Shown: positions 1-64,000 of the stretch, piece by piece
How the letters are laid out: every line of letters starts with the position of its first letter
How positions within the stretch are numbered: the first letter of the stretch is position 1
Assembly (NCBI RefSeq): GCF_026343115.1
Contig: NZ_JAPEMC010000004.1
Coordinates: 1 to 64,000 of the forward strand
DNA length: 64,000 nt
Source: Streptomyces sp. NBC_00102
Lineage (GTDB): Bacteria; Actinomycetota; Actinomycetes; Streptomycetales; Streptomycetaceae
Direction of reading: 5' to 3'
Translations under genes and position numbers: made by a program
Notes under the pieces: generated by a model
The model's input: the letters and a program-made list of their open reading frames with translations, nothing else
Told to the model about the DNA's origin: nothing
Database searches by the model: none

Positions 1-51
1 GCAGCGGCTGGACAAATTCCTGCCCGGTGACGTCGGTGATGGGGTATCTGT

Positions 52-81
52 CCGGTGATCGAATGCCCGGTGATCGAATGT
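52..81. repeat. 15-bp tandem duplication
   Basis: The unit CCGGTGATCGAATG plus one variable base occurs twice in a row. No function is evident. Confidence 0.7.
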
Positions 82-435
82 CCGGAAGTAATTCCCGGTG
101 GATGCGGAAATCCGTCGGTTCCGTATCCGGGGAGGACCTCAGGGGTGTTGCCGCGAACATTTCGGTCCGGTACCACCGGGGCGGCCTTCGCGGGGCGGCC
201 CGGGTGCGGGACCGAACGGATCGGGCCGACGGAACGCTTCCGTGATTGTCTTCGGCCCGTCCCGCGAAAGGGAGGGAACAATCACTCAACTTTGCCTCGC
301 GGTTCCATCGGGTACAAGGCCGCTTTTCCGCCGACCTTTTCTCGGGCGCTCCCGAGAAAAGCCGGACACCGTGCGGCGGAAGGTCCCGGGAGTGGCGGGT
401 TCGCGGGACGTGACCGCCGGCCCCGTACAACGGGA

Positions 436-466
436 ACAGGGCCGGCAGACGTGCTGCCGGCCCTGT
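436..466 (-). terminator. Rho-independent-like hairpin after chitinase
   Basis: A perfect 13-bp GC-rich stem (arms 436-448 and 454-466) closes a 5-nt loop, about 110 bp past the chitinase stop codon. There is no clear T-tract, as is usual in Streptomyces. Orientation is inferred from the only nearby gene. Confidence 0.65.
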
Positions 467-578
467 CGGACCTGTGCGTGTGCTCTCGGGAATCGGAGAC
501 CGTGGACCGGGGATCCGGGTCCCGGAGGTCAGCCGGGTCCGGGAGCCGGGGGCGGGATCAGGATCGCCCCCGACGGCC

Positions 579-2099
579 TCAGCAGGCGCCGAGGTCCACC
601 CACACGCCCCACTGGCCCGTGGTTCCGGGGACCTCGCCCTGCGTCCACCACTGGGCCTTCCACGTGTGCCCCTGGTAGGAGACCGTCTGGCCGCCGGTGT
701 AGATCGACGCCGCCGCCCACGGGGTGGCCGTGCACGTCGTCGTACCTCCGGTGATCTTGAGCGAGTAGGTCGCGGTGTGGCTTCCGGAGGTGCCGGTGCC
801 GGTCACGGTGATGGTGTACGTGCCCGAGGCGGCGGCCGAGGTCGTCGCCAGGGTGAGGGTCGAACTGCCGCCCGCCGTGACGGACGCGGGGCTCAGCGAG
901 GCCGTGACGCCCGCCGGTGCGCCGGTGACCTTGAGGCTCACCGTCTGCGCCGAGCCCGCCGTCACCGCGGTCTTCACCGAGCTGGTGACCGAACCGCCTG
1001 CGGTCACCGAGCCGGAGGCCGGTGTGGCGGTCAGCGAGAAGTCGTTGGCGGGGGTCGTGGTGGTGCCACCGGTGAAGGGCGAGAAGATGTGCGAGAAGTC
1101 CCAGGTGTTCTGCTGGATGCCGGAGCAGCCGTCCGCGGCGGCGCCGCCGGGGCAGCTTCCGTTGTCACGCTGGAGAGCCCAGAAGGACAGGAAGTTGATG
1201 CCCTTGGAGACGGCCCAGTTGTAGACCTGGGTGGCGTTGGCGAGGGTGAAGGTCTCCGCAGGACCGAAGTCGTCCACTCCCGGCATCTCGGTGATGCCGA
1301 CCATTCCCCACAGCTGGGCCGAGGTCTTGGACGGGTAGAGGGCGGCGAGCTGGTTGACGAGACCCTGGGCCGCGGTCTGGGTGTCGTTCGCCATGTTGTG
1401 ACTGGCGTTGTCGTAGTAGTCGAACGTCATGAGGTTCGCCACGTCGACGCGAGCGCCGTTGCTGACCGCGTTCTGCAGCACGGCGAGTGCGTTGGACTCC
1501 AGGCCCGAGGTGGTGGTCGGCAGGGTGTACGAGATCTCGACCTTGCGCCCGTTGGCGGTGGCCCAGTCCTGGAGGATCTTGATGGCCTTGTTGCGGCGGT
1601 CGATGCCCGCGGTGTTGCTCAGCGAATCGACCTCGACGTCCATGTCGAGGCGGGTCACGTCGTAGGTGGTGATGACCTTCTCGTAGGCGGCCGCGATCTG
1701 GTTGACGTCGGTGCAGCTCTCGGCGATCTCGGTGCCCGTGGTGTCGGCCGCGTACCCGCCGAACGAGGGGATGACGTCGCCGCCCTTGGACTGGATGGTC
1801 TTGATGTCGCTGCCGAACGAGGAGGCCGCGATCGGCATCCCGGTGTCCCCGCTCCAGTACGGCGTACACGAACCGGGCGTGGCGGTCTGGAGGAACGCCA
1901 TGGTGAGGTGCTTGGTGCCCGACTGCGCGGCCAGCGCGGCGGGGCTGTCGCCGGTCCACGTCTCGAAGAACGGGGCGAATACGTGGGAGGGGAGAGGCGT
2001 CGCCGCCTGGGCGGGCCCCCCGATCAGCGTGAGGCCGGCTGCGGCCACCGCCGTGACCGTGGCGGTGACGACCGTGCGGAGCGAGCGCGTGAGTCTCAT
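579..2099 (-). CDS. Secreted GH18 chitinase with Ig-like and CBM5/12 domains
   Basis: 506 aa. Hydrolyses beta-1,4-GlcNAc linkages of chitin outside the cell. Signal peptide at about residues 1-32 (Ala-rich h-region, AQA cleavage site). The GH18 barrel spans about 36-345, with the active-site strand LDMDVE at 151-156 (catalytic Glu156; the first Asp of the usual DxxDxDxE is Thr149). A Gly/Thr linker leads to an Ig-like beta-sandwich at about 352-451. The C-terminal module at about 457-503 has the WxxxxxYxxGxxVxYxGxxW pattern and WW pair of CBM5/12 chitin-binding domains. The ATG at 2099 was chosen because it directly begins the signal peptide; the frame stays open further upstream without a better start. 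It lies head-to-head with the secreted gene at 2704. Two DasR-like sites upstream suggest GlcNAc control. Confidence 0.93.
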   Translation of the reverse strand: MRLTRSLRTVVTATVTAVAAAGLTLIGGPAQAATPLPSHVFAPFFETWTGDSPAALAAQSGTKHLTMAFLQTATPGSCTPYWSGDTGMPIAASSFGSDIKTIQSKGGDVIPSFGGYAADTTGTEIAESCTDVNQIAAAYEKVITTYDVTRLDMDVEVDSLSNTAGIDRRNKAIKILQDWATANGRKVEISYTLPTTTSGLESNALAVLQNAVSNGARVDVANLMTFDYYDNASHNMANDTQTAAQGLVNQLAALYPSKTSAQLWGMVGITEMPGVDDFGPAETFTLANATQVYNWAVSKGINFLSFWALQRDNGSCPGGAAADGCSGIQQNTWDFSHIFSPFTGGTTTTPANDFSLTATPASGSVTAGGSVTSSVKTAVTAGSAQTVSLKVTGAPAGVTASLSPASVTAGGSSTLTLATTSAAASGTYTITVTGTGTSGSHTATYSLKITGGTTTCTATPWAAASIYTGGQTVSYQGHTWKAQWWTQGEVPGTTGQWGVWVDLGAC

Positions 2100-2193
2100 G
2101 GGTGTCCCAGCTGTGGAGGAAGGGGCAAGAACCGCCGACTGCCTTCCGGTAGTGGCATGGTGCATGGAATCGGCGGTGACCAAGGCACGTCAA

Positions 2194-2205
2194 TGGTCTG
2201 GACCA
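2194..2205. promoter_or_regulatory. DasR-like operator (dre) upstream of chitinase
   Basis: TGGTCTGGACCA is close to the core of the Streptomyces DasR consensus ACTGGTCTAGACCAGT and is nearly palindromic. It lies about 95 bp upstream of the chitinase start, where dre sites control other Streptomyces chitinase genes. A half-site AGTGGACCAAT follows at 2213-2223. Confidence 0.7.
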
Positions 2206-2266
2206 AGCTGGAAGTGGACCAATCTCCCCCGAGCCCCGCTTTCCGCTGGTGGAGGGTGCGTGGTGG

Positions 2267-2277
2267 ACTGGACCAGT
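2267..2277. promoter_or_regulatory. Second DasR-like site
   Basis: ACTGGACCAGT is an odd-length palindrome that keeps both ACTGG and CCAGT half-sites of the DasR consensus but is shorter in the centre. It lies about 170 bp upstream of the chitinase start, in the divergent region shared with the secreted protein at 2704. DasR binding is inference. Confidence 0.5.
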
Positions 2278-2703
2278 CGACCGCGTTTTTACCGGCATTT
2301 GGCCAACTTGGTTTCGCCGGAGGCTGGTTCGTGGCGCGCGCGTCCGTTCCGGCCACGGCGGGCGGTGGTGCCCGGAGGGCGGGGTGGGGCGGGAGGGAGG
2401 TGGTGCGACGGGAGACCGTTCGGGATCGGCCGGATGGGCCGGCGTGCACCGCTGCCAACGGTGGGGGAGTGGCCCCCGGGGTGGCAGGGACGGATGCGCG
2501 GCTGCCCGGAACGGCTGACACGGCAAGGCTGCGCCGGACCGTTCTTCTGGCACCTTGAGCGCCGGGCTCCGAACGGGTGACGCCCCGTCCGCGCGACGGT
2601 CGGGGACGAGCGCCGTCGCTTCCGACGCGACGGCGTACGCCCGCCCCGAGCCCCAGCACGGACCGCGCAGGCAGCACCGACCTCACCCACAGGGGGTACG
2701 CCC

Positions 2704-3813
2704 ATGCACGTCCGCACCGCAGCACCGACCGACAGACGCGTCCGAGCCGTTCTGCTCATCATGGGGATGCTGGCCGCACTGCTGGCAGCGGCCCTTCCGA
2801 CGGCGGGAACGGCGCAGGCGGCCGTCCCCGACCGCTGGGGATTCGCCTATCTGGACAACCCGACGCCGCCGTCCGGCTACGTACCCGACCCCACCCGCCA
2901 GTGGGGCAGTTGGACGTCACCGTCCACCAACCCCGTCAAGGTCGACCAGCTCGGCCTCGGCTCGTACGTGGCGCACTTCCCGCTGATCGGTGGCGCGGGC
3001 GGGATAGCCCACGCCACCGCGGTCAACAGCTCCGCCCACTGGTGCCAGATCGCCGCCTGGAAGCAGGTGGGCACCGGCGAGGACGTCTTCGTGAACTGCT
3101 ACCTGCCGAGCGGCGCACCCGACAACTCCCCCTTCACCGTCCTGTACACCGCCAGTAGCGGATCCCCCGCCACGTCGACCGGCTCGTACGGCTACATCTA
3201 CTCCGACAGCAGCGGCACGGTACTCACCCAGTACAACTCCACCACCGCGGTGAATTCGGTGAGCAAGGGCTCGACCGGCATCTGGAAGGCGTGGCTCCCC
3301 GGACTCGGACTGTCGGGCTACGCGGGCGACTTCCAGGTCACCGCGGTCGACCCGCAGCAGGGGGCGCACTGCAAGGTGTCCGACTGGTCGCCCGGTGCCA
3401 CCGGGCAGACGGCGGTGGTCGCCTGCTACGACGCGTCGGACGCCCCGTACGACACCAAGTGGACGCTGAGCTACTCCTACCTGCGGGCGGTCCACGGCCC
3501 GGCCTTCCCGCCGAGGTCGTTCGGCTACCTCTGGTACAACGGCTCGCTGCCCGCGCTCACCAACTACAACTCCAGCGGCGCCACCAACACCCTCGGTGGC
3601 TCGGGAGCGCCCTTCGTCGTCGCCCTCCCGTCGGTCGCCGTCCCCTCGGACACCGCGCACGCCACCGCCTACGGCAGCGGACCCGGGTACTGCGGCCTGT
3701 ACGCCCCCTGGGTCCGGTCGAGCGGAACGGTACAGCTCCCCGTCAACTGCTTCGGCCCCGGAGGGGCTCCGGTGAAGGCCCCGTTCTTCACCGCGTACAC
3801 CTCGGCGTTCTGA
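2704..3813 (+). CDS. Secreted protein with three tandem domains, unknown function
   Basis: 369 aa. Signal peptide at residues 1 to about 40 (Arg-rich n-region, hydrophobic stretch at about 15-33, AQA-A site). The mature part has three diverged repeats of about 100 residues (about 44-149, 161-259, 272-367). Each begins with an aromatic-Gly-(Y/F)-x-(Y/W) strand, carries one Cys pair (C114/C132, C223/C241, C330/C349) and closes with a (V/L/F)xYT-like strand; the second Cys sits in a (N/A)C(Y/F)xxxxAP segment. The pairs probably form one disulfide per repeat. I do not recognise the family. It is divergent from the chitinase and may share its regulation, so an accessory or binding role in polymer degradation is possible but unproven. 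A perfect hairpin follows the stop codon. Confidence 0.88.
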   Translation: MHVRTAAPTDRRVRAVLLIMGMLAALLAAALPTAGTAQAAVPDRWGFAYLDNPTPPSGYVPDPTRQWGSWTSPSTNPVKVDQLGLGSYVAHFPLIGGAGGIAHATAVNSSAHWCQIAAWKQVGTGEDVFVNCYLPSGAPDNSPFTVLYTASSGSPATSTGSYGYIYSDSSGTVLTQYNSTTAVNSVSKGSTGIWKAWLPGLGLSGYAGDFQVTAVDPQQGAHCKVSDWSPGATGQTAVVACYDASDAPYDTKWTLSYSYLRAVHGPAFPPRSFGYLWYNGSLPALTNYNSSGATNTLGGSGAPFVVALPSVAVPSDTAHATAYGSGPGYCGLYAPWVRSSGTVQLPVNCFGPGGAPVKAPFFTAYTSAF

Positions 3814-3819
3814 TCCTGC

Positions 3820-3870
3820 GGCGCGGCGGCGGTCCCGGGAACGAGCGGTTCCCGGGACCGCCGCCGCGCC
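3820..3870 (+). terminator. Perfect 22-bp hairpin terminator
   Basis: Arms 3820-3841 and 3849-3870 are exact reverse complements around a 7-nt loop, 6 bp after the stop of the secreted repeat protein. This is one of the strongest stem-loops in the window. Confidence 0.85.
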
Positions 3871-4382
3871 CGCGTGTGCGGGGGCGCGGCGGCGCGGTCC
3901 GAGCCGTCGGCCGTGCGGCCGCCGCCGGTGAAGTCGCCGATGCCGGCATCGGGAGGTTCTGCCGACGAGGCGTGCGCTTTCCATGCGCGGGGGCCGACGG
4001 AACGGATCGAGGCCGCGTGCGACGCACCTGTGGCGGCGCTCGGCGCTCCTGTCGCCTCGATGTGCCGGGAGATTTTCGGTGCCCGGAATCGTCGAAACCG
4101 CGGATCCGGGGGCTCGCTCGTAGGTTCAGCCGACGGGGCGGAGGTATGCGTTCCGGTCGTCGGCTTCGTGTCGTGAGCCCCAGCGGCCGAAACCGGGGTC
4201 AGCGGTTCTGAGCTGCGGGGTCGTAGCTCGTCGCGTCCCCTGGGGAGGCCGGTCGGCACCGCTCGCTCGTTCAGGGGTGTGAACCCCGTTCGAGGTACGG
4301 GACATCTCCGCGTGAGTCGCGCCGGGTTCGCCGAACGCGGCCGCCCGTCGCGGTGGCGCCCATTCCCTGCGCGTCCAGAACC

Positions 4383-4432
4383 TTGCCAGCCTCGCGACGG
4401 CCGCCCTATCCTCACATCCAGAAAGCGCTTTC
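4383..4432 (+). promoter_or_regulatory. Promoter-like boxes followed by a LacI-type operator
   Basis: TTGCCA (4383-4388) and TATCCT (4407-4412), 18 bp apart, fit a housekeeping sigma promoter. Nine bases further is GAAAGCGCTTTC (4421-4432), a perfect 12-bp palindrome with the AAGCGCTT core typical of LacI-family operators. This placement would allow direct repression. The nearest downstream gene starts about 500 bp away, which is odd. Confidence 0.5.
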
Positions 4433-4459
4433 CCTCTCCAGGGCCCCGCACCGGTGAAC

Positions 4460-4490
4460 GTGAAGTCACCTCATCCGCAGGCGACTTCAC
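4460..4490. promoter_or_regulatory. Inverted repeat GTGAAGTC / GACTTCAC
   Basis: Exact 8-bp arms (4460-4467, 4483-4490) flank a 15-bp spacer, just downstream of the LacI-type box. It could be an operator or an RNA hairpin. Confidence 0.4.
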
Positions 4491-4869
4491 CGGCGAGCCG
4501 CCACCGATCCGGAACGGTGCCGCATCCAGGACGTCGCCGCGCCACGGAGTGAAGGGTGTATGTCATGATCCATGCCCGTCACGCTGTCCGTCGGTATTCC
4601 GACGTCGACGGCTTCCTGTAGCGGATGGCCGGTCGTGCCGTCGGTTCGCCGGCGGTGGTCCCCGGGTGGTCTTCTCGCCTCCCGGGAGACGTGACCGGTG
4701 GAGTGGGCGGCGGTACGGACACGGTGACCCCGCGTCGGTGCCGTCGGTGGTGCAGGCTTGTGGGTCGCGGCAGAACGGCCGACTCGATCCGACCGGCGCG
4801 AATCAAGCCCGCGTCAGGGGTGGTCGGAGCGTATCCGGTGTGTGTCGGCGGGCTCGGCACGGCTTCATG

Positions 4870-4889
4870 AATGGCATGTACATGCCATT
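4870..4889. promoter_or_regulatory. Perfect 20-bp palindrome upstream of pectate lyase
   Basis: AATGGCATGTACATGCCATT is an exact palindrome centred about 51 bp before the pectate lyase start codon. It is AT-rich against the background, which is typical of a strong operator. I cannot assign the regulator. Confidence 0.65.
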
Positions 4890-4930
4890 GCTCAACCCCG
4901 GAATTCGAAGACGAACAGGGAGAGACGAGC

Positions 4931-6481
4931 ATGAGGAAAGCAGTCGCACTGCGACTCTCCGCGGCAGTGGCCACGGCGGCCCTGGCTGCGGCGACCGGTC
5001 TCGTCGTGGCGATGCCCTCGGCATCGGCCGCGACCGGCGGCGTCACCGGCTACGCGACCCAGAACGGCGGTACCACCGGCGGAGCCGGCGGGCAGGTCGT
5101 GAAAGCGACGACGGGTACCGAGATCCATCAGGCGCTGTGCAGCCGCGCCAGCAGCAGCACCCCGATCACCATTCAGGTGGAGGGCACGATCAACCACGCC
5201 AACACCGCCAAGGTGTCGGGCGACAGCTGCAACACCGCGGCCGGTGTGATCGAGCTCAAGCAGATCAGCAACGTCACGCTCGTCGGCGTCGGCAGCGGCG
5301 CGGTCTTCGACCAACTGGGCATCCACATACGCGAGTCCAGCAACATCATCATCCAGAACGTGACGGTCAAGAACGTCAAGAAGTCCGGCTCGCCCACCTC
5401 CAACGGCGGCGACGCCATCGGCATGGAGAGCGACGTCCGCAACATCTGGGTCGACCACTCCACCCTGGAAGCATCGGGCGGCGAGGCCGAAGGATTCGAC
5501 GGCCTCTTCGACATGAAGGACAACACGCAGTACGTGACGCTGTCCTACAGCATCCTGCGCAACTCCGGGCGTGGCGGCCTCATCGGCTCCAGCGAGACCG
5601 AACTCTCCAACGGCTTCATCACGTTCCACCACAACCTGTACCAGAACCTGGACTCACGTACGCCGTTGCTGCGCGGCGGCATCGCGCACATCTACAACAA
5701 CTACTACGTGAACCTCAACGAGTCGGGCATCAACTCCCGCGCCGGGGCCAAGGCGAAGGTGGACAACAACTACTTCAAGGACTCCAAGGACGTCCTCGGC
5801 ACCTTCTACACCGACGCGGCCGGCTACTGGCAGGTCAGCGGCAACACCTTCGACAACGTGACCTGGTCCGCCCACGCCTCCGACAACAACCCGGCCGGCC
5901 CCAACCCCACCTCCAACACCTCGGTGAGCATCCCCTACTCCTACAGCCTCGACGCGGCCGGCTGCGTGCCGAGCATCGTGACCCAGACGGCCGGCGCCAA
6001 CAAGGGCCTCCAGGTCTCGGACGGGAACTGCACGCCGACCACCCCCACCACCAACCCCACCACGCCCACGCCGACCCCCACCACGGCAACGCCGTCGCCG
6101 ACCACCGGACCGACGCAGCCCAGCGGCACCAACCTCAGCCTCTCCGCCGGTGCCGACGGCTCCAGCAAGGCGAGCGGAACCAGCTACGGCAACGTCAAGG
6201 ACGGCAGCCTGAGCACCTACTGGTCGCCTTCCGGCTCGACCGGCTCCGTCTCGATCAAGTGGGACGCCGCGACCGCGGTCTCCTCGATCAACATCCGCGA
6301 GGCGTCCGGCTCCAGCATCGGCTCGTGGCGGGTCCTCAACGGTGACACCGGTGCGGTCCTGACCTCCGGCAGCGGAGCGGGCACCATCTCCTTCACCAAG
6401 ACCTCGCTCCGCAAGGTCACGTTCGAGATCACCGGTTCCAGCGGCACCCCGAAGGTCGCCGAGTTCGAGACGTACGCCTGA
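4931..6481 (+). CDS. Secreted PL1 pectate lyase with C-terminal sugar-binding-like domain
   Basis: 516 aa. Cleaves polygalacturonate by beta-elimination outside the cell. Signal peptide at residues 1-34 (ASA-A site). The parallel beta-helix spans about 35-365. PL1 hallmarks are the DAIGMES...NIWVDH segment (161-176), acidic residues of the Ca-binding region (EGFDGLFDMKD, 187-197) and the SRTPLLRGG motif (242-250) with the likely catalytic Arg. A Thr/Pro linker (about 368-398) leads to a beta-sandwich of about 115 residues that resembles discoidin/F5-8-type carbohydrate-binding modules. ATG 4931 follows a GGGAGAGA ribosome site. Monocistronic, ending in a hairpin shared with the convergent gene. 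A 20-bp palindrome just upstream probably regulates it. Confidence 0.93.
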   Translation: MRKAVALRLSAAVATAALAAATGLVVAMPSASAATGGVTGYATQNGGTTGGAGGQVVKATTGTEIHQALCSRASSSTPITIQVEGTINHANTAKVSGDSCNTAAGVIELKQISNVTLVGVGSGAVFDQLGIHIRESSNIIIQNVTVKNVKKSGSPTSNGGDAIGMESDVRNIWVDHSTLEASGGEAEGFDGLFDMKDNTQYVTLSYSILRNSGRGGLIGSSETELSNGFITFHHNLYQNLDSRTPLLRGGIAHIYNNYYVNLNESGINSRAGAKAKVDNNYFKDSKDVLGTFYTDAAGYWQVSGNTFDNVTWSAHASDNNPAGPNPTSNTSVSIPYSYSLDAAGCVPSIVTQTAGANKGLQVSDGNCTPTTPTTNPTTPTPTPTTATPSPTTGPTQPSGTNLSLSAGADGSSKASGTSYGNVKDGSLSTYWSPSGSTGSVSIKWDAATAVSSINIREASGSSIGSWRVLNGDTGAVLTSGSGAGTISFTKTSLRKVTFEITGSSGTPKVAEFETYA

Positions 6482-6503
6482 CGGAGCCCGACAGAGGCAC
6501 CGG

Positions 6504-6547
6504 CCCGGGGCCGGGGGCCGTCCGATGCGACGGCCCCCGGCCCCGGG
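6504..6547. terminator. Bidirectional hairpin between convergent genes
   Basis: A perfect 19-bp stem (6504-6522, 6529-6547) with a 6-nt loop sits between the stops of the pectate lyase and the cysteine synthase-like gene, so it can serve both strands. Confidence 0.85.
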
Positions 6548-6599
6548 CGGCGTCCGGTACCAACCGGGGGTGCACCCGGGTTCCCCGGGAGTGCCCGGA

Positions 6600-7625
6600 T
6601 CAGCCCTGCGACGGCACCGCCCGCGAGTCCGTGGACGCGGCGTCGTCCTCCGGCAGGGCGAGCCGGCGCAGCCAGTCGTCGTCGAAGACCTTGGAGAGGT
6701 AGTTGCGACCGGAGTCCGGCAGTAGGACGACGACCAGGTCGTCCGGGCCGAGACCGGCCGCCACCCGCAGGGCTCCGGCCACCGCGGTTCCGGCCGAGCC
6801 GCCGACCAGCAGCCCCTCCTCGCGGGCCAGGCGGCGGGCGGTCAGCAGCGAGTCCCGGTCGCTGATCCGCTCGTAGCGGTCGACCACCGAGGGGTGGAAG
6901 GACTCCGGCCAGCTGTCGTCCAGCGTCTCCGGATGACGGAAGTGGCCGATGCTCTCCACGTGGTACGGGCCGCCGTCGCCACCCGAGTAGACCGACGCCT
7001 CCGGGTCCGCGCCCACGACCGTCACCCTTCCGCCGCTGACCTCCTTGAGGTACTCGCCGGTCCCCGTGATGGTGCCGCCGGTACCGATTCCCGCCACCAG
7101 GTGGGTGATCCGGCCTTCGGTCTGGCGCCAGATCTCGGGTCCTGTCGTACGGTAATGGGCCAGCGGATTCGCCGGGTTGTCGTACTGGTTGGCCAGCCAG
7201 CCGCCCGGAGTCTCCTCGGCGATCCGGACGGCCGTGGCGTGCACGTGTTCCGGATGTTCGCGCGGTACGTCACCCGGGCAGATGACGACCTCGGCACCGT
7301 ACGCACGCAGCACCGCGACCTTCTCCGCGCTGCTCTTGTCCGGGATCGCGAAGACGCACCGGTAGCCACGCTGTGCGGCGACCATGGCCAGGCCGACCCC
7401 GGTATTGCCCGACGTGCCCTCGACGATGGTCCCGCCCGGGGCCAACGCCCCCTCCTTCTCGGCCGATTCGACCATGGCGAGGGCGATGCGGTCCTTCACG
7501 CTCCCGCCCGGGTTGACGTACTCCAGTTTCGCGTAGACGGGTGTGATGCCCGGGCCGGTGACGCGGTTGAGGCGTACCAGCGGGGTGTTGCCGACCGCGT
7601 CGGCCAGTGAGGCGTGGACGTCCAT
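6600..7625 (-). CDS. PLP-dependent cysteine synthase / cystathionine beta-synthase-like enzyme
   Basis: 341 aa, fold-type II PLP enzyme. The GGSVKDR motif gives PLP-binding Lys44, EGTSGNTG binds the substrate carboxylate, and GIGTGGTITG binds the PLP phosphate. Length and motifs fit CysK/CysM or the catalytic core of cystathionine beta-synthase without CBS domains; which substrate it uses (O-acetylserine, O-phosphoserine or serine plus homocysteine) cannot be decided. ATG 7625 is preceded by AAGGAG (7632-7637); in-frame codons upstream are extension. A leader peptide with a terminal Cys-containing tail (8026-7871) lies about 245 bp upstream on the same strand, linking expression to cysteine supply. 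It probably fixes sulfur released by the nearby monooxygenases. Confidence 0.88.
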   Translation of the reverse strand: MDVHASLADAVGNTPLVRLNRVTGPGITPVYAKLEYVNPGGSVKDRIALAMVESAEKEGALAPGGTIVEGTSGNTGVGLAMVAAQRGYRCVFAIPDKSSAEKVAVLRAYGAEVVICPGDVPREHPEHVHATAVRIAEETPGGWLANQYDNPANPLAHYRTTGPEIWRQTEGRITHLVAGIGTGGTITGTGEYLKEVSGGRVTVVGADPEASVYSGGDGGPYHVESIGHFRHPETLDDSWPESFHPSVVDRYERISDRDSLLTARRLAREEGLLVGGSAGTAVAGALRVAAGLGPDDLVVVLLPDSGRNYLSKVFDDDWLRRLALPEDDAASTDSRAVPSQG

Positions 7626-7870
7626 TGCGGTGCTCCTTGCGTCTGCTGAAGCTGATGCCACCGGATGATCCGGGAACGGGAAATACGACGTACCGGCGCC
7701 GCCCCGGACCTCCGGGACCGTGGGGTCGCGCAGGAGCGCCGGACGCGTGCGCGCTCCGCGCGGGGGCGGTACGGGCGGTCAGGACGGACGCCGACCCGGT
7801 GCATGCCGACGCGTACACACTCGTACGGGGCTGCGGCGGACAGGTCCGGCGGGCAGGTCCGGCGGGCGGG

Positions 7871-8026
7871 TCAGGCCGGACAGAGGGCGCTGGACGAGCG
7901 GCGCAGGTCTATGTGCAGCCGGGCGTGCAGGCGTGTGGCGGGACGACGGCCGGCAGGAGCCCCGAAGGACGTACCGGCGACGCGGCTCGGAGACAGGGCT
8001 CCGGTGGCGTTCTGCTGGTACGGCAT
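7871..8026 (-). CDS. Leader peptide, HIDL...SSALC tail, upstream of cysteine synthase-like gene
   Basis: 51 aa. The last 18 residues contain LHIDLRRSSSALCPA, which matches the tails of the short ORFs at 9199-9348 and 40638-40531. I recall such Streptomyces ORFs being annotated as putative leader peptides ahead of sulfur-assimilation genes. One Cys codon lies two codons before the stop. ATG 8026 is preceded by GAAGGGA at a loose spacing. The 245 bp between its stop and the next gene contains a short direct repeat (GGTCCGGCGGGC twice, near 7843-7870). Inferred role: ribosome stalling at Cys controls read-through into the cysteine synthase-like gene. The peptide itself probably has no function. 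Confidence 0.6.
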   Translation of the reverse strand: MPYQQNATGALSPSRVAGTSFGAPAGRRPATRLHARLHIDLRRSSSALCPA

Positions 8027-8136
8027 GAGCGGCGCGGTCCCTTCGCACACGGGGGCGTCACCCGTCGGCGACGCCCCCGAACGTAGCAGCCCGGACAGCG
8101 CGATGAGAAGGAAGCCTCGGCGGTTCGGGCGAGCCG

Positions 8137-8967
8137 TCAGACGGCCGGTCCGCCGCGCTCCAGGGGGATGCGCTCGCCGGCCTCCACCGCGACCGGCAGG
8201 CGGTTCTCCGTCGGCGGCAGTGGGCAGGTCGCCAGGTCGGTGTAGGCGCACGGAAGGTTCGCCGCACGGTTGAAATCGATCCGGACGGCGCCCTGTTCGT
8301 CGGGTGCCTCGATCTGGACGGAGCGGTTCGCCGCGTAAGTGGTCACACCGGAGGTCAGGTCCGTGAACAGAGCCATCAGTGCGCCGGGACGCTTGCCGTT
8401 GAACGTCGTGAGCCGGTGCGTGCGGCCGTCGAGCTCGAACTCGACCTCGCCGGGGGAGTCGTAGACGTGCTCCAGGCCCTCCACCGCGGCGCCGACCGTC
8501 ACCGGACGCGGCTCGTCGAAGGGCAGGAACCTTCCCGGACGGGCCCAGCGTGCGTCAGGGGCGTACGCGGGGGTACCGGTGAAGCCGGTACGCAGTGCGT
8601 TCCCCGGGTGGCGCGGGCGCAGGATGTCGTGTCCGCCGCGCTTGGCCACCTCGATCACCGCGTCACCGAACCCCGGGTACACGCTGTCACGTTCGCCGAT
8701 GATCCCGAAGTTGTGACGACCCGTCACTACCGTGCCGTCGATCGTCAGTTCCTCGTCCTCCGCCAGTTCCACCACCACGCCCGCGGCCGAAGCCGACCAG
8801 ACGCCCGGGGCGTCCTCGAAGCGCTCCGGCTCGGCGCTCAGCCAGCGCAGGCTCGTGATCGCGAGGAACCCGTGCGGTCCGGAGAGCTGCGCCTCCTTCT
8901 CCCGGTGCCACGACTGCCACTCCTCGGTGAAACTCTCCTGGTCGATGCCGGTCTGCGGGACGGTCAT
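8137..8967 (-). CDS. DUF1684 domain-containing protein
   Basis: 276 aa, cytoplasmic, no signal peptide or membrane segment. The N-terminal (W)xxWRxxKExxL...GFLAITSLRWL and central GKRPGALMALFTDLTSG and FNRAANLPCAY segments match my memory of the DUF1684 family (PF07920), which has no established reaction; the C-terminal part is rich in conserved Asn/Cys/Pro residues. ATG 8967 follows GAGGGAG. It lies between the two leader-controlled sulfur units and diverges from the MFS operon. The gene spacing does not show whether it belongs to the sulfur regulon. Confidence 0.8.
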   Translation of the reverse strand: MTVPQTGIDQESFTEEWQSWHREKEAQLSGPHGFLAITSLRWLSAEPERFEDAPGVWSASAAGVVVELAEDEELTIDGTVVTGRHNFGIIGERDSVYPGFGDAVIEVAKRGGHDILRPRHPGNALRTGFTGTPAYAPDARWARPGRFLPFDEPRPVTVGAAVEGLEHVYDSPGEVEFELDGRTHRLTTFNGKRPGALMALFTDLTSGVTTYAANRSVQIEAPDEQGAVRIDFNRAANLPCAYTDLATCPLPPTENRLPVAVEAGERIPLERGGPAV

Positions 8968-9198
8968 GTCCACTCCCTCGTGCTGTGTCTCGGGCAGGGC
9001 CGTGCGGTTCTCCAGAGCGCAACTCCCCTCGACCCGCGCTTCATTCCCGATCCGGCGGACGGTTCCGCACTCCGGGACGGCATTGTTCAACGAGCCGCCA
9101 CGGGTTAGCCTGCCGAGAGATCGGCCACGCCCCCGGGCGTGGCGGTCTTCCGCATCGGCGACCGCCACCCGGCCGCCGAACGACCCGAAGACTGCGAG

Positions 9199-9348
9199 GT
9201 GACCGGCGTGCGGGCGCGACCCTTCAGCGAGCACGGCAGTCGTCTTCGCTGCCATGGCGGGTCGTTCGAGCTCCGAGTCCTGCGGCGCCACGTCGATCTG
9301 CTGAGGGTGAGCAGCGCGCTGTGTACGGGTACCGCCCCGCGTCGCTGA
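9199..9348 (+). CDS. Leader peptide, HVDL...SSALC tail, upstream of MFS/monooxygenase operon
   Basis: About 49 aa if the GTG at 9199 is used; GTG 9208 is an alternative and the start is uncertain. The tail RRHVDLLRVSSALC followed by TGTAPRR is nearly the same as in the ORF at 40638-40531. It lies 235 bp before the MFS gene on the same strand and ends a few codons after a Cys codon. It also contains an earlier Cys. Inferred to be a translated attenuator for the sulfur operon 9584-13470. Confidence 0.55.
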   Translation: MTGVRARPFSEHGSRLRCHGGSFELRVLRRHVDLLRVSSALCTGTAPRR

Positions 9349-9583
9349 GCGCATACCTTCCGCTCCCGCCCACTGCGACCGTGCTCCCCCGGACCGCGTG
9401 CCCGCCTTTCGTGTGTCCGCCGGTCACCGGGTCCCCGGTCCAGGGCTGAGCCTCCTTCCGTGTTCGCAGGCGCTCCCTCGCGGCTTCTCCTTTTTTGTGA
9501 CGCTCCGTCACGTCCATGTGCGTGTTGGGTCGCGCGGCCGCCGCGCCCGGCCCTGCCCGCGCGCCCCGACCGAGAGGAACACG

Positions 9584-10993
9584 GTGTCCGAGAACACCGC
9601 ACGAACAAGGGTGTTCGCCGCACTTCGGGTCCGCGACTACCGGACCTACTGGAGCACCGGCCTGGTCTCCAACATCGGCTCCGCGATGCAGAGCGTGGCC
9701 CTGGACTGGTTCGTCTTCGACCTCACGCACAGCGGAACCGCGGTCGGCTGGGCGGCGGGCCTGCAGTTCGCCCCGGTCCTGCTCTTCGGCCTGTGGGGCG
9801 GGGTGCTCGCCGACCGGTACGACCGCCGCACGCTCCTGCTGTGGGCGCAGTCCCTGTACGCGGTCCAGGCGGTACTCCTCACGGTCGCCGTGCTGTCCGG
9901 GCACGCACCCCTCTGGTCGCTCTACCTGCTGTCGTTCGGTCTGGGCTGTGTCTTCACCGTGGAGAACCCCGCCCGGCTCTCCTTCGTCACCGAGCTGGTC
10001 GGACCCCCGCTGATACCCAACGCGGCGGGGCTGAACATCCTCTCCCTCAACGCCGCCCGGCTGATCGGACCCGCGATCGCCGGAATGCTGATCGGACCGA
10101 TCGGTGCGGGCGGGGTGTTCGCGGTGAACGCCGTCTCCTTCGTGGCCGTGACCCTGGGCCTGCTGACGATCCCCGCGCGCACACCCGCGCCCGGAGCCCC
10201 CGGGCCCCTGAGCGCGCCGGCGCCCGTGAAGCGCGCACGGTGGGCGGGCGCCGGCGCCGAAGGCCTGCGCTACGTCGCCGCCCGGCCCGAACTGGCCGGA
10301 GTGCTGGCCCTCTTCGGTCTGGTGGCCACCTTCGCGGTGAACTTCCCCACGACCCTCACGCTGTTCGCCGGGCGCGTCTTCGACGTCGGCTCCAGCGGCC
10401 TCGGCTTCATGTCGACCGCCCTGTCCGTGGGGACCGTCGCAGGCACGCTCGCCGCCACCCGCCGCGCCTCGCCCCGGGTACGGACCGTGGTCGTCGGCGC
10501 CGTCCTCTTCGGCGTCAGCGAGGCGGTGGCCGCGCTCATGCCCTCCTACAGCACCTTCCTGATCCTGCTGCTGCCGACCGGGTTCACCCTGATGACCCTC
10601 AACACCGCGGTCAGCGCCTTCGTCCAGTCGGAGGTCACCCATGCCATGCGTGGCCGGGTGATGGCCGTCTACACCGTCGTCTCGATGGGCGGCGCCCCGC
10701 TCGGCGGCCCCGCGATCGGCTGGGTCTGCCAGCACGCCGGAGTGCGCTGGGGACTGGCCTCCGGAGCCGCCGTCGCCATGCTCTCCGCCCTGGCGGTGGC
10801 GCTCCTGCTCTCCCGGCGACGGAACTCCGCCGGCCCCGACGGATCCTCCCGGAACCGTCCCGCAGCGGGTCCGGCCGCCGCTTCCCTCCGTACCCGTACC
10901 CGTACCCCTACCCCGTCCCCGCCCCTCTCGTCGGCGCATGCCGACCCCCGCGTCCCCGGAACCACTCCGACCGGAGGTAACCCTCATGACTGA
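9584..10993 (+). CDS. MFS transporter (EntS/MFS_3-like)
   Basis: 469 aa, about 12 membrane segments. The motif between TM2 and TM3 (GGVLADRYDRR) is the MFS signature. The architecture resembles EntS-type or macrolide-efflux-type major facilitator proteins. GTG 9584 follows GAGAGGA. The stop overlaps the next gene's start by 8 bp, so it is translationally coupled to two flavin monooxygenases. The context suggests it moves an organosulfur substrate or product, though this MFS group is mostly known for efflux. The C-terminal tail after about residue 415 is low-complexity and Arg/Thr/Pro-rich, with TRTRTPTP-like repeats. Confidence 0.85.
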   Translation: MSENTARTRVFAALRVRDYRTYWSTGLVSNIGSAMQSVALDWFVFDLTHSGTAVGWAAGLQFAPVLLFGLWGGVLADRYDRRTLLLWAQSLYAVQAVLLTVAVLSGHAPLWSLYLLSFGLGCVFTVENPARLSFVTELVGPPLIPNAAGLNILSLNAARLIGPAIAGMLIGPIGAGGVFAVNAVSFVAVTLGLLTIPARTPAPGAPGPLSAPAPVKRARWAGAGAEGLRYVAARPELAGVLALFGLVATFAVNFPTTLTLFAGRVFDVGSSGLGFMSTALSVGTVAGTLAATRRASPRVRTVVVGAVLFGVSEAVAALMPSYSTFLILLLPTGFTLMTLNTAVSAFVQSEVTHAMRGRVMAVYTVVSMGGAPLGGPAIGWVCQHAGVRWGLASGAAVAMLSALAVALLLSRRRNSAGPDGSSRNRPAAGPAAASLRTRTRTPTPSPPLSSAHADPRVPGTTPTGGNPHD

Positions 10994-12092
10994 TCACGAC
11001 GCCGGGCTTCCCGGCCCGCACCTCGCCCTGGAAGCGGACGGCGACGGCGCCCACCCCGCGGCCTGGCGCCACTCCGGCCGCCCGCCGGGCGAGGTCCTCG
11101 GCCCGCGGGCCCTGCGGGAGGTGGTGACCGCGGCCGAGAACGCGGGCTTCGGCCTCGTCACCTTCGCCGACTCGCCGCTGCCGCCCGGAGCGGAGGGCGG
11201 ACCGGCCGGACGGCTGGAGGCCGGCACCCGCGCCGCGTACGTCTCACCGCTGACCGACCGGATCGGCCTCGCGCCCACCCTGCACATCGCCACCACGGAA
11301 CCGTTCCACCTCGCCACCCAGCTCGCGAGCCTCGACCACGCCTCGCACGGGCGGGGCGCCTGGGTCGTCGGCGCGGCGAACGGCGCCGACGACGCGGCCA
11401 CCGTCGGCGAGCCGGTACGCTCCGCCGCCGAGCTGGTCCGGGAGACCGCCGACGTCATCGACACCGCCCGGTCCCTCTGGGACTCCTGGGAGGACGACGC
11501 GGTCGTCAAGGACCTCGCCACCGGCCGTTTCCTGGACGCCGACCGGGTGCACCACGTCGACTTCGAGGGCCCCGCCTTCTCGGTCAAAGGCCCTCTGATC
11601 ACCCCGCGCCCCCCGCAGGGCCAGCTCGTCGTGCTGGTCCCGGACGCGCTGGACGCCGACGGCCGCGCCGACGTGGTGCTGGTCTCCCGCCCCGATCTCG
11701 CCGGGATCGCGGAGCGCGCGGCCACCGCGAGGGAAGCCGGAGCGCCGCTGGTCTTCGCCGAGGTGGAAGTGGTCCTCGACGCGGACGCCCCGGCGGCCGA
11801 CCGGCTCGCGACCCTGGACGAGGCCGCCACCTGGCCGGAGACCGGACGACTGCGCCACGTCGGCCCGCCCGAGGCACTGGTCGGCCTGCTGCGCGAACTC
11901 TCCGCCCTGGTCGACGGGGTCAGGCTGCACCCGGCCGTACTCGCCGTCGACCTGCCGGTCCTGACCGAGCGGGTGCTTCCGGCGCTTGCCGGGGAGCGGC
12001 CCGTACCGCGCGCCGGCGACACCCTGCGCGACACGCTCGGCCTTCCCCGCCCCGCCAACCGGTTCGCCGCCCCGGCGGCCACGAACGCCTGA
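10986..12092 (+). CDS. LLM-class flavin monooxygenase, A-type of a pair
   Basis: 368 aa, bacterial luciferase-like TIM barrel that would use FMNH2 and O2. The LWDSWEDDAVVKDLATGRF segment and the C-terminal GLPRPANR match the enzyme at 28273-27038, so the two are paralogs; this copy is about 43 residues shorter, with part of the middle barrel (after PRPPQGQ) compressed. ATG 10986 has GGAGGTAA as ribosome site and overlaps the MFS stop. Substrate unknown; the family oxidises C-S or C-N bonds. Possibly a reduced-activity partner of the larger enzyme that follows it. Confidence 0.86.
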   Translation: MTDHDAGLPGPHLALEADGDGAHPAAWRHSGRPPGEVLGPRALREVVTAAENAGFGLVTFADSPLPPGAEGGPAGRLEAGTRAAYVSPLTDRIGLAPTLHIATTEPFHLATQLASLDHASHGRGAWVVGAANGADDAATVGEPVRSAAELVRETADVIDTARSLWDSWEDDAVVKDLATGRFLDADRVHHVDFEGPAFSVKGPLITPRPPQGQLVVLVPDALDADGRADVVLVSRPDLAGIAERAATAREAGAPLVFAEVEVVLDADAPAADRLATLDEAATWPETGRLRHVGPPEALVGLLRELSALVDGVRLHPAVLAVDLPVLTERVLPALAGERPVPRAGDTLRDTLGLPRPANRFAAPAATNA

Positions 12093-12102
12093 GGTGACCC
12101 CC

Positions 12103-13470
12103 ATGACCGCACAGAACCCCCATCCCCAGCTCCACCTGGGCGTGTTCTACACCGGAGTCGGACCGCAGCTGATCTGGAGCGACCCCGACGCCCCCTCGCA
12201 CACCGCGATCGAGACCTTCGTCGAGATCGCACAGATCCTCGAACGCGGCCTGTTCGACGCCTTCTTCCTGGGGGAGGGACTGCGCGTACGGGAGAACCGG
12301 GGCCGGGTCTTCGACCTGGACGTGGCCGGCCGGCCCGACGCGATCACCCAGCTGGCCGCGCTCGCCGCCGTCACGACACGCATCGGACTGGTCGCCACCC
12401 AGAACACCACCTACAACTACCCGGCCGACCTGGCCCGCCGGCTGGCCGGCCTCGACCTGCTCTCCGAGGGACGCGCCGGTTGGAACATCGTCACCACCGA
12501 CAACGCCTGGACCGGAGCCAACTTCCGGCACGGCGGCTGGCTGGAGCACGAACGCCGCTACGAACGCGCCGGGCAGTTCGTCGAGGCGGCCAAGGCGCTC
12601 TGGGCCTCCTGGGCACCCGACACGATCGCCGCCGACGGGAGCGCCGACCACTGGGCCCGGCCCGGCGCCATCGACCGGGTCGAGCGCGACACCGACCTGG
12701 TGACGCTGCGTGCCACCCCCACCGTCCCGGGCAGCCGCCAGGGCCGTCCCGTGCTGTTCCAGGCCGGGGACTCGCCGGGCGGCCGCGAACTCGCCGCCCG
12801 CCACGCGGACGTGGTGTTCTCCGCCAACACGGAGTTCGGCAAGGCCGCCGCCTACGCGGCAGACCTCCGCGACCGGCTGGCCCGGCACGGCCGTACGCCC
12901 GACTCGCTGCGCATCCTGCCCGGCGCGAACGTCGTCATCGGCGACACCCCGGCCGACGCCGAGGAGAAGGCCCGCTGGGTACGCGGCGAGCAGATCAACG
13001 GACCCCGGTCGATCGCCTTCCTGGAGCAGTACTGGGGCACGGACCTGTCCGGCTACGACCCCGACGGCCCGCTGCCCGACATCGAACCGAGCGACCAGGA
13101 GCTCGACCCCTCCCGGGGAACCCTCGCCGTCGACCAGCGCAGCGGCAAGCTCGCCACCATCCGGAAGTGGCGCGAGCTGTCCACTGAACGTGGCCTGTCC
13201 ATACGTGAGTTGGTGACCGAGGTGTCGCCGGGCCATCCGTCCTTCGTCGGCACCCCCGCGTCGATCGCCGAGGAGTGGGCCCGTTACGTGCGTGAGGGAG
13301 TGGCGGACGGCTTCAACCTCCTGCCGCACCTGCTCCCGGCCTCCGTCACGGACATCACCGACAAGCTCGTCCCCGCACTCCAGGAACGGGGCGTCTACCG
13401 CACCGAGTACACGGGCACCACCCTGCGCGAGCACCTGGACCTGCCGCCGCTCCCAGCGGCCGGCGCCTGA
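12103..13470 (+). CDS. NtaA/SnaA/DszA-family flavin monooxygenase, B-type of a pair
   Basis: 455 aa. Recognisable by the N-terminal HLGVFYTGVGPQLIW, the FFLGEGLRVRE and DVAGRPDAIT segments, GRAGWNIVTTDN, and the FQAGDSPGGRE loop of the NtaA/SnaA/SoxA group (the DszA dibenzothiophene sulfone monooxygenase belongs here). The C-terminal RTEYTGTTLREHL is shared with the paralog at 27041-25692. It needs reduced FMN from a separate reductase; none is in this operon, and the only visible one is at 40074-39511. It follows the A-type gene by 10 bp. Likely removes sulfur from an organosulfur compound; the true substrate is unknown. Confidence 0.9.
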   Translation: MTAQNPHPQLHLGVFYTGVGPQLIWSDPDAPSHTAIETFVEIAQILERGLFDAFFLGEGLRVRENRGRVFDLDVAGRPDAITQLAALAAVTTRIGLVATQNTTYNYPADLARRLAGLDLLSEGRAGWNIVTTDNAWTGANFRHGGWLEHERRYERAGQFVEAAKALWASWAPDTIAADGSADHWARPGAIDRVERDTDLVTLRATPTVPGSRQGRPVLFQAGDSPGGRELAARHADVVFSANTEFGKAAAYAADLRDRLARHGRTPDSLRILPGANVVIGDTPADAEEKARWVRGEQINGPRSIAFLEQYWGTDLSGYDPDGPLPDIEPSDQELDPSRGTLAVDQRSGKLATIRKWRELSTERGLSIRELVTEVSPGHPSFVGTPASIAEEWARYVREGVADGFNLLPHLLPASVTDITDKLVPALQERGVYRTEYTGTTLREHLDLPPLPAAGA

Positions 13471-13475
13471 CCTCC

Positions 13476-13516
13476 CGCGGTCCCGCCCGGCCCGTGAGGG
13501 CGCGGGCGGGACCGCG
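13476..13516 (+). terminator. Hairpin terminator after monooxygenase operon
   Basis: Perfect 14-bp arms (13476-13489, 13503-13516) with a 13-nt loop, 6 bp past the stop codon of the B-type monooxygenase. Confidence 0.8.
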
Positions 13517-13556
13517 TCGCGCGCGAGCGGTGCCCGGTGGATCACGCCGCCCGCGG

Positions 13557-14226
13557 TCAGCCGGACACCGCCTCCCCGACCGCGCAGACCAGGACGCGTC
13601 CGTCGTCGGTCCCGATGAGCAGGCGGCCGGGCCCGGTCACGGTCAGCGCCGTCCCGACGACTCCCACGCGTCCGACGGTGAGGCGTTCGCGGAGGCGGAC
13701 GGCTCCGTCCCGCCAGATCCTTGCCGCTCAGGGAACGTGGAGGTACGGCGCTCCAGTCGGGACGGCGTACGACCGCGAGGTGCCCCTCGGTCCAGGCGGC
13801 CTTGTCCTCCCAGTCGTCGGGCGGTGCCATCAGCACCCGCAGATCCTGTGCGTTCAGCCATTCCAGGCCCAGGACCTGGCGGCCGGTTCCGTCCTCGATG
13901 AGTGAGGAGACCGCACCGGTCTCCAGGTCGAGCAGGAGCAGGCGCCCCTCGAAGAAGTAGCCGCCGTCGTAGCTGCCGGTGCCGACCGCGAGAAGGGGGA
14001 GCGTGGGGTGGAAGGCCATGGCGTGTACAGGACGGCCTGTCCGCAAGAGAGCGCGGCAGGTCAGGTCCTCGGTACCGTAGACGCCGACCGGCACGGGCGC
14101 GCCGCCCTTGGCCGTACCGGCCACGGCCATCAGACGGCGGCCTTCGTCCATGACGGTGAGCGCCGGTTCGCCCACCTCGGCGAAGGGGCGATCGCCGAGT
14201 ATCCGGTCGATGTGCAGAGAGATCAT
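13557..14226 (-). pseudogene. Frameshifted WD40-like beta-propeller protein
   Basis: From ATG 14226 the frame reads about 165 residues of propeller-like sequence (MAVAGTAKGGAPVPVGVY, AFHPTLPLLAVGTGSYDGGY, LLLLDLETGAVSSL). Near 13725-13740 it runs into low-quality Arg/Pro-rich sequence, while another frame on the same strand resumes a propeller strand (RIWRDGAVRLRERLTVGR...RLLIGTDDGRVLVCAVGE) and stops at 13557. A one-base shift would join them into about 222 residues. This is either a real pseudogene or a sequencing error. It converges on the sulfur operon, with which it has no obvious link. Confidence 0.65.
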
Positions 14227-14371
14227 GATGGTGATCGTCGCCCTGGTCCCGCGCTCGCGGCAAGGCGCCCCTGCCCGTGTCGTCAAAGGCGTTACGAGCG
14301 GAGCGCCTCACTCCCGAGGCCGTGATCAGCGGATCGCTAGGATGGGGCGCTCACTGCCGGAGAAGGAGATC

Positions 14372-14626
14372 ATGGCCAAGTCGCTACCGAGCCGCGTCGA
14401 GTGTTGGACTTGCTCGAACGGATTCGTCGTCTTCTGCGACGGCACCGAGAGCGATCGCATGTTGTTGGAGTGCGAGGAATGCATGGCCGGCCGGTGGGCG
14501 CCGCCGGGCAACCGAGAGCAAGAGCCTGGTTTCCTCACGATCGACCTGCTCACGCGCCCGGCGACACTCGCCGAGATTCGGGCGAACCGCTGGGAACACC
14601 TCATCCACAGCGGCTTGGACACATGA
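14372..14626 (+). CDS. Small zinc-ribbon-like protein, unknown function
   Basis: 84 aa. Two CxxC pairs (CWTC at about 12-15 and CEEC at about 34-37), separated by 18 residues, suggest one Zn-ribbon. The rest is acidic and ends in a short amphipathic segment (TLAEIRANRWEHLIHSG). ATG 14372 has a good GGAGAAGGAG site. Flanked by the propeller pseudogene on the opposite strand and a gene-free 270 bp. I do not recognise a family. Confidence 0.75.
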   Translation: MAKSLPSRVECWTCSNGFVVFCDGTESDRMLLECEECMAGRWAPPGNREQEPGFLTIDLLTRPATLAEIRANRWEHLIHSGLDT

Positions 14627-14897
14627 GCGCGCGTCCGCCCGCCCCCATGGGGGACGCCGGGGGTCTGCCTCGACGCGGTCCAGGACCAGGGGCAGGTGCG
14701 CCGTGAGCGGGACCGAGTTGCCCGGTGCCGTCAACTCGTCGCGCTGCCCCGGGGAGAGGTGGCGCTCCATCGACGGGCGCGGACCGTTGCAGAGGCGTCC
14801 CCCGACCTCTGACCTTCCTTGCCCGGCCCACCCCGGACGAACGGGAAAACCTCACCACGTCGCTCCGGCGCGTGCTTGACGCAGAAGAGCAGGGATC

Positions 14898-15998
14898 GTG
14901 AGAGACGGAACGACACTGGGCACCGAGGGCGCGAGCGACGCGAGCCCGGACGCCTCCCGCCGCTTCGACGGAACTGGCGCACCCGTAACAGGTCGCGGCC
15001 GCCGGCGCGCACGGCGGGGCCGGACCTGGGGACTGTCGGCCTGCGGCCTCGTCCTCGCCGTACCCGCCGCCCTGCTCCTCGTACGGCTGACAGGCAGGGA
15101 CACGGGCACTCCGCTCGCCGTGCCGATGGTGCTGTTCCCCCACTCGGCCGTTCTGGCGCTGCTGGTGCTGGGCGTGGCCATCGCCGTCCGCGCGCTGCGG
15201 TCCGGAGTCGTGGCCGCCGTGGCGCTGGTCCTGCTCCTGGCACAAGTGTGGCTGGTGGCACCCCGGTTCGTCGCCGACGCGGGTTCAGGGGATGTCCCCG
15301 CGTCGGCCGCCCGGTTGAGGGTGGCGACCCTCAACACCGACGAGGGGGCGGTCGATCCCCGGGCGGTGGTGGAGATGGTCCGAGCCGATCGGATCGACGT
15401 ACTCGCCGTGGAACAGACCCCCGCGCGAGGCCTCGACGCGCTCGACGGGGCGGGGCTCGGCGACCTGCTGCCGTACCACGCACTTCACCCCGAGTACGAC
15501 TCGTCGATCTATTCCCGCTTCCCGCTCACCGCGGCGGACACCACCGACATCGACACGGTGTGGCCCCAGACCACCGCCCGGGTCGCGGTCGGCGGACGCA
15601 CCGTGCGGCTCGCCGCGATCCACACGTACTACCCGCTCGGGAACGTGGGGCGGTGGACCAGGGACATGGCATCCCTCGCCGTACTGGCACGGGACGACGG
15701 ACCCGACACCGTGTTCCTCGGCGACTTCAACGCCACCCTCGACCATGCCCCGATGCGCTCCCTGCTGGCTGCCGGTCTCACCGACACCCACGCGGAGCTC
15801 GGCCGGGGCTGGGCGCCGACCTGGCCCGTCGGTACGGGGATCATGCCGCCCCTCGTCCAACTGGATCACGTGCTGCACGGCTCCGGGCTGGCGGGGGTCT
15901 CCGTCCGTGAACGCACCCTCGCGGGTACGGACCACCGAGCCGTCGTCGCCGAACTCGCGGTTCTCCCGGAGAAGGCCGCCGTCCTGCTGACGGGCTGA
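14898..15998 (+). CDS. Membrane-anchored endonuclease/exonuclease/phosphatase (EEP) family protein
   Basis: 366 aa. An Arg-rich cytoplasmic N-terminus is followed by three hydrophobic helices (about 44-62, 73-94, 100-118), then an EEP domain from about 138. Motifs seen: RVATLNTDEG (Asn metal ligand), VLAVEQTP (metal-binding Glu), HTYYPLG, FLGDFNATLDH (general base and Asn), and QLDHVL...GTDHRAV (catalytic Asp and His). These make an active metal-dependent phosphodiesterase likely. The domain should face outside the cell. This is a common Streptomyces layout; substrate unknown (DNA, phospholipid or sugar phosphate). Starts at GTG 14898. Confidence 0.87.
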   Translation: MRDGTTLGTEGASDASPDASRRFDGTGAPVTGRGRRRARRGRTWGLSACGLVLAVPAALLLVRLTGRDTGTPLAVPMVLFPHSAVLALLVLGVAIAVRALRSGVVAAVALVLLLAQVWLVAPRFVADAGSGDVPASAARLRVATLNTDEGAVDPRAVVEMVRADRIDVLAVEQTPARGLDALDGAGLGDLLPYHALHPEYDSSIYSRFPLTAADTTDIDTVWPQTTARVAVGGRTVRLAAIHTYYPLGNVGRWTRDMASLAVLARDDGPDTVFLGDFNATLDHAPMRSLLAAGLTDTHAELGRGWAPTWPVGTGIMPPLVQLDHVLHGSGLAGVSVRERTLAGTDHRAVVAELAVLPEKAAVLLTG

Positions 15999-16092
15999 CC
16001 TGTTTTCGGACCACGGACCCGTCGGGAACGCGGTGGGTCGAGATCGTTCGGCCCTTGACCCTCACGTGGCGTCAGGCCGCACAGTGGGTTCC

Positions 16093-17208
16093 GTGGAGGA
16101 TCACTGGACCGTGGGACGCGTGGCCGGACTGGCAGGCGTGAGCGTCCGCACGCTGCATCACTACGACACGATCGGGCTCGTACGCCCCTCGGCGCGGACC
16201 CCGGCCGGGTACCGGGCCTATTCGACGGGCGACGTGGAGCGGCTGCGGGAGGTGCTGGCATACCGGCGGCTGGGCTTCGGTCTGCGGGAAGTCGCGGAAC
16301 TCGTCGGCGACCCGTCCGCCGACGCGGTCGCCCACCTGCGCCGGCTGCGCGGCCTGCTGCTGGAGCGGCGGGAACGCGCCGACGCCATGGTGGCGGCCAT
16401 CGACAGGGAACTCGGGACACGGGCGAAGGGACTGAGCGTGACACCGGAAGAGCAACTGGAGATGCTCGGCGCACGGCTGTACGACGAGATCGGCAGCGCA
16501 TACCCCGCCACGCGGCGTACCGAGCCGAGGATCGCCGCACAGATCTGGGACGCGCTCGGCGACGCGCGGACGGTGCTGAACGTCGGGGCCGGCACCGGCT
16601 CCTACGAGCCCGCCGACCGCGAGGTGACCGCGGTGGAGCCGTCGGCGGTCATGCGGGCACAGCGTCCGGTCGGCTCGGCGCCGTGCGTGGCCGCCGCTGC
16701 GGAGAGCCTGCCGTTCCAGGACCGGTCGTTCGACGTCGCGATGGCCGTCTCCACGGTTCACCACTGGGGGGACCCGGTGGCGGGGCTGCGCGAGATGCGG
16801 CGCGTGGCCCGCCGCGTGGTGGTGCTGACCTTCGACACCGACGAGCCCGGATGGCCCGACCGGTTCTGGCTCACCCGCGACTACCTGCCCGAGTTCGTCG
16901 ACGTCCTCGCGCCTTTCCCCTCACTCGCGGGGATGGCCGACGCGATCGGCGCCCGCGCCGAGCCGGTGCCCGTTCTGTGGGACTGCGCCGACGGCCTGTT
17001 CGAGGCGTACTGGCGCCGACCGGGGGCGTATCTGGTGGATCACGTCCGCCGTGCGATGTCGGTGTGGACGCGGGTCGGGCCGGAGGCCGAGCAACGGGCT
17101 GTACGGAGCCTCCGGGACGACCTCGAATCCGGACGGTGGGCCGAACGCAACGGCGACCTCACCGGCCTCGACGCGGCCGACCTCGGCCTCCGCCTACTGG
17201 TGGCCTGA
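16093..17208 (+). CDS. MerR-type regulator fused to a SAM-dependent methyltransferase
   Basis: About 371 aa. Residues 1 to about 70 are a MerR winged-helix domain (WTVGRVAGLAGVSVRTLHHY, then GYRAYSTGDVERL), followed by the MerR dimer helix (about 75-120) and a TipA-like segment (PEEQLEMLGARLYDEIG). The second half is a class I methyltransferase: VLNVGAGTGSYEP (SAM loop), VTAVEPS (acidic loop), FDVAMAVSTVHHW, and a post-strand region typical of Methyltransf_11. Both parts are in one frame with no internal stop. GTG 16093 is chosen because MerR domains begin just before WTVGRVA; GTG 16033 and 16063 are possible. Such a fusion suggests a sensor whose ligand is also its methylation substrate, but this is speculation. 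Confidence 0.85.
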   Translation: MEDHWTVGRVAGLAGVSVRTLHHYDTIGLVRPSARTPAGYRAYSTGDVERLREVLAYRRLGFGLREVAELVGDPSADAVAHLRRLRGLLLERRERADAMVAAIDRELGTRAKGLSVTPEEQLEMLGARLYDEIGSAYPATRRTEPRIAAQIWDALGDARTVLNVGAGTGSYEPADREVTAVEPSAVMRAQRPVGSAPCVAAAAESLPFQDRSFDVAMAVSTVHHWGDPVAGLREMRRVARRVVVLTFDTDEPGWPDRFWLTRDYLPEFVDVLAPFPSLAGMADAIGARAEPVPVLWDCADGLFEAYWRRPGAYLVDHVRRAMSVWTRVGPEAEQRAVRSLRDDLESGRWAERNGDLTGLDAADLGLRLLVA

Positions 17209-17229
17209 ACGCACACCGTGCGGTCCGGC

Positions 17230-17253
17230 CGGACCCGGCGAACGCCGGGTCCG
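17230..17253. terminator. Hairpin between convergent genes
   Basis: Perfect 10-bp stem (17230-17239, 17244-17253) with a GAAC tetraloop, between the MerR-methyltransferase and AlkZ-like genes. Confidence 0.7.
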
Positions 17254-17288
17254 CGGTGCCGGGCTCCTCCCGGCCGTCGACCGGCCGG

Positions 17289-18431
17289 TCACCGGAGCGC
17301 GAGGACCCGCACCTGCGATCCGGAGATCTTGGACCACCAGTGGCGGTAACGGCTGTACACCAGGGGGTCCCGGTCCGCCAGCAGAGCGCCCAGGGACCGG
17401 GCCTCCTCGGCCAGCCCCTCCCAGACGGCGGGAGCCAGGTCGTGGAAGGCCGTCACCTCGATGCCCCCGTCGGCCGGGCGCCACACACCCGCGACATACC
17501 CGTCGACCAGAATGGTCGGCAGCACGTCGCCGTTGATGCGGATCACCTGGCGCCGGTACTCCTCGGGAATCACCCGGCTCCGCTCGGCGAAGGCCAGCAG
17601 GACGCTGTCCCACATCGCCATCAGCCGCGGTGGGGCCGGCACCTCGGCCGCCGGCCGGCCGGCATCCACGACGTCGAACACCGCTGTCCCGTCCGGGCCT
17701 TCGAACCGCTCCACGACACCGTCGAGTGCGCCCAGGGCCTCGCGCACCGGTCCGCGCCGCACCATGGCGAACTGCGCCACGTCCGCCACCGACCCCGGCC
17801 CGAAGGCCTTCAAGTAGCGCAGGACGAGGTGGCGCATCGCATCCGGCACGTGTTCCGGCCCGGCGACCGCCGGGCGGGACGGCGCAGCCGCGTACGACGC
17901 CCTGGTGCCGAACGACCAGGCCCCGCCCGCCGGTACGTGCAGCAGGGGAGCGTACGCCCGCAGCCCCCACAACGCCCCGTCCTTCTTCTCCGCGCCCACC
18001 CGTTCTTCCAGCCATGATTCCAACTCGGCTTTGGTACGCCCTTGTTCGGCGAACTTCAGCAGGCCCGGCACCAGTCGGCCGGCGTCCTTCGGGGTGAGAC
18101 CCGCCGCCGCGAAGCGGAACCCGAGCCGGGAGGCGTAGAGCGTCTGCTGCATCGCCTCGCGCAGGACCCGGTAGTCCTCGGTGTGGACGGCGTGGAGAGT
18201 GATCCGCATCAGCGTCGCCTTGACCACACTGCCGTCGGTGAACGCCGCGTCCAGCTCCGCCGGATCGAACTCCGTGAGCCGGTTCCACAGCGCGACGTAC
18301 GGCGAGGCGGGTTGCTGCGCCTGCAGCGCGAGCACCCGGCGTACCCCCTCCTCGACGCCCAGAGGCTCGCGCCGCAGCAGCAGTTGACGGTCCAGGGTCG
18401 CCCGGTTCAGTTCGCGCGCGGTGATCTTCAT
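17289..18431 (-). CDS. AlkZ-like DNA glycosylase (winged-helix, HTH_42 family)
   Basis: 380 aa. Matches the winged-helix DNA glycosylase family of AlkZ/YcaQ, which unhooks bulky or cross-linked purine adducts. The catalytic QxQ motif is present as Q37-A-Q39 within LALQAQQPASPY; these are the same positions reported for azinomycin-resistance AlkZ, whereas YcaQ/AlkX has QxD. The C-terminal winged-helix part ends with the conserved VDGYVAGVWRP and RYRHWWSKI segments. ATG 18431. No biosynthetic cluster for a DNA-alkylating product is visible, so it is probably a housekeeping paralog of the resistance enzymes. Convergent with the MerR fusion. Confidence 0.85.
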   Translation of the reverse strand: MKITARELNRATLDRQLLLRREPLGVEEGVRRVLALQAQQPASPYVALWNRLTEFDPAELDAAFTDGSVVKATLMRITLHAVHTEDYRVLREAMQQTLYASRLGFRFAAAGLTPKDAGRLVPGLLKFAEQGRTKAELESWLEERVGAEKKDGALWGLRAYAPLLHVPAGGAWSFGTRASYAAAPSRPAVAGPEHVPDAMRHLVLRYLKAFGPGSVADVAQFAMVRRGPVREALGALDGVVERFEGPDGTAVFDVVDAGRPAAEVPAPPRLMAMWDSVLLAFAERSRVIPEEYRRQVIRINGDVLPTILVDGYVAGVWRPADGGIEVTAFHDLAPAVWEGLAEEARSLGALLADRDPLVYSRYRHWWSKISGSQVRVLALR

Positions 18432-18467
18432 GGGGGAATTGTGCCGGGTCCCGTCCTCCGGTGCGGC

Positions 18468-18983
18468 TCACACGGGACAGGACGACGGCCCGATCAGCCC
18501 GTCGGTGCCCCGTATGGTCACCCGGGTTCCGCCGGCCTCCGCCGTGCTCAGGTGTGCCGCCGTGCAGACGAGCTGAAGGCGGGCGAGGGTGGAGAGCCTG
18601 GTGACGGAGGAGCCGAGTCGTATCAGGACCTGTGCTCCGTCGACGTCCATCCCCAGCGTCACTGCCCCGTCGGGGAGTTCGGACCACATGCCCGTGGCCT
18701 CCTCCGAGGGGGACGGTCCACCGAAGAGCATCCCCAGCACCTTGTCCGGACCGGGACTGCTTTCCTGTACGCCCACGGTGGCCGTCCGCCGCGTCACCGG
18801 CAGTACCGTACGCGGGGAGCCGGGGCCGATGAAGTACAGCACGGTGACCGGGGAACCGGCCGGGGCGAGCTGGACGGTCGCCGGATCGCCGACCTCCACC
18901 ACGTCCGTGGGGCGTATGCCGCACCCCGTGACCAGAGCGGCGAGAGCAGCCGGTACGGCCAGGACCCGCAGTGGCCCCCTCAT
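18468..18983 (-). CDS. Lipoprotein, third gene of a two-component operon
   Basis: 171 aa. Signal peptide with a lipobox ending at Cys21 (ALVTGC), so it should be anchored on the outer face of the membrane. The rest looks like a GerMN-type fold (VTVLYFIGPGSPRTV...LGMLFGGPSPSEEATGMWSELP), a domain seen in Streptomyces lipoproteins such as LpqB; a second Cys pair lies near the C-terminus. The start overlaps the kinase stop codon (ATGA). By analogy with CseA beside CseBC it may tune kinase signalling, but it is not CseA by sequence. Confidence 0.82.
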   Translation of the reverse strand: MRGPLRVLAVPAALAALVTGCGIRPTDVVEVGDPATVQLAPAGSPVTVLYFIGPGSPRTVLPVTRRTATVGVQESSPGPDKVLGMLFGGPSPSEEATGMWSELPDGAVTLGMDVDGAQVLIRLGSSVTRLSTLARLQLVCTAAHLSTAEAGGTRVTIRGTDGLIGPSSCPV

Positions 18984-20416
18984 CCCGCTCCTCTCGGCAG
19001 TTCGACGGTGAACACGGCGCCTCCACCTGGTCCGTTGGCGCCATGGACGGTGCCGCCGTGCAACCGTACGTTCTCCCGTGCGATCGCCAGGCCCAGGCCG
19101 CTGCCCCTGGACCGGGTCCGGGCCGCGTCGGCTTTGTAGAACCGGTCGAAGATGTACGGCAGAACCTCGGGTGCGATACCCGCGCCGGCGTCCGCGACTT
19201 CGAGCACCAGCGACGGCGTGCCGTCCCGCTCTTGCGGACGCAGCCGCACGGTGACCGGTTCCCCGCCGTGCCGAAGGGCATTGCCGACCAGGTTGGCCAC
19301 GATCACGTCGAACCGGCGAGGGTCCAGCACCGCCCTCACCCCGTCCGGGAGCTCGGTGGTGACACGATCCTCCCACCGCCTTGCCTGCAAGGTCTTGCGG
19401 ACCGCTTCGGCGACGTCCACCTCGTCGGTGTGCAGGTCCGCCGCCTTCGCGTCGAAGCGCGATATCTCCATCAAGTCGTCCACGAGAGTGGCGAGTTTGC
19501 CGGTCTCCGCACTGATCAGCCGGACCGCCGCCGCGGTGTCCGCGTTCAGGTGCGCTGCCTCCTCGTCCAGGATCTCCGTGACGGCCAGCATCCCGGCGAG
19601 CGGGGTGCGCAGCTCGTGCGAGACGTCGGACGCGAAGCGGCGGGCCCGTTCCTCGGCCTCCCGGAGCTCGGCCACCGAACTCTGGAGCTGAGTGGCGGAC
19701 TCGTTGAACGTGCGTGCCAGCTGGGCCAGTTCGTCGGAGCCCCGCACCGCGATACGGGTACCGAGCTCGCCGCGCCCGATGCCCGCGGCCGCCCGGCGCA
19801 GATCGCGTACCGGGCGAACCACGCTGCGGGCCGCCAGCAGCGCCGGGACCACGGCGACGAGGAGGGCGGGCAGGGCGCCGTTGCGGGCGGCCGTGACCAT
19901 GGCCGCGATGTTCGCCTCCTCCGGCGCCAGCGGCATCACGGCGTACATCACCAGCCCGGTGCGGTGGCCGGCGTCGCCCTGGTCGAACATGACGGGCATG
20001 CCGATGGTCAGCCACGCCCGGCCGTCGCGGACGACCCGCTGGAAGGAAGCGTGCGCGCTCTCCCGGGCGGCCCTGCGCAGCCCCTCGGTGAGGATCTGTG
20101 AGGTGGGGCGGTCCGAGGAGGAGACCTGCAGGTCCGCGTATTCGGCGAAGACGATCCAGGTGTGCGGCTTCCCCTCCCGGGCGAGGGTCTCGCAGAGCGA
20201 GCGCAGCCGCTGGGCGTTCAGCGGAAGGGCCGGATCGAGCGCCGCGACCCGGTCACGGAACTGCCCGACTGCCGTGTCCTGCGCCTGCTCCAGCACCGCC
20301 GAGCGCGCCTCCCGGTAGGTGAGGGCCGCGGTCGCGACCGCGCTGATCGCCGCCACCAGCAGGAACGCGGCGACCAGGCGGGTACGCAGACCGAGATGCG
20401 GGCTCAGCAGCCTCAT
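18980..20416 (-). CDS. Sensor histidine kinase
   Basis: 478 aa. Membrane helices at about 14-33 and 180-199 flank an extracytoplasmic sensor loop of about 145 residues. They are followed by a HAMP domain (RSVVRPVRDLRRAAAGIG...), a HisKA domain with phospho-acceptor His267 in SDVSHELRTPLAG, and an ATPase domain with N box (NLVGNALRHGG), G1 (VADAGAGIAPE), F box (FDRFYKAD) and G2 (GSGLGLAIA). Start and stop overlap the regulator gene and the lipoprotein gene by ATGA, so the three are one operon. Signal unknown; the neighbouring envelope genes make a cell-wall signal plausible. Confidence 0.92.
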   Translation of the reverse strand: MRLLSPHLGLRTRLVAAFLLVAAISAVATAALTYREARSAVLEQAQDTAVGQFRDRVAALDPALPLNAQRLRSLCETLAREGKPHTWIVFAEYADLQVSSSDRPTSQILTEGLRRAARESAHASFQRVVRDGRAWLTIGMPVMFDQGDAGHRTGLVMYAVMPLAPEEANIAAMVTAARNGALPALLVAVVPALLAARSVVRPVRDLRRAAAGIGRGELGTRIAVRGSDELAQLARTFNESATQLQSSVAELREAEERARRFASDVSHELRTPLAGMLAVTEILDEEAAHLNADTAAAVRLISAETGKLATLVDDLMEISRFDAKAADLHTDEVDVAEAVRKTLQARRWEDRVTTELPDGVRAVLDPRRFDVIVANLVGNALRHGGEPVTVRLRPQERDGTPSLVLEVADAGAGIAPEVLPYIFDRFYKADAARTRSRGSGLGLAIARENVRLHGGTVHGANGPGGGAVFTVELPRGAG

Positions 20417-21096
20417 GAGAGCGGCCCGAAGCGATAGCCGAACCCCCGCACGGTCTGGATGTACCGGGGGCTGCCCGCCGTGTCCTCGATCTTCTGGCGC
20501 AGCCTGCGCACGCAGGCGTCGACCAGCCTCGCGTCACCGTAGAAGCTGTGCTCCCAGACGTATTCGAGGAGCTGCTGCCTGCTGAACACCTGCTCGGGAG
20601 AGGCCGACAGATGGAGCAGCAGCTTGAGCTCCGAGGGGGCGAGCAGAACCCGTTCACCCGCCCTGGTCACGGTGAGACCGGCCCGGTCCACGGCCAGATC
20701 GCCGTGGAACTCCGTACCGCTGGGGCCCGCCGGTGCGCCGAGCCGGCGCAGGACGGCCCGGATGCGCGCCTCGATGACCTCGGCGCGGGCGGGTTTGACG
20801 ATGTAGTCGTCCGCGCCCGCCTCCAGCCCGACGACGACGTCGAAGTCGTCACCGCGCGCGGTGAGCATGATGATCGGCAGCTGGCTCGACTCCCGGATGC
20901 GCCGGCAGACCTGCACTCCGTTGATGCCGGGAAGCATCAGGTCGAGGAGCACCAGATCGGGCCGGAAGGCGGCGAGCGCCTCCAGCCCGGCTTCCCCGGT
21001 CCCGGCGGCCAGGAGTTCGTGTCCCCGGCGGCGGAGCCCCAGTTCGACCCCTTCGCGAACGGAGGGGTCGTCTTCGATCAAGAGCACACGTGGCAT
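20413..21096 (-). CDS. OmpR/PhoB-family response regulator
   Basis: 227 aa. Receiver domain at 1-115 with acidic pocket ED-D (9-10), phospho-acceptor Asp52 (LVLLDLMLPG), Thr in MLTARGD and Lys in YIVKPAR. Winged-helix DNA-binding domain at about 130-225 (LAPSELKLLLHLSASPEQVFSRQQLLEYVW, ending PRYIQTVRGFGYRFG). ATG 21096. First gene of the regulator-kinase-lipoprotein operon. Target genes are unknown. Confidence 0.93.
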   Translation of the reverse strand: MPRVLLIEDDPSVREGVELGLRRRGHELLAAGTGEAGLEALAAFRPDLVLLDLMLPGINGVQVCRRIRESSQLPIIMLTARGDDFDVVVGLEAGADDYIVKPARAEVIEARIRAVLRRLGAPAGPSGTEFHGDLAVDRAGLTVTRAGERVLLAPSELKLLLHLSASPEQVFSRQQLLEYVWEHSFYGDARLVDACVRRLRQKIEDTAGSPRYIQTVRGFGYRFGPLS

Positions 21097-21232
21097 GGCG
21101 CGAGTATCCCAACGATCATGGTCGAGGCCCAGCCCGGAGCGCGTCGCCGACGCGTGCGGAGGGTCGAAGGGGCTGTGGATGTGCGAGGTTGCCGCACGGT
21201 GGGCGTCCGTCCCCGCCCTCGGCGGACCTTCC

Positions 21233-22942
21233 CTACCGGCGCAGCCTGGCCCGCGCGGACGAGAGCAGCGCGCCGGTTTCCCGCAGACGCAGCGGGCGGG
21301 CCAGCAGGGCAACCGCCCCTACCAGGACCGCCGTTCCGGCCAGAGCCGCCACCGGAGCGCCGGCGCCGGCGCACGCCCGGGCCGCCGCGAAGGCGAGCGC
21401 GGAGGCGGGCAGGCAGGCCACCACCAGCCGCGCGTGCGCCCACAGCGCCGTGGAGCGCCAGGGCGATCGACGCGGCGAGGCCGGTCCGATCAGCCTGCGG
21501 TCGAGGACGTAGCCGGTGACGGCGAACCCGGCGAAGAGTGCCAGGGTGTACGCCCCGGCCATCCCGGTGACCGCCCAGCGCGCCGGCAGCACCAGATAAG
21601 CGGCCCCGGACAGGCCCGCGTTGAGTCCGGCGATCACCAGATTGAGCAGGAACGGCGTACGGGTGTCGCCGAGGGCGTAGAACCCCCGGGAGAGTACGTA
21701 CTGCCCGGAGAACGCGATCAGACCCGGCGCGAAGGCCCTCAGCATCCCCGCCATCACGGTGACGTCGGCGCCGCTCGTACGGCCGTACCCGAAGACCGAC
21801 CCCATCACCCAGGGAGCGAGCGCGAACAGGGCGAAGGCCGCCGGCACCACGACCGCCGCCGAGGTGCGCAGAGCGTACGACAGGTCCCGGCGCACCCCCG
21901 GGAGGTCTCCCTCCGCCGCCGCCCGGCTCATCCGGGGCATCAGCGCGGTGACCAGCGAGACCGTCACGATGCCCTGCGGTACCACCCAGAGCAGGTAGGC
22001 GTTGCTGTACGCGGTGTACCCCGCGCCCCCCGACACCCCCTGGTCCACCGCGTGTTGGCCGGTGAGCGTGGAGAGCCGGGTCACCAGCCAGTACGCGGCC
22101 TGGTTCGTCAGGACCAGCAACACCAGCCAGCCCGCCGCCCTCAGCGGCCGGGTGAGCCCACTGCCCCGCCAGTCGAAACGGGGCCGCCAGCGGAACCCGG
22201 CCGCCCGCAGCACCGGCACCAGGGCCAGCGTCTGCATGACGATCCCGGCGGTCGTGCCCCAGCCGAGCAACCGGGTCTGCGCCGCGCTCGGATCGCCGCC
22301 CGCATGCGCCGCGACCCCGAGATACAGCCCGAAAACGGCGATCACCACGAGGTTGTTGAGGACCGGAGCCCACATCATCGCGCCGAACCTGCCCCGGGCG
22401 TTGAGTACTTGCCCCAGCAGGGTGAAGAGACCGTAGAAGAGGATCTGGGGCAGGCAGCAGCGCGCCAGGGCGATCGTGAGATCCGCCTGCTCGCCCGAGT
22501 AGTCGGTGTAGGCGGCGACGATCTGCGGAGCCGCGAAGACGGCGAGGGCGGTGAGGGCGACCAGCCCCACCGTGCAGATGGTGAGGAGCCGCTGGGTGTA
22601 CGCGGCGCCTCCGTCGGCGTGCTCCTTGGCCGCCCGCACGAGTTCGGGGACGAACACCGCGTTGAGGGCGCCGCCGATGAGCAGGATGTAGAGGATGTTG
22701 GGCACCGTGTTGGCGACCGTGTAGCCGTCGGCCCGCAGACCGGTCCCGAGCGCGGCGACGACGACCGCCGAGCGTATGAACCCGGTGGCGCGGGAGACAA
22801 CCGACCCCGCCGCCATCACGGCACCGCTGCGCAGCGCCGACCCGGCCTTCCCCGGCGTGTTCCGCTCCGGCTGCGCACCGGACCCGTCGGTGTCCACCGG
22901 CCCCGCCGCCGCGACCCGGCCGGCCGCCTCCGCCGGGGTCAC
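21233..22942 (-). CDS. MurJ/MviN-family lipid II flippase paralog
   Basis: 569 aa, about 14 membrane helices. N-terminal SGAVMAAGSVVSRATGFIRS and the repeated GYTVANTVPN and YALRTSA-type segments match the MurJ (MVF) family that flips lipid II. It starts at GTG 22942, overlapping the stop of the FemX-like gene (GTGA), so the two are coupled. Streptomyces encode an essential MurJ elsewhere; I infer this is a second copy working with the FemX-like partner, since lipid II is the substrate of both. A gap of about 135 bp separates it from the downstream regulator operon, whose genes run in the same direction. Confidence 0.88.
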   Translation of the reverse strand: MTPAEAAGRVAAAGPVDTDGSGAQPERNTPGKAGSALRSGAVMAAGSVVSRATGFIRSAVVVAALGTGLRADGYTVANTVPNILYILLIGGALNAVFVPELVRAAKEHADGGAAYTQRLLTICTVGLVALTALAVFAAPQIVAAYTDYSGEQADLTIALARCCLPQILFYGLFTLLGQVLNARGRFGAMMWAPVLNNLVVIAVFGLYLGVAAHAGGDPSAAQTRLLGWGTTAGIVMQTLALVPVLRAAGFRWRPRFDWRGSGLTRPLRAAGWLVLLVLTNQAAYWLVTRLSTLTGQHAVDQGVSGGAGYTAYSNAYLLWVVPQGIVTVSLVTALMPRMSRAAAEGDLPGVRRDLSYALRTSAAVVVPAAFALFALAPWVMGSVFGYGRTSGADVTVMAGMLRAFAPGLIAFSGQYVLSRGFYALGDTRTPFLLNLVIAGLNAGLSGAAYLVLPARWAVTGMAGAYTLALFAGFAVTGYVLDRRLIGPASPRRSPWRSTALWAHARLVVACLPASALAFAAARACAGAGAPVAALAGTAVLVGAVALLARPLRLRETGALLSSARARLRR

Positions 22943-24111
22943 CGGTGCGCCAGATAGGCGTGGAACGCCCGGTACAGAGTGCTGTTGGTCGCGCCGCCCA
23001 CCGATGTCTCCCATTCCCCGAGGGTCTCGACCACGTGCCCGCCGGTGCCCAGCTTCCAGCGCAGCAGACCGAAGGCACGGTCCTCGGGGTCGAGGGTGGA
23101 GGGTACCCCGCGCATGTCGTACACCGCCGCGCCGCGGGCGAGGGCGTCGGTCATCATCCGCCACTGGAGCGCGTTGCTCGGGCGCACCTCCCGGCGGTGG
23201 TCGGCCGACGCGCCCGTCTGGTACCACACCCGGCCAGGTGTGCTGATCATGGTGTGGGCGGCGAGTATCTCCCCGTCGTGGACGGCGAGATGGAGCCGCA
23301 TCCGCCCCGGACTCTCCGCGTTGAGCACCGCGTACTGGCGCTGGTAGTACGCGAGGGAGCGGCCGAGCCGGAAACCGTCCCGTTCCTCGGTGATCCTCAA
23401 CAGGCGGTGGAAATCGGGGAGGTGTCCGGCGTTCCCGGCAACCACCCGTACACCGGCCTTCCGTGCCTTGCGGATGTTGCGGCGCCACTCCTGATTGAGC
23501 CCCGCCCAGATCTGGTCCTGCGTACGGCCGGCGAGCGGCACCCGGAAGACGTGGCGCGGCTGCGCGTCGGCGTCGCCGCCGGTCTCGCCGTCCCCGCCGC
23601 ACCGCCGCCAGCCCCGCGCGCGCAGCCGTTCGGCCACGGCCGTCCCGAGGGGATCCACCTCGGTGGCGAGCACGTCACCGATCCTCCGGCCCGGTCCCGT
23701 CGCCGCCTTGAGCCGTGCGGCGTCCCAGCGGCGGTAGTCGGGGGAGGGGCCGATCCGAACGGCGAAGGCACCTGCCTTGCGCAGATGCGCCATGAGCGGA
23801 TCCAGCCAGCGGTCGATCTCCGGGTCCGCCCAGTCGGCCACCGGGCCCTCCGGCAGATACGCGAAGTACTTCCGGGTCCCGGGGAACTGCCGGTAGAGGA
23901 CGAGCGCGCTGCCGGCCGCACTCCCGTCGTCGTGGTGCCAGCCGACCGTCTCCGACCGCCAGCCGTCCTTCACCCCGGCCCACGACGGGTACTGGAGGAA
24001 GCTCGCGCCGGAGTGGGCCGACACCCATGCCCGATGGGCCTCGGCGGAGACCCGGACCGTCCGCAGACCTCGCCGTCCCTCGTGGCCGCCGGCCACTTGC
24101 AGTGCTGACAT
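22939..24111 (-). CDS. FemX/FemAB-type peptidoglycan aminoacyltransferase
   Basis: 390 aa, with the double GNAT-like fold of the FemAB family. Seen are ASFLQYPSWAGVKDGW near the N-terminus, YLPEGPVADW, the basic WRRNIRKARKAGVRV segment and the C-terminal YDMRGVPSTLDPEDRAFGLLRWKLGTGG, which closely follows known lipid II:glycine glycyltransferases. Such enzymes add the first bridge amino acid from charged tRNA to the lysine/LL-DAP side chain of lipid II. No membrane segment. Translationally coupled to the MurJ-like gene and divergent from the L,D-transpeptidase. Confidence 0.88.
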   Translation of the reverse strand: MSALQVAGGHEGRRGLRTVRVSAEAHRAWVSAHSGASFLQYPSWAGVKDGWRSETVGWHHDDGSAAGSALVLYRQFPGTRKYFAYLPEGPVADWADPEIDRWLDPLMAHLRKAGAFAVRIGPSPDYRRWDAARLKAATGPGRRIGDVLATEVDPLGTAVAERLRARGWRRCGGDGETGGDADAQPRHVFRVPLAGRTQDQIWAGLNQEWRRNIRKARKAGVRVVAGNAGHLPDFHRLLRITEERDGFRLGRSLAYYQRQYAVLNAESPGRMRLHLAVHDGEILAAHTMISTPGRVWYQTGASADHRREVRPSNALQWRMMTDALARGAAVYDMRGVPSTLDPEDRAFGLLRWKLGTGGHVVETLGEWETSVGGATNSTLYRAFHAYLAHR

Positions 24112-24288
24112 CCCCGTCTCCCCGTTCTGCCGGGCCGACCGCTCGGCCGGGCTGCAGACGGATGGTGGCCAGGGCCCGTGACGGAGCCGCGCGGTCCATG
24201 TGACCGGACGATGACTGTTCCGCTCCGGTCCTCGTCACAGGGGCAGTTCACCCCAATTGCCCTGGTGTACGGGTCCTATGGTCCAGTC

Positions 24289-25575
24289 ATGCCACTCCAC
24301 CGAGACACCCCCGTCCTCCAGGGCGCCGCGACTGGGCCGTGTTGTGAAGGTCCCAGTCCACTGAGCCCGCGCGCGGACCGCGCCCCCCGCCCCGGCCGCA
24401 CGGCCCGCATCACCCTGGCGGCCGGTACCGCGGTCCTGGGCGCCACCCTGACCGCCTGCTCCGCAAGCGCCTCGGCCTCCGGACCGGGCAGCGCCCCGGC
24501 CGCCGTGGGGGGTACGGCACGCGCGGAGCGTACCGACGTCTCGGTGAGCCTCCGGGGCGACGACGCCCCGGCCGGCGCACCCGTCACGGTGACCCTCGCC
24601 GACGGCACCCTGCGCGCCGTCGAGGTCACCGACGCTTCCGGCGGGACGCTCACCGGCCGGATGTCCGAGGACGGCCACACCTGGACCTCCGACCGCCCCG
24701 CCGCCCCGGGCACCCGCTACCACGTGAAGGCGACGGACACCCGGGGCGGCGCGGACACCGAGGAGTTCACCACGGCCGAGGCGGACCTGGTCAACAAGCT
24801 CACCCTCGCCCCGGGCAAGAACGTCACCGTCGGCATCGCACAGCCGCTGTCGATCGTCTTCGACCACCCGGTGAAGAACAAGGCGGCCGTGGAGAAGGCC
24901 CTCAAGGTCACCACCTCGAACGACACCGAGGGTTCCTGGGGCTGGCTGCGCGACTACTCCGGCAAGGACCGCGTCGACTGGCGGCCGAAGGAGTACTGGA
25001 AGCCCGGCACCGAGGTCACCCTGGACGCCGGGCTCAACGGCACCGACTCGGGACCCGGCGGCGGATTCTTCGTACGCGACTACGCCATGTCCTTCACCGT
25101 CGGCCACGCCCAGGTGGTCAAGGTCGACCTCGACCGCCACCGGCTCGCGCTCGTCCGGGACGGCAGCACCGTCATGGACATACCCGTCTCCGGCGGCACC
25201 CCCGGCGGCGACAAGGCGTCCTGGCGCGGCACCGCCGTGCTGATGGCCAAGGAGGGCACCATCAACATGCGCTCCGAGACGGTCGGCCTGGGCGACGCCT
25301 ACGACAAGATGGTCGACTTCTCGATGCGGCTCACCTGGTCGGGCATGTACGCCCACGCCGCGCCGTGGAACGCCGCGTACTTCGGTGTGGCCAACCACAG
25401 TTCGGGATGCGTGGGCATGAGCGACGCGAACGCCGCCGAGCTCTACACGAAGACGCAGGTGGGCGACCCCTTCGAGATCACCGGCGCGGACACCAAGGGC
25501 GTGGTCGCGGAAGGCAACGGCTACGGCGCGTGGAACGTGTCCTGGGCCGACTGGCAGGCCAAGAGCGCGCTGTGA
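24289..25575 (+). CDS. L,D-transpeptidase lipoprotein
   Basis: About 428 aa. Lipobox ATLTAC with Cys57, so lipid-anchored outside; the cytoplasmic n-region before it is long, so the true start may be later. Two Ig-like domains (about 80-180, 185-300) precede a YkuD catalytic domain. The active-site Cys374 lies in NHSSGCVGMS, with the upstream catalytic His in MYAHAAPW. Such enzymes form 3-3 peptidoglycan cross-links, and this domain set matches actinobacterial Ldt proteins (LdtMt2-like). Divergent from the FemX-MurJ pair; convergent with the monooxygenase operon across a hairpin. Confidence 0.9.
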   Translation: MPLHRDTPVLQGAATGPCCEGPSPLSPRADRAPRPGRTARITLAAGTAVLGATLTACSASASASGPGSAPAAVGGTARAERTDVSVSLRGDDAPAGAPVTVTLADGTLRAVEVTDASGGTLTGRMSEDGHTWTSDRPAAPGTRYHVKATDTRGGADTEEFTTAEADLVNKLTLAPGKNVTVGIAQPLSIVFDHPVKNKAAVEKALKVTTSNDTEGSWGWLRDYSGKDRVDWRPKEYWKPGTEVTLDAGLNGTDSGPGGGFFVRDYAMSFTVGHAQVVKVDLDRHRLALVRDGSTVMDIPVSGGTPGGDKASWRGTAVLMAKEGTINMRSETVGLGDAYDKMVDFSMRLTWSGMYAHAAPWNAAYFGVANHSSGCVGMSDANAAELYTKTQVGDPFEITGADTKGVVAEGNGYGAWNVSWADWQAKSAL

Positions 25576-25647
25576 GGGGGAAGGACCGGCCGACGGGAGA
25601 CGCCGCGCGCCAACCCCGTACCCCGCTTTGCGGCGGCGGCCTCCCCA

Positions 25648-25679
25648 GGGCCCGAAAGCGCTCGTCCGCTCTCGGGCCC
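25648..25679. terminator. Hairpin between L,D-transpeptidase and sulfur operon
   Basis: 13-bp arms (25648-25660, 25667-25679) with one mismatch and a 6-nt loop between two convergent stops. Confidence 0.7.
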
Positions 25680-25691
25680 CGCCTGCGGTGA

Positions 25692-27041
25692 TCAGGCCTT
25701 CGGAGTCCGCAGACCCAGGTGGTCGCGGAGGGTCGTCCCCTCGTACTCCGTACGGAACACGCCCTGCTCCTGGAGCAGCGGGACCACCTTGTCGGCGAAC
25801 TCGTCCAGGCCGCCGGGCACCAGGTGCGGTGCCAGGATGAAGCCGTCGGACACCTCGCTCTGTACGGAGTCGTTCAGCGCCCGCGCGACCGTCGACGGCG
25901 AGCCGATGAAGGTCTGCCGGGCGCTGGTCTCGATCACCAGCTCCCGGATCGACAGGCCCTCCGCCTTCGCGCGCTGACGCCACTCGGAGGCGGTCGCCAG
26001 CGGATCGCGGACCATCCGCACACTCGCCCGGCCCCGGGTCACGGTGTGCTCACCGGTGTCCGGGTCGACGTCGGGCAGCGGCCCGTCCGGGTCGTAGGAG
26101 GACAGGTCCCGGTTCCACACGTGCTCCAGGAACTTGATCGCGGTCTGGCCGCTGACCTGAGCGCGCCGCACCTCGTGCGCGCGCTCCTCCGCCTCGGCGT
26201 CCGTGTCGCCCAGCACGAAGGTGGCGGCGGGCAGGATCAGCAGCTCGTCCCGCTCGCGCCCGTGGCGGGCCAGCCGTCCCTTCACGTCCTCGTAGAAGGC
26301 GCGGCCCGGCTCCGGAGCGGAGTGCCGGCTGAAGATGGCGTCCGCGGTGGCCGCCGCGAACTCCCGTCCCTGGTCCGAGTCCCCGGCCTGGAAGATCACC
26401 GGGCGGCCCTGCGGGGAGCGCGGCACGTTGAAGCGGCCCGCGATGTCGAAGTGCTGGTCGCGGTGGGCGAAGGTACCGGCGTCCGCGCTGCGCAGGAACC
26501 GGCCGCTCTCCCGGTCGGCGAGGATCTCGTCCCCGCCCCAGGAGTCGAACAACTCCCAGGAGGCGCGCAGGAACTGCTCGGCGCGGGTATAGCGGTCCTC
26601 CTCCGCGAGGAAGCCGCCGCGCCGGAAGTTCTCGCCGGTGAACGCGTCCCAGGAGGTGACGACGTTCCACGCCGCGCGGCCCGCCGAGAGATGGTCCAGG
26701 GAGGCGAACTGCCGTGCCACCTCGTACGGTTCGTTGAAGGTGGAGTTGATCGTGCCGGCCAGACCGAGCCGGTCGGTGACCGCAGCCAGCGCGGCGAGGA
26801 TGCCGAAGGTGTCCGGGCGGCCGACCACGTCCAAGTCGTAGATGGCGCCGCCCTGTTCGCGCAGCCGCAGGCCCTCGGCCAGGAACAGGAAGTCGAACTT
26901 GGCCCGTTCGGCGGTGCGCGCGAAATGGCTGAACGAGGCGAAGTCGATCTGGCTCCCGGCCTCCGGGTCGCTCCAGACCGTGGTGTTGTTGACCCCGGGG
27001 AAGTGGGCCGCGAGGTGGATCTGCTTCAGGGTGTCGCTCAT
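25692..27041 (-). CDS. NtaA/SnaA/YxeK-type flavin monooxygenase, B-type paralog
   Basis: 449 aa. Luciferase-like monooxygenase with FLFLAEGLRLRE, DVVGRPDTFG, GRAAWNVVTSWD and FQAGDSDQGRE, all aligned with the enzyme at 12103-13470, and the same C-terminal RTEYEGTTLRDHL. Related enzymes YxeK and YtnJ of Bacillus subtilis act in breakdown of N-acetylated S-substituted cysteines. ATG 27041 has GGAGGA and overlaps the stop of the A-type gene (ATGA). Last gene of the operon that runs from 33335. Needs reduced FMN from outside the operon. Confidence 0.9.
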   Translation of the reverse strand: MSDTLKQIHLAAHFPGVNNTTVWSDPEAGSQIDFASFSHFARTAERAKFDFLFLAEGLRLREQGGAIYDLDVVGRPDTFGILAALAAVTDRLGLAGTINSTFNEPYEVARQFASLDHLSAGRAAWNVVTSWDAFTGENFRRGGFLAEEDRYTRAEQFLRASWELFDSWGGDEILADRESGRFLRSADAGTFAHRDQHFDIAGRFNVPRSPQGRPVIFQAGDSDQGREFAAATADAIFSRHSAPEPGRAFYEDVKGRLARHGRERDELLILPAATFVLGDTDAEAEERAHEVRRAQVSGQTAIKFLEHVWNRDLSSYDPDGPLPDVDPDTGEHTVTRGRASVRMVRDPLATASEWRQRAKAEGLSIRELVIETSARQTFIGSPSTVARALNDSVQSEVSDGFILAPHLVPGGLDEFADKVVPLLQEQGVFRTEYEGTTLRDHLGLRTPKA

Positions 27042-28273
27042 GACTGTCCTCCGGCCCGGACCCGGGCGTAACGGTTGGCGGGGCGCGAGAGGCCGAGCAG
27101 GCCGCGCAGCGAGTCGGCTTCGTACGTGTTGCGGAACGCGCCGCGGCTTTGGAGTTCGGGCACCAGTCCCCGGGTGACGGCCGGCAGGTCGTGACCGGCG
27201 ACCGCCGGACGCAGCCGGAACCCGGTCAGACCCGCCCGCTGCCAGTCCAGCAGCAGATCGGCCAGTTCGGCCGGGGTGCCGGTGAAGATCTCGGCGTCGC
27301 TCGCCAGGGGAGCGCCGGCCAGGTCGTCGAGACGGCGGCGGCGGGCCTTCGCCGCGCCCGCGGTCTCGTCCAGGAACACCACCAGGTCGCCGAAGACGTG
27401 GAGGGTCTCCCCGCCGCGCCCGGCGGCCTCCTGGGCGGCCCGGATCTCCTCGGTCACGGCCCGCGCCTCGGCGGCGTCGTGCGGGGTGACGTAACCGACG
27501 TCGGTGGAGCTCGCCACCAGCTCGTACGGAATGGCCGCGTGGGCCAGCGAGGTCACCAGCGGCTGCCCCTGCGGCGAACGCGGCGTGATGGAAGGGCCCT
27601 TGACGCTGAAGTACTCGCCCTCGAAGTCGATGTAGTGCAGCTTCTCGCGGTCGATGAACCGGCCGGTGGCGGCGTCGCGTATCTCCGCGTCGTCCTCCCA
27701 GCTGTCCCAGAGCCTGCGGAGCACCTCGACGTACTCGGCGGCCTCGGCGAACAACTCCCGCACCAGTTTCTGGGCCTCGGGCTCCAGGTAGTCCTGCGGG
27801 CGGAACGGCGGCAGGTCCCGGCGGCCGAAGTGCGCGTTCTCGTGCCCGGCGGCGGAGACCTTCACCCGGACCCCGGCGCGGCCGGAACTCACGAAGTCCA
27901 GAGTCGCGACGGCCTTCGCCAGGTGGAACGGCTCGGTGTGGGTCGCCACCACGCTCGGGACCAGACCCACGTGCCGGGTCAGCGGCGCCACCCGGGAGGC
28001 GATCAGGACCGCGTCGAGCCGGCCGCGCACCTGGTCGGTACGACGGTCGTCGGCGGTCGGGTCGGTGGACTGGAGGGACAGCGAGTCCTCGAAGGTGACG
28101 AAGTCGAGGAGGCCCGCCTCCGCCTCCCGCACGGCGTCCAGCCAGAAGCCGGCGGTGAAGAGTTCGCCGGCGCGGGACTCGGGCTCGCGCCAGGACGCGG
28201 GGTGCCAGCCCGTGCCGTCCAGCGCCACGGCGAGATGCAGGGGTTCGGGAGGTGAGGAAGGGGACTGCGACAT
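27038..28273 (-). CDS. LLM-class flavin monooxygenase, A-type paralog
   Basis: 411 aa. Paralog of the enzyme at 10986-12092 through LWDSWEDDAEIRDAATGRF, DFEGEYFSVKGPSITPRSPQGQ and the C-terminal GLSRPANR. This copy keeps the full middle barrel region (TSLAHAAIPYELVASSTDVG) that is shortened in the other. ATG 28273 follows GGAAAGG. It is translationally coupled to the B-type gene, the same order as in the first sulfur block. Substrate unknown; context points to an S-substituted cysteine or related compound. Confidence 0.88.
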   Translation of the reverse strand: MSQSPSSPPEPLHLAVALDGTGWHPASWREPESRAGELFTAGFWLDAVREAEAGLLDFVTFEDSLSLQSTDPTADDRRTDQVRGRLDAVLIASRVAPLTRHVGLVPSVVATHTEPFHLAKAVATLDFVSSGRAGVRVKVSAAGHENAHFGRRDLPPFRPQDYLEPEAQKLVRELFAEAAEYVEVLRRLWDSWEDDAEIRDAATGRFIDREKLHYIDFEGEYFSVKGPSITPRSPQGQPLVTSLAHAAIPYELVASSTDVGYVTPHDAAEARAVTEEIRAAQEAAGRGGETLHVFGDLVVFLDETAGAAKARRRRLDDLAGAPLASDAEIFTGTPAELADLLLDWQRAGLTGFRLRPAVAGHDLPAVTRGLVPELQSRGAFRNTYEADSLRGLLGLSRPANRYARVRAGGQS

Positions 28274-28353
28274 GGCGGGAAAGGGCCTTTCCTGATCGGC
28301 TGGGGAGTACATGGGGAGGCGCCGCTTCACACACGGGCCTCGGGGCGCGGAGG

Positions 28354-29130
28354 TCAGCTCTCCGACGCGGTGGCGGGATCACCGCCCGGGACGCGGACCA
28401 TGGCGAAGAGGGTGCGCCGGCGAAGAGCGAAGCCGATCGAGAGATAGAGCCGGATGGCGTTCTCGTTGTCCCCCGCCGCGTGCAGGAAGGGAACGTCCCC
28501 GCGGTCCCGGATGCCGTCGGCGACATGGCGCACCAGCCGGGTGGCGAGCCCCTCCCCGCGGTGTTCGGCATCCGTGCAGACCGCGCTGATCTCGGTGTGG
28601 CCGGGGGGCCGCAGCCGTTCCCCGGCCATCGCCACCAGCCTTCCGCCGCGCCGGATTCCCCAGTACGCGCCCAGTTCGATGGTGCGCGGGCGGAACGGCC
28701 CCGGCTTGTTGCGGCTCACCAGGTCCAGCATCTCGGGCACGTCGGAGGTGGTCAGCCGGACCGCCTCCGGATCGGACCGCGTGGTCAGGGTGTCCGCGAC
28801 GAGCTGTACGCCCTCCGCGCGCTGCACCGTCTCCCAGTGCTCCGGCACGCTGTCGATCCCGGTCACCGCCGTCTCCGCACCGGGCCCGAGCAGCGCGGCC
28901 AGATCGTCCCAGGCGCTCGGGTCCGCGGAGTCGCCGAGTGCCACGAAGGGGGCGACGTCCGTCTGATAACGGGCCGCCGAGCCGACGATCTCCGCGAAAC
29001 GGCGGTGCGCTCCTGTGAGGGCGGCCCAGGGGGCGTTGTCCAGCACGTGAGGTACGGGCCGGCCGGGAGCGGAGCCGAGGCCGTGGCTGGTGCGGGGGAG
29101 TGACTGCGGTGACTGGACGTCGGTGGACAT
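28354..29130 (-). CDS. GNAT-family N-acetyltransferase
   Basis: 258 aa. The C-terminal half carries the GNAT core: EISAVCTDAEHRGEGLATRLVRHVA (acetyl-CoA loop, motif A) and FLHAAGDNENAIRLYLSIGFALRR (motif B). The last line YLSIGFALRRRTLF is typical of FR47/GNAT enzymes. The N-terminal half is an extended region of unknown role. It sits in an operon with an amino-acid-type ABC transporter and two monooxygenases, the same set as the snaA/snaB operons of Bacillus that N-acetylate S-alkylcysteines, so I infer that role. No deacetylase gene is visible nearby. Confidence 0.82.
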   Translation of the reverse strand: MSTDVQSPQSLPRTSHGLGSAPGRPVPHVLDNAPWAALTGAHRRFAEIVGSAARYQTDVAPFVALGDSADPSAWDDLAALLGPGAETAVTGIDSVPEHWETVQRAEGVQLVADTLTTRSDPEAVRLTTSDVPEMLDLVSRNKPGPFRPRTIELGAYWGIRRGGRLVAMAGERLRPPGHTEISAVCTDAEHRGEGLATRLVRHVADGIRDRGDVPFLHAAGDNENAIRLYLSIGFALRRRTLFAMVRVPGGDPATASES

Positions 29131-29195
29131 ACGAGGCCGTTCTTCCTTCGGTGGAACCGTGCCGGTGCCGGCACGGTGGACAGTGTGGGACCGGT

Positions 29196-30305
29196 TCAGC
29201 CCACGGCGGCGGGCAGCGGCCGCCCGAGGGCGAAGCGCCGGGCCCCCGGCCGGCCTTCGACCAGATCCGCGGCCAGCTCCCCGATGGCGGGAGCGAACTT
29301 GAACCCATGGCCGGAGAACCCGGCGAGCACCGTCACCGGACCTTGCCGGTCGACCACGAAGTCGTGGTCGGGGGTGGACGTGTAGAGGCAGGTGACCGGC
29401 TCGGGGGCTGCCCGGGCCAGACCGGGCAGCCAGGCACGGACATAGGCCTCCAGCCGCTCGGCCGCGACCGGGTCCGGAGTGCGGTCCCGGTGGTCCGGGT
29501 CGACCACCGGCCCGACCGCGTGGAACCCGACCTTGACACCGTCCGGGCTGCCGAGCCCGTACACCCCGCCCGGTTCGTGGAATTCCGCGCCGGGATGGTG
29601 CACGAAGGCCGGCCACTCCAGCGCGTCCTCCACCGCGAAGTGCAGCGGCTGCTCCTGAGTGACCCGCAGCGGCGGCAGCCCGTCCACCAGGTCCGGCAGG
29701 ACGGACGGCGACCAGCCGCCGACCGCGACCACCGCCGCGTCCGCGAGGACCCGGCCGCCCTCCTCGGTCTCCACGGTGACGCCACTCCCCGTCCGGCGCA
29801 GCGCGCGCACCCGCACCCCGTGCCGGACATCGGCGCCGAGGCCCGCGGCGGCCGCGAGCAGCGCCGCCACGGCAGCGTCGGCGTGCAGCCGGCCGCCCTC
29901 CGCGTGATGCAGCACGCTCGTGTCGGCGCGCAGCCCGGGCCAGCGTTCGGCCGCCTCTGCAGGGCTGAGCACCAGCCCCGGCCGCCCGGCCTCCGCCAGG
30001 GCGCCGGCCAGTTCCTCCACCGCCCCGGGCGCCCCGTGGTCGACGGCACCGGTGACCGTCAGCACCCGCTGCCCCGACTCCTCCTCCAGCCGCCGCCACA
30101 GCGGCAGCGCCCGCAGGGCGAGCCCGACGTACCAGGGATCGGCGTACGTCAGACGGAAGATGCGGGAGCTGCCGTGCGAGCTTCCCCGGTCGTGGCCGGG
30201 CCCGAACCGCTCCAGCACCGTGACCCGGTGGCCGCGTCCCGCCAGCCGCCAGGCCGCCGCCGCGCCCATGACCCCGCCGCCGACGATCACCACGCTGGGT
30301 GCCAT
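29196..30305 (-). CDS. FAD-dependent amine oxidase, SolA/monomeric sarcosine oxidase-like
   Basis: 369 aa. N-terminal Rossmann motif VVIVGGGVMGAAAAWRLA. HGSSRIFRLTYADPWYV matches the SolA/MSOX flavin-binding region, and Cys306 in EPVTCLYTSTPDHDFVVD aligns with the residue that covalently binds FAD in this family. The end (GFSGHGFKFAPAIGELAADL) is also typical. The family oxidises N-methyl or secondary amino acids to aldehyde or imine plus H2O2. In this operon it may act on an N- or S-substituted amino acid; the real substrate is unknown. ATG 30305, GGAAG site. Confidence 0.9.
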   Translation of the reverse strand: MAPSVVIVGGGVMGAAAAWRLAGRGHRVTVLERFGPGHDRGSSHGSSRIFRLTYADPWYVGLALRALPLWRRLEEESGQRVLTVTGAVDHGAPGAVEELAGALAEAGRPGLVLSPAEAAERWPGLRADTSVLHHAEGGRLHADAAVAALLAAAAGLGADVRHGVRVRALRRTGSGVTVETEEGGRVLADAAVVAVGGWSPSVLPDLVDGLPPLRVTQEQPLHFAVEDALEWPAFVHHPGAEFHEPGGVYGLGSPDGVKVGFHAVGPVVDPDHRDRTPDPVAAERLEAYVRAWLPGLARAAPEPVTCLYTSTPDHDFVVDRQGPVTVLAGFSGHGFKFAPAIGELAADLVEGRPGARRFALGRPLPAAVG

Positions 30306-30355
30306 GACGGGTCTTCCTTTCTGCTCGCCCGCGCTCGGGCGCGGTTTTTTGTGGA

Positions 30356-31375
30356 TCAGGAGTTGGTGATCGGCAGGCCCGGAGGGTTGACCTCCGCCTT
30401 CTGCACCGCCTCGTCCTTGAGGTTCCACGCCTCCAGCCACTTCGCGTACTGGCCGTTCTCGATCAGGTAGTTGATGGCCTCCGCCAGCGGCTTGGCCAGG
30501 CCGCTGTCCTTCTTCGCGGTGGCGCAGATCAGTCCCTGCAACGAAGCCCCGGCGCCCGAGTAGGTACCACCGCTGCGGGTGGCCTGCGGAGTGCTCGCGG
30601 ACTGGGTGATGTGGTACGCGATGGCGGGGTTCGGGCCGAAGTAACCGTCGATCTTCTTCGAGTTCAGCGCCAGATAGGCGCTGTTGTTGTCCGCGAAGTA
30701 CTTGACGTCGAGCTTCTTGCCCTCGGACTCCAGCTTGTCCCGCCACTCCAGCAGGATCTTCTCCTGGTTGGTGCCGGAGCCCACGGCGATGGTCTTGCCC
30801 GCCAGGTTCTTGTAGTCCCCGTCGAAGTTCCAGTCCGCCTCCTTGCTCACTTCGAAACCGAGGTTGTCCTGGCGGTAGCAGGCGAACTCGTACTTCTTCT
30901 TGCGCTCTTCGGTGTCCGTGATGTTGGAGAAGCCGGCTTCGGTGCGCCCGCTGTCGATCCCCACGAACAGGTTCTCCCAGGTCGCGTTCTTCGGCTCGGC
31001 CTTCAGGCCGAAGACCGCGGCGACCAGGCGTCCGAGGTCGGGCTCGGAACCGGTGATCGTCTTCTGGTCGTCCCCGACGTAGCCGAGCGGCGCGGATCCG
31101 GCGGGGAGCATGCCCAGACCGATGGTGAACTTGCCGTCCTCGATGACGGATTTGGGCAGCTGCGAGCGGATGGAGGCGACCTCGGGGACGTCCAGCGTTA
31201 TCTCCTTGGCGGCCCCGTTCGAGGCGGCGCCGATGACGACCGACCCCTTGGCGGTGCCGGAAGCGGCGGCGGAGTCCTCGGTGTCACTGTCCCCGCAGGC
31301 GCTGAGGCCGGCGGCGAGAGCGAGGACGGTGCCGGCGGTGGCGAGGGTGGTCAGACGGGATCTGCGGCGGGACAT
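30356..31375 (-). CDS. Amino-acid ABC transporter substrate-binding lipoprotein
   Basis: 339 aa. Signal peptide and lipobox LSAC with Cys27. SBP_bac_3-type fold: TIGLGMLPAGSAPLGYV, GSEPDLGRLVAAVFGL (the usual GFD-hexad position is altered), GIDSGRTEAGFSNITDTEERKKKYEFACY, LAGKTIAVGSGTNQEK. Family members bind polar amino acids, cystine and S-substituted cysteines (YxeM, TcyJ/K). Belongs with the permease and ATPase just upstream; a 125-bp gap separates it from the ATPase gene, so it may have its own transcript level. Confidence 0.88.
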   Translation of the reverse strand: MSRRRSRLTTLATAGTVLALAAGLSACGDSDTEDSAAASGTAKGSVVIGAASNGAAKEITLDVPEVASIRSQLPKSVIEDGKFTIGLGMLPAGSAPLGYVGDDQKTITGSEPDLGRLVAAVFGLKAEPKNATWENLFVGIDSGRTEAGFSNITDTEERKKKYEFACYRQDNLGFEVSKEADWNFDGDYKNLAGKTIAVGSGTNQEKILLEWRDKLESEGKKLDVKYFADNNSAYLALNSKKIDGYFGPNPAIAYHITQSASTPQATRSGGTYSGAGASLQGLICATAKKDSGLAKPLAEAINYLIENGQYAKWLEAWNLKDEAVQKAEVNPPGLPITNS

Positions 31376-31500
31376 GTCGGTTCCTTGAGGGTGATGGAGA
31401 ACAGGTGAGAGGACGTGTGGGGGAGAGGAGTCAGCCCAAGGGGCCGACCGAGACCAACGGCTGACGTTTAATCAAGCACTGAGGGCAAGGTGACGGACGG

Positions 31501-32307
31501 TCAGAGAACCTTGCCCAGGAACTCCCTGGTGCGGGCCTCGCGCGGGTTGTCCAGCACGTCGGAGGGCTTGCCCTGCTCGACGATCACGCCGTGGTCCATG
31601 AAGACGACCTGGTCGGCGACCTCACGGGCGAACCCGATCTCATGGGTCACCACGATCAGCGTCGTACCTCCGGTAGCCAACTCCTTGATGACGGAGAGGA
31701 CTTCACCGACCAGCTCCGGGTCGAGCGCCGAGGTCGGCTCGTCGAAGAGGATCACACCGGGTTCGAGCGCGAGCGCCCGTGCGATGGCGACCCGCTGCTG
31801 CTGGCCACCGGACAGCCGGCGCGGGTAACTGTCGGCCTTGTCCGCCAGCCCCACCCGGTCGAGCAGGGTACGGGCCAGCTCGCGGGCGCCGTCACGGTCG
31901 GCGAGACCGATGGCGGTGGGCGCGGCGGCGACGTTCTCCAGCACCGTGAGGTTGGGGAAGAGGTTGAAGTTCTGGAACACGAAGCCGATCCGGCTGCGCT
32001 GCGCCCGGATGACGCGCTCGGGCAGCTCCTTCAGCCGGCCGCGGTGGTGGCGTACCCCGATCGGCTCGCCACCCACCGTCACATGACCGATGTCCAGCTT
32101 CTCCAGGTGGTTCACCGTACGCAGCAGCGTCGACTTGCCGGACCCGGACGGGCCGAGGATCACTGTCACCGACCCAGGCTCGACCGTCAGGTCGATGCCG
32201 CGCAGGACCTGGTTCTCACCGAACCACTTGTGTGCCTGGTGGATCTCCACCGCCACCGGATCGGCGCGGCCGGGGCTCTTCGTGCTCTGCGGGGCGATGA
32301 CGCTCAT
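31501..32307 (-). CDS. Polar amino-acid ABC transporter ATPase
   Basis: 268 aa. Walker [11 protein letters not shown]-loop [18 protein letters not shown], signature LSGGQQQR, Walker [15 protein letters not shown], and switch His in VVTHEIGF. The Q-loop and signature spacing is that of the GlnQ/YecC/TcyN amino-acid importers. Starts at ATG 32307, overlapping the permease stop (ATGA). Confidence 0.92.
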
Positions 32308-33335
32308 GAGCTCGATCCGATCGGGGTCCTGGAGCGGGCGGCCCGGACGGTGGCCCGGAACTTCTGGAACGGGGTCGGGGGTACGGTGCGCAGCGCGCCC
32401 CGCGAGTAGTGGCGCTCCACGTAGAACTGGATCACCGAGATGACGCTGGTGAGGATCACGTACCAGAGGGTGGCGACCAGCAGCAGCGGGACGATGTCGC
32501 CGGAGTAGGTGCTGCCGAGGCTCTGGACGGTGCCGAACAGGTCGAGCAGCGAGACGTAGAAGACCAGCGAGGTGCCCTTGACCAGGCCGATCAGCTGGTT
32601 CACGTAGGAAGGCACGATCACCCGGAGCGCCTGCGGGAAGACGATGCGGCGGAACTGGTAGCCGCGCGGCAGGCCGAGCGCCGAGGCCGCCTCGTGCTGG
32701 CCCTGGTCCACCGAGAGCACGCCGGACCTGACCACCTCCGCCGCGTAGGCGGCCTCGTTGAGGCTGAGACCGACCACGGCGACGGTCATGTCGGTGGCGA
32801 GCCGGGATTCGTCGAACTCGAAGAAGGCCGGCCCGAACGGAACGCCGAGACTCAACGTCTGATACAGCGCACTGAAGTTGTAGAGGAAGAGCAGCACGAC
32901 GATCAGCGGCACCGAACGCAGCAGCCAGATGTAGACCCAGGAGACGGACCGCAGTACCGGATTGGGCGACAGCCTGCCCAGCGCGAGGATCACGCCACCG
33001 ATCAGACCGAACACCGCACTGAGGGCGGCGACTTCGAGAGTGATCAGCAGGCCGTCGAGTACCACCGGACGGAAGAACCAGTAGGAGAAACGGCTCCACT
33101 GGTAGAAGGGGTTGCTCACCAGACCGTGGACGAACTGGGCCACCAGCACGACGACCACCGCCGTGAGCACCCACCGCCACGGATGGCGCAGCGGCAGCAC
33201 CCGTTCGGCCGCGAGACGCGGGTCGTGCGCCGAGTCGGTGCGCTCGGAGACCTTCGGGGCCGGGGGCTCTCCGGGCGGGGAGGAGGGAGAGCCGGTGGTG
33301 ACCGGATCTTCCGGGGGCGCGGACGTCTCGGGCAT
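32304..33335 (-). CDS. Polar amino-acid ABC transporter permease
   Basis: 343 aa. A Pro-rich cytoplasmic tail of about 45 residues precedes the first helix. The core has five or six membrane helices and the HisM/TcyL-type EAA loop ([32 protein letters not shown]). ATG 33335 has a GGAG site; the frame remains open upstream but without a start signal. First gene of the operon behind the Cys-rich ORF 33646-33473. One permease gene suggests a homodimeric channel. Confidence 0.9.
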
Positions 33336-33472
33336 GGGTGCTCCAGCGGAGAAGGGGCTGACCCGACGGCGCGCGCGGCACGCGGTCGGGCCGAATCGGG
33401 AACCCTGGCCGGAGAAGTCCGGGCAGGGATGCGGGGAATCGCGAGAGGGGCGGGCGGACTTGGTCCGGCCGG

Positions 33473-33646
33473 TCAGCAGCCGCAGTGCGGTGCGCAGGCC
33501 GGCAGCCCGCACGTACACGAGTGGCAAGCACCGCACCCGTGCGACGGCGTGCGGCGGGAGGAGAAGGACAGCGTGGCGGACGGCACGGCGGAGCGGAGGC
33601 GGCGGACGCCTGCCGTCCTCTCCGGTGCGATCTCCATGCTGGTCAT
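33473..33646 (-). CDS. Cys-rich small ORF, candidate attenuator leader
   Basis: 57 aa from ATG 33646 (ATG 33637 is an alternative). The last 20 residues contain seven Cys: [25 protein letters not shown] clustering, with the final codon before the stop also Cys. The N-terminal part ([20 protein letters not shown]) is ordinary. It ends 137 bp before the permease start on the same strand. Between them, + strand 33362-33367 and 33385-33390 form a CCCGAC/GTCGGG stem. It does not carry the HVDL motif of the other three leaders, but the position is the same. Inferred to be a poly-Cys leader that senses Cys-tRNA supply. Alternatives are a metal-binding peptide or a peptide precursor. Confidence 0.5.
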
Positions 33647-34036
33647 CCTGATTTCTCTCTGCCGCGATGAGCGGGCCGCTGGGACACGCTCGGTGTTACC
33701 GGGCGACGCACGGGGGTCGTGGCCGCCGGACCGCCGGGGAATCACCGGGCCGGTCCGGCGCCAGTAACCCATGCGGGGGAAGGGGGCGTCAATGCGTCCC
33801 GTAACCGTGTGAACAGGTGTAAGGGGCAGTTCGGAAATCCTCTCGGAGCGAAGCGCCGAACGCTCTGACCAGCGGAAACGGCACCGGTCGGACGACCGGG
33901 CCCGACGACCGGACGCTTTCCGGAGGCCCTGTGGAGCGGCGATCATTTCGTGATCCCGTAACACGGGCTTCATGCCCGGTCATGCCGCCCACACGCAGGG
34001 GACGAGCATCTACGACGCGCGCCGGCCGTCCTCCCC
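33647..34036. other. 390-bp gene-free region between ssu operon end and Cys-rich ORF
   Basis: No gene seen. It must hold the promoter of the Cys-rich leader and its operon, but I cannot pick boxes with confidence. Structures present are a GATCA-N5-TGATC inverted repeat at 33941-33955 and a short hairpin at 33964-33978. Confidence 0.55.
33964..33978 (-). terminator. Short hairpin after ssu operon
   Basis: CGGGC-TTCAT-GCCCG, about 60 bp past the last ssu gene. The stem is only 5 bp, so this is a weak candidate. Confidence 0.35.
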
Positions 34037-34921
34037 TCAGGTCCAGCGCCTGACCACGGCCCGTTCCACCGCCCCGAGTACGGCGTCGGTCGCCTTGCCG
34101 AGCAGGGCCAGCAGCACGATCGCCAGCAGCAGGATGTCGGTCCTCCCGGTGTTCTGGCTGTCGATCAGGAGGAACCCCAGCCCCATGGACGAGGCGATCA
34201 GCTCGGCGGCGACCAGGAAAAGCCACCCCTGCGCGAGACCCAGCCGCAGCCCCGCCAGGACCGACGGAGCCGCCGCCGGGATCAGCACCTGGGCGAGCAG
34301 GGCGGGGCCCCGGCGGCCGTAGGCGTGCCCGAGTTCGCGCAGGCCCGGGTCGGCGTGGTCGAGCGCCGAAGCCACCGTCGTGTAGACGGGGAAGAAGGCG
34401 CCGACCGCCACCAGGGTGATCTTCGGCGTCTCCCCGATGCCGAGCCAGAGCAGCAGCAGGGGAACCCACGCCAGCGACGGCACCGCGCGCAGCGCCTGAA
34501 TGGTCGGGCCCAGCAGCCGGCGCACCGCGGTCGAGAGCCCGACCAGGCCCCCCAGCACGAGTCCGGCCCCGGCCCCGGCGGCGAAGCCGAGCAGGACCCG
34601 CTGCACGCTGATCGCCACGTGGTGCGGAAGTTCGCCCCGCTCCCAGAGCACCCGGGCGGCCCGGGCCACCGCCAGCGGTTCGGGCAGCTGGCTGGGGGAG
34701 TACGCCCCCGAGCGGGCGGCCGTGTGCCAGGCGACGAGGATGCCCACCGGGACCAACAGCCCCACCGCCGCCCGGCCGGCCACCCGCCCGGCGGCGACGA
34801 GCCGGTCCCCGCCGCGGGTCCCCTGCGGAAGCCCGCTCTTCCCGGCGGCCGACGCGGTCGCCGGGGCGGGCGCGGAGACTTCCCGGTCCCTCTCCGCCGT
34901 ATCGGCGGTTCTGGCGCTCAC
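34037..34921 (-). CDS. ssuC: Aliphatic sulfonate/taurine-type ABC permease
   Basis: 294 aa. About six membrane helices after a charged N-terminal tail of about 45 residues. The EAA-type loop (HAYGRRGPALLAQVLIPAAAPSVLAGLRLGLAQGWLFLVAAE) is that of the SsuC/TauC group. GTG 34921 overlaps the stop of the binding-protein gene (GTGA). Last gene of the sulfonate operon. Assignment to sulfonate uptake rests on SsuD and SsuB beside it. Confidence 0.88.
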   Translation of the reverse strand: MSARTADTAERDREVSAPAPATASAAGKSGLPQGTRGGDRLVAAGRVAGRAAVGLLVPVGILVAWHTAARSGAYSPSQLPEPLAVARAARVLWERGELPHHVAISVQRVLLGFAAGAGAGLVLGGLVGLSTAVRRLLGPTIQALRAVPSLAWVPLLLLWLGIGETPKITLVAVGAFFPVYTTVASALDHADPGLRELGHAYGRRGPALLAQVLIPAAAPSVLAGLRLGLAQGWLFLVAAELIASSMGLGFLLIDSQNTGRTDILLLAIVLLALLGKATDAVLGAVERAVVRRWT

Positions 34922-36057
34922 GACGGGTCCGCCTTGCGCGCGTACTCGGGGAGGAAGAGCGAGTCCAGCGCGCCGTCGACGGCCTTCCGGTCGGGCACCA
35001 GGTTCTCCTCCACCAGGACCGGCGCGATCCGTTCGAGCACGGCGCGCTGCTCGTCGCCGGGAACGGGGGAGACGTCGAGTTCGGTTCGCTCGGTCAGCTG
35101 CTGCCGGGCGACCGCCTCGCTCACCTTGGACTCCTCGGCGAGCAGCCGTACGGCCTCGTCCGGGTGGGCGATGATCCAGGCCCGGGCCTTCTCGTAACCG
35201 TCCACGACCGTCTGGACCAGCTCCGGGTGCTTCTGCTCGAAGTCCGCCGAGACGTTGAGGAATCCGTACGAGTTGAAGGCGAGGTTCCGGTAGATCAGCC
35301 GGGAGCCGTTCTCGATCTGGCTCTGCGAGAGGTACGGGTCGAGACCCGCCCACGCGTCCACGTCACCCCGCTCCAGAGCCGTCCGCCCGTCCGCGTGCTG
35401 GAGGTTGACGACCGTGACGTCACCGGCGTCCAGCCCCGCGCTCTCCAGGGCCTGGAGCAGGAAGAAGTACGGGTCGGTGCCCTTCGTGACCGCCACCTTG
35501 TGGCCCTTCAGGTCCTTCACCGACCGCAGCGGCGAGCCCTTCGCGACGACCAGCGAGGACCACTCCGGCCTGCTGTACACGTCGACCGTGTGCAGCTCGG
35601 TCCCGTTGGCGCGGGCCAGGAGGGCGGGTGTGCCCGCGGTCGAACCGAAGTCGATCGCCCCGGCGCGGAGGTTCTCGTTGGCCTTGTTGCTGCCGAGGGA
35701 CTGGGTCCAGGTGACGGTCGCGTCCTGACCGGAGAGCGTGTCGCCGAGCCAGCCCTTCTCCTTCAGGACGAGGCTCTCCGGGTTGTAGTACGCCCAGTCG
35801 AGCCGGACGGTCACGGATCCGCCGCCGGTCTTGGCGTCGGCCGCCGCGGAGCCGTCCGCGGACTCGCCCGACACGCAGGCGGTGGCGGTCAGCAGGAGAC
35901 CGGCGAGGACGGCGACGGCGCGCAGCGGTCTCATGACGCCGGTGGCCGTGACGCCGGTACGCAGGGCGCCGGGATTCTCGGTGGCGGTGGTCGGGGCGGT
36001 TCTCACAGCGGTTCTCACAGCGGTTCTCACAGCGGTTCTCACGGAGGTGCCTCTCAT
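34918..36057 (-). CDS. ssuA: Sulfonate ABC transporter substrate-binding lipoprotein
   Basis: 379 aa from ATG 36057, or 338 aa from the in-frame ATG 35934. The second ATG directly begins a normal lipoprotein signal (RPLRAVAVLAGLLLTATAC, lipid Cys61 in the long numbering). The extra 41 residues contain four VRTA repeats encoded by a 12-bp minisatellite. SsuA/TauA-type features are DWAYYNPESLVLKEKGWL, GAIDFGSTAGTPALLA and GTDPYFFLLQALESAGL. It binds alkanesulfonates outside the cell for import. The long start has a GAGAGACAGG region upstream at 10 bp after the ATPase stop; the short one has no clear ribosome site. Confidence 0.86.
   Translation of the reverse strand: MRGTSVRTAVRTAVRTAVRTAPTTATENPGALRTGVTATGVMRPLRAVAVLAGLLLTATACVSGESADGSAAADAKTGGGSVTVRLDWAYYNPESLVLKEKGWLGDTLSGQDATVTWTQSLGSNKANENLRAGAIDFGSTAGTPALLARANGTELHTVDVYSRPEWSSLVVAKGSPLRSVKDLKGHKVAVTKGTDPYFFLLQALESAGLDAGDVTVVNLQHADGRTALERGDVDAWAGLDPYLSQSQIENGSRLIYRNLAFNSYGFLNVSADFEQKHPELVQTVVDGYEKARAWIIAHPDEAVRLLAEESKVSEAVARQQLTERTELDVSPVPGDEQRAVLERIAPVLVEENLVPDRKAVDGALDSLFLPEYARKADPS
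35997..36044. repeat. 12-bp minisatellite, four units
   Basis: CGGTTCTCACAG occurs four times in a row (the last unit ends CGG). In the minus-strand frame it encodes VRTA repeats in the N-terminal extension of the sulfonate-binding protein. Copy number in such arrays often varies between strains. Confidence 0.9.
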
Positions 36058-36067
36058 GGCCTGTCTC

Positions 36068-36943
36068 TCAGGGCTGGTGGGGACGGTCGGGGTCGCCGAC
36101 GCCGAGCCGGCGCAGCAGATCCGCTCTCAGCGGGACCAGCTGGGGATGCCCCCGCGGCCGGGGGCGCGCGACCGGTACGTCGATGCGGGCGGCGATCGTG
36201 GCGGCGGGCCCGGACCCGAGCAGCACGATCCGGTCCGCGAGGTGCAGCGCCTCGTCCACGTCGTGCGTGACCATCAGCACCGTGGTGCCCGCCGCTCGCT
36301 GCATCGCGTCCAGCAGGTCCTGCATCCGCATCCGGGTGAGCGCGTCGAGCGCCGCGAAGGGTTCGTCGAGCAGCAGTACGCCGGGCTCCCGCGCCAGGGC
36401 CCGGGCGAGCGCGGCCCGCTGCGCCATGCCGCCGGAGACCTGACCGGGGCGGTGCCCGCCGTACCCGTCCAGACCCACCTCGGTGAGCCGTCGGGCGACG
36501 GTGGCCCTCCCCTCCGCCCGGTCGGTACCTCTCGGCAGACCGAAGGCGACATTGGAGGACAGGGTGCGCCAGCGCATCAGCCGCGGGTCCTGGAACACCA
36601 CTGCCGTACGGGGATCGCCCGCGACGACGGACCGCCCGTCGACCAGCACCTCGCCGGACGTGGGCACGTCCAGCCCGCCGATCAACCTCAGCAGCGTGGA
36701 CTTGCCCGACCCGGACGGGCCGAGCACCGCGACCGTCTCGCCCGCCGCCAGGTCCAGATCGATTCCGGCCAGTACGCTCCGCGCCCGCCGTCCCTGTCCG
36801 AAGTCCCGCCCGACACCCCTCAGGGAGACGGCGGCGGCGCCGGTACGGGGCCGTACCTCGGACCCGGTCGGCTCGGGCCCGGTCACTTCCGGCGCCGCCA
36901 CATCCGGGCCCGTCACCGCCGGCGCGGAACCCGCCCGGGTCAC
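36068..36943 (-). CDS. ssuB: Sulfonate ABC transporter ATPase
   Basis: 291 aa. Walker [11 protein letters not shown]-loop VVFQDPRLMRWRTLSSNVAFG, signature VSGGMAQRAALARALA, Walker B VLLLDEPFAALD, and His in MVTHDVDEALHLAD. The Q-loop DPRLMRW and VSGGMAQR signature are typical of SsuB/TauB. An N-terminal Pro/Thr-rich extension of about 35 residues is unusual and may be non-essential. GTG 36943 overlaps the SsuD stop (GTGA). Confidence 0.9.
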   Translation of the reverse strand: MTRAGSAPAVTGPDVAAPEVTGPEPTGSEVRPRTGAAAVSLRGVGRDFGQGRRARSVLAGIDLDLAAGETVAVLGPSGSGKSTLLRLIGGLDVPTSGEVLVDGRSVVAGDPRTAVVFQDPRLMRWRTLSSNVAFGLPRGTDRAEGRATVARRLTEVGLDGYGGHRPGQVSGGMAQRAALARALAREPGVLLLDEPFAALDALTRMRMQDLLDAMQRAAGTTVLMVTHDVDEALHLADRIVLLGSGPAATIAARIDVPVARPRPRGHPQLVPLRADLLRRLGVGDPDRPHQP

Positions 36944-38088
36944 GGCCGCCCCGCGAACGGGACGATGGCCGAGGGAACGGTGGTGCTCGCGAACGGGTGC
37001 TGCCACAGCCCGCGCCGCGCGAGGACCGGCAGGACGCCCTCCCCGAACCAGTACGCCTCCTCCAGGTGCGGATAGCCGGAGAGGACGAACTCCTCGATGC
37101 CCAGGGCCTGGTACTCGGCGATCAGATCGGCGATCTCCTCGTGCGAACCGACCATGGCCGTGCCCGCACCGCCGCGCACCAGGCCGATACCTGCCCACAG
37201 GTTCGGATGGATCTCCAGCCCGTCCCGGCCGCCGCCGTGCAGCGCGAGCATCCGGTGCTGCCCCTCCGACTCGCTGCGCGCGAGGCCCTCCTGCACGGAC
37301 CGGATGGTCTGCTCGTCGAAGCCCGACAGCAACCGCCCCGCCTCGGCCCACGCCTGCTCGGAGGTGTCGCGTGCGATCACGTGGAGCCGGATGCCGAAGC
37401 GCACGGTCCGGCCCTCCTCGGCGGCGAGCTTCCTGATCCAGGCGATCTTCTCGGCGACGGCCGCGGGCGGCTCCCCCCAGGTGAGGTAGACGTCACTGTG
37501 CCGGGCCGCGACCACGCCCGCGGCGGGAGAAGAACCGCCGAAGTAGATCTCGGGTACCGGATCGGGCACCCGCGCCAGCTTGGCGTCCTCCACCCGCAGG
37601 TGCTCGCCCGCGTGGTCCACGCTCCTGCCCTGCCACAACTCCCGCACGATGTGCAGGAATTCGCCGGTCCGCGCGTACCGGCCGTCCTTGTCGAGGAAGT
37701 CGCCGTAGGCGCGCTGCTCGTGGCTCTCGCCGCCGGTGACGATGTTCAGCAACAGCCGGTTTCCGGTGAGCCGTTGGTACGTGGACGCCATCTGCGCCGC
37801 GAGGGTCGGCGACACGGAGCCGGGCCGGAAGGCCACCAGGAACTTGAGGCGTTCGGTGTGCTGGCTGATCAGGGCCGTGGTGAGCCAGGCGTCCTCGCAC
37901 CAGGCGCCCGTCGGGGTCAACGCGCCGACGAAGCCGAGCTGTTCGGCCGCGAGCGCGATCTGCGTGAGGTAGGGGACGCTCGGCGGACGGTCACCGCCCG
38001 CCGCCGTGACGGGCGTACCGTGACCGCCTCCCACCACGTGCCGGCTGTCGCCGTTGGTGGGGAGGAACCAGTGGAACGTGAGAGACAT
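36940..38088 (-). CDS. ssuD: FMNH2-dependent alkanesulfonate monooxygenase
   Basis: 382 aa, the usual SsuD length. Splits C1-Cn alkanesulfonates to sulfite and aldehyde using FMNH2 and O2. SsuD signatures: FHWFLPTNGDSR, LTPTGAWCEDAWL (active-site Cys), FLVAFRPGSVSPTLAAQMASTY, NIVTGGESHEQRAYGDFLDKDGRY, IYFGGSSPAA, and the C-terminal FVLSGYPHLEEAYWFGEGVLP. ATG 38088. Its FMNH2 should come from the reductase at 40074-39511 in the same operon. Sulfite then feeds cysteine synthesis. Confidence 0.95.
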   Translation of the reverse strand: MSLTFHWFLPTNGDSRHVVGGGHGTPVTAAGGDRPPSVPYLTQIALAAEQLGFVGALTPTGAWCEDAWLTTALISQHTERLKFLVAFRPGSVSPTLAAQMASTYQRLTGNRLLLNIVTGGESHEQRAYGDFLDKDGRYARTGEFLHIVRELWQGRSVDHAGEHLRVEDAKLARVPDPVPEIYFGGSSPAAGVVAARHSDVYLTWGEPPAAVAEKIAWIRKLAAEEGRTVRFGIRLHVIARDTSEQAWAEAGRLLSGFDEQTIRSVQEGLARSESEGQHRMLALHGGGRDGLEIHPNLWAGIGLVRGGAGTAMVGSHEEIADLIAEYQALGIEEFVLSGYPHLEEAYWFGEGVLPVLARRGLWQHPFASTTVPSAIVPFAGRP

Positions 38089-38197
38089 GGGAGAACCCTT
38101 TCGGTGCGGGGAGCCGGGGAGCCGGGGAGCGGGGGATTCGGGGAGTCGGGAGCCGGGGAACCGAGGTCCCGGCGGGCCGTCGGGCCGCCGGGACCGC

Positions 38198-39427
38198 TCA
38201 GAGGAGCCCGTGGCGGGGCGGCCGGGTGCCGTTGAGTGCCCAGCGACCCAGGTGCTGCACCTTCCAGCGCGTCGGGTCGTGCAGGGTGTGGGTCCGGGCA
38301 TCGCGCCAGTGCCGATGCAGATTCAGGGAGTCGAGCGCCGCACGGGTGCCCGCCACCTCGAAGAGCGCCGAGCCGGTCTCGACCGCGGCTTCGGCGGCGA
38401 CGACCTTGGCCGCCGCCACCGCGAGGGATGCCTCGGCGGCGGAGTCGTCGGTGAGATCGGCCTCCGCGCGGTCGACCGCGCGTGCCGCCTCCGCGAGCAG
38501 GGCGTCGGACGACCGTACGCGCAAGGACAGTTCGCCGAACCGCTGGATGAGGAGCGGGTCTTCGGACGCCTTCTCCACTCCGCTCTCGAACCAGGGCCGG
38601 CTCTTCGTCCGGACGAACGCGGCGGCCTCCTCCAGAGCCCCCGCCGCGATCCCCGCGTCGATGGCGGCGTGCAGCAACTGGGCGACGGCGCCGTGCAACT
38701 GCGGCCCGCGGAAGGTCAGGTGGTGCGGCACCACCCGGTCGGCCGGCACCCGGACGCCGTCGAGCCGGACCGACCCGCTCGCGGTCGTGCGCTGCCCCAT
38801 GCCGTCCCAGTCGTCCACCACGGTGACACCGGCCGCGGAGCGCGGCACGTAGGCCACCCACAGCTCCTCGTCCTCGCCCCGGGCCAGCACGGGTATCCAG
38901 TGCGCGTAGAGGGCCCCGGTCGAGTAGTGCTTCCGGCCGGTCAGCAGGAAGCCGCCGTCCCCGTCGGCCGTGAGCCGCGTCCGGATGTCCTGGACGTGCT
39001 TCGTACCCGCCTCGGACTGGGCGTTGCCGAGACGGTGGCCGGCCAGTACCTCGCCGAAGAAGAACCGGCGCTGGTCCTCGCTGCCCCGGGCGCGCAGCAC
39101 GTTGACGTACACGAAGTGGCTCTGCGGGATCTGCGCGAGGCTGGCGTCGGCCGAGGCGAGGGTCCGTACGACACGGGCCAGGGTGGTGTGACGTACTCCG
39201 GCTCCGCCGTACGCCCCGGGCACGGTGATGCCGAGAAGGCCGGAGGAGGAGAGGCGGTCGAGCTCCGCGTGCGGCAGCCGGCGCTCCGAGTCCCGGGCGG
39301 CGGCCCCCGGGCGGAACTCCGCGGCCAGTTCGGACGCGAGGGCGAGCGCCTCCGCGTCGTCGCGGACGACATGGGCTGCGGACGGACCGCCGTCGGAGAC
39401 GGGAGGAGGTGCGGCGGAAACGGTCAT
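38198..39427 (-). CDS. SfnB-type acyl-CoA-dehydrogenase-like flavin enzyme
   Basis: 409 aa with acyl-CoA dehydrogenase fold. Matches the sulfur-acquisition oxidoreductase (SfnB) and DszC group: GLLGITVPGAYGGAGV, LASADASLAQIPQSHFVYVNVL, AQSEAGTKHVQDIRT, GRKHYSTGALYAHWIPV. The HFVYVN loop and STGALYA replace the typical acyl-CoA catalytic features, as in FMNH2-using sulfur oxygenases. In Pseudomonas such genes work with sulfonate and dimethylsulfone use. It lies 83 bp downstream of the reductase and 109 bp upstream of SsuD. Exact substrate is unknown. Confidence 0.86.
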   Translation of the reverse strand: MTVSAAPPPVSDGGPSAAHVVRDDAEALALASELAAEFRPGAAARDSERRLPHAELDRLSSSGLLGITVPGAYGGAGVRHTTLARVVRTLASADASLAQIPQSHFVYVNVLRARGSEDQRRFFFGEVLAGHRLGNAQSEAGTKHVQDIRTRLTADGDGGFLLTGRKHYSTGALYAHWIPVLARGEDEELWVAYVPRSAAGVTVVDDWDGMGQRTTASGSVRLDGVRVPADRVVPHHLTFRGPQLHGAVAQLLHAAIDAGIAAGALEEAAAFVRTKSRPWFESGVEKASEDPLLIQRFGELSLRVRSSDALLAEAARAVDRAEADLTDDSAAEASLAVAAAKVVAAEAAVETGSALFEVAGTRAALDSLNLHRHWRDARTHTLHDPTRWKVQHLGRWALNGTRPPRHGLL

Positions 39428-39510
39428 CGGGACTCCGGAGGGTCGGGTGCGGGGGTGCAGGCGTGTGGGCGTTGGTACGGGCGGGCGGGTGCCCCCGTCC
39501 CCCGCCCGGA

Positions 39511-40074
39511 TCACCCGGCGGCGTACAGGGAGCGGCGAGGTGCGGCCGCGGAGAGGGCGGCGGAGAACTGGTCGACGATGCCGTACAGCGGCGCGGCGGC
39601 CGGGGCGGCCAAGGTGACCTGGCCGTCCGGCGAGGCGGAGACGTCCTTGTCGAGGACGAACCACCCCTGGGTGATGTGGCCCGCGCCCATGGAGTTGAGC
39701 ACCGGGCGCAGGGCGTAGTCGACGGCGAGGACGTGTGCGACGGACCCGCCGGTGGCCAGCGGCAGCACCGTCTTCCCAGCCAGCGCGTACTGCGGGAGCA
39801 GGTCCAGCAGTGCCTTGAGGAGCCCGGAGTAGGCGGCCTTGTAGACGGGCGTGCCGATGACCAGACCGTCCGCCCGCTCCACCAGCGCCGCCACCCTGGC
39901 GATGGCCGGATGGCCCGGGTCGGCCCCCAGCAGGGCCTGCGCGGGAAGGTCGCGCACATCGAGCGCGACGACCTCGTGCCGGTCCGCCTCCAGGCGGGCA
40001 TCGAGATGGCGCAGCAGCCGGGAGGTGCGGGAAGTGGCGGAAGGACTGCCGGACACGGACAGGACGAAGGCCAT
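39511..40074 (-). CDS. NADPH-dependent FMN reductase
   Basis: 187 aa, the size of SsuE/MsuE. Flavodoxin-like fold: VLSVSGSPSATSRTSRLL, ADGLVIGTPVYKAAYSGLLKALLDLLPQYALAGKTVLPLATGG. The GTPVYKAAYSGLLKA segment is the SsuE signature. Supplies FMNH2 to SsuD and probably the other flavin oxygenases of the window. ATG 40074 with GGAG. First structural gene of the sulfonate operon, 456 bp behind the leader peptide. Confidence 0.92.
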   Translation of the reverse strand: MAFVLSVSGSPSATSRTSRLLRHLDARLEADRHEVVALDVRDLPAQALLGADPGHPAIARVAALVERADGLVIGTPVYKAAYSGLLKALLDLLPQYALAGKTVLPLATGGSVAHVLAVDYALRPVLNSMGAGHITQGWFVLDKDVSASPDGQVTLAAPAAAPLYGIVDQFSAALSAAAPRRSLYAAG

Positions 40075-40530
40075 CGGAACTCCAGAGAACGGCACCGGCG
40101 CGGGGGCGGCCGGGGCAGGGGGAACGGTCGGAGGGCAGGGCGCCGGCCGGCGGCGCAGGGCGGCAGGGGCGCAGTGGGCCACGCGGGACGACACGGCGCG
40201 GGCGGACGCGGAGCACGGACACCGGCCGGAGCGTGCGGCAGGAGCTCGTGAACGGGCGGCGCTGCCCGCACGGCGATCGGGAAACCTGTGCACCTACGGC
40301 GTGTCCACGGCAAGGTATGGGCTGCGCCGCGGCGCACCGGACGACGCGAACGCGACCACCGCGGAAGTCGTCACCGGACGTCGGACGTGGACGCGACGGT
40401 GGCGCCCCGCCCCCGCACACCACCGGTGCGTACCGCCGCGCCGAGGCACTCGCGGGGCATGGGGCAAGGGTGCGGCGCAGGAGGCGGACCGGGCGGGAGG
40501 AGACCCCCGGGACTCGCTACGGCAGGAAGG
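40075..40530. other. 456-bp region between leader peptide and sulfonate operon
   Basis: No gene with credible start is seen. Its length is large for a simple spacer and fits an attenuator with alternative hairpins, but I could not fold it by hand. Confidence 0.45.
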
Positions 40531-40638
40531 TCAGCGGCCGTGGCCGGGACGACAACCGTGGCAGGGGCGACAGACGGCGCTGGAGACACGCGCGAGGTCG
40601 ACATGGCGCCGCCGCGTGAGGTCCACTCGCTTGTCCAT
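40531..40638 (-). CDS. Leader peptide, HVDL...SSAVC tail, upstream of sulfonate operon
   Basis: 35 aa from ATG 40638 (GTG two codons earlier is possible). Contains RRRHVDLARVSSAVCRP, nearly identical to the tail of the ORF at 9199-9348 and related to 8026-7871, then two more Cys (CHGC). This fits the Streptomyces putative leader-peptide family as I remember it. The only downstream genes in this direction are sulfonate genes, and a LysR regulator is divergent. Inferred role: Cys-responsive translational attenuator. Confidence 0.65.
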   Translation of the reverse strand: MDKRVDLTRRRHVDLARVSSAVCRPCHGCRPGHGR

Positions 40639-40903
40639 GGTCACCGATCCGCTGGGAGGAGGTGGAGCTTGTCCGGCCGGGTCCGGGCCCACCCGACCAG
40701 CGGGGAACCCGTACCACCGGGGAACGCGGTCCGCGCGGCCCTCGTGGCCGCCGACTGTCCGTTCCTGTCTGGGAGCGTACCGGCAGTCGGGGCACGGGTG
40801 GGAGTCGGTATCGGCGAACCGTTGATAGGGTTTCCCTCTCACCTTTCCCTCCGGCTGCGGCTGTTGACGCTTCCGTCGGGTCGCCCCTCACGGAGGACGA
40901 GCC

Positions 40904-41848
40904 ATGCGCATCGAACAGCTGGAGTGCATCGCGGCGGTGACGAGAACCGGCTCGCTGCGCCGCGCCGCCGGTGAACTGCACCTCTCCCAGCCCGCGTTGA
41001 GCGAGACGGTACGCAACCTGGAGCGCGAGCTGGGCGTCGACCTGCTGGACCGCCGCCGGTCCGGTGCCCGGATCAGCGAACAGGGCCGGGAACTCCTGCC
41101 GCACATCGTCGAGGTGCTGGAGTCGGTGGACCGACTGCGCCGGGCCGCCCACGACCAGCACCACAGCAGCCGGACCGTGCGGGTCGGCACGGTGAACGCG
41201 GCGACGGTGCCGCTGCTGATGCCCGCGATGCGGGACTTCCGGTCCACCCACCCCGCCACCCAGGTCGAGGTCATCGGGACGCAGCAGGAGGACATCCACC
41301 GGGGGCTGCGGGAAGGCGCGTTCGACCTCGGGCTCGTCAATTATCTTTTGGGCGACGACACTCCACCGGACATGGAGACCACCGAGCTGCTGCGCGGACG
41401 GCCCGTGGTCTGCATGCGGCCGGACAGCCCGCTCGCCGGCCGGGAGGTGGTGACCCCGGAGGACCTGCTCACCGAACCGCTGATCGGCATGCGCCCCGGC
41501 TATGTCATGCACCGCTACACCCACCGGCTGCTGGAGGGGCGTGGGCTGTCGTTCAGCTATGCGACGGACGGTGCGGAGCTCGGCAAACTGATGGTCGCCG
41601 AGGGGCTCGGAGTGACCGTGCTGCCCGACTTCAGTGTGTCCGGGGACCCGTTGGAGCGGGCCGGGGTGCTCGTCTCCCGGCCGCTGTCGGACGACGCGAC
41701 GAGGGTGCTGGTCGTTGTCCAGCGCCCCCGAAGCGGCTCCTTTCCGCGCGCGGCCCGCGAGTTGCGGTCCACGCTGCTCGTACGCGCCGCGCGGTACGCG
41801 AGACTGCGGACGGGCGACGAGGCGGCCGAGGAGCAGGGCGGCCGGTGA
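40904..41848 (+). CDS. LysR-family regulator of sulfonate operon
   Basis: 314 aa. Winged-helix domain at 1-60 (MRIEQLECIAAVTRTGSLRR, LHLSQPALSETVRNLERELG), then a LysR substrate domain (TVRVGTVNAATVPLLMPAM...). Divergent from the sulfonate genes; the 265-bp gap and leader fit a shared control region. Cbl/CysB-type control of ssu genes in other bacteria is also by LysR proteins, but sequence does not show which effector is bound. A run of rare AT-rich codons (AAT TAT CTT TTG, near 41338) is out of style with its surroundings. Confidence 0.9.
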   Translation: MRIEQLECIAAVTRTGSLRRAAGELHLSQPALSETVRNLERELGVDLLDRRRSGARISEQGRELLPHIVEVLESVDRLRRAAHDQHHSSRTVRVGTVNAATVPLLMPAMRDFRSTHPATQVEVIGTQQEDIHRGLREGAFDLGLVNYLLGDDTPPDMETTELLRGRPVVCMRPDSPLAGREVVTPEDLLTEPLIGMRPGYVMHRYTHRLLEGRGLSFSYATDGAELGKLMVAEGLGVTVLPDFSVSGDPLERAGVLVSRPLSDDATRVLVVVQRPRSGSFPRAARELRSTLLVRAARYARLRTGDEAAEEQGGR

Positions 41849-41914
41849 CGGCCGGACCAGGGCACCGGCCGCGCCTCAGGACGCGGGACGGCGCCGGCGC
41901 ACCCCGGGAGCCGG

Positions 41915-42988
41915 TCACGGTAGGGGCGCCGGACGTGGGACGCGCGGGTCGGTGACGGACCGGCAGCGGGTCCACCCGCCCGCCTCCACCGCCGGGTGCG
42001 GGATCTCCACCGGGCGCCCGGCGGGTTCGCCGAGACCGTGGGCGGCCGTGAAGGCGTCGTCGTACACCGTGCCGAGATACCGTTCGGGCCCGTCCGGGAA
42101 CACCGTGACGACGACCGCCTCCGGGTGCGTACGGGCCGCCCAGGCGGACACGAGGGCGACGGCTCCGGTACTCCATCCGCCGCTGACGAAATTCCCCGAC
42201 GCGAGCCGCCGGCAGGCGTGTACGGCCTCGGCCGGTCCGACCCAGTGGACCTCGTCGAACGCCGCGTACAGGACGTTGCGCGGCCGGATGCTGCTGCCCA
42301 GGCCGCGCATCAGGCGGGGGCGGGCCGGCGGACCGAAGATCGTCGAGCCCGTCGCGTCCACCCCGATGAGCCGCAGGCCGGGCAGGCGCCGGCGGAGCGG
42401 TCCGGCGATCCCGGCGCTGTGGCCTCCCGAGCCGACACTGCACACGAGGATGTCGATCCGGTCGAGCCGGTCGGTCAGTTCGGACGCGAGTGAGACGTAT
42501 CCGGCCGCGTTGTCGGGGTTGCCGTACTGATCGGGCCAGTAGGCCCCGGGCGTCCGCCGAAGCAACTCGTGGAGCCGGAGCAGCCGGGCAGCCTGCCAGC
42601 CGCCTTCTCGCGCCGGACGGTCCACGAAATCCAGCCGGGCACCGTAGGCGCGCAGCAACTTCCTCAACGGTGGTTCGAGTTCGGCGTCCACCACCAGGGT
42701 GACCGGGTGTCCCAGGGCCTGCCCCGCGAAGGCGAGCCCGATCCCGAGCGTGCCGGAGGTCGACTCCATCACCGGCGCACCGGGCGGCAGTTCACCGCGC
42801 GCCCTGGCGCCCAGCAGCATCGAGACCGCCGGTCGCGCCTTCATGCCCCCGACGCCCAGCCCTTCGAGCTTCGCCCAGAATCCCGGGTGCGGCCCCGCGA
42901 GATCGGTGGTGACGCGGGCCAGCGGGCTCTGTCCCACGAGGCCGAGCAGCGCACGGTTCTCGACCGGGGCGCGGACGGCCGTGGTCAC
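41915..42988 (-). CDS. PLP-dependent cysteine synthase-like (SbnA-type?) enzyme
   Basis: 357 aa, fold-type II. PLP Lys50 lies in LGVGGMKARPA, not the standard GGSVKDR; the substrate loop is ESTSGTLGIGLAFAG and the phosphate loop SVGSGGHSAGI. These changes set it apart from CysK and the enzyme at 7625-6600, and resemble SbnA-like enzymes making 2,3-diaminopropionate precursors or related metallophore amino acids. GTG 42988 overlaps the stop of the DUF364 gene (GTGA). Both genes sit behind a Fur/Zur-type box. The product is unknown. Confidence 0.82.
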   Translation of the reverse strand: MTTAVRAPVENRALLGLVGQSPLARVTTDLAGPHPGFWAKLEGLGVGGMKARPAVSMLLGARARGELPPGAPVMESTSGTLGIGLAFAGQALGHPVTLVVDAELEPPLRKLLRAYGARLDFVDRPAREGGWQAARLLRLHELLRRTPGAYWPDQYGNPDNAAGYVSLASELTDRLDRIDILVCSVGSGGHSAGIAGPLRRRLPGLRLIGVDATGSTIFGPPARPRLMRGLGSSIRPRNVLYAAFDEVHWVGPAEAVHACRRLASGNFVSGGWSTGAVALVSAWAARTHPEAVVVTVFPDGPERYLGTVYDDAFTAAHGLGEPAGRPVEIPHPAVEAGGWTRCRSVTDPRVPRPAPLP

Positions 42989-43851
42989 GGAGTGCCTCCG
43001 GTGTGTCCGCCGTAGAGGTGCACGGTGCCGGGGCCGCCGTCGAGCCAGAAGAACGGATACGGCTCCGCGCAGACCGCCGCGACGCCCGCCCCGACGAGCC
43101 GGGGCAGGATCGCGCTGCCGGTCTGGGCGAACATCACCAGCGGCTTGCCCCACCGCCCGGCGTGGATGCGCAACTCCTCGAACGTGCCGTTCCCCAGGGT
43201 CATTCCGGAGGCGAGCACGGCGTCGCAGTGTTCCAGGGCCGCGAACGCGTCCGTCGTCACGGCCTCGCCCCACTCCGTGGTGCCGCCCTTGAGATCGCAC
43301 GGGACGTAGCCGAGTCCGCGCATGCGCAAGGCCTCCAGCAGGGAGTTGACGACCCCCACCACCAACACCGTTCTCCCTGGCGGGAGTCGCAGCAGACTCA
43401 CCACGGCTCGTGCCCTCGCCCGCGATCTCACCAGCGAACTACCACCAGGAAGAGCCCAGTTCCTCGCACCGGACGTGGCGCCGTGCGGAAGGACGTGCAT
43501 CAGATAGGCGTCCAGGGCGGCCACGCGGACCGGTCGGAGAGGATGTGAGAGCAGACTACGGGCATGTGAGCCCGCACAATCCGCCACCACGTCGCCGGGC
43601 AGCGCACCCGGCTCCACCGCGCACGAACCCACCGCACCTGCCAGTCGCAGGCTCAACACCTCATTGCGGTAGCCGGTGTTCCGTCCGTCGTGGTGCACGG
43701 CCTGGTGCGTGGTGAACGCCGAGGCGATCCGCAGGGACTCCGGGAGGGGGCCGAACTCCCCGGCGAGGACCCGCTCGACGAGCTCGGGGTACGAGCCCGC
43801 GCGCGCTCGGGGGCCGGTCACGGCCGGACCCGCGTCCATCAAGGGGGCCAT
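42985..43851 (-). CDS. Rossmann-like DUF364 protein (putative heavy-metal chelation)
   Basis: 288 aa. The C-terminal two thirds fit the DUF364/PF04016 Rossmann-like domain that Pfam calls putative heavy-metal chelation: TVLVVGVVNSLLEALRMRGLGYVPCDLK, TDAFAALEHCDAVLASGMTLGNGTFEEL, GKPLVMFAQTGSAILPRLVGAGVAAV. ATG 43851 follows GGAGAC; the frame extends upstream but with no better start. Coupled to the PLP enzyme. A Fur-family operator lies 85 bp before the start. Inferred to make or handle a metal ligand under metal limitation; no transporter is adjacent. Confidence 0.8.
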   Translation of the reverse strand: MAPLMDAGPAVTGPRARAGSYPELVERVLAGEFGPLPESLRIASAFTTHQAVHHDGRNTGYRNEVLSLRLAGAVGSCAVEPGALPGDVVADCAGSHARSLLSHPLRPVRVAALDAYLMHVLPHGATSGARNWALPGGSSLVRSRARARAVVSLLRLPPGRTVLVVGVVNSLLEALRMRGLGYVPCDLKGGTTEWGEAVTTDAFAALEHCDAVLASGMTLGNGTFEELRIHAGRWGKPLVMFAQTGSAILPRLVGAGVAAVCAEPYPFFWLDGGPGTVHLYGGHTGGTP

Positions 43852-43935
43852 GGGTGTCTCCTTCGTGGTGCGGGATCTCCGAGCGCGACAGCAGGACCCG
43901 GATGAGGGGCGGGCGCCCGGAGGGATCACGTTATC

Positions 43936-43954
43936 GACAATCATTTTCATTGTC
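43936..43954. promoter_or_regulatory. Fur/Zur-type operator
   Basis: GACAATCATTTTCATTGTC (19 bp) has perfect 6-bp ends (GACAAT/ATTGTC). Read on the minus strand it contains TGAAAATGATTGTCG, 13 of 15 positions equal to the Streptomyces Zur consensus TGAAAATGATTTTCA as I recall it; it also resembles the classic Fur box. It is strikingly AT-rich for the region and lies 85 bp upstream of the DUF364-PLP operon. Zinc versus iron control cannot be decided by eye. Confidence 0.72.
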
Positions 43955-44136
43955 ATCTCGGCCTCGATGGAGAGCGGTACCGCGTCGGCTCGCGGGACGT
44001 GCGGGAACTGCGCCGACTGCCTGCGGGAGACGTGTTGGGGCCTGTCGCCCCGCCGGCGGCTGGACCGGTGCCGGTCCCCGGCCGCCCCCACTGCCTCGCG
44101 CGCCGCGGGTGCCCGGGGAATCCGGGATCATGAAGC

Positions 44137-45003
44137 ATGCTTCCGGACCACTGGCGCCTCACCCGCGACATCGACGACTTCCTCGCCCGAGCCGGGGAAT
44201 TCCTCCGCTCGCGCCCCGCCCTGCACAACACGCCGCTGACGGACATCGAGAACCTGCGGATACGCCGCTCGGCCGAACGTGACGTCGGGACAGGCATGTT
44301 CGGCAGGCTGATGTCGGAGGGCGAGGTCCGTGCGATCTTCTATCTCACTCCACGCGGACGCCTGGGTCTCACGTCCCTCGCCGCCGGCCGGACCGACGCT
44401 CTCGCCGCCCGGCTGGCCGAACTGGGCCACAGCCCCTCCCACGTCATCGCGGACAAGGACACGGCCGACGCGTTCGCCGAATCGTGGCAGCGGACCACGG
44501 GTGCGGCGGCCGTGCCCTTCTGGCGGACCCACCTCTACCGTCTCGGCACGCTCGTCCCGCCACGACCGGGCCCGGAAGGGCAGGGGCGCCGTACGGGCGG
44601 CGAGGACCGTGAGCACATCACGCGCTGGTGCCGTGAGTTCTGCGTCGATGTCGGGGAGCAGCCCTCGATCGAGCTGATCGACGCCGGCTTCTGGGTGGAT
44701 TCGCGTTTCGGCGACAGGCACTTCACCTTCTGGGAGACTCCGGACGGCGTCCCCGTCTCGATGGCTGCTACAACCTCGGTCGTCGGCGGCATGGTCCGGG
44801 TGGATCCCGTCTACACCCCGGCCCACCTCCGCGGACGCGGCTATGCGGGAGCCGTGACGGCCGAGGCGAGCAGGGCCGCGCTCGCCGCGGGCGCGACGGA
44901 GGTGGTCCTGTTCACGGACCCGGACAACCCCACCAGTAACGCCCTCTACCAGCGCCTCGGATACGTCCACCTCGCCGACTTCGCCGGGTACAGGTTCTCC
45001 TGA
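44137..45003 (+). CDS. GNAT-family N-acetyltransferase
   Basis: 288 aa. The C-terminal half is a GNAT domain: VRVDPVYTPAHLRGRGYAGAVTAEASRAAL (acetyl-CoA loop) and VVLFTDPDNPTSNALYQRLGYVHLADFAGYRF, which is the end typical of the Eis-like/Streptomyces GNAT class. The N-terminal half is a partner domain of the same class (LRIRRSAERDVGTGMFGRL). Monocistronic, starting at ATG 44137, convergent with the pectate lyase. Substrate unknown. Confidence 0.82.
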   Translation: MLPDHWRLTRDIDDFLARAGEFLRSRPALHNTPLTDIENLRIRRSAERDVGTGMFGRLMSEGEVRAIFYLTPRGRLGLTSLAAGRTDALAARLAELGHSPSHVIADKDTADAFAESWQRTTGAAAVPFWRTHLYRLGTLVPPRPGPEGQGRRTGGEDREHITRWCREFCVDVGEQPSIELIDAGFWVDSRFGDRHFTFWETPDGVPVSMAATTSVVGGMVRVDPVYTPAHLRGRGYAGAVTAEASRAALAAGATEVVLFTDPDNPTSNALYQRLGYVHLADFAGYRFS

Positions 45004-45075
45004 GTCCCGTCGGCAACCACAAAGGCCCCTCGGCCTCGTGGTGCGTGTGATCAGTGGCACCATACGACGAGCCGT

Positions 45076-45137
45076 ACGTTCTGTGTGCGCCGTGCACGTG
45101 GGCGGCGTGACGTTCTGTGTGCGCTGTGCACGTGGGC
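45076..45137. repeat. Two 28-bp direct repeats, 34-bp period
   Basis: ACGTTCTGTGTGCGC(C/T)GTGCACGTGGGC occurs at 45076-45103 and 45110-45137 with one mismatch. Each copy contains a GTGCAC palindrome. Function unknown. Confidence 0.8.
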
Positions 45138-45209
45138 CGCGCGCATCACGGTCCGGACCCGGCCCCGGTAACTCTTGTCGCCCGCGTCGAGGGAGCGACT
45201 CCGTTGGCC

Positions 45210-45266
45210 GGCCTGTCCGTCCCCGTCCGGCCTGTCCGTCCCCGTCCGGCCTGTCCGTCCCCGTCC
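45210..45266. repeat. 19-bp tandem repeat, three units
   Basis: GGCCTGTCCGTCCCCGTCC is repeated three times exactly and then continues with GGCC. Probably a replication-slippage array. Confidence 0.9.
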
Positions 45267-45434
45267 GGCCGGTCGCGGCGACGTCGGCCCGGGTGAGCCA
45301 GGTCGCGCCCAAGGTGTCGGAAACCCGCCCGCACGCGGCGAAGTGGCTCTTCGGCCCCCGACCGGCCCGGAGGGGCGACGCGTGGCACGCGCCGCCCCTC
45401 CGTCCTGCCGCGCTCCGGCCGATGCCGGCCCGGC

Positions 45435-46748
45435 TCAGTCCACGTAGGTGATGTCGGAGGAGCTGTAGATGCAGTACGTGCCATCGGCGCCCGAACCGGT
45501 CTCGGACGGCTCTCCGCTCGTCACCCCCTTGTACTTCTTGCAGATGTCGATGTCGCGGTCCTCGTCGTCGTAGATCGTGACGCCCGAGATCTTGGCCGTG
45601 TCGCCGTAGTTGGTGTTGATGCCCACCACGGACGTGCCCGGCGCGGTGATCCAGACGTTGGAGATCTCGACGTGACGGCCGTACTGCGTCGAGCAGTTGC
45701 CGCAGGATCGGTACAGCTTGCCGAAGTCGTCGACCTGGAAGTTCTTGATGACGACCGTGCCGGCGCCGTTGTGCTGGAAGACCTTGTCGTCCGCCAGCCG
45801 CGCACCGCCGCCGTCGACCGTGGCGACCTGCGAGGAGGAGCTGCCGCGGAAGGTCGCCGCGTCCTCGCCCACGTCCTCCCACCAGACGTTCTTGAGCGTG
45901 CAGGCACCGGCGCAGTGGACGCCGTCGGCCGCGGGCGAGCCGAGGATGACGTTCTGCAGGGTGGCGCCGGCGGCCAGTTCGAACATCGCCGGCTGGTCCT
46001 CGTCCTGGCCGTCGCTGCCCAGGTCACCGGTTCCGTAGAAGCGCTTCAGGCTGCCGTCGTAGGTGCCGGACACCTGGATGCTGGCCGAGACGGCCTGGCT
46101 CCCGCTGGCGGTCGGCCAGGAGGGCTTCGACCCCGAGCTGGGCGGCGTGGTCGTGGGCGGGGTCGTCGTCGGCGGGTCGGTCGGGGTCGTGGTCGACCCG
46201 GCCGCGGTGAACGTCCAGCGCTTGCTGGTCACCGAGTCGCAGGAGTTCTGCTGGACCAGGGTGCCGGCGCTGGTGGCGGAGTCCTTGGTGTTGAGGCACT
46301 TGCCGCCGTTGCTGTTGATGACCTGGTAGATGCTTCCGCTCACCTGGGTGAGGGTCCACACCTGGGTCGCCGCTCCGCTGCAGGTCTGCTGTTCCACGGC
46401 CTTGCCGGCGCTGGTGGAGGCGTCCTTCACACCGGCGCACTTACCACTGTGCGAGGCGATCAGGGTGTAGCCGCTGCCGGAGGCCGTGAGCTTCCAGGTC
46501 TGCGCCGCGGTGCCCGCGCAGGTGTTCTGGGTGAGCTGGGTGCCGACGGCGGTACTGGCGCCCGGGACTTCCAGACACAGTCCGCTGCCGGCGTTCTTCA
46601 GGGTGTACGAGCCGGCTGCGGGTGCGGCCGAGGCCGAGCCGGTGGCGAAGAGGGCGGTGAGCGTCGCCGCTATGAGAGCGGCGACCGCGAGGAACGAGGC
46701 GGCTGCCCTGCCGCCCCGCCTTCTGGCATGCTGATTCTCCGTGCGCAT
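45435..46748 (-). CDS. Secreted pectate lyase PL3 with ricin B-type lectin domain
   Basis: 437 aa. Signal peptide at 1 to about 41 (Arg-rich start, ASA-A site). A ricin-type beta-trefoil (about 44-181) has three repeats with QXW-like motifs (TAAQTWKL, ATQVWTL, TSKRWTF). A Thr/Pro linker follows (about 185-208). The PL3 catalytic domain (about 215-437) carries ADGVHCAGACTLKNVWWEDVGEDAATFRG-like core segments, DFGKLYRSCGNC and the DICKKYKG end. A second pectinase type in the window beside the PL1 enzyme at 4931. ATG 46748. Two GAACNNNGTTC boxes upstream may control it. Confidence 0.93.
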   Translation of the reverse strand: MRTENQHARRRGGRAAASFLAVAALIAATLTALFATGSASAAPAAGSYTLKNAGSGLCLEVPGASTAVGTQLTQNTCAGTAAQTWKLTASGSGYTLIASHSGKCAGVKDASTSAGKAVEQQTCSGAATQVWTLTQVSGSIYQVINSNGGKCLNTKDSATSAGTLVQQNSCDSVTSKRWTFTAAGSTTTPTDPPTTTPPTTTPPSSGSKPSWPTASGSQAVSASIQVSGTYDGSLKRFYGTGDLGSDGQDEDQPAMFELAAGATLQNVILGSPAADGVHCAGACTLKNVWWEDVGEDAATFRGSSSSQVATVDGGGARLADDKVFQHNGAGTVVIKNFQVDDFGKLYRSCGNCSTQYGRHVEISNVWITAPGTSVVGINTNYGDTAKISGVTIYDDEDRDIDICKKYKGVTSGEPSETGSGADGTYCIYSSSDITYVD

Positions 46749-46842
46749 TCGAGGGTCCTTTCACCGCCTGCGGCGTCCTCCGCAGGCACCAGGAAGTGTT
46801 GGTGCGGTGGTAAAGGCAAGCTCCCGGCCGGGAAAACATGAG

Positions 46843-46872
46843 GAACGGTGTTCGTTCATCTGAACCGAGTTC
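46843..46872. promoter_or_regulatory. Two GAAC-N3-GTTC boxes upstream of PL3 pectate lyase
   Basis: GAACGGTGTTC (46843-46853) and GAACCGAGTTC (46862-46872) repeat the same inverted half-sites 19 bp apart, about two helix turns. They lie 95-125 bp upstream of the pectate lyase start. Regulator unknown. Confidence 0.5.
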
Positions 46873-47015
46873 TTGTATGCGAACGCCGGTGACGGTACGT
46901 CAACCGGAATCGGCGGTCAATGGGTTGCGCGCGAACCGATACGAAGGGGCTCCCGGGCCGTCGGCCGGGCCTGCCGAGGAGCCGGAACCGGACCGGGCAC
47001 CCCCGTGGACGGAGC

Positions 47016-48245
47016 TCAGGACTCCTTGGCCGGCCTCCGCCGTGCGCCGTTGCCGCTCAGCCTCCGCATCACCCGGCGCAGCAGGGGGTGGCGCTCGTGC
47101 AGTTCGGCCGACCGGCGGTCGAGTTCCTCGCCGAGCCGCTCCGTACGCTTGTCGATGTCGAGCTCGTCGAGGACGCGGTCCACCTCGGCCAGCAGCGCAC
47201 CGTGCAACTGCCACTGCCTGGGGTGCTCCTGCACGTCTTCCAGCAACAGATCGGCGACCCGGTCGCGCGTCCGGCGGCCCCGCGCCAGCGCCTCGGCGAG
47301 GCGGTCCTCGGCCTGCTCGCCGCCCGTCGCGAGCGGACTGGTGATCAGCCGGGCGAACGCCTCGATGGCCTCGGCGAGTTGGTCGAAGAGTTCGGTCAGG
47401 CCCTCGCCCACGTCCTCGGGGAACATCGTCTCCTCGGTGCGCTGCTTGGCCAGATCCGTCAGGGTACGGGTCAGCACGCGCAGCACGACCGCACAGATTT
47501 CCAGCGTGTCCAGACCGGTCCGGAGCACGACTCGGTTCAGCAGCCCCTGGCGCACCCTCGGGTTGAGCATGAGGCTCTCCTCGGCCTGCCGCAGCGAGGC
47601 GTCCACCTCCACGATGTCGTGGTCGAGACGGCGCGCCTCGTGCAGCCGGGCGGCCGCCTCGGGTACGGGGATGTGGCCGCCGATCTCCTGACCCATGGCG
47701 CGCAGCATCGAGCCCATCCGGGTGGCCAGTCCCTCGATGGAGGCGCCGGCCGTCTCCACCCACACCGGAGGCGCGAAAAAGAGGTTGAAGAGCAGGCCCA
47801 CCCCGGCGCCGATCAGCGTTTCCAGGATGCGGTCCCACGCGGTGTCGGCGACCTGGGAGACGCCCAGTACGAGCATCGCGCTGATCGCCACCTCGGGGAC
47901 GAACTCGTTGACCCGCACGACCCGGCCGATCAGCAGCGCGGTGAAGATCGTCAGCCCGAGACTCCACCAGTTCAGGCCCACCAGCGCGCTGAAGCCGATC
48001 GCGATGAGGACTCCGACGATCACCGAGTTGACTCTGCGGATGCCGGTGGTCAGGGTCGCGTAAAGGGTGACCTGCACGACCAGCAGCGCCGTCAGCGGAG
48101 CGGTCAGCGGCGCCGGCTGAGGCAGCGTCGCCTGGGCCACGGAGAACGCGATGACCGCCGCGGCCGTGGAACGCAGGGTCTGCACGGCCGCCGGTTCGGT
48201 GGTGCGCCGGACGAGTTCGAGTACGGGTGCGGAGACTCCAGACAT
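47016..48245 (-). CDS. FUSC/aromatic acid exporter (ArAE) family protein
   Basis: 409 aa. N-terminal half has six membrane helices in the FUSC pattern (LTAPLTALLVVQVTLYATLTTGIRRVNSVIVGVLIAI..., IGAGVGLLFNLFFAPPV). The C-terminal half is a long cytoplasmic helical region, rich in Glu/Arg/Leu heptads (about 185-400), likely coiled-coil. Family members export aromatic acids or modify envelope stress; this version is half-length compared with two-domain proteins and would work as an oligomer. ATG 48245. The tail ends in a basic stretch. Confidence 0.82.
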   Translation of the reverse strand: MSGVSAPVLELVRRTTEPAAVQTLRSTAAAVIAFSVAQATLPQPAPLTAPLTALLVVQVTLYATLTTGIRRVNSVIVGVLIAIGFSALVGLNWWSLGLTIFTALLIGRVVRVNEFVPEVAISAMLVLGVSQVADTAWDRILETLIGAGVGLLFNLFFAPPVWVETAGASIEGLATRMGSMLRAMGQEIGGHIPVPEAAARLHEARRLDHDIVEVDASLRQAEESLMLNPRVRQGLLNRVVLRTGLDTLEICAVVLRVLTRTLTDLAKQRTEETMFPEDVGEGLTELFDQLAEAIEAFARLITSPLATGGEQAEDRLAEALARGRRTRDRVADLLLEDVQEHPRQWQLHGALLAEVDRVLDELDIDKRTERLGEELDRRSAELHERHPLLRRVMRRLSGNGARRRPAKES

Positions 48246-48377
48246 TCCTGCAATCTGCCCCGAAGACCGCCCTCGCAGCGCCCCCGCTCCCAGGTGCCAC
48301 CGTACGGACGCAAGGCCGGGCCCGCTCCGGTCGCCGCGGGCGGGGCCGCACCGCGAGGGCGGCGACCGGAGCGGTGG

Positions 48378-49307
48378 CTACCAGGCCGTCCGGCCCAGAG
48401 CTTCCTCGATCCGGTCCCGGTCCCAGGCGCCGTCCGCCACCAGCACCCGGTAGCGCCGCGTCAGGGTCCGGCCGGGGTCGAGCACCAGCTCCTCGTGGAA
48501 CGCGAACGACGGGGCCATGCCCGCGTAGGAGTCGTTGCGTACGAACCAGTGGGCCGGGTGCTCCCCGTGCGCGCCCGTGTGGTCGTTCTCGGGAGCGTGG
48601 GCCATGACGACCGTGGCGTGCCCGTCGAAGCCGTCGTGCTCCCCGGTGTACGCGAGCCAGTCGGACTGCCGGCCCATCAGGCCCGGCCCCTCGCCGTCGG
48701 CGGAGAACACCCGGCCGCCCCGGAAGGCGCGGGGGCCGCGCCAGAACAACCCGGTGTACCCGGCTCCGGCCCGGCCGTGGGTGGCCGGACTGCCGAACCG
48801 CAATGGCTCCGTACGCCGGTTGGTCACCGCGCTCGACCACGTCAGGGCCCAGCTTCCGGCCGCCGGGTCGATGTCGTGCACTTCCACCCTCCGCACCTCG
48901 TCGGCCCAGAGCTCACCGGTGTACGGATGCCAGGTCAGCCGCTCCGCGAGGGTGACCCCGTCCTCCCGCGCCGAGATCTCGTCGAACCCGGCGTGCGCCA
49001 TCGAGCCCACCCGTTCGGGCAGCGGTTGGTAACCCTCGCCGTGCACGTAGGAGTTGCCGCCCCAGAGGTTCTGCCCCGACAGGTGCGAGGCGGTCATCTG
49101 CAGCCCCTTGTGCCAGCGGTGGTCGTTGGGGCGGTAGTCGGTGACGATACGCCCCGCCAGCGTGCGCAGCGGATGGATGTACGGCTTCGGCGCCTCCCAG
49201 GCGGCCTCGGCCCGGTAGACGTACCGCAGCAGCTCCACCCCGGTGTCGGCGACGCGGACACGGACATCCTCGCCGTGCCGGTGGACGAGGGCGGGCTTCC
49301 CGGTCAT
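48378..49307 (-). CDS. DUF6807 (PmoA-like) family protein
   Basis: 309 aa, no signal peptide. Matches PF14100 (annotated DUF6807, methane oxygenase PmoA, a misleading name): KPYIHPLRTLAGRIVTDYRPNDHRWHKGLQMTASHLSGQNLWGGNSYV and the HYGE-like HGEGYQPLPERVGSM segment. Such proteins in Streptomyces and Bacteroidetes pair with Gfo/Idh oxidoreductases in carbohydrate loci; the reaction is unknown and the conserved His/Asn suggest a metal or sugar site. It overlaps the oxidoreductase gene by ATGA. Confidence 0.82.
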   Translation of the reverse strand: MTGKPALVHRHGEDVRVRVADTGVELLRYVYRAEAAWEAPKPYIHPLRTLAGRIVTDYRPNDHRWHKGLQMTASHLSGQNLWGGNSYVHGEGYQPLPERVGSMAHAGFDEISAREDGVTLAERLTWHPYTGELWADEVRRVEVHDIDPAAGSWALTWSSAVTNRRTEPLRFGSPATHGRAGAGYTGLFWRGPRAFRGGRVFSADGEGPGLMGRQSDWLAYTGEHDGFDGHATVVMAHAPENDHTGAHGEHPAHWFVRNDSYAGMAPSFAFHEELVLDPGRTLTRRYRVLVADGAWDRDRIEEALGRTAW

Positions 49308-50506
49308 GCGGTGGTCTCCATCCTGGTGTGCGCGGTGCTTGTGGTGCCCTCAGTGCCTGTGGTGCTCCCGGGATTTCCGGCCACGGGCGCCCAGCCCGGC
49401 GCGTCGCCGTGCAGGGCGCGGTAGTACGGATCGTCCGGACCGATGTCGCCCGCCCGGACGGAGTCCCCGGTGAAGGCCGCCTTGTAGAGCGCGGTGACCA
49501 GCTCCAGGCTCTTGCGGCCGTCCGCCCCGCTGCCGCGCGGCCTGCGGCCGGCCCGTAGATCGACGAGCAGACCGCGCAGCTGGGCCTCGTGCGAACTGGG
49601 CACGTCCGCACCGAAATCCCGCCATGCGGCTACCCGCTCGGGCGGTGTTCCGGGGGCCGGAGTGATCCGCCAGTCCGCGTTGCGGTGCCCGTACAGATGG
49701 GTCAGCTCCACCGTGGCGTGCCGGCAGTCGATGCGGATGCGGCTCACCTCGTCGGGGCTGAGCACGCTGTTGACGACCGTTGCCAGGGTCCCCCCGGCGA
49801 ACCGCACCAAGGCGGTGGAGACGTCCTCCGTCTCCACGTCGTGCACCAGCCGTCCGGCCATCGCACGGATCTCCTCCCACGGGCCGAGCAGGTCGAGCAG
49901 CAGATCCATCTGATGGATGCCGTGCCCCATCGCCGGACCACCGCCCTCGCTGTCCCACCGCCCCCGCCAAGGCGCCGCGTAGTACGCCTCGTCGCGGTAC
50001 CAGGTGGTCTGGCAGTGGGCCACCAGCGGTCTGCCCAGCGCACCGGACGAGAGCAGCCTCCGCACGTGGTCCGCCCCCGAACCGAACCGGTGCTGGAAGA
50101 CGATCGCCGCGTAGGGGCCGCCCGGCTCCTGGGCCTCCGCCGCCTCGATCGCGTCGAAGTCCGCGAGCGAGGGACACGGCGGCTTCTCGCACCAGACCCA
50201 GGCGCCGGCCCGTAGCGCGGCGACCGTCTGGTCCCGGTGGAAACGCGGCGGGGTGCACAGGACGACGAGATCCGGACGCTGTTCGGCCAGCATCGCCGTC
50301 ATGTCCGAGTAAACGGCGGCGGCGATACCGGCCCGTGCGCGGAACGCCTCGGCCGCGACCGCGTCGTGGTCGACCGCCGCGACGATCTCCAGCGGCTGCT
50401 CCTTCGCGAGCGCGGCGAGCGCGGGCAGATGGCCGACGCGGGCGATGGCACCCGTGCCGACGATCGCGACGCGCACCGGACGGAGAGGTGGGACGGGAGT
50501 GGGCAT
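49304..50506 (-). CDS. Gfo/Idh/MocA-family oxidoreductase
   Basis: 400 aa. N-terminal NAD(P) Rossmann fold (VAIVGTGAIARVGHLPAL, GFXGXG-like), then EKPPCPSLADFD, the family's E-K-P catalytic Lys. C-terminal alpha/beta domain carries GGGPAMGHGIHQMDLLLDLLG with the catalytic Asp/His pair. Acts on a sugar or inositol-type substrate. Operon with the DUF6807 gene and behind a LacI-type operator 42 bp upstream. The C-terminal about 30 residues are low-complexity Gly/Thr. Confidence 0.88.
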   Translation of the reverse strand: MPTPVPPLRPVRVAIVGTGAIARVGHLPALAALAKEQPLEIVAAVDHDAVAAEAFRARAGIAAAVYSDMTAMLAEQRPDLVVLCTPPRFHRDQTVAALRAGAWVWCEKPPCPSLADFDAIEAAEAQEPGGPYAAIVFQHRFGSGADHVRRLLSSGALGRPLVAHCQTTWYRDEAYYAAPWRGRWDSEGGGPAMGHGIHQMDLLLDLLGPWEEIRAMAGRLVHDVETEDVSTALVRFAGGTLATVVNSVLSPDEVSRIRIDCRHATVELTHLYGHRNADWRITPAPGTPPERVAAWRDFGADVPSSHEAQLRGLLVDLRAGRRPRGSGADGRKSLELVTALYKAAFTGDSVRAGDIGPDDPYYRALHGDAPGWAPVAGNPGSTTGTEGTTSTAHTRMETTA

Positions 50507-50547
50507 GACGGACCCTCGACTCGACGGAACGGGCGCGCCCGCAGCGT

Positions 50548-50561
50548 AGCAAGCGCTTTCT
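50548..50561. promoter_or_regulatory. LacI-type operator upstream of Gfo/Idh operon
   Basis: AGCAAGCGCTTTCT contains the AAGCGCTT palindrome (50551-50558) with LacI-family flanks (AGAAAGCGCTTGCT on the other strand). It lies 42-55 bp upstream of the oxidoreductase start, a position for repression of initiation. No LacI-family gene is in the window. Confidence 0.65.
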
Positions 50562-50771
50562 ATCCCGAACCTAGGTGCCCCGCCCGGAGCCGGTCAAGAG
50601 AGACGGCGGCGCGGTCGCCGGGACCGGAGGGCGGCTCCGAACAGCGGCCGGCGTACCGCCAGCGCCACTCCGCGTGGCGCCCGGCGCACCGCATCGCCCC
50701 TGCTGAGCGGCGTGCACGCGGCGTGAAAACCGCGTTGCGGGCTCGGCCCAGGTGCTGCGACGCTGCCCTTC

Positions 50772-51062
50772 ATGCCCGACAACGACACACGCCCCGACCC
50801 TTCTCTCGCGGATCTCTTCTCCCGGGGGCGGCTGAAGTCCGTCCCGCGCAAGGCCGCCCGCCGGGGTCCGCTGCTGGCCCACCTCGCCGAGGCGCTCTTC
50901 CAGCCCGGACGGGACTACACGGAACGCGAGGTCAACGACGCGCTTCTGACGGTCCACGACGACGCGGCGGCCCTTCGCCGCTATCTGGTCGAGGCGCGGT
51001 TGCTGACCCGTACCCGCGACGGCAGCGCCTACCGGTGCGCGGGGGAGGGCTCCGTCACCTGA
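50772..51062 (+). CDS. DUF2087-type small DNA-binding-like protein
   Basis: 96 aa. The C-terminal KAARRGPLLAHLAEALFQPGRDYTEREVNDALLTVHDDAAALRRYLVEARLLTRTRDGSAYR fits the DUF2087 (PF09860) domain as in many actinobacterial regulators, which predicts a winged-helix-like module. Basic patch at about 20-32. No partner domain. ATG 50772. Role unknown; possibly regulates the neighbouring peptidase or operon. Confidence 0.8.
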   Translation: MPDNDTRPDPSLADLFSRGRLKSVPRKAARRGPLLAHLAEALFQPGRDYTEREVNDALLTVHDDAAALRRYLVEARLLTRTRDGSAYRCAGEGSVT

Positions 51063-51159
51063 CGGTGGGCCCGGAGAACGCCAGTACCGGGGGTGGAAAG
51101 AGCCAGGTGGAGGCCGTGTGCTGAACTGTCCGGAATCCGAACGATTCAGGAGCAGCACC

Positions 51160-52455
51160 ATGAGCAGTTTCCGTCACCCGGGCGTCGTCTTCACGGACCG
51201 CAGGTTCACCGTCCCCCTCGATCACGCCGACCCCACGGGCGAGCGGATCGAGGTCTTCGGCCGGGAGGCGGTCGCGCCGTCGAAGGCCGGCGAGGACCTT
51301 CCCTGGCTGGTCTACCTGGAAGGAGGCCCGGGCTTCGGAGCGCGGCGTTTCGTCGGTACGGAGGCATGGCTCGGCAGGGCCCTCGAAGACTTCCGTGTAC
51401 TCCTCCTCGACCAGCGGGGCACCGGACTCTCCACCCCGGCGAACCGGCAGACCCTGCCGATGCGCGGCGGACCCGCCGAACAGGCCGCGTACCTGGGCCA
51501 CTTCCGGTCCGACAACATCGTGCGGGACTGCGAACTGATCCGCGCCCAGCTCACCGGCGGGCGTCCCTGGACGGTACTCGGCCAGTCCTTCGGCGGGTTC
51601 TGTGCCGTCCGCTATCTGTCGGCGGCCCCCGAAGGCCTGTCGGCCGTCCTGATCACGGGCGGACTTCCGTCGCTCGACGCCCACGCGGACGAGGTCTACC
51701 GGGCCGCGTACCCGCGCATCGAGCGCAAGGTCGCCGCCCACTACGCCCGTTACCCGCAGGACGTCGCGCGGGCGCGCGAGATCGCCGCACACCTCGCCTC
51801 GCACCGCGTCGAGTCCGCCGGCCACCCGCTCACGCCCGAGGGTTTCCAGTCGCTCGGCATCCTGCTCGGCGGCAGCCAGGGAAGCCATCAGCTGCACTAC
51901 CTGCTGGAGAACGCCTTCGTCGCCACGGCGGACGGCCCCGCCCTCTCGGACGCCTTCCAGGAGGCCGTGCGCACGGCGAACTCCTTCGCCGGGCACCCGC
52001 TGTACGCCCTGATGCACGAGGCGATCTACGGCCAGGACGAGCGGCCCACCGCCTGGTCCGCCGAACGCGTCCGCGCCGAGTTCCCGCAGTTCGACGCCCG
52101 AGCCGCACTCGCCGGGGACGGTCCGCTGCTCTTCACCGGCGAGAGCATCCACCCCTGGCACTTCGAGACGGACCCCGCGCTGCGCCCGCTGCGCGAGACC
52201 GCTGAGCTGCTGGCCGCCCGCACCGACTGGCCGGAGCTGTACGACAAGGAGCGGCTCGCCGTCAACGAGGTGCCGGTCGCGGCGGCCGTCTACCACGACG
52301 ACATGTACGTGGACACGGCCCACGCCCTCGCCACGGCGTCGGGCATCCGGGGGCTGCGGACCTGGGTGACCAACGAGTTCGAGCACGACGGCCTGCGTGC
52401 GGGCGGGCCCCGGGTGCTGGACCGCCTGCTGGCCATGGTCCGCGACGACGTCTGA
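51160..52455 (+). CDS. Proline iminopeptidase-like alpha/beta hydrolase
   Basis: 431 aa. Alpha/beta-hydrolase of the S33 prolyl aminopeptidase family: oxyanion YLEGGPGFGARR, LLDQRGTGLSTPANR, nucleophile Ser in GQSFGGFCAVRYLS, then acid and His in the C-terminal segment (HDDMYVDTAHAL...VTNEFEHDGLRAGG). The catalytic His is probably that of FEHDG. Length matches the long form of these enzymes (about 430 aa). ATG 51160 with GGAGCAG ribosome site; another ATG 14 codons earlier is in frame. Cytoplasmic, releases N-terminal proline from peptides. Confidence 0.88.
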   Translation: MSSFRHPGVVFTDRRFTVPLDHADPTGERIEVFGREAVAPSKAGEDLPWLVYLEGGPGFGARRFVGTEAWLGRALEDFRVLLLDQRGTGLSTPANRQTLPMRGGPAEQAAYLGHFRSDNIVRDCELIRAQLTGGRPWTVLGQSFGGFCAVRYLSAAPEGLSAVLITGGLPSLDAHADEVYRAAYPRIERKVAAHYARYPQDVARAREIAAHLASHRVESAGHPLTPEGFQSLGILLGGSQGSHQLHYLLENAFVATADGPALSDAFQEAVRTANSFAGHPLYALMHEAIYGQDERPTAWSAERVRAEFPQFDARAALAGDGPLLFTGESIHPWHFETDPALRPLRETAELLAARTDWPELYDKERLAVNEVPVAAAVYHDDMYVDTAHALATASGIRGLRTWVTNEFEHDGLRAGGPRVLDRLLAMVRDDV

Positions 52456-52588
52456 GGACGCCGGTACGTCGCACGAACGGTGCGGGGCGCGGTTGCGAGG
52501 CCGGGTCGTGAGGCCCCGCGCGCGCTCCGGCGGGGGGAGAGGCGAGGCGGCGATCCGCCTCTCCGCCCGTCGACCGGACCTGTGCGTC

Positions 52589-52800
52589 TCAGCCCGCTGG
52601 CTCGCACGGCTCGACGGAACGCGGCGCCGGGTCGTCGCCGAAGTCGAGGGCGGTGTCCGTCAGCTTGATGACGTGTTCGTCGCCGTGCGCGCCAAGGCTC
52701 GTTCGAAGACCTCTTCCGGAGTGATGCCGTCCGACGGCGGGTAAGCGACCGGACGGCCGAAGAGGTCGGTGGCCGCGGCCCGGACGGGCCGGCCCGGGCA
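52589..52800 (-). pseudogene. C-terminal remnant of a frameshifted gene
   Basis: One frame reads FGRPVAYPPSDGITPEEVFERALA and a second frame continues as HGDEHVIKLTDTALDF...EPCEPAG before a stop at 52589; a shift near 52690 separates them. No N-terminal part is found. The HGDEHVIKLT(D/E) segment recalls the C-terminus of questin-oxidase-like proteins (from memory, weak). Degenerate and probably not expressed. Confidence 0.4.
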
Positions 52801-52845
52801 GGACGTAGGTCCGGCCGTAGGGCTGCCGTTGCCCGGGCCCGGGGG

Positions 52846-53418
52846 TCAGCCCTGGAGGGCTTCCAGCGTCTCGTTCAGGTCCGGAAGGGTCTGCGGGGCG
52901 CGGTTGTGCGGCAGCTTGGAGAGCACCGCCGCCATGCCGCAGGTGTTGCTGACCGCGGAGAAGACGAGACCCGAACCGACACCGGCCGACAGCCGGCGTG
53001 CCGCGGGGAAGCGGCGGCCGGCGAGGATGCCCGCCACCACCAGGGAACCCGCCGCGAACCGGACCTGGCGTTCCATGGGCCAGACCGCCTTCGCTCCGGC
53101 CGGGCGGTCGAGGCCGTGCCCGGCGCTCTCCCAGGCGGAGGTGCCGCCGGCCAGGGTCGCGGCCGCGATGTCGGCGTCGGCGAGTATCTCCGCCGCGCGG
53201 GCGGAGCGGACGCCCGAGGCGCACACCACGAGCAGGGACCCGCGCGCGGCGGCGGACCTCAGTGCCGGGAGGGCGTCGGCCACACGGTCGAGCGGGACGT
53301 TGTGCGCGCCGGGAACGTGCCCCGAGGCATATTCGCCGGGACCCCGGACGTCGATGACGGTGAATTCCTCCAGGCGAGCTGCGGCCTGGGCGGGGGAGAG
53401 GCATGCCGGGGTGGTCAC
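52846..53418 (-). CDS. Rhodanese with C-terminal membrane domain
   Basis: 190 aa. Single rhodanese domain (about 1-105) with active Cys in VVCASGVRSAR (CxxGxRS loop, thiosulfate/persulfide sulfur transfer), then two hydrophobic segments of the DUF2892 type (about 120-165, with PMERQVRFAAGSLVVAGILAG) and a conserved SNTCGMAAVLSKLPHNR tail. It transfers sulfane sulfur at the membrane. GTG 53418 with AAGGAC. A CsoR/CstR-type operator lies 64-79 bp upstream, so it is likely induced by persulfide or copper. Confidence 0.88.
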   Translation of the reverse strand: MTTPACLSPAQAAARLEEFTVIDVRGPGEYASGHVPGAHNVPLDRVADALPALRSAAARGSLLVVCASGVRSARAAEILADADIAAATLAGGTSAWESAGHGLDRPAGAKAVWPMERQVRFAAGSLVVAGILAGRRFPAARRLSAGVGSGLVFSAVSNTCGMAAVLSKLPHNRAPQTLPDLNETLEALQG

Positions 53419-53481
53419 GAGCGGGTGTCCTTTCGATCGAGGGCAAGCGGAACGGGTTCCTCCTGCCCCGGCAAGGATAAA

Positions 53482-53497
53482 ATACCCAGGGGGGTAT
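53482..53497. promoter_or_regulatory. CsoR/CstR-family operator upstream of rhodanese
   Basis: ATACCCAGGGGGGTAT has the ATACCC...GGGTAT half-sites and G/C core of copper-sensing CsoR and persulfide-sensing CstR operators. Because the target is a rhodanese, the CstR sulfane-sulfur reading is preferred. The CsoR/CstR gene is not in the window. The site lies between the rhodanese and the divergent XRE gene. Confidence 0.75.
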
Positions 53498-53628
53498 CCG
53501 AGAGGTCTGTGTCCAACCCGACAAGCGACCGGACCCCGGCACCGGCCTGCCGAGGGCGCGGTGGAACCCGAGGACCGGGATCGCGCGCGGTTGACAAACG
53601 CGGTTGCCGGTTCCGCACACTGGTCGCC

Positions 53629-54228
53629 ATGAGCGAACAGGTGCAGGGCGACCCCGAGCTGGACGCGGTGCTCTCGGGGATCGGTCCCCGGCTGCGCCGC
53701 CTGCGCAAGGAGCGCGAGGTGACCCTCGCGGCACTCTCGGCGGTCACCGGAATCTCCGTCAGCACTCTCTCCCGACTGGAGTCCGGCGGCCGTCGCCCCA
53801 GCCTGGAGCTGCTGCTCCCCATCGCCCGTGCCCACGAGGTCCCGCTCGACGACTTGATCGGCGCCCCGCCGGTGGGTGACCCCAGGATCCGGGCCGAACC
53901 GGTCGTCCGCCACGGCCGGACCATGTTCCCGCTCACCGCCCGGCCCGGCGGACTCCAGGCGTACAAACTCGTCCAGCAGGGCGGTACGGGCGAACCCCCC
54001 GACCTGCGCACCCACGAGGGATACGAATGGCTGTTCGTCCTCTCCGGGCGGCTGCGGCTGTGCCTCGCCGACCACGACCTGGTGATGGGCCCCGGCGAAG
54101 CCGCGGAGTTCGACACCCGGCTGCCGCACTGGTTCGGGCCCGCCGGGGAGGAGACGGTCGAGTTCCTCAGCCTCTTCGGGCCGCAGGGGGAACGCATGCA
54201 CGTCATCGCCCGGCCCAAGGCCGGCTGA
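53629..54228 (+). CDS. XRE-family regulator with C-terminal cupin
   Basis: 199 aa. HTH domain at about 18-74 (LRRLRKEREVTLAALSAVTGISVSTLSRLESGGRRPSLELLLPIARAH), cupin domain at about 115-190 with metal/ligand-type residues (EGYEWLFVLSGRLRLCLADHDLVMGPGEAAEFDTRLPHW). This layout senses a small ligand via the cupin. ATG 53629, close to a TTGACA box at 53591 whose -10 box is poor; the transcript may be nearly leaderless. Divergent from the rhodanese and upstream of the acyl-CoA dehydrogenase operon, which it could regulate. Confidence 0.88.
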   Translation: MSEQVQGDPELDAVLSGIGPRLRRLRKEREVTLAALSAVTGISVSTLSRLESGGRRPSLELLLPIARAHEVPLDDLIGAPPVGDPRIRAEPVVRHGRTMFPLTARPGGLQAYKLVQQGGTGEPPDLRTHEGYEWLFVLSGRLRLCLADHDLVMGPGEAAEFDTRLPHWFGPAGEETVEFLSLFGPQGERMHVIARPKAG

Positions 54229-54301
54229 CCTGCCCGGTGCGGGCCGCCCCGGGTGCCTTCGCCCGCCCGTTTCCGGAGGCCGCAGAGTGTTCCCAGGGAG
54301 C

Positions 54302-54313
54302 AAGCGACCGCTT
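54302..54313. promoter_or_regulatory. Operator-like inverted repeat before fatty-acid-type operon
   Basis: AAGCG-AC-CGCTT followed by TAGTAT lies about 50 bp upstream of the quinone oxidoreductase start. It looks like the TetR-type operators common before acyl-CoA operons, but no TetR gene is nearby. Confidence 0.45.
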
Positions 54314-54361
54314 AGTATGCGCCGGAGCAGGAGTTACGCCGACAGGTTTGTGGAGGCCTTC

Positions 54362-55330
54362 ATGCAGGCATGGCGAGTGCACCGGAACGGCGAGCCGAGC
54401 GAGGTGATGACCCTCGACGAGACGGACCGCCCGGTCCCCGGCGAGGGCCAGGCTCTCCTCGCGGTGCGTGCGGCGAACATCAACTTCCCCGATGCGCTGC
54501 TCTGCCGCGGCCAGTACCAGGTCAGGCCCCCGCTGCCCTTCACGCCCGGGGTCGAGATCTGCGGCGAGACCGAGGACGGACGCCGGGTGCTCGCCACCCC
54601 CGCGCTCCCGCACGGCGGCCTCGCCGAGTACGTCGTGGTGGACGAGGCGGCCCTGCTGCCCGCCCCCGACGCACTGGACGACGCGGAGGCCGCGGCCCTG
54701 CACATCGGCTACCAGACCGGCTGGTTCGGCCTGCACCGCCGGGCCCGTATCCAGCCCGGCGAGACCCTGCTGGTGCACGCCGCCGCCGGGGGAGTGGGCA
54801 GCGCCGCCGTGCAGCTCGGCAAGGCCGCCGGAGCCACCGTCATCGGGGTCGCCGGAGGGCCCGAGAAGGCCGCCGTCGCCCGTGAGCTCGGCTGCGACCT
54901 GGTCATCGACCGGCGCAGCGAGGACATCGTGGCCGCGGTCAAGGAGGCCACCGGCGGGCGCGGCGCGGATGTCGTCTACGACCCGGTCGGCGGCGACGCC
55001 TACGCCAAGTCGGTCAAGTGCATCGCCTTCGAGGGCCGGATCGTCGTCGTGGGCTTCGCCGGCGGCACCATCCCCACCCCGGCGCTCAACCACGTCCTCG
55101 TCAAGAACTACTCCGTCCTCGGACTCCACTGGGGCCTCTACAACACCAAGGACCCGGCCGCCGTCCGCGCCTGCCACGACGAGCTGACCAAGCTGGCCGG
55201 CCAGGGGCTCGTGAAACCACTGGTCAGCGAGCGTGTCCCGATGTCCGCCGCCGCGGACGCCGTCCAGCGTGTCGCGGACGGCACCACCACCGGCCGCGTC
55301 GTCGTCCTGCCGGGCGGAGGCCCCCGATGA
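54362..55330 (+). CDS. NADPH:quinone oxidoreductase family (MDR) protein
   Basis: 322 aa. MDR fold with N-terminal GroES-like part (LLAVRAANINFPDALLCRGQYQV..PFTPGVEI) and NADP Rossmann domain (LLVHAAAGGVGSAAVQLGKAAGATVIGVAGGPEKAAVARELG, the classic AAAGGVG loop). No zinc-ligand Cys. Lies upstream of two acyl-CoA dehydrogenases and overlaps the next start (ATGA). ATG 54362 follows GGAGG. Probably an enoyl-type or quinone reductase in the same catabolic route. Confidence 0.88.
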   Translation: MQAWRVHRNGEPSEVMTLDETDRPVPGEGQALLAVRAANINFPDALLCRGQYQVRPPLPFTPGVEICGETEDGRRVLATPALPHGGLAEYVVVDEAALLPAPDALDDAEAAALHIGYQTGWFGLHRRARIQPGETLLVHAAAGGVGSAAVQLGKAAGATVIGVAGGPEKAAVARELGCDLVIDRRSEDIVAAVKEATGGRGADVVYDPVGGDAYAKSVKCIAFEGRIVVVGFAGGTIPTPALNHVLVKNYSVLGLHWGLYNTKDPAAVRACHDELTKLAGQGLVKPLVSERVPMSAAADAVQRVADGTTTGRVVVLPGGGPR

Positions 55331-56517
55331 CCGCCACCCCCGAAGCACCCGAACTGCTCCGCCGCACCCGCGAACTGCTCGCCGCGCACCCCCCGGCCAC
55401 CACCGGCCGAACCGAGTTCCTGGGCGCCCGCTTCGACGCCGGGCTCGCCTGGGTCCACTACCCGGTGGGCCTGGGCGGCCTCGGCGCCCCCCGCTCCCTC
55501 CAACCGGTCGTCGACGCCGAACTCGCCGCCGCCGGCGCCCCCGACAACGACCCCCGCCGGATCGGCATCGGCCTCGGCATGGCCGCCCCCACCATCCTCG
55601 GCTTCGGCACGGACGAGCAGAAGCGGCGGTTCCTGCGCCCGCTGTGGATCGGCGAGGAGGTGTGGTGCCAGCTCTTCAGCGAGCCCGGGGCGGGCTCCGA
55701 CCTGGCCGCGCTCGCCACCCGGGCCGTACGCGACGGCGACACCTGGACCGTCGACGGGCAGAAGGTCTGGACGTCCAGCGCCCATCTCGCCCGCTGGGCC
55801 ATCCTCATCGCCCGCACCGACCCCGACCTGCCCAAGCACCGGGGCATCAGCTACTTCATCTGCGACATGACCGACCCGGGCGTGGACGTGCGCCCGCTGC
55901 GGCAGATCACCGGCGAGGCCGAGTTCAACGAGGTCTTCCTCACCGGAGTACGCATCCCCGACAGCAGGCGCCTCGGACCGGTCGGCGAGGGCTGGAAGGT
56001 CGCCCAGACCACGCTCATGAACGAGCGCGTCTCCATCGGCGGAATGCGCATCCCCCGCGAGGGCGGGATGATCGGCCCCGTCTCGCGCACCTGGCGCGAG
56101 CGCCCCGAACTGCGCACCCCCGACCTGCACCAACAACTGCTCACCCTCTGGGTGGAGGCCGAGGTCGCCCGGCTCACCGGGGAGCGGCTGCGCCAGCAGC
56201 TCGTCGCCGGGCAGCCCGGCCCCGAGGGCTCCGGCATGAAGCTCGCCTTCGCCCGGCTCAACCAGGAGATCAGCGGGCTGGAAGTCGAACTCCTCGCCGA
56301 CGAGGGGCTGCTCTACGGCGACTGGACGATGCGCCGCCCCGAGCTGGTGGACTTCACCGGCCGGGACGCCGGCTACCGCTACCTGCGTTCCAAGGGCAAC
56401 TCGATCGAGGGCGGCACCAGCGAAGTGCTGCTGAACATCGTCGCCGAGCGCGTCCTCGGCCTGCCCTCCGAACCACGCACCGACAAGGACGTCGCCTGGA
56501 AGGACCTCTCCCGATGA
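55327..56517 (+). CDS. Acyl-CoA dehydrogenase, first of a pair
   Basis: 396 aa. FAD-binding acyl-CoA dehydrogenase with the middle motif WCQLFSEPGAGSDLA (substrate loop), DGQKVWTSSAHLARW, GEAEFNEVFLTGVRIP, and C-terminal GGTSEVLLNIVAERVLGLP. The catalytic Glu is probably in EGGTSEV. ATG 55327 and stop overlap both neighbours (ATGA). Two different dehydrogenases encoded in tandem are typical of heteromeric steroid side-chain enzymes (FadE-type alpha2beta2). Confidence 0.9.
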   Translation: MTATPEAPELLRRTRELLAAHPPATTGRTEFLGARFDAGLAWVHYPVGLGGLGAPRSLQPVVDAELAAAGAPDNDPRRIGIGLGMAAPTILGFGTDEQKRRFLRPLWIGEEVWCQLFSEPGAGSDLAALATRAVRDGDTWTVDGQKVWTSSAHLARWAILIARTDPDLPKHRGISYFICDMTDPGVDVRPLRQITGEAEFNEVFLTGVRIPDSRRLGPVGEGWKVAQTTLMNERVSIGGMRIPREGGMIGPVSRTWRERPELRTPDLHQQLLTLWVEAEVARLTGERLRQQLVAGQPGPEGSGMKLAFARLNQEISGLEVELLADEGLLYGDWTMRRPELVDFTGRDAGYRYLRSKGNSIEGGTSEVLLNIVAERVLGLPSEPRTDKDVAWKDLSR

Positions 56518-57647
56518 CCGCTCCCGTCCAGCCCGCCGCCACCCCCGACCTCCTCTACTCGGAGGCGGAGGAGGACCTCAGGTCGGCCGTCCGCGCCCTG
56601 CTCGCCGACCGGTCCGGCGCGCCGTCCGTGATCGCCCGCACCGAGTCCGACACGCCGTACGACCAGCAACTCTGGAAGACCCTCGCCGCGGAGATCGGCG
56701 CCGCCGGACTGCTGGTGCCCGAGAAGCTCGGCGGCCTCGGCGCCGGCCACCGGGAAGCCGCGGTCGTCCTGGAGGAGCTCGGACGGGCCGTCACCCCGTC
56801 CCCGTACCTGACCAGCGCCGTCGTCGCGACCTCGGTCCTGCTCGCCCTCGGCCCCGAGGACGGGCCCGCCGCCGGGCTGCTCGGCGACCTCGCGGCGGGA
56901 CGACGCACCGCCGCGCTCGCCGTGCCGTTCGCCACCGCGCCGGGCGCGGACCACACCGCCGAGGTGACCGCCGACTGCGGCGCGCTGACCGGCACCGTAC
57001 GGGGCGTCGCCGACGCGGCCCTCGCCGACGTACTGCTGGTGCACGCGCCCACCGGGCTGTACGCCGTCGAGCGCACCGCCCAGGGCGTCGGTGTGGAGGC
57101 GCTCGTCCCGCTCGACCTCACCCGCCCGCTCGCCGGGATCACCCTGGACGGAGCCGCCGCGACGCTGCTCGCCGGTCCGCGGGCCGCCGGGGAGGCCGTA
57201 CGCCGTGGGCTGCTGGCCGGTGCCGGGCTTCTCGCCTCCGAACAGCTCGGGGTCGCCGAATGGTGCCTCACCGAGACCGTCCGCCACACGAAGGAGCGCC
57301 ACCAGTTCAACCGGCCGATCGGTTCCTTCCAGGCGCTCAAGCACCGCATGGCCGAGCTCTGGCTCCAGGTGGTCTCGGCGCGCGCGGCGGCCCGCAACGC
57401 AGCCGACGCGCTGGCCACCGACGCAGCCGACGCCCCTCTCGCGGTCGCCGTCGCCCAGGCGTACTGCTCCGGGGTGGCGGTGCACGCGGCCGAGGAGTGC
57501 GTCCAGCTCCACGCCGGAATCGGCATGACCTGGGAACACCCGGCCCACCTGTACCTGAAGCGGGCGAAGGCCGACTCGATCGCCTACGGCACGGCCGGCC
57601 GCCACCGCGAAGCCGTCGCCGGGCTGGCCGGACTTCCGGCGTCGTAA
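56514..57647 (+). CDS. Acyl-CoA dehydrogenase, second of a pair
   Basis: 377 aa. Shorter and more diverged than its neighbour, with a degraded substrate loop; GIGMTWEHPAHLYLKRAKADS near the C-terminus is the FadE pattern (the catalytic acid region is altered). The middle FAD-binding SEPGAGS loop is missing. This fits the non-catalytic partner of a heteromeric acyl-CoA dehydrogenase, which I infer. The ATG overlaps the previous stop by 4 bp. Last gene of the operon. Confidence 0.88.
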   Translation: MTAPVQPAATPDLLYSEAEEDLRSAVRALLADRSGAPSVIARTESDTPYDQQLWKTLAAEIGAAGLLVPEKLGGLGAGHREAAVVLEELGRAVTPSPYLTSAVVATSVLLALGPEDGPAAGLLGDLAAGRRTAALAVPFATAPGADHTAEVTADCGALTGTVRGVADAALADVLLVHAPTGLYAVERTAQGVGVEALVPLDLTRPLAGITLDGAAATLLAGPRAAGEAVRRGLLAGAGLLASEQLGVAEWCLTETVRHTKERHQFNRPIGSFQALKHRMAELWLQVVSARAAARNAADALATDAADAPLAVAVAQAYCSGVAVHAAEECVQLHAGIGMTWEHPAHLYLKRAKADSIAYGTAGRHREAVAGLAGLPAS

Positions 57648-57666
57648 CCGGGAACAAGGGCTGTCA

Positions 57667-57701
57667 GGCCGCCGCCCCGCCATCCACGAGGGGCGGCGGC
57701 C
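57667..57701 (+). terminator. Hairpin terminator after acyl-CoA dehydrogenase operon
   Basis: Perfect 12-bp stem (57667-57678, 57690-57701) with an 11-nt loop, 20 bp past the stop. Confidence 0.8.
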
Positions 57702-58132
57702 GTCGCGTTCGCGAGGTCCGGCGCCGACGCACGCGGTGAGCGTGTACGGAACCGGCCCCGCCGGTGCGTGGACCCTCGCCACCGCGGTCGCCGGGCAGGA
57801 CGCCACCTCCTACCAGCAGCGACCCGCCGGGGCCACCCGGAGCCGCGGCCGGGGTGCCCGCTCCGGGGCCGACCCGGCACGCATCGGGTGCGAGGGGTAC
57901 GCGCGACCCGTCGTCCGGGCCCGTCCGTGAAGCGCTCCACGGACGGGCCGGACGACGGGTCGGCGGGCTCCGTCAACGGGACGTCACCAGGACGCAGTCA
58001 CCTGTGCGGGCGAAATTCGTCACAGCCAGTCATCACCCGTTCGGCGGGCATGCCAGTCCGCCGAACGGCGCTCGCGCTCCGCCACACTGGCCGCGAAATG
58101 CCGCACACCGGGCGCGGCGAAGGAGGCGGGGC
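57702..58132. other. Gene-free region before small membrane protein
   Basis: No convincing gene (a 64-codon frame from 57736 is rejected). It contains a perfect 11-bp inverted repeat (58037-58047, 58058-58068; arm CCGTTCGGCGG) 65 bp before the next start, possibly an operator. Confidence 0.5.
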
Positions 58133-58327
58133 ATGGTCATTTCCATCTCACTCGTGGTGTTCTTGCTGATCATCGCGATCATCTTCATGCGCAACGGAGG
58201 CCTGAAAATCTCGCACGCCATCGTCTGCGCCCTGCTCGGCTTCCTCATCGCCGGCACGCGGATGGCACCCACGATCCACGACGGCATCGTCTCCACCGCC
58301 GAGATCGTGAGCGGGCTGAGACCCTGA
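58133..58327 (+). CDS. Small membrane protein, integrative-element type
   Basis: 64 aa. Two hydrophobic stretches: ISISLVVFLLIIAIIFM (about 3-19) and HAIVCALLGFLIAG (about 28-41), with GLKISHA between. The pattern MxISLVVFLL...RNGG(L)K(I)SHA...ALLGF is one I remember from small proteins of Streptomyces integrative and conjugative elements. ATG 58133 with AAGGAGG. It could be a remnant of, or a gene shared with, such elements. No integrase is seen in the window. Confidence 0.75.
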   Translation: MVISISLVVFLLIIAIIFMRNGGLKISHAIVCALLGFLIAGTRMAPTIHDGIVSTAEIVSGLRP

Positions 58328-58531
58328 GACCCCTCCCACCGGCGTGCCCCGGACCGGTCGCCCGCGAGGCACCCGTCCCTCCCGGCGGCCCTACGGGGCA
58401 CGGTCCGCGCACGACCGTCCGCCGCGTTCGTCGGCGGCGGGCGGTAACGTCGTGTGCAGGTCCCCGTCCGATTCCCGGCGACCCGGAGCGCACCCGTGCC
58501 GCTCCTCGTCGCGCCTCTGGAGAACTCCGCC

Positions 58532-59275
58532 ATGTCCTTCCCGCCCTCCGGCCGTCATTCCGGCGCCGCGCACCACGAGTACTGCAACAGTGCCCTGTGC
58601 TGCCGCTGCCAGACACGGACCTGGTCCACGAACGTGGCCGGGGAGCGGCTCTGCGGACCCTGCAGCTCCTGCTGCCGCGAGTGCGGACGGGCCCCGGCTC
58701 CCCATCTGGACGGCCTCGACCAAGGGCTCTGCGCCGAATGCCGTGGACTCTGCGGGCGCTGCCACTCCCCGAAAAGGCCGGACGGCTCCTGCGGCTGCGA
58801 GGCCTGGCACCGCCACGCGGGCAAGGACCCCTTCGGCTATGTGCTGAACGCCCTGCCGCAGCCCCTCATGCAGGGATTCGGCCACCGGCTCCCCGCCGAG
58901 GTCCACGACCTGATCCGCCAGGAGCTCGGCCGCCGGACCGCCTTCCTTCTCCGCGAGCGGATCGAACGCCGCTGGAACCTCCGCTGGTCGCACGCCTTGT
59001 ACGAGACGGACGAGGACGGCCACCGTCGCTGGACCCCGCTGGAGATCGCGGAAGCCCTGCTGACGCGGGGCCGCTGCCCCGATCCCGACTGCGAGGACGG
59101 CTACCTCACCACCACCGACCTGCCCTGCGGACGCTGCCGGCAGCCCACGTACCGGTTCGTGCCGTCCGTCTCCGAGCGGCGGGCGACCACCGATCACGCC
59201 CGGCACACCGCTGCCGAGATCCGGCGCGGCCTGCTGGAGAACCGCACCCGCACCAGGCGCGCCCCGCGCGGCTGA
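58532..59275 (+). CDS. Cys-rich zinc-binding protein, unknown function
   Basis: 247 aa. N-terminal third has many Cys in CxxC pairs (CNSALCCRC, CGPCSSCCREC, CAECRGLCGRC, CGCE), probably two or three zinc sites. A helical middle part with PFGYVLNALPQPLMQGFGHRLP is followed by a DnaJ-like CPDPDCEDGY...CGRC zinc site near 205-225. Start ATG 58532 has GGAG at 9 bp; a GTG at 58496 is possible. I do not recognise the family. The pair with the small membrane protein is reminiscent of Streptomyces mobile-element cargo. Confidence 0.8.
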   Translation: MSFPPSGRHSGAAHHEYCNSALCCRCQTRTWSTNVAGERLCGPCSSCCRECGRAPAPHLDGLDQGLCAECRGLCGRCHSPKRPDGSCGCEAWHRHAGKDPFGYVLNALPQPLMQGFGHRLPAEVHDLIRQELGRRTAFLLRERIERRWNLRWSHALYETDEDGHRRWTPLEIAEALLTRGRCPDPDCEDGYLTTTDLPCGRCRQPTYRFVPSVSERRATTDHARHTAAEIRRGLLENRTRTRRAPRG

Positions 59276-59306
59276 ACCGGCGACCGTGCGCCGGGCCGGG
59301 GCCGCC

Positions 59307-61091
59307 CTACGCCGCCCGGGACGGATGCAGGCCCGCGTACACACCGCCGCGGCGCATCAGCTCCTCGTGCGTGCCGATCTCCGCTATCCGCCCGCCCTCC
59401 ATCGCCACGATCCGGTCGGCGGCCCTGATCGTGGAGAGCCGGTGGGCCACCACGAAGACCGTCCGGCCCCGCACCAGCCGGGCCAGAGCCTCCTGCACCA
59501 GCGCCTCGGAACGAGTGTCCAGCGCGGAGGTCGCCTCGTCGAGGATCAGCACCTTCGGGTCCCGGATGAGCGCGCGGGCGATGGCCAGACGCTGCTTCTG
59601 GCCACCTGACAGCCGGGCCCCGCGTTCGCCGACCACCGTGCGGATGCCGTCGGGGAGGGCCTCGACGAACTCCAGCGCGTTCGCGTCCCGCAGTGCCTGG
59701 CGGACCGTGTGCTCGTCGGTGTCGCCGAGACCGTAGGTGACGTTCTCCTCCACCGTTCCCTCGAAGAGGATGGACTCCTGCGGGACCACGGAGAGGAACC
59801 GCCGGTACGTGCGCAGATCCAGCGACGCCATGTCCCGGCCGTCGAGCAGAATGCGCCCGGACGCGGGCCGGATGAACCCGATCAGGAGGTTCAGTACGGT
59901 CGACTTGCCCGCCCCCGACGCCCCGACCAGCGCGACCGTCTCGCCCGGCCGGGCGGAGAGCGTGAAGTCCCGCACCGCGTCGCCGGAGGCCCCTTCGTAC
60001 GAGAACCCCGTGTTCTCGAAGTCGATGCGCCCCTCGACGCGCTCCACCCGCTCCTTGCCCGCGTTGATCTCCAGGTCCGGCGCCTGGAGGACCTCGCCGG
60101 CCGAGCGGACGGACTCCAGCCCCTGGCTGATCACCGGTGCCAGGCTCAGCAGGGTGGACACCGAGCCGGTGAGCGTGGTGAAGAAGGCGCTCAGCATCAC
60201 GACGTCGCCCGCGGTGATGTCCAGCCAGCCGTGGTACGCGACCAGCGCGGAACCGGCGAGGCAGCCGACACCGAGCGAGTTGAGCAGGATCCAGGCCATC
60301 GCACCGAACCGGCCGTTGAGCAGATCCAGCCGCAGCCCCGCCGTGAGCACCTGGCTCAGCGGGCCGTCCACCCTGCCGAGCGCGGCCTTTTCCAGGCCGT
60401 GCGCCCGGGTGATGGGGATCAGGCTCGTCATCTCGCTGACCCGGGCCGAGAGTTGCTCGACCTCCTGGCGGAACGACTCGTTCTGGGTGCGCAGTCTGGT
60501 ACGCAGCTTCATCACGAGGAACGCGGCGGCCGGCACGACCACGAGGAACACCGGAAGGAAGGACGGCACCCGCACGGCGATCACGGCCAGGCCGCCGATC
60601 AGCGTGACGATCCCCGCGAGCCCCATGTCGGCGCTCTGCTGGACCATGTGCTCGACCAGTTCGACGTCCCGGACCACCTTGGCCTGCAGCACACCGGCGC
60701 TGGTCCGCGCGTGGTAGCCGATGGAGAGCTGTTGCATGCGCCGGCAGAGCGCCTGCCGCAGGGACGTGCCCATCCGCCGCACACTGCCGTTGAGGCAGCG
60801 GACGTACAGCAGATGCATCGGGTAGTTGAGGACGAGGACGAACAGCAGCGCACCCGCGTTGAGCCACAACTCCCGCTCGGCGCTGTGCCGGACGACGACG
60901 TCGATGATGTTGGCGGTGATGAGGGGGAGCAGCCAGATGGGGCTGTGCTTGACGATGAACGCCAGCACCGCGAGCACCAGCCGGGTCCGGTCGGGGCGCA
61001 GCAGGTAGCCGAGGGTGCGGATGGGGTGTTCGCCACGGTAGCGGTGGTCGAGTGCGGAGAGCCGCGGAGGGAGGGAGAACGTGTGCTGCAT
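59307..61091 (-). CDS. ABC exporter (fused permease-ATPase)
   Basis: 594 aa. N-terminal six-helix permease (about 30-330) and C-terminal ATPase with Walker A GASGAGKST, signature LSGGQKQR, Walker B VLILDEATSAL and His in VAHRLSTI. Half-size type (MsbA/LmrA-like), working as homodimer or with a partner. Hydrophobic compounds, peptides or lipids are usual substrates. ATG 61091. No partner exporter is adjacent. Confidence 0.9.
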   Translation of the reverse strand: MQHTFSLPPRLSALDHRYRGEHPIRTLGYLLRPDRTRLVLAVLAFIVKHSPIWLLPLITANIIDVVVRHSAERELWLNAGALLFVLVLNYPMHLLYVRCLNGSVRRMGTSLRQALCRRMQQLSIGYHARTSAGVLQAKVVRDVELVEHMVQQSADMGLAGIVTLIGGLAVIAVRVPSFLPVFLVVVPAAAFLVMKLRTRLRTQNESFRQEVEQLSARVSEMTSLIPITRAHGLEKAALGRVDGPLSQVLTAGLRLDLLNGRFGAMAWILLNSLGVGCLAGSALVAYHGWLDITAGDVVMLSAFFTTLTGSVSTLLSLAPVISQGLESVRSAGEVLQAPDLEINAGKERVERVEGRIDFENTGFSYEGASGDAVRDFTLSARPGETVALVGASGAGKSTVLNLLIGFIRPASGRILLDGRDMASLDLRTYRRFLSVVPQESILFEGTVEENVTYGLGDTDEHTVRQALRDANALEFVEALPDGIRTVVGERGARLSGGQKQRLAIARALIRDPKVLILDEATSALDTRSEALVQEALARLVRGRTVFVVAHRLSTIRAADRIVAMEGGRIAEIGTHEELMRRGGVYAGLHPSRAA

Positions 61092-61337
61092 CCGGCCAGC
61101 CAAGCCGCCCGCACTCCGCCGCCGCAAGACCCCATCCGCATCGTGGGCGTGCGTGCCGGCGGAAATCCGCTGGTCACGGCTGCGGCGCCGAGGTCCTGCC
61201 GGTGGGCCTGCTCGCCGACCTCCCCGTCGATCGCCTCGCGCAACAGGTCGCGTGATCATCCGGCGGTGATCCCGGGGGCGCCGTCCACGAGCCGGACGGG
61301 GCCGCGATGCTCGTGACGGAGGGACGGCCGGCCGACG

Positions 61338-63005
61338 TCACGGGTCTCCCGCCGGATTCCGGCCGGTGGACGGGGCCGGTGACGGCGAATCCGTGTCGTC
61401 CTTCGTCACCCGGGTTCCCGGGTGCCACCGGGAGCACAGGTACGCGATTACGAGCGCCCCGGCCATTCCGTAGAAGACCCACTGGTTGGCCTCGGCGAAG
61501 TCCACCCGGATCGCGTGCATCGAGTCCCGCATGATCTCGGCCGCCCTGCCGTCGCCGGTGGGCTGTCGAGCATCGGAATTACCGGTGACGGACTCCGCGA
61601 TGCTCTGCGCCGCGTCGTGCGCCGTGGCGCTCGGCACCCCCGCGTCGCGCAGGGTCTCGGAGACCCGGCTCACCGTCACATGCGTCAGTACGGTGCCGAA
61701 GACCGCGAGGCCGATGCTCGCCGCGAAGTTGCGGATGGTCTGCGTGACACCGGTGACCTCACCGTACGAGGCTCCGATGGAGCGGTTCACCGCGTCGGTG
61801 GAGGCGGGGGCGAGCAGCAGGCCGATGCCGGCGCCGGCGATGGCCGCGTACAGCCACTGGTCGTGCATCGAGAGCTTCGTCAGGTTGGCGGCCCACAGGG
61901 CGAAGCCGACCGCGCCGACGACGGTGCCGAGCCTGATCGCCGGTCGGGCGCCCCGCTTGTCGAGAATGCGGCCGCCCCACTGCGAGGCGAGCGCGAAGCC
62001 GATGAAGAAGTACAGGAGGTAGAGCGCGGCCTGGTTCGGGGACGCGCTCAGCGACACCTGGGCGTAGACCGACGCGAAGAAGAACACCGGTACGAAGGCG
62101 AGCATGGCGAAGAAGAGCACGGCCATGTCCACGCTGAACGCCCGGTCCCGGAAGACCTGGAGCTTGACGAGCGGATGCGCGGCGCGGAGTTCGAAGCGGC
62201 AGAAGACGACCAGCACCACCAGCCCGGCCGCGATGCACACCCAGGTCGCGGGCGAGTCCCAGCCCCAGGTGGCCGACTGCTGGAGTCCGAGCACGGTCAG
62301 CCCCATCCCTGCGGCCATCAGTACGGCGCCCGGCACGTCCAGCGGTTCACGGCGGGAGCGGTCCGGGACGTGGGCCAGCAGGGTCAGCACGATCGCGATC
62401 ACCGCGACGGGCACGTTGACCCAGAAGATGGCCCGCCATGTCCACCCGGTCAGCCAGCCGCCCAGCAGCGGCCCGACCGCGGTGAGCGCGCCCGAGACAC
62501 CGAAGAACAGCGCGAGCGCACGCCCACGGCGCTCCACCGGGAACACCGCGATCACGACCGCGAGCGCCGCCGGGAACATGAACGCCGCGCCGACGCCCTG
62601 CACCGCGCGGAAGCCGATCAGCCAGGCCTGCGCGAAATCGCCGGAGGGCACCGCACCGCACAGGGCGGAGGCGATGACGAAGATCAGCGTTCCGCAGAGC
62701 ATGACCTTGCGATGGCCGTAGAGGTCGGAGAGCCGGCCGCCGAGCGCGAAGAACGCCGCCAGTGTCAGCAGGTACGCGTTCACCACCCACTGCATCTGCG
62801 AGGAGGTGAGGCCGAGTTCACGGACGATGTCGGGCGCGGCGATGGCCACGATGGTCTGGTCGATGAAGGTCATCGACACGGCGAACAGCATCGCCGCGAG
62901 GGTCAGGGCCTGGTTCGGCGGTCGCGTGCCCGCGGTCGTCCCCTCGGGCCGCGGGCACCCTTCCGCGCCGCGCTCCGTGCCGTCCGTCGATTCCATGGGG
63001 TCCAT
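61338..63005 (-). CDS. DHA2-family MFS drug exporter (14 TM)
   Basis: 555 aa with about 14 membrane helices. EmrB/QacA features: TM1 MTFIDQTIVAIAAPDI, motif A ALGGRLSDLYGHRKV, motif C GPLLGGWLTGWTWRAIFWVNVP. Drug or antibiotic efflux by proton exchange. ATG 63005 or 62996 (no clear ribosome site for either). No TetR repressor next to it. Confidence 0.9.
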   Translation of the reverse strand: MDPMESTDGTERGAEGCPRPEGTTAGTRPPNQALTLAAMLFAVSMTFIDQTIVAIAAPDIVRELGLTSSQMQWVVNAYLLTLAAFFALGGRLSDLYGHRKVMLCGTLIFVIASALCGAVPSGDFAQAWLIGFRAVQGVGAAFMFPAALAVVIAVFPVERRGRALALFFGVSGALTAVGPLLGGWLTGWTWRAIFWVNVPVAVIAIVLTLLAHVPDRSRREPLDVPGAVLMAAGMGLTVLGLQQSATWGWDSPATWVCIAAGLVVLVVFCRFELRAAHPLVKLQVFRDRAFSVDMAVLFFAMLAFVPVFFFASVYAQVSLSASPNQAALYLLYFFIGFALASQWGGRILDKRGARPAIRLGTVVGAVGFALWAANLTKLSMHDQWLYAAIAGAGIGLLLAPASTDAVNRSIGASYGEVTGVTQTIRNFAASIGLAVFGTVLTHVTVSRVSETLRDAGVPSATAHDAAQSIAESVTGNSDARQPTGDGRAAEIMRDSMHAIRVDFAEANQWVFYGMAGALVIAYLCSRWHPGTRVTKDDTDSPSPAPSTGRNPAGDP

Positions 63006-63080
63006 GGTCGTCGCGGGTCCGCACGCCCGCACGCCGGGCGCGGTCGGACGGAGACCGGCGACCGGCGATCCGGCGGTGTG

Positions 63081-63713
63081 TCAGTCGCGGCGGCCGAGCA
63101 GGAAGAGGTGCGGCTCGGGCGTCGCCTCCGGATGGGCCGGGGTGAACAGCACACTGCGGTCGGACAGGACCGTGAAACCGGCCCCGGCCACCAGCGCGGT
63201 GAACGCGGGCCCGTCGAAGCTGGTTACCCGTACCGGGCGGCCCATGAAGACGGCGTCCACGCCCTCCACGTCCAGCGGAACCGTCGCCACCGCCAGCAGC
63301 CCGCCGGGCCGCAGGGCCACGGCGAGGCGGGCCAGCAACGCCCCCTGCTCGGCCCGCGTCATCTGGAGCAGCGAGAAGTAGACGCACACGGCGTCGAAGG
63401 ACGCCTCCGCCAGGGCGAGTCCGCGGACGTCGGCATGGACGAAGGACGCCCCGGGGACCTGGCGGGCCGCCAGCTCCACCATGACCGGCGAGACGTCGAC
63501 GCCGTGCACCTCGTGCCCCGCGGCCACCAGAACCTCGGCCGTCGGGCGGCCCGTCCCACTGCCCACGTCCAGCACCCGGCTGCGCGGCGCGAGACGTGCG
63601 GTGAGCTCCCGCAGGGACTCCCGGTGCGCCGGCGCGTCGGCGAAGGCCTGTTCGTACCGGGCGCCCAGCGCGTCGAACACCGTCGCCGCCGAGGTGCCGT
63701 TCACGTCGTCCAT
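63081..63713 (-). CDS. Class I SAM-dependent methyltransferase
   Basis: 210 aa. Methyltransf_25/11 fold: VLDVGSGTGRPTAEVL (SAM loop), HGVDVSPVMVELA, FVHADVRGLALAEASFDAVCVYFSLL, RPGGLLAVAT. No fused domain. ATG 63713 with GGAAGGAA. Convergent or upstream of none; only 75 bp separates it from the MFS start on the same strand, so they might share a transcript. Substrate unknown. Confidence 0.88.
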   Translation of the reverse strand: MDDVNGTSAATVFDALGARYEQAFADAPAHRESLRELTARLAPRSRVLDVGSGTGRPTAEVLVAAGHEVHGVDVSPVMVELAARQVPGASFVHADVRGLALAEASFDAVCVYFSLLQMTRAEQGALLARLAVALRPGGLLAVATVPLDVEGVDAVFMGRPVRVTSFDGPAFTALVAGAGFTVLSDRSVLFTPAHPEATPEPHLFLLGRRD

Positions 63714-63850
63714 GGGTGCGTTCCTTCCGCGGGCCGGCCGGTCACCCCGGATGCTGCCATCCGGCGCCCCCACCCACAACGGGCCCGGCCCCACGCTCCA
63801 GGAGCGAACGACCGCGTCCCCGGCCCCCGCGCAGGCGGGTACCGGGGACG

Positions 63851-63879
63851 CGTACGGCGTACGGCGTACGGCGTACGGG
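63851..63879. repeat. Short CGTACGG tandem repeat
   Basis: The unit GTACGGC occurs four times in near-perfect order just after the end of the FNR-like gene. It is self-complementary (GTAC cores) and may form a small structure. Confidence 0.7.
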
Positions 63880-63880
63880 A

Positions 63881-64000
63881 TCAGGCTCCGGAGGCGTCCA
63901 GCATCGCCGAACGCTCCACCACCTTGATCCTCTCGCGGCCCTGCTCGGCACCGAGCGCCTTCTCGTGCGCGTCCAGCCGGTGCCAGCCCTCCCACGTGGT
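63881..64000 (-). CDS. Ferredoxin-NADP reductase-like protein, C-terminal part
   Basis: Only the last 39 residues are in the window; the gene continues past the right edge. The pattern W-x-x-L-D-x-H-E-x-x-x-G-x-x-x-G-R-x-R-x-K (EGWHRLDAHEKALG... GRERIKVV) is the end of FprA-type ferredoxin-NADP reductases and related FAD oxidoreductases. The stop is at 63881. Not enough is seen to say more. Confidence 0.6.
   Translation of the reverse strand, partial: TTWEGWHRLDAHEKALGAEQGRERIKVVERSAMLDASGA

What the first reader, a model, noticed from the sequence alone, without database searches (positions are those of the whole stretch)
7871..40638. Three matching leader peptides each precede a separate sulfur operon
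ORFs at 8026-7871(-), 9199-9348(+) and 40638-40531(-) share an H-(V/I)-D-L-x-R-x-S-S-A-(V/L)-C tail (HIDLRRSSSALC, HVDLLRVSSALC, HVDLARVSSAVC) on otherwise unrelated short peptides. Each stands in front of a different sulfur unit: cysteine synthase-like, MFS plus monooxygenases, sulfonate operon. The shared tail in three dispersed places suggests selection on the peptide itself and a common cysteine-linked attenuation device. I know such peptides only as putative leader peptides; their mechanism is, as far as I know, undescribed in Streptomyces.
Basis: partly seen in the sequence, partly recalled or inferred. Interest (0 to 1): 0.85.

Follow-up and report, generated by a model that had tools for sequence, protein, structure and literature searches.

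The report
Presumed cysteine-sensing leaders before sulfur genes
Three short peptides that end in the same motif sit in front of three sulfur-related gene units; they belong to a large actinobacterial family of presumed leader peptides already catalogued by NCBI, and nearly all members sampled use one particular cysteine codon, UGU, at the same place, which suggests where the ribosome stops to sense cysteine.

Summary
The three motifs are real and not chance. All three peptides exceed the curated cut-off of NCBIfam NF042934 'putative leader peptide', so the family is known; polycysteine relatives in mycobacteria are reported as cysteine-responsive attenuators (Canestrari 2020, seen only through citing papers). 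This genome holds 12 copies; 31 of 31 Streptomyces and 110 of 148 Actinomycetes genomes have matches. Of 139 leaders, 92 precede core sulfur genes, 34 generic transport or flavin families that could serve organosulfur, 13 others (my classification).

New here: the last motif cysteine is UGU in 137 of 139 leaders and in 80 of 81 from a separate scan, whereas earlier cysteines of the same motif are UGC in 91 of 104. Conserved neighbouring codons vary synonymously. Best reading: a ribosome carrying the HVDLxRxxSA chain stalls at this UGU when Cys-tRNA is short and switches the operon on. The switch is unresolved: pairing with the downstream ribosome-binding site is clear in two gene groups only and not shown for the three leaders here.

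The parts
7871..8026 (-). Leader peptide A (start codon uncertain); motif at 7933-7880; candidate sensor Cys codon TGT at 7882-7880; stop 7873-7871
   Evidence: (29.3 bits)
6600..7625 (-). Cysteine synthase / cystathionine beta-synthase-like PALP enzyme, first gene after leader A (gap 245 nt; ATG with AAGGAG)
   Evidence: TIGR01137 431.5 bits, below its 510.25 cut-off
9199..9348 (+). Leader peptide B (start codon uncertain); motif at 9283-9324; candidate sensor Cys codon TGT at 9322-9324
   Evidence: (28.5 bits)
9584..10993 (+). MFS transporter, exporter-like, first gene after leader B (gap 235 nt)
10938..12092 (+). Luciferase-like monooxygenase
11986..13470 (+). NtaA/DmoA-family FMN-dependent monooxygenase (ORF extent; true start probably further in)
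   Evidence: TIGR03860 381.9 bits, cut-off 279.7
40531..40638 (-). Leader peptide C; motif at 40620-40570; candidate sensor Cys codon TGT at 40572-40570; two further Cys codons before the stop
   Evidence: (34.1 bits)
39511..40074 (-). SsuE-type NADPH-dependent FMN reductase, first gene after leader C (gap 456 nt)
   Evidence: (TIGR03567 214 bits, cut-off 164.05)
38198..39460 (-). SfnB-family sulfur acquisition oxidoreductase (start approximate)
   Evidence: TIGR04022 569.6 bits, cut-off 430.9
36940..38301 (-). Alkanesulfonate monooxygenase-like (SsuD-like) enzyme (ORF extent)
   Evidence: 463.9 bits, below cut-off 510
36068..37351 (-). ABC transporter ATPase (ORF extent; N-terminus uncertain)
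34918..36057 (-). SsuA-family aliphatic sulfonate-binding protein
   Evidence: TIGR01728 240.3 bits, cut-off 163.5
34037..35353 (-). ABC transporter permease (ORF extent; N-terminus uncertain)

Best explanation
The three ORFs are leader peptides of a class-wide, cysteine-sensing, ribosome-mediated attenuation system. A ribosome translating the leader reaches the last motif cysteine codon, UGU, with the conserved HVDLxRxxSA segment in its exit tunnel. When Cys-tRNA is short it stalls there, in most of the family 2-4 codons before the stop (A 2, B 7, C 12); when cysteine is ample it passes, terminates and leaves. The stalled ribosome covers the next ~15-20 nt and thereby turns the downstream sulfur genes on, by freeing the ribosome-binding site of the next gene in some loci and by an unresolved route (perhaps blocking Rho) in others, including the three here. 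Shown by sequence: family membership, amino-acid-level conservation, near-invariance of UGU, sulfur context, a leaderless signature in part of the family, and anti-SD pairing in two gene groups. Inferred: stalling, its dependence on cysteine, the role of the nascent chain, and the switch itself.
For: NF042934 over cut-off for all three. 12 leaders in this genome, all UGU: nine over the NF042934 cut-off, two below it (26.7 and 21.6 bits), one found by my profile; besides the three window units they precede a ThiS/CysO-like gene, sulfite reductase, sulfatase, cysteine dioxygenase, rhodanese, flavin reductase, SDF symporter, a luciferase-like gene and an unidentified ORF. 31 of 31 Streptomyces (E <= 0.01) and 110 of 148 Actinomycetes genomes, 59 of 81 genera (E <= 0.001); 0 of 14 controls at those E-values. 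First genes of 139 leaders: 92 core sulfur, 34 possible, 13 other or uncalled. UGU at the last motif Cys in 137 of 139 and 80 of 81, against 13 of 104 at motif positions 9, 14 and 15 and 14 of 148 and 16 of 206 Cys codons in downstream genes. Synonymous freedom at H, D, L, R. Stop 2-4 codons after that Cys in 110 of 139. A -10 hexamer before 68 of 633 in-frame against 8 of 758 out-of-frame starts, spacing 6-7 in 64 of the 68. SD pairing probability peaks 8-11 nt after the start of the Cys codon (0.19-0.23, against 0.03-0.08 at +17 to +24); a simulated block opens the SD most when centred on the Cys codon (mean -1.30 kcal/mol). Cysteine dioxygenase group -5.61 against -0.12 for shuffled tails, DUF4395 group -2.80 against -1.15. 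The mycobacterial Ms5788A model matches 107 of 148 genomes at E <= 0.001, 22 over its cut-off; the rhodanese leader of this genome matches it at 41.1 bits, below the cut-off of 45.
Against: No expression or ribosome data for Streptomyces were available. SD sequestration is not general: the median gain is only -0.22 kcal/mol and 27% of 96 records gain more than 2; 11 of 19 gene groups favour it over shuffled tails (p = 0.24 over groups; p = 0.023 over 96 records, carried by two groups); of eight windows in the swap test between groups, those at the Cys codon are borderline over records (p 0.05-0.06) and not significant over groups (0.18-0.19), while one further upstream reaches p = 0.043 over groups; own pairs are no better than swapped pairs within groups (p = 0.22, n = 100). 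The dip is within 1.6 standard errors over groups. For the window, leader C's only computed value used a wrongly predicted gene start; A and B were beyond the length limit. A and B have a single Cys near the end, weak for classical attenuation. No intrinsic terminator was found near the three. 34 of 139 first genes are generic families and 13 not clearly sulfur genes. The leaderless signature is commoner outside Streptomyces (38 of 66 against 17 of 73 and 13 of 81). At E <= 10 the family model rang in 10 of 14 controls, none over cut-off.
Confidence: 0.72

Rival explanations
1. Pure codon-hunger attenuation: only Cys-tRNA supply matters; UGU is used because wobble decoding by the GCA anticodon is slower, and the conserved peptide is a historical or minor feature.
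For: Near-invariant UGU against UGC at the Cys codons just before it; Cys-rich relatives in mycobacteria (passages). A single tRNA-Cys with anticodon GCA is recalled, not tested.
Against: R, H/A, D, L, R and S/T/G at fixed spacing from the Cys are conserved at amino-acid level across genera, which codon hunger alone does not require; a published alphaproteobacterial cysS attenuator with tandem Cys codons prefers UGC (PMC8632094, passage).
Confidence: 0.25
2. Rho-dependent attenuation like the tna operon: after normal termination the naked, C-rich, G-poor stretch between leader and gene loads Rho; a ribosome stalled at UGU hides the start of that stretch.
For: C exceeds G in 98% of 126 gaps (44% of stretches upstream of the leaders), and in 25 of 26 gene groups the C-G excess is larger than upstream; C-G 0.157 in 94 gaps against 0.055 in 243 control upstream regions; no terminator-like sites near the three; Rho was proposed for mycobacterial cys leaders in 2005 (PMC1262725, passages).
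Against: C-richness may simply mark untranslated RNA: 69% of the control regions also have C over G, and they mix promoter and leader; no rut site was defined; the two groups with strong anti-SD pairing need no Rho.
Confidence: 0.3
3. UGU is kept for RNA pairing (with ACA-like sequence beside the downstream SD), not for decoding.
For: Some SDs are GACAGGAG or GGAC(A/G), complementary to CUGUC or UGUCC.
Against: The third U pairs with the SD region with mean probability 0.11, lower than the nt at +8 to +11; UGU is kept in the cysteine dioxygenase group, whose anti-SD lies further on; the base before UGU is C or G and the codon after it varies, though the base right after UGU is C in 108 of 139.
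Confidence: 0.08
4. The peptide acts in trans as a small protein.
For: Strong amino-acid conservation of the core.
Against: Up to 16 hits per genome; in this genome each of 12 has its own downstream gene; N-termini differ between gene groups; the constrained part ends at a codon-specific site shortly before the stop.
Confidence: 0.04

Closest known systems
NCBIfam NF042934 cis_reg_atten, 'putative leader peptide'
   Same: All three peptides score above its curated cut-off
   Different: No difference found at sequence level. No paper in the held library mentions the accession
Polycysteine leaderless sORF attenuators of mycobacteria (Canestrari et al. 2020, not held; NCBIfam Ms5788A and Ms4527A leader families)
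   Same: Same core motif: Ms4527A matches all three and Ms5788A matches C, all below cut-off; several Ms5788A hits are leaders that I placed before rhodanese or DUF4395 genes; sulfur genes; part of the family with leaderless signature; SD pairing in some groups
   Different: The window leaders have no run of Cys codons and no recognisable leaderless promoter; SD sequestration not shown for them
uORFC-8-2 cysS attenuator of Rhodobacterales (PMC8632094, passage read)
   Same: Cysteine codons in a uORF before a cysteine-related gene
   Different: Tandem Cys codons, UGC dominant, intrinsic terminator; here one near-invariant UGU and no terminator-like site near the three
TnaC-type conditional arrest peptides with Rho-dependent termination (recalled; tna mentioned in PMC1262725)
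   Same: Short peptide with fixed residues at fixed distance from the stall point; C-rich stretch behind it
   Different: Proposed signal is Cys-tRNA shortage at a sense codon, not free amino acid at a stop codon

Membership tests
NCBIfam NF042934 putative leader peptide | Score over the curated cut-off of 27 bits | tested here: met
   29.3, 28.5, 34.1 bits
Mycobacterial leader families NF042936 (Ms4527A) and NF042933 (Ms5788A) | Score over the curated cut-off of 45 bits | tested here: not met
   Best for the three: 25.7 (Ms4527A) and 22.3 (Ms5788A)
Polycysteine leaderless cysteine-responsive attenuator | Run of cysteine codons at the end of the sORF | tested here: not met
   A one Cys; B one Cys in the motif plus one far upstream; C three spaced Cys
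Polycysteine leaderless cysteine-responsive attenuator | Leaderless transcript | tested here: not met
   No TANNNT 4-8 nt before in-frame starts of the three; found in 68 of 220 family members. Real transcription starts unknown
Polycysteine leaderless cysteine-responsive attenuator | First gene of a cysteine/sulfur operon follows | tested here: met
   A and C by NCBIfam/Pfam; B plausible only
Polycysteine leaderless cysteine-responsive attenuator | Stalled ribosome frees a sequestered downstream RBS (as recalled from the abstract) | tested here: inconclusive
   Not evaluated for A and B (gap too long); value for C rests on a wrong gene start; family-wide clear in two groups only
Polycysteine leaderless cysteine-responsive attenuator | Expression rises when cysteine is short | not testable with these tools
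   Needs reporter or proteomics
Classical transcription attenuator | Intrinsic terminator between leader and gene | tested here: not met
   0 terminator-like sites in 7600-9700 and 40000-40900; consensus scan only
Known structured RNA (Rfam 15) | Covariance-model match over gathering score | tested here: not met
   0 matches in the window

The most novel reading that the evidence does not exclude
Across Actinomycetes these leaders form one cysteine sensor built around a single codon: a nascent-chain-assisted stall in which the conserved HVDLxRxxSA peptide primes the ribosome and one wobble-decoded UGU codon sets the threshold, while cysteines just before it are UGC so that the ribosome does not stop too early. 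This one sensor module has been placed before up to about 16 operons per genome and joined to different switches (RBS sequestration, Rho, perhaps others). A conserved arrest-type peptide gated by the charging of one tRNA at one codon would be a hybrid between attenuator and arrest peptide.
Probability: 0.4. Interest if true: 0.75.

Novelty: new member of a known kind. Interest (0 to 1): 0.5.

Why it matters
A family that NCBI annotates only as 'putative leader peptide' gets a concrete candidate sensing site. The UGU near-invariance makes the open question of how single-cysteine leaders of Streptomyces could work directly testable by one synonymous base change. If right, sulfur assimilation, organosulfur use and cysteine breakdown in many antibiotic-producing bacteria would be coordinated in part by ribosomes on leader peptides.

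Tried and rejected
Chance similarity: rejected. Intrinsic terminators: no site near the three. Rfam: no match in the window. Pfam for the three peptides: no match. SD sequestration as the general switch: not carried by the data. UGU explained by SD pairing: disfavoured. Common fold: of three groups aligned (CysO, sulfite reductase, cysteine dioxygenase), RNAalifold gave an anti-SD helix that I find convincing for the dioxygenase group only. Searches failed on coordinates and were repeated with corrected ones (73, 74); one search failed because one peptide was too short and was repeated without it. Downstream genes were called by a simple GC3 rule and grouped by single-linkage BLAST, one or a few representatives per group being scanned; 2 of 139 leaders had no call, 131 got a predicted start, 118 and then 96 of these entered the SD tests. 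Window C's first gene was mis-called (as an acyl-CoA-dehydrogenase-like ORF). In one search the tail was left unshuffled where the shuffled stretch would reach the SD. One search gave 141 hits: one at 22 bits was dropped and one merged as a duplicate, leaving 139. The hit lists were capped, and I chose 79 hits from them by hand, blind to the codon; the rest came as loci of the best hits. The 30 loci entered no count. Records are related to each other, so record-level p-values are too optimistic. Literature: Canestrari 2020 is not held; I saw it only in citing passages and reference lists and recall its abstract. Passages of PMC2864571 had nothing on cysteine. The listings of ten paper searches (titles and abstract starts) showed no paper on these leaders in Streptomyces or on a UGU preference; open-licence papers only.
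Full report
What is there. The three ORFs are present as described. Their shared tail is the core of NCBIfam NF042934 'cis_reg_atten, putative leader peptide'; all three exceed its curated cut-off (29.3, 28.5, 34.1 against 27 bits). Pfam has no match for them and Rfam none in the window. The genome, 8.6 Mb in 12 contigs, has nine hits over cut-off and two further leaders below it at 26.7 and 21.6 bits; with one more found by my profile (L037) there are 12 leaders, and in all 12 the last motif cysteine is coded TGT. Besides the three window units they stand before a ThiS/CysO-like gene (followed by a cysteine synthase-like protein recognised by eye), sulfite reductase, sulfatase, cysteine dioxygenase, rhodanese, flavin reductase, an SDF symporter, a luciferase-like monooxygenase and an unidentified 508-aa ORF.

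Distribution. 31 of 31 Streptomyces genomes carry 4 to 16 hits at E <= 0.01. In a class-wide draw 110 of 148 genomes and 59 of 81 genera have a match at E <= 0.001, 96 of 148 genomes over the cut-off; none of 14 control genomes has one at these E-values, though at E <= 10 ten of 14 ring below the cut-off. The mycobacterial Ms5788A model matches 107 of 148 at E <= 0.001, 22 of them over its own cut-off; several of those hits are leaders that I also hold as NF042934-type leaders before rhodanese or DUF4395 genes. The Streptomyces and mycobacterial leaders therefore look like one family.

Context. For 139 distinct leaders (73 Streptomyces, 66 other) I called the first downstream gene and grouped it by BLAST, then scanned representatives with Pfam. 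By my classification 92 lie before core sulfur/cysteine genes (rhodanese 22, sulfite reductase 22, cysteine dioxygenase 13, CysO-like 12, sulfatase 10, DUF4395 8, PALP 2, PAPS reductase 2, CbiX 1), 34 before generic families that could serve organosulfur compounds (luciferase-like 12, solute-binding proteins 10, SDF symporter 5, FMN and flavin reductases 4, TauD 1, and windows B and C), and 13 before other, unresolved or uncalled genes. Of three ROK-like cases two have a TauD gene further down. In the second set (below) 41 of 81 lie before sulfite reductase-like genes and 7 have no match to the first set's genes.

Peptide against codon. In the 139 leaders the conserved residues are coded freely: in Streptomyces H by CAC 57 and CAT 15, D by GAC 60 and GAT 13, the first R by CGG 28, CGC 22, AGG 14, CGA 6 and CGT 3. 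This is amino-acid-level selection. The last cysteine behaves in the opposite way: TGT 137, TGC 2; 27 of 29 gene groups are TGT throughout. Cysteines at motif positions 9, 14 and 15 are TGC 91, TGT 13; Fisher p = 1.3e-49 (not corrected for relatedness). Downstream genes use TGT for 14 of 148 (Streptomyces) and 16 of 206 (other) Cys codons. The exception is a 3.3-kb metagenome contig labelled Melainabacteria.

Leader anatomy. In 110 of 139 leaders the stop follows 2-4 codons after this cysteine; in the window it is 2 (A), 7 (B) and 12 (C). A -10 hexamer sits 4-8 nt before 68 of 633 in-frame starts against 8 of 758 out-of-frame starts, with spacing 6 or 7 in 64 of the 68. This points to leaderless transcripts in part of the family, as reported for mycobacteria, more often outside Streptomyces (38 of 66) than within (17 of 73). 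The three window leaders lack it, and their starts remain uncertain. Leader C is recognisable before ssuE-type genes in two other Streptomyces; in the three-way alignment the motif-coding stretch stands out while the DNA around it is poorly conserved.

How it may switch. Pairing between the leader and the SD of the next gene is concentrated just behind the cysteine codon: the complementarity profile has its longest run of negative windows at 0 to +9 (records -0.30 to -0.91 kcal/mol; over groups within 1.6 standard errors), with a shorter dip at -30/-27 over records only, and the predicted pairing probability with the SD region peaks at +8 to +11 (0.19-0.23). A simulated 30-nt ribosome block opens the SD most when centred on the Cys codon (mean -1.30, median -0.22 kcal/mol, against means of +0.05 to -1.00 elsewhere; 96 records). 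But this is carried by the cysteine dioxygenase and DUF4395 groups; over 19 groups it is not significant (p = 0.24), swaps between groups are borderline, and swaps within groups show no covariation (p = 0.22). The gap behind the leader is C-rich and G-poor, as Rho would like, but as other untranslated RNA might be too. I conclude that the sensor is common and the transmission varied or not yet understood.

What is known. Candidate cys leader peptides without terminators were predicted in Mycobacterium, Propionibacterium and Bifidobacterium in 2005 (PMC1262725, 12 of 15 passages seen); Streptomyces cys leaders are not mentioned in the passages seen. Shell et al. 2015 proposed cysteine attenuation in mycobacteria (PMC4633059, passages). 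Canestrari et al. 2020 is cited as showing that leaderless ORFs with contiguous cysteine codons regulate downstream translation in M. smegmatis (PMC9031893, passage; PMC13236596, passages; the paper itself not held). A Rhodobacterales cysS attenuator prefers UGC (PMC8632094, passages). The listings of ten searches of the open-licence library showed no report on Streptomyces or on an invariant UGU (listed in Tried and rejected).

Verdict. The codon-specific sensor position is the part that seems new and is testable with one base change.

Noticed in passing
8140-8967 (-): DUF1684 protein gene lies between leaders A and B, on A's strand about 110 nt upstream of ORF A and divergent from B, so leader A could share a transcript with it.
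   Followed up: partly
L029 and group 2: Leader with VRLWRRVHMDLVRYAGCVC precedes cysteine dioxygenase, a cysteine-breaking enzyme, with the clearest anti-SD pairing (CCGUCCUG with CAGGACGG). Why breakdown should be switched on when cysteine is short is puzzling.
   Followed up: partly
L031:1229-2752: Own-genome leader before a 508-aa ORF, secreted-looking by eye, without Pfam or NCBIfam match.
   Followed up: partly
L270:1420-1461 (-): A leader with UGC before a sulfite reductase-like gene in a 3.3-kb MAG contig labelled Candidatus Melainabacteria: possible mis-binning or spread outside Actinomycetes.
   Followed up: no
G050:C251:3248-3485, G159:C520:3768-3939, L265:6551-6903: Two leaders face away from each other within a few hundred bases, suggesting divergent operons each with its own leader.
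   Followed up: no
L156:1885-3726 (-): Leader before a 2-oxoacid:acceptor oxidoreductase alpha subunit, not an obvious sulfur gene.
   Followed up: partly
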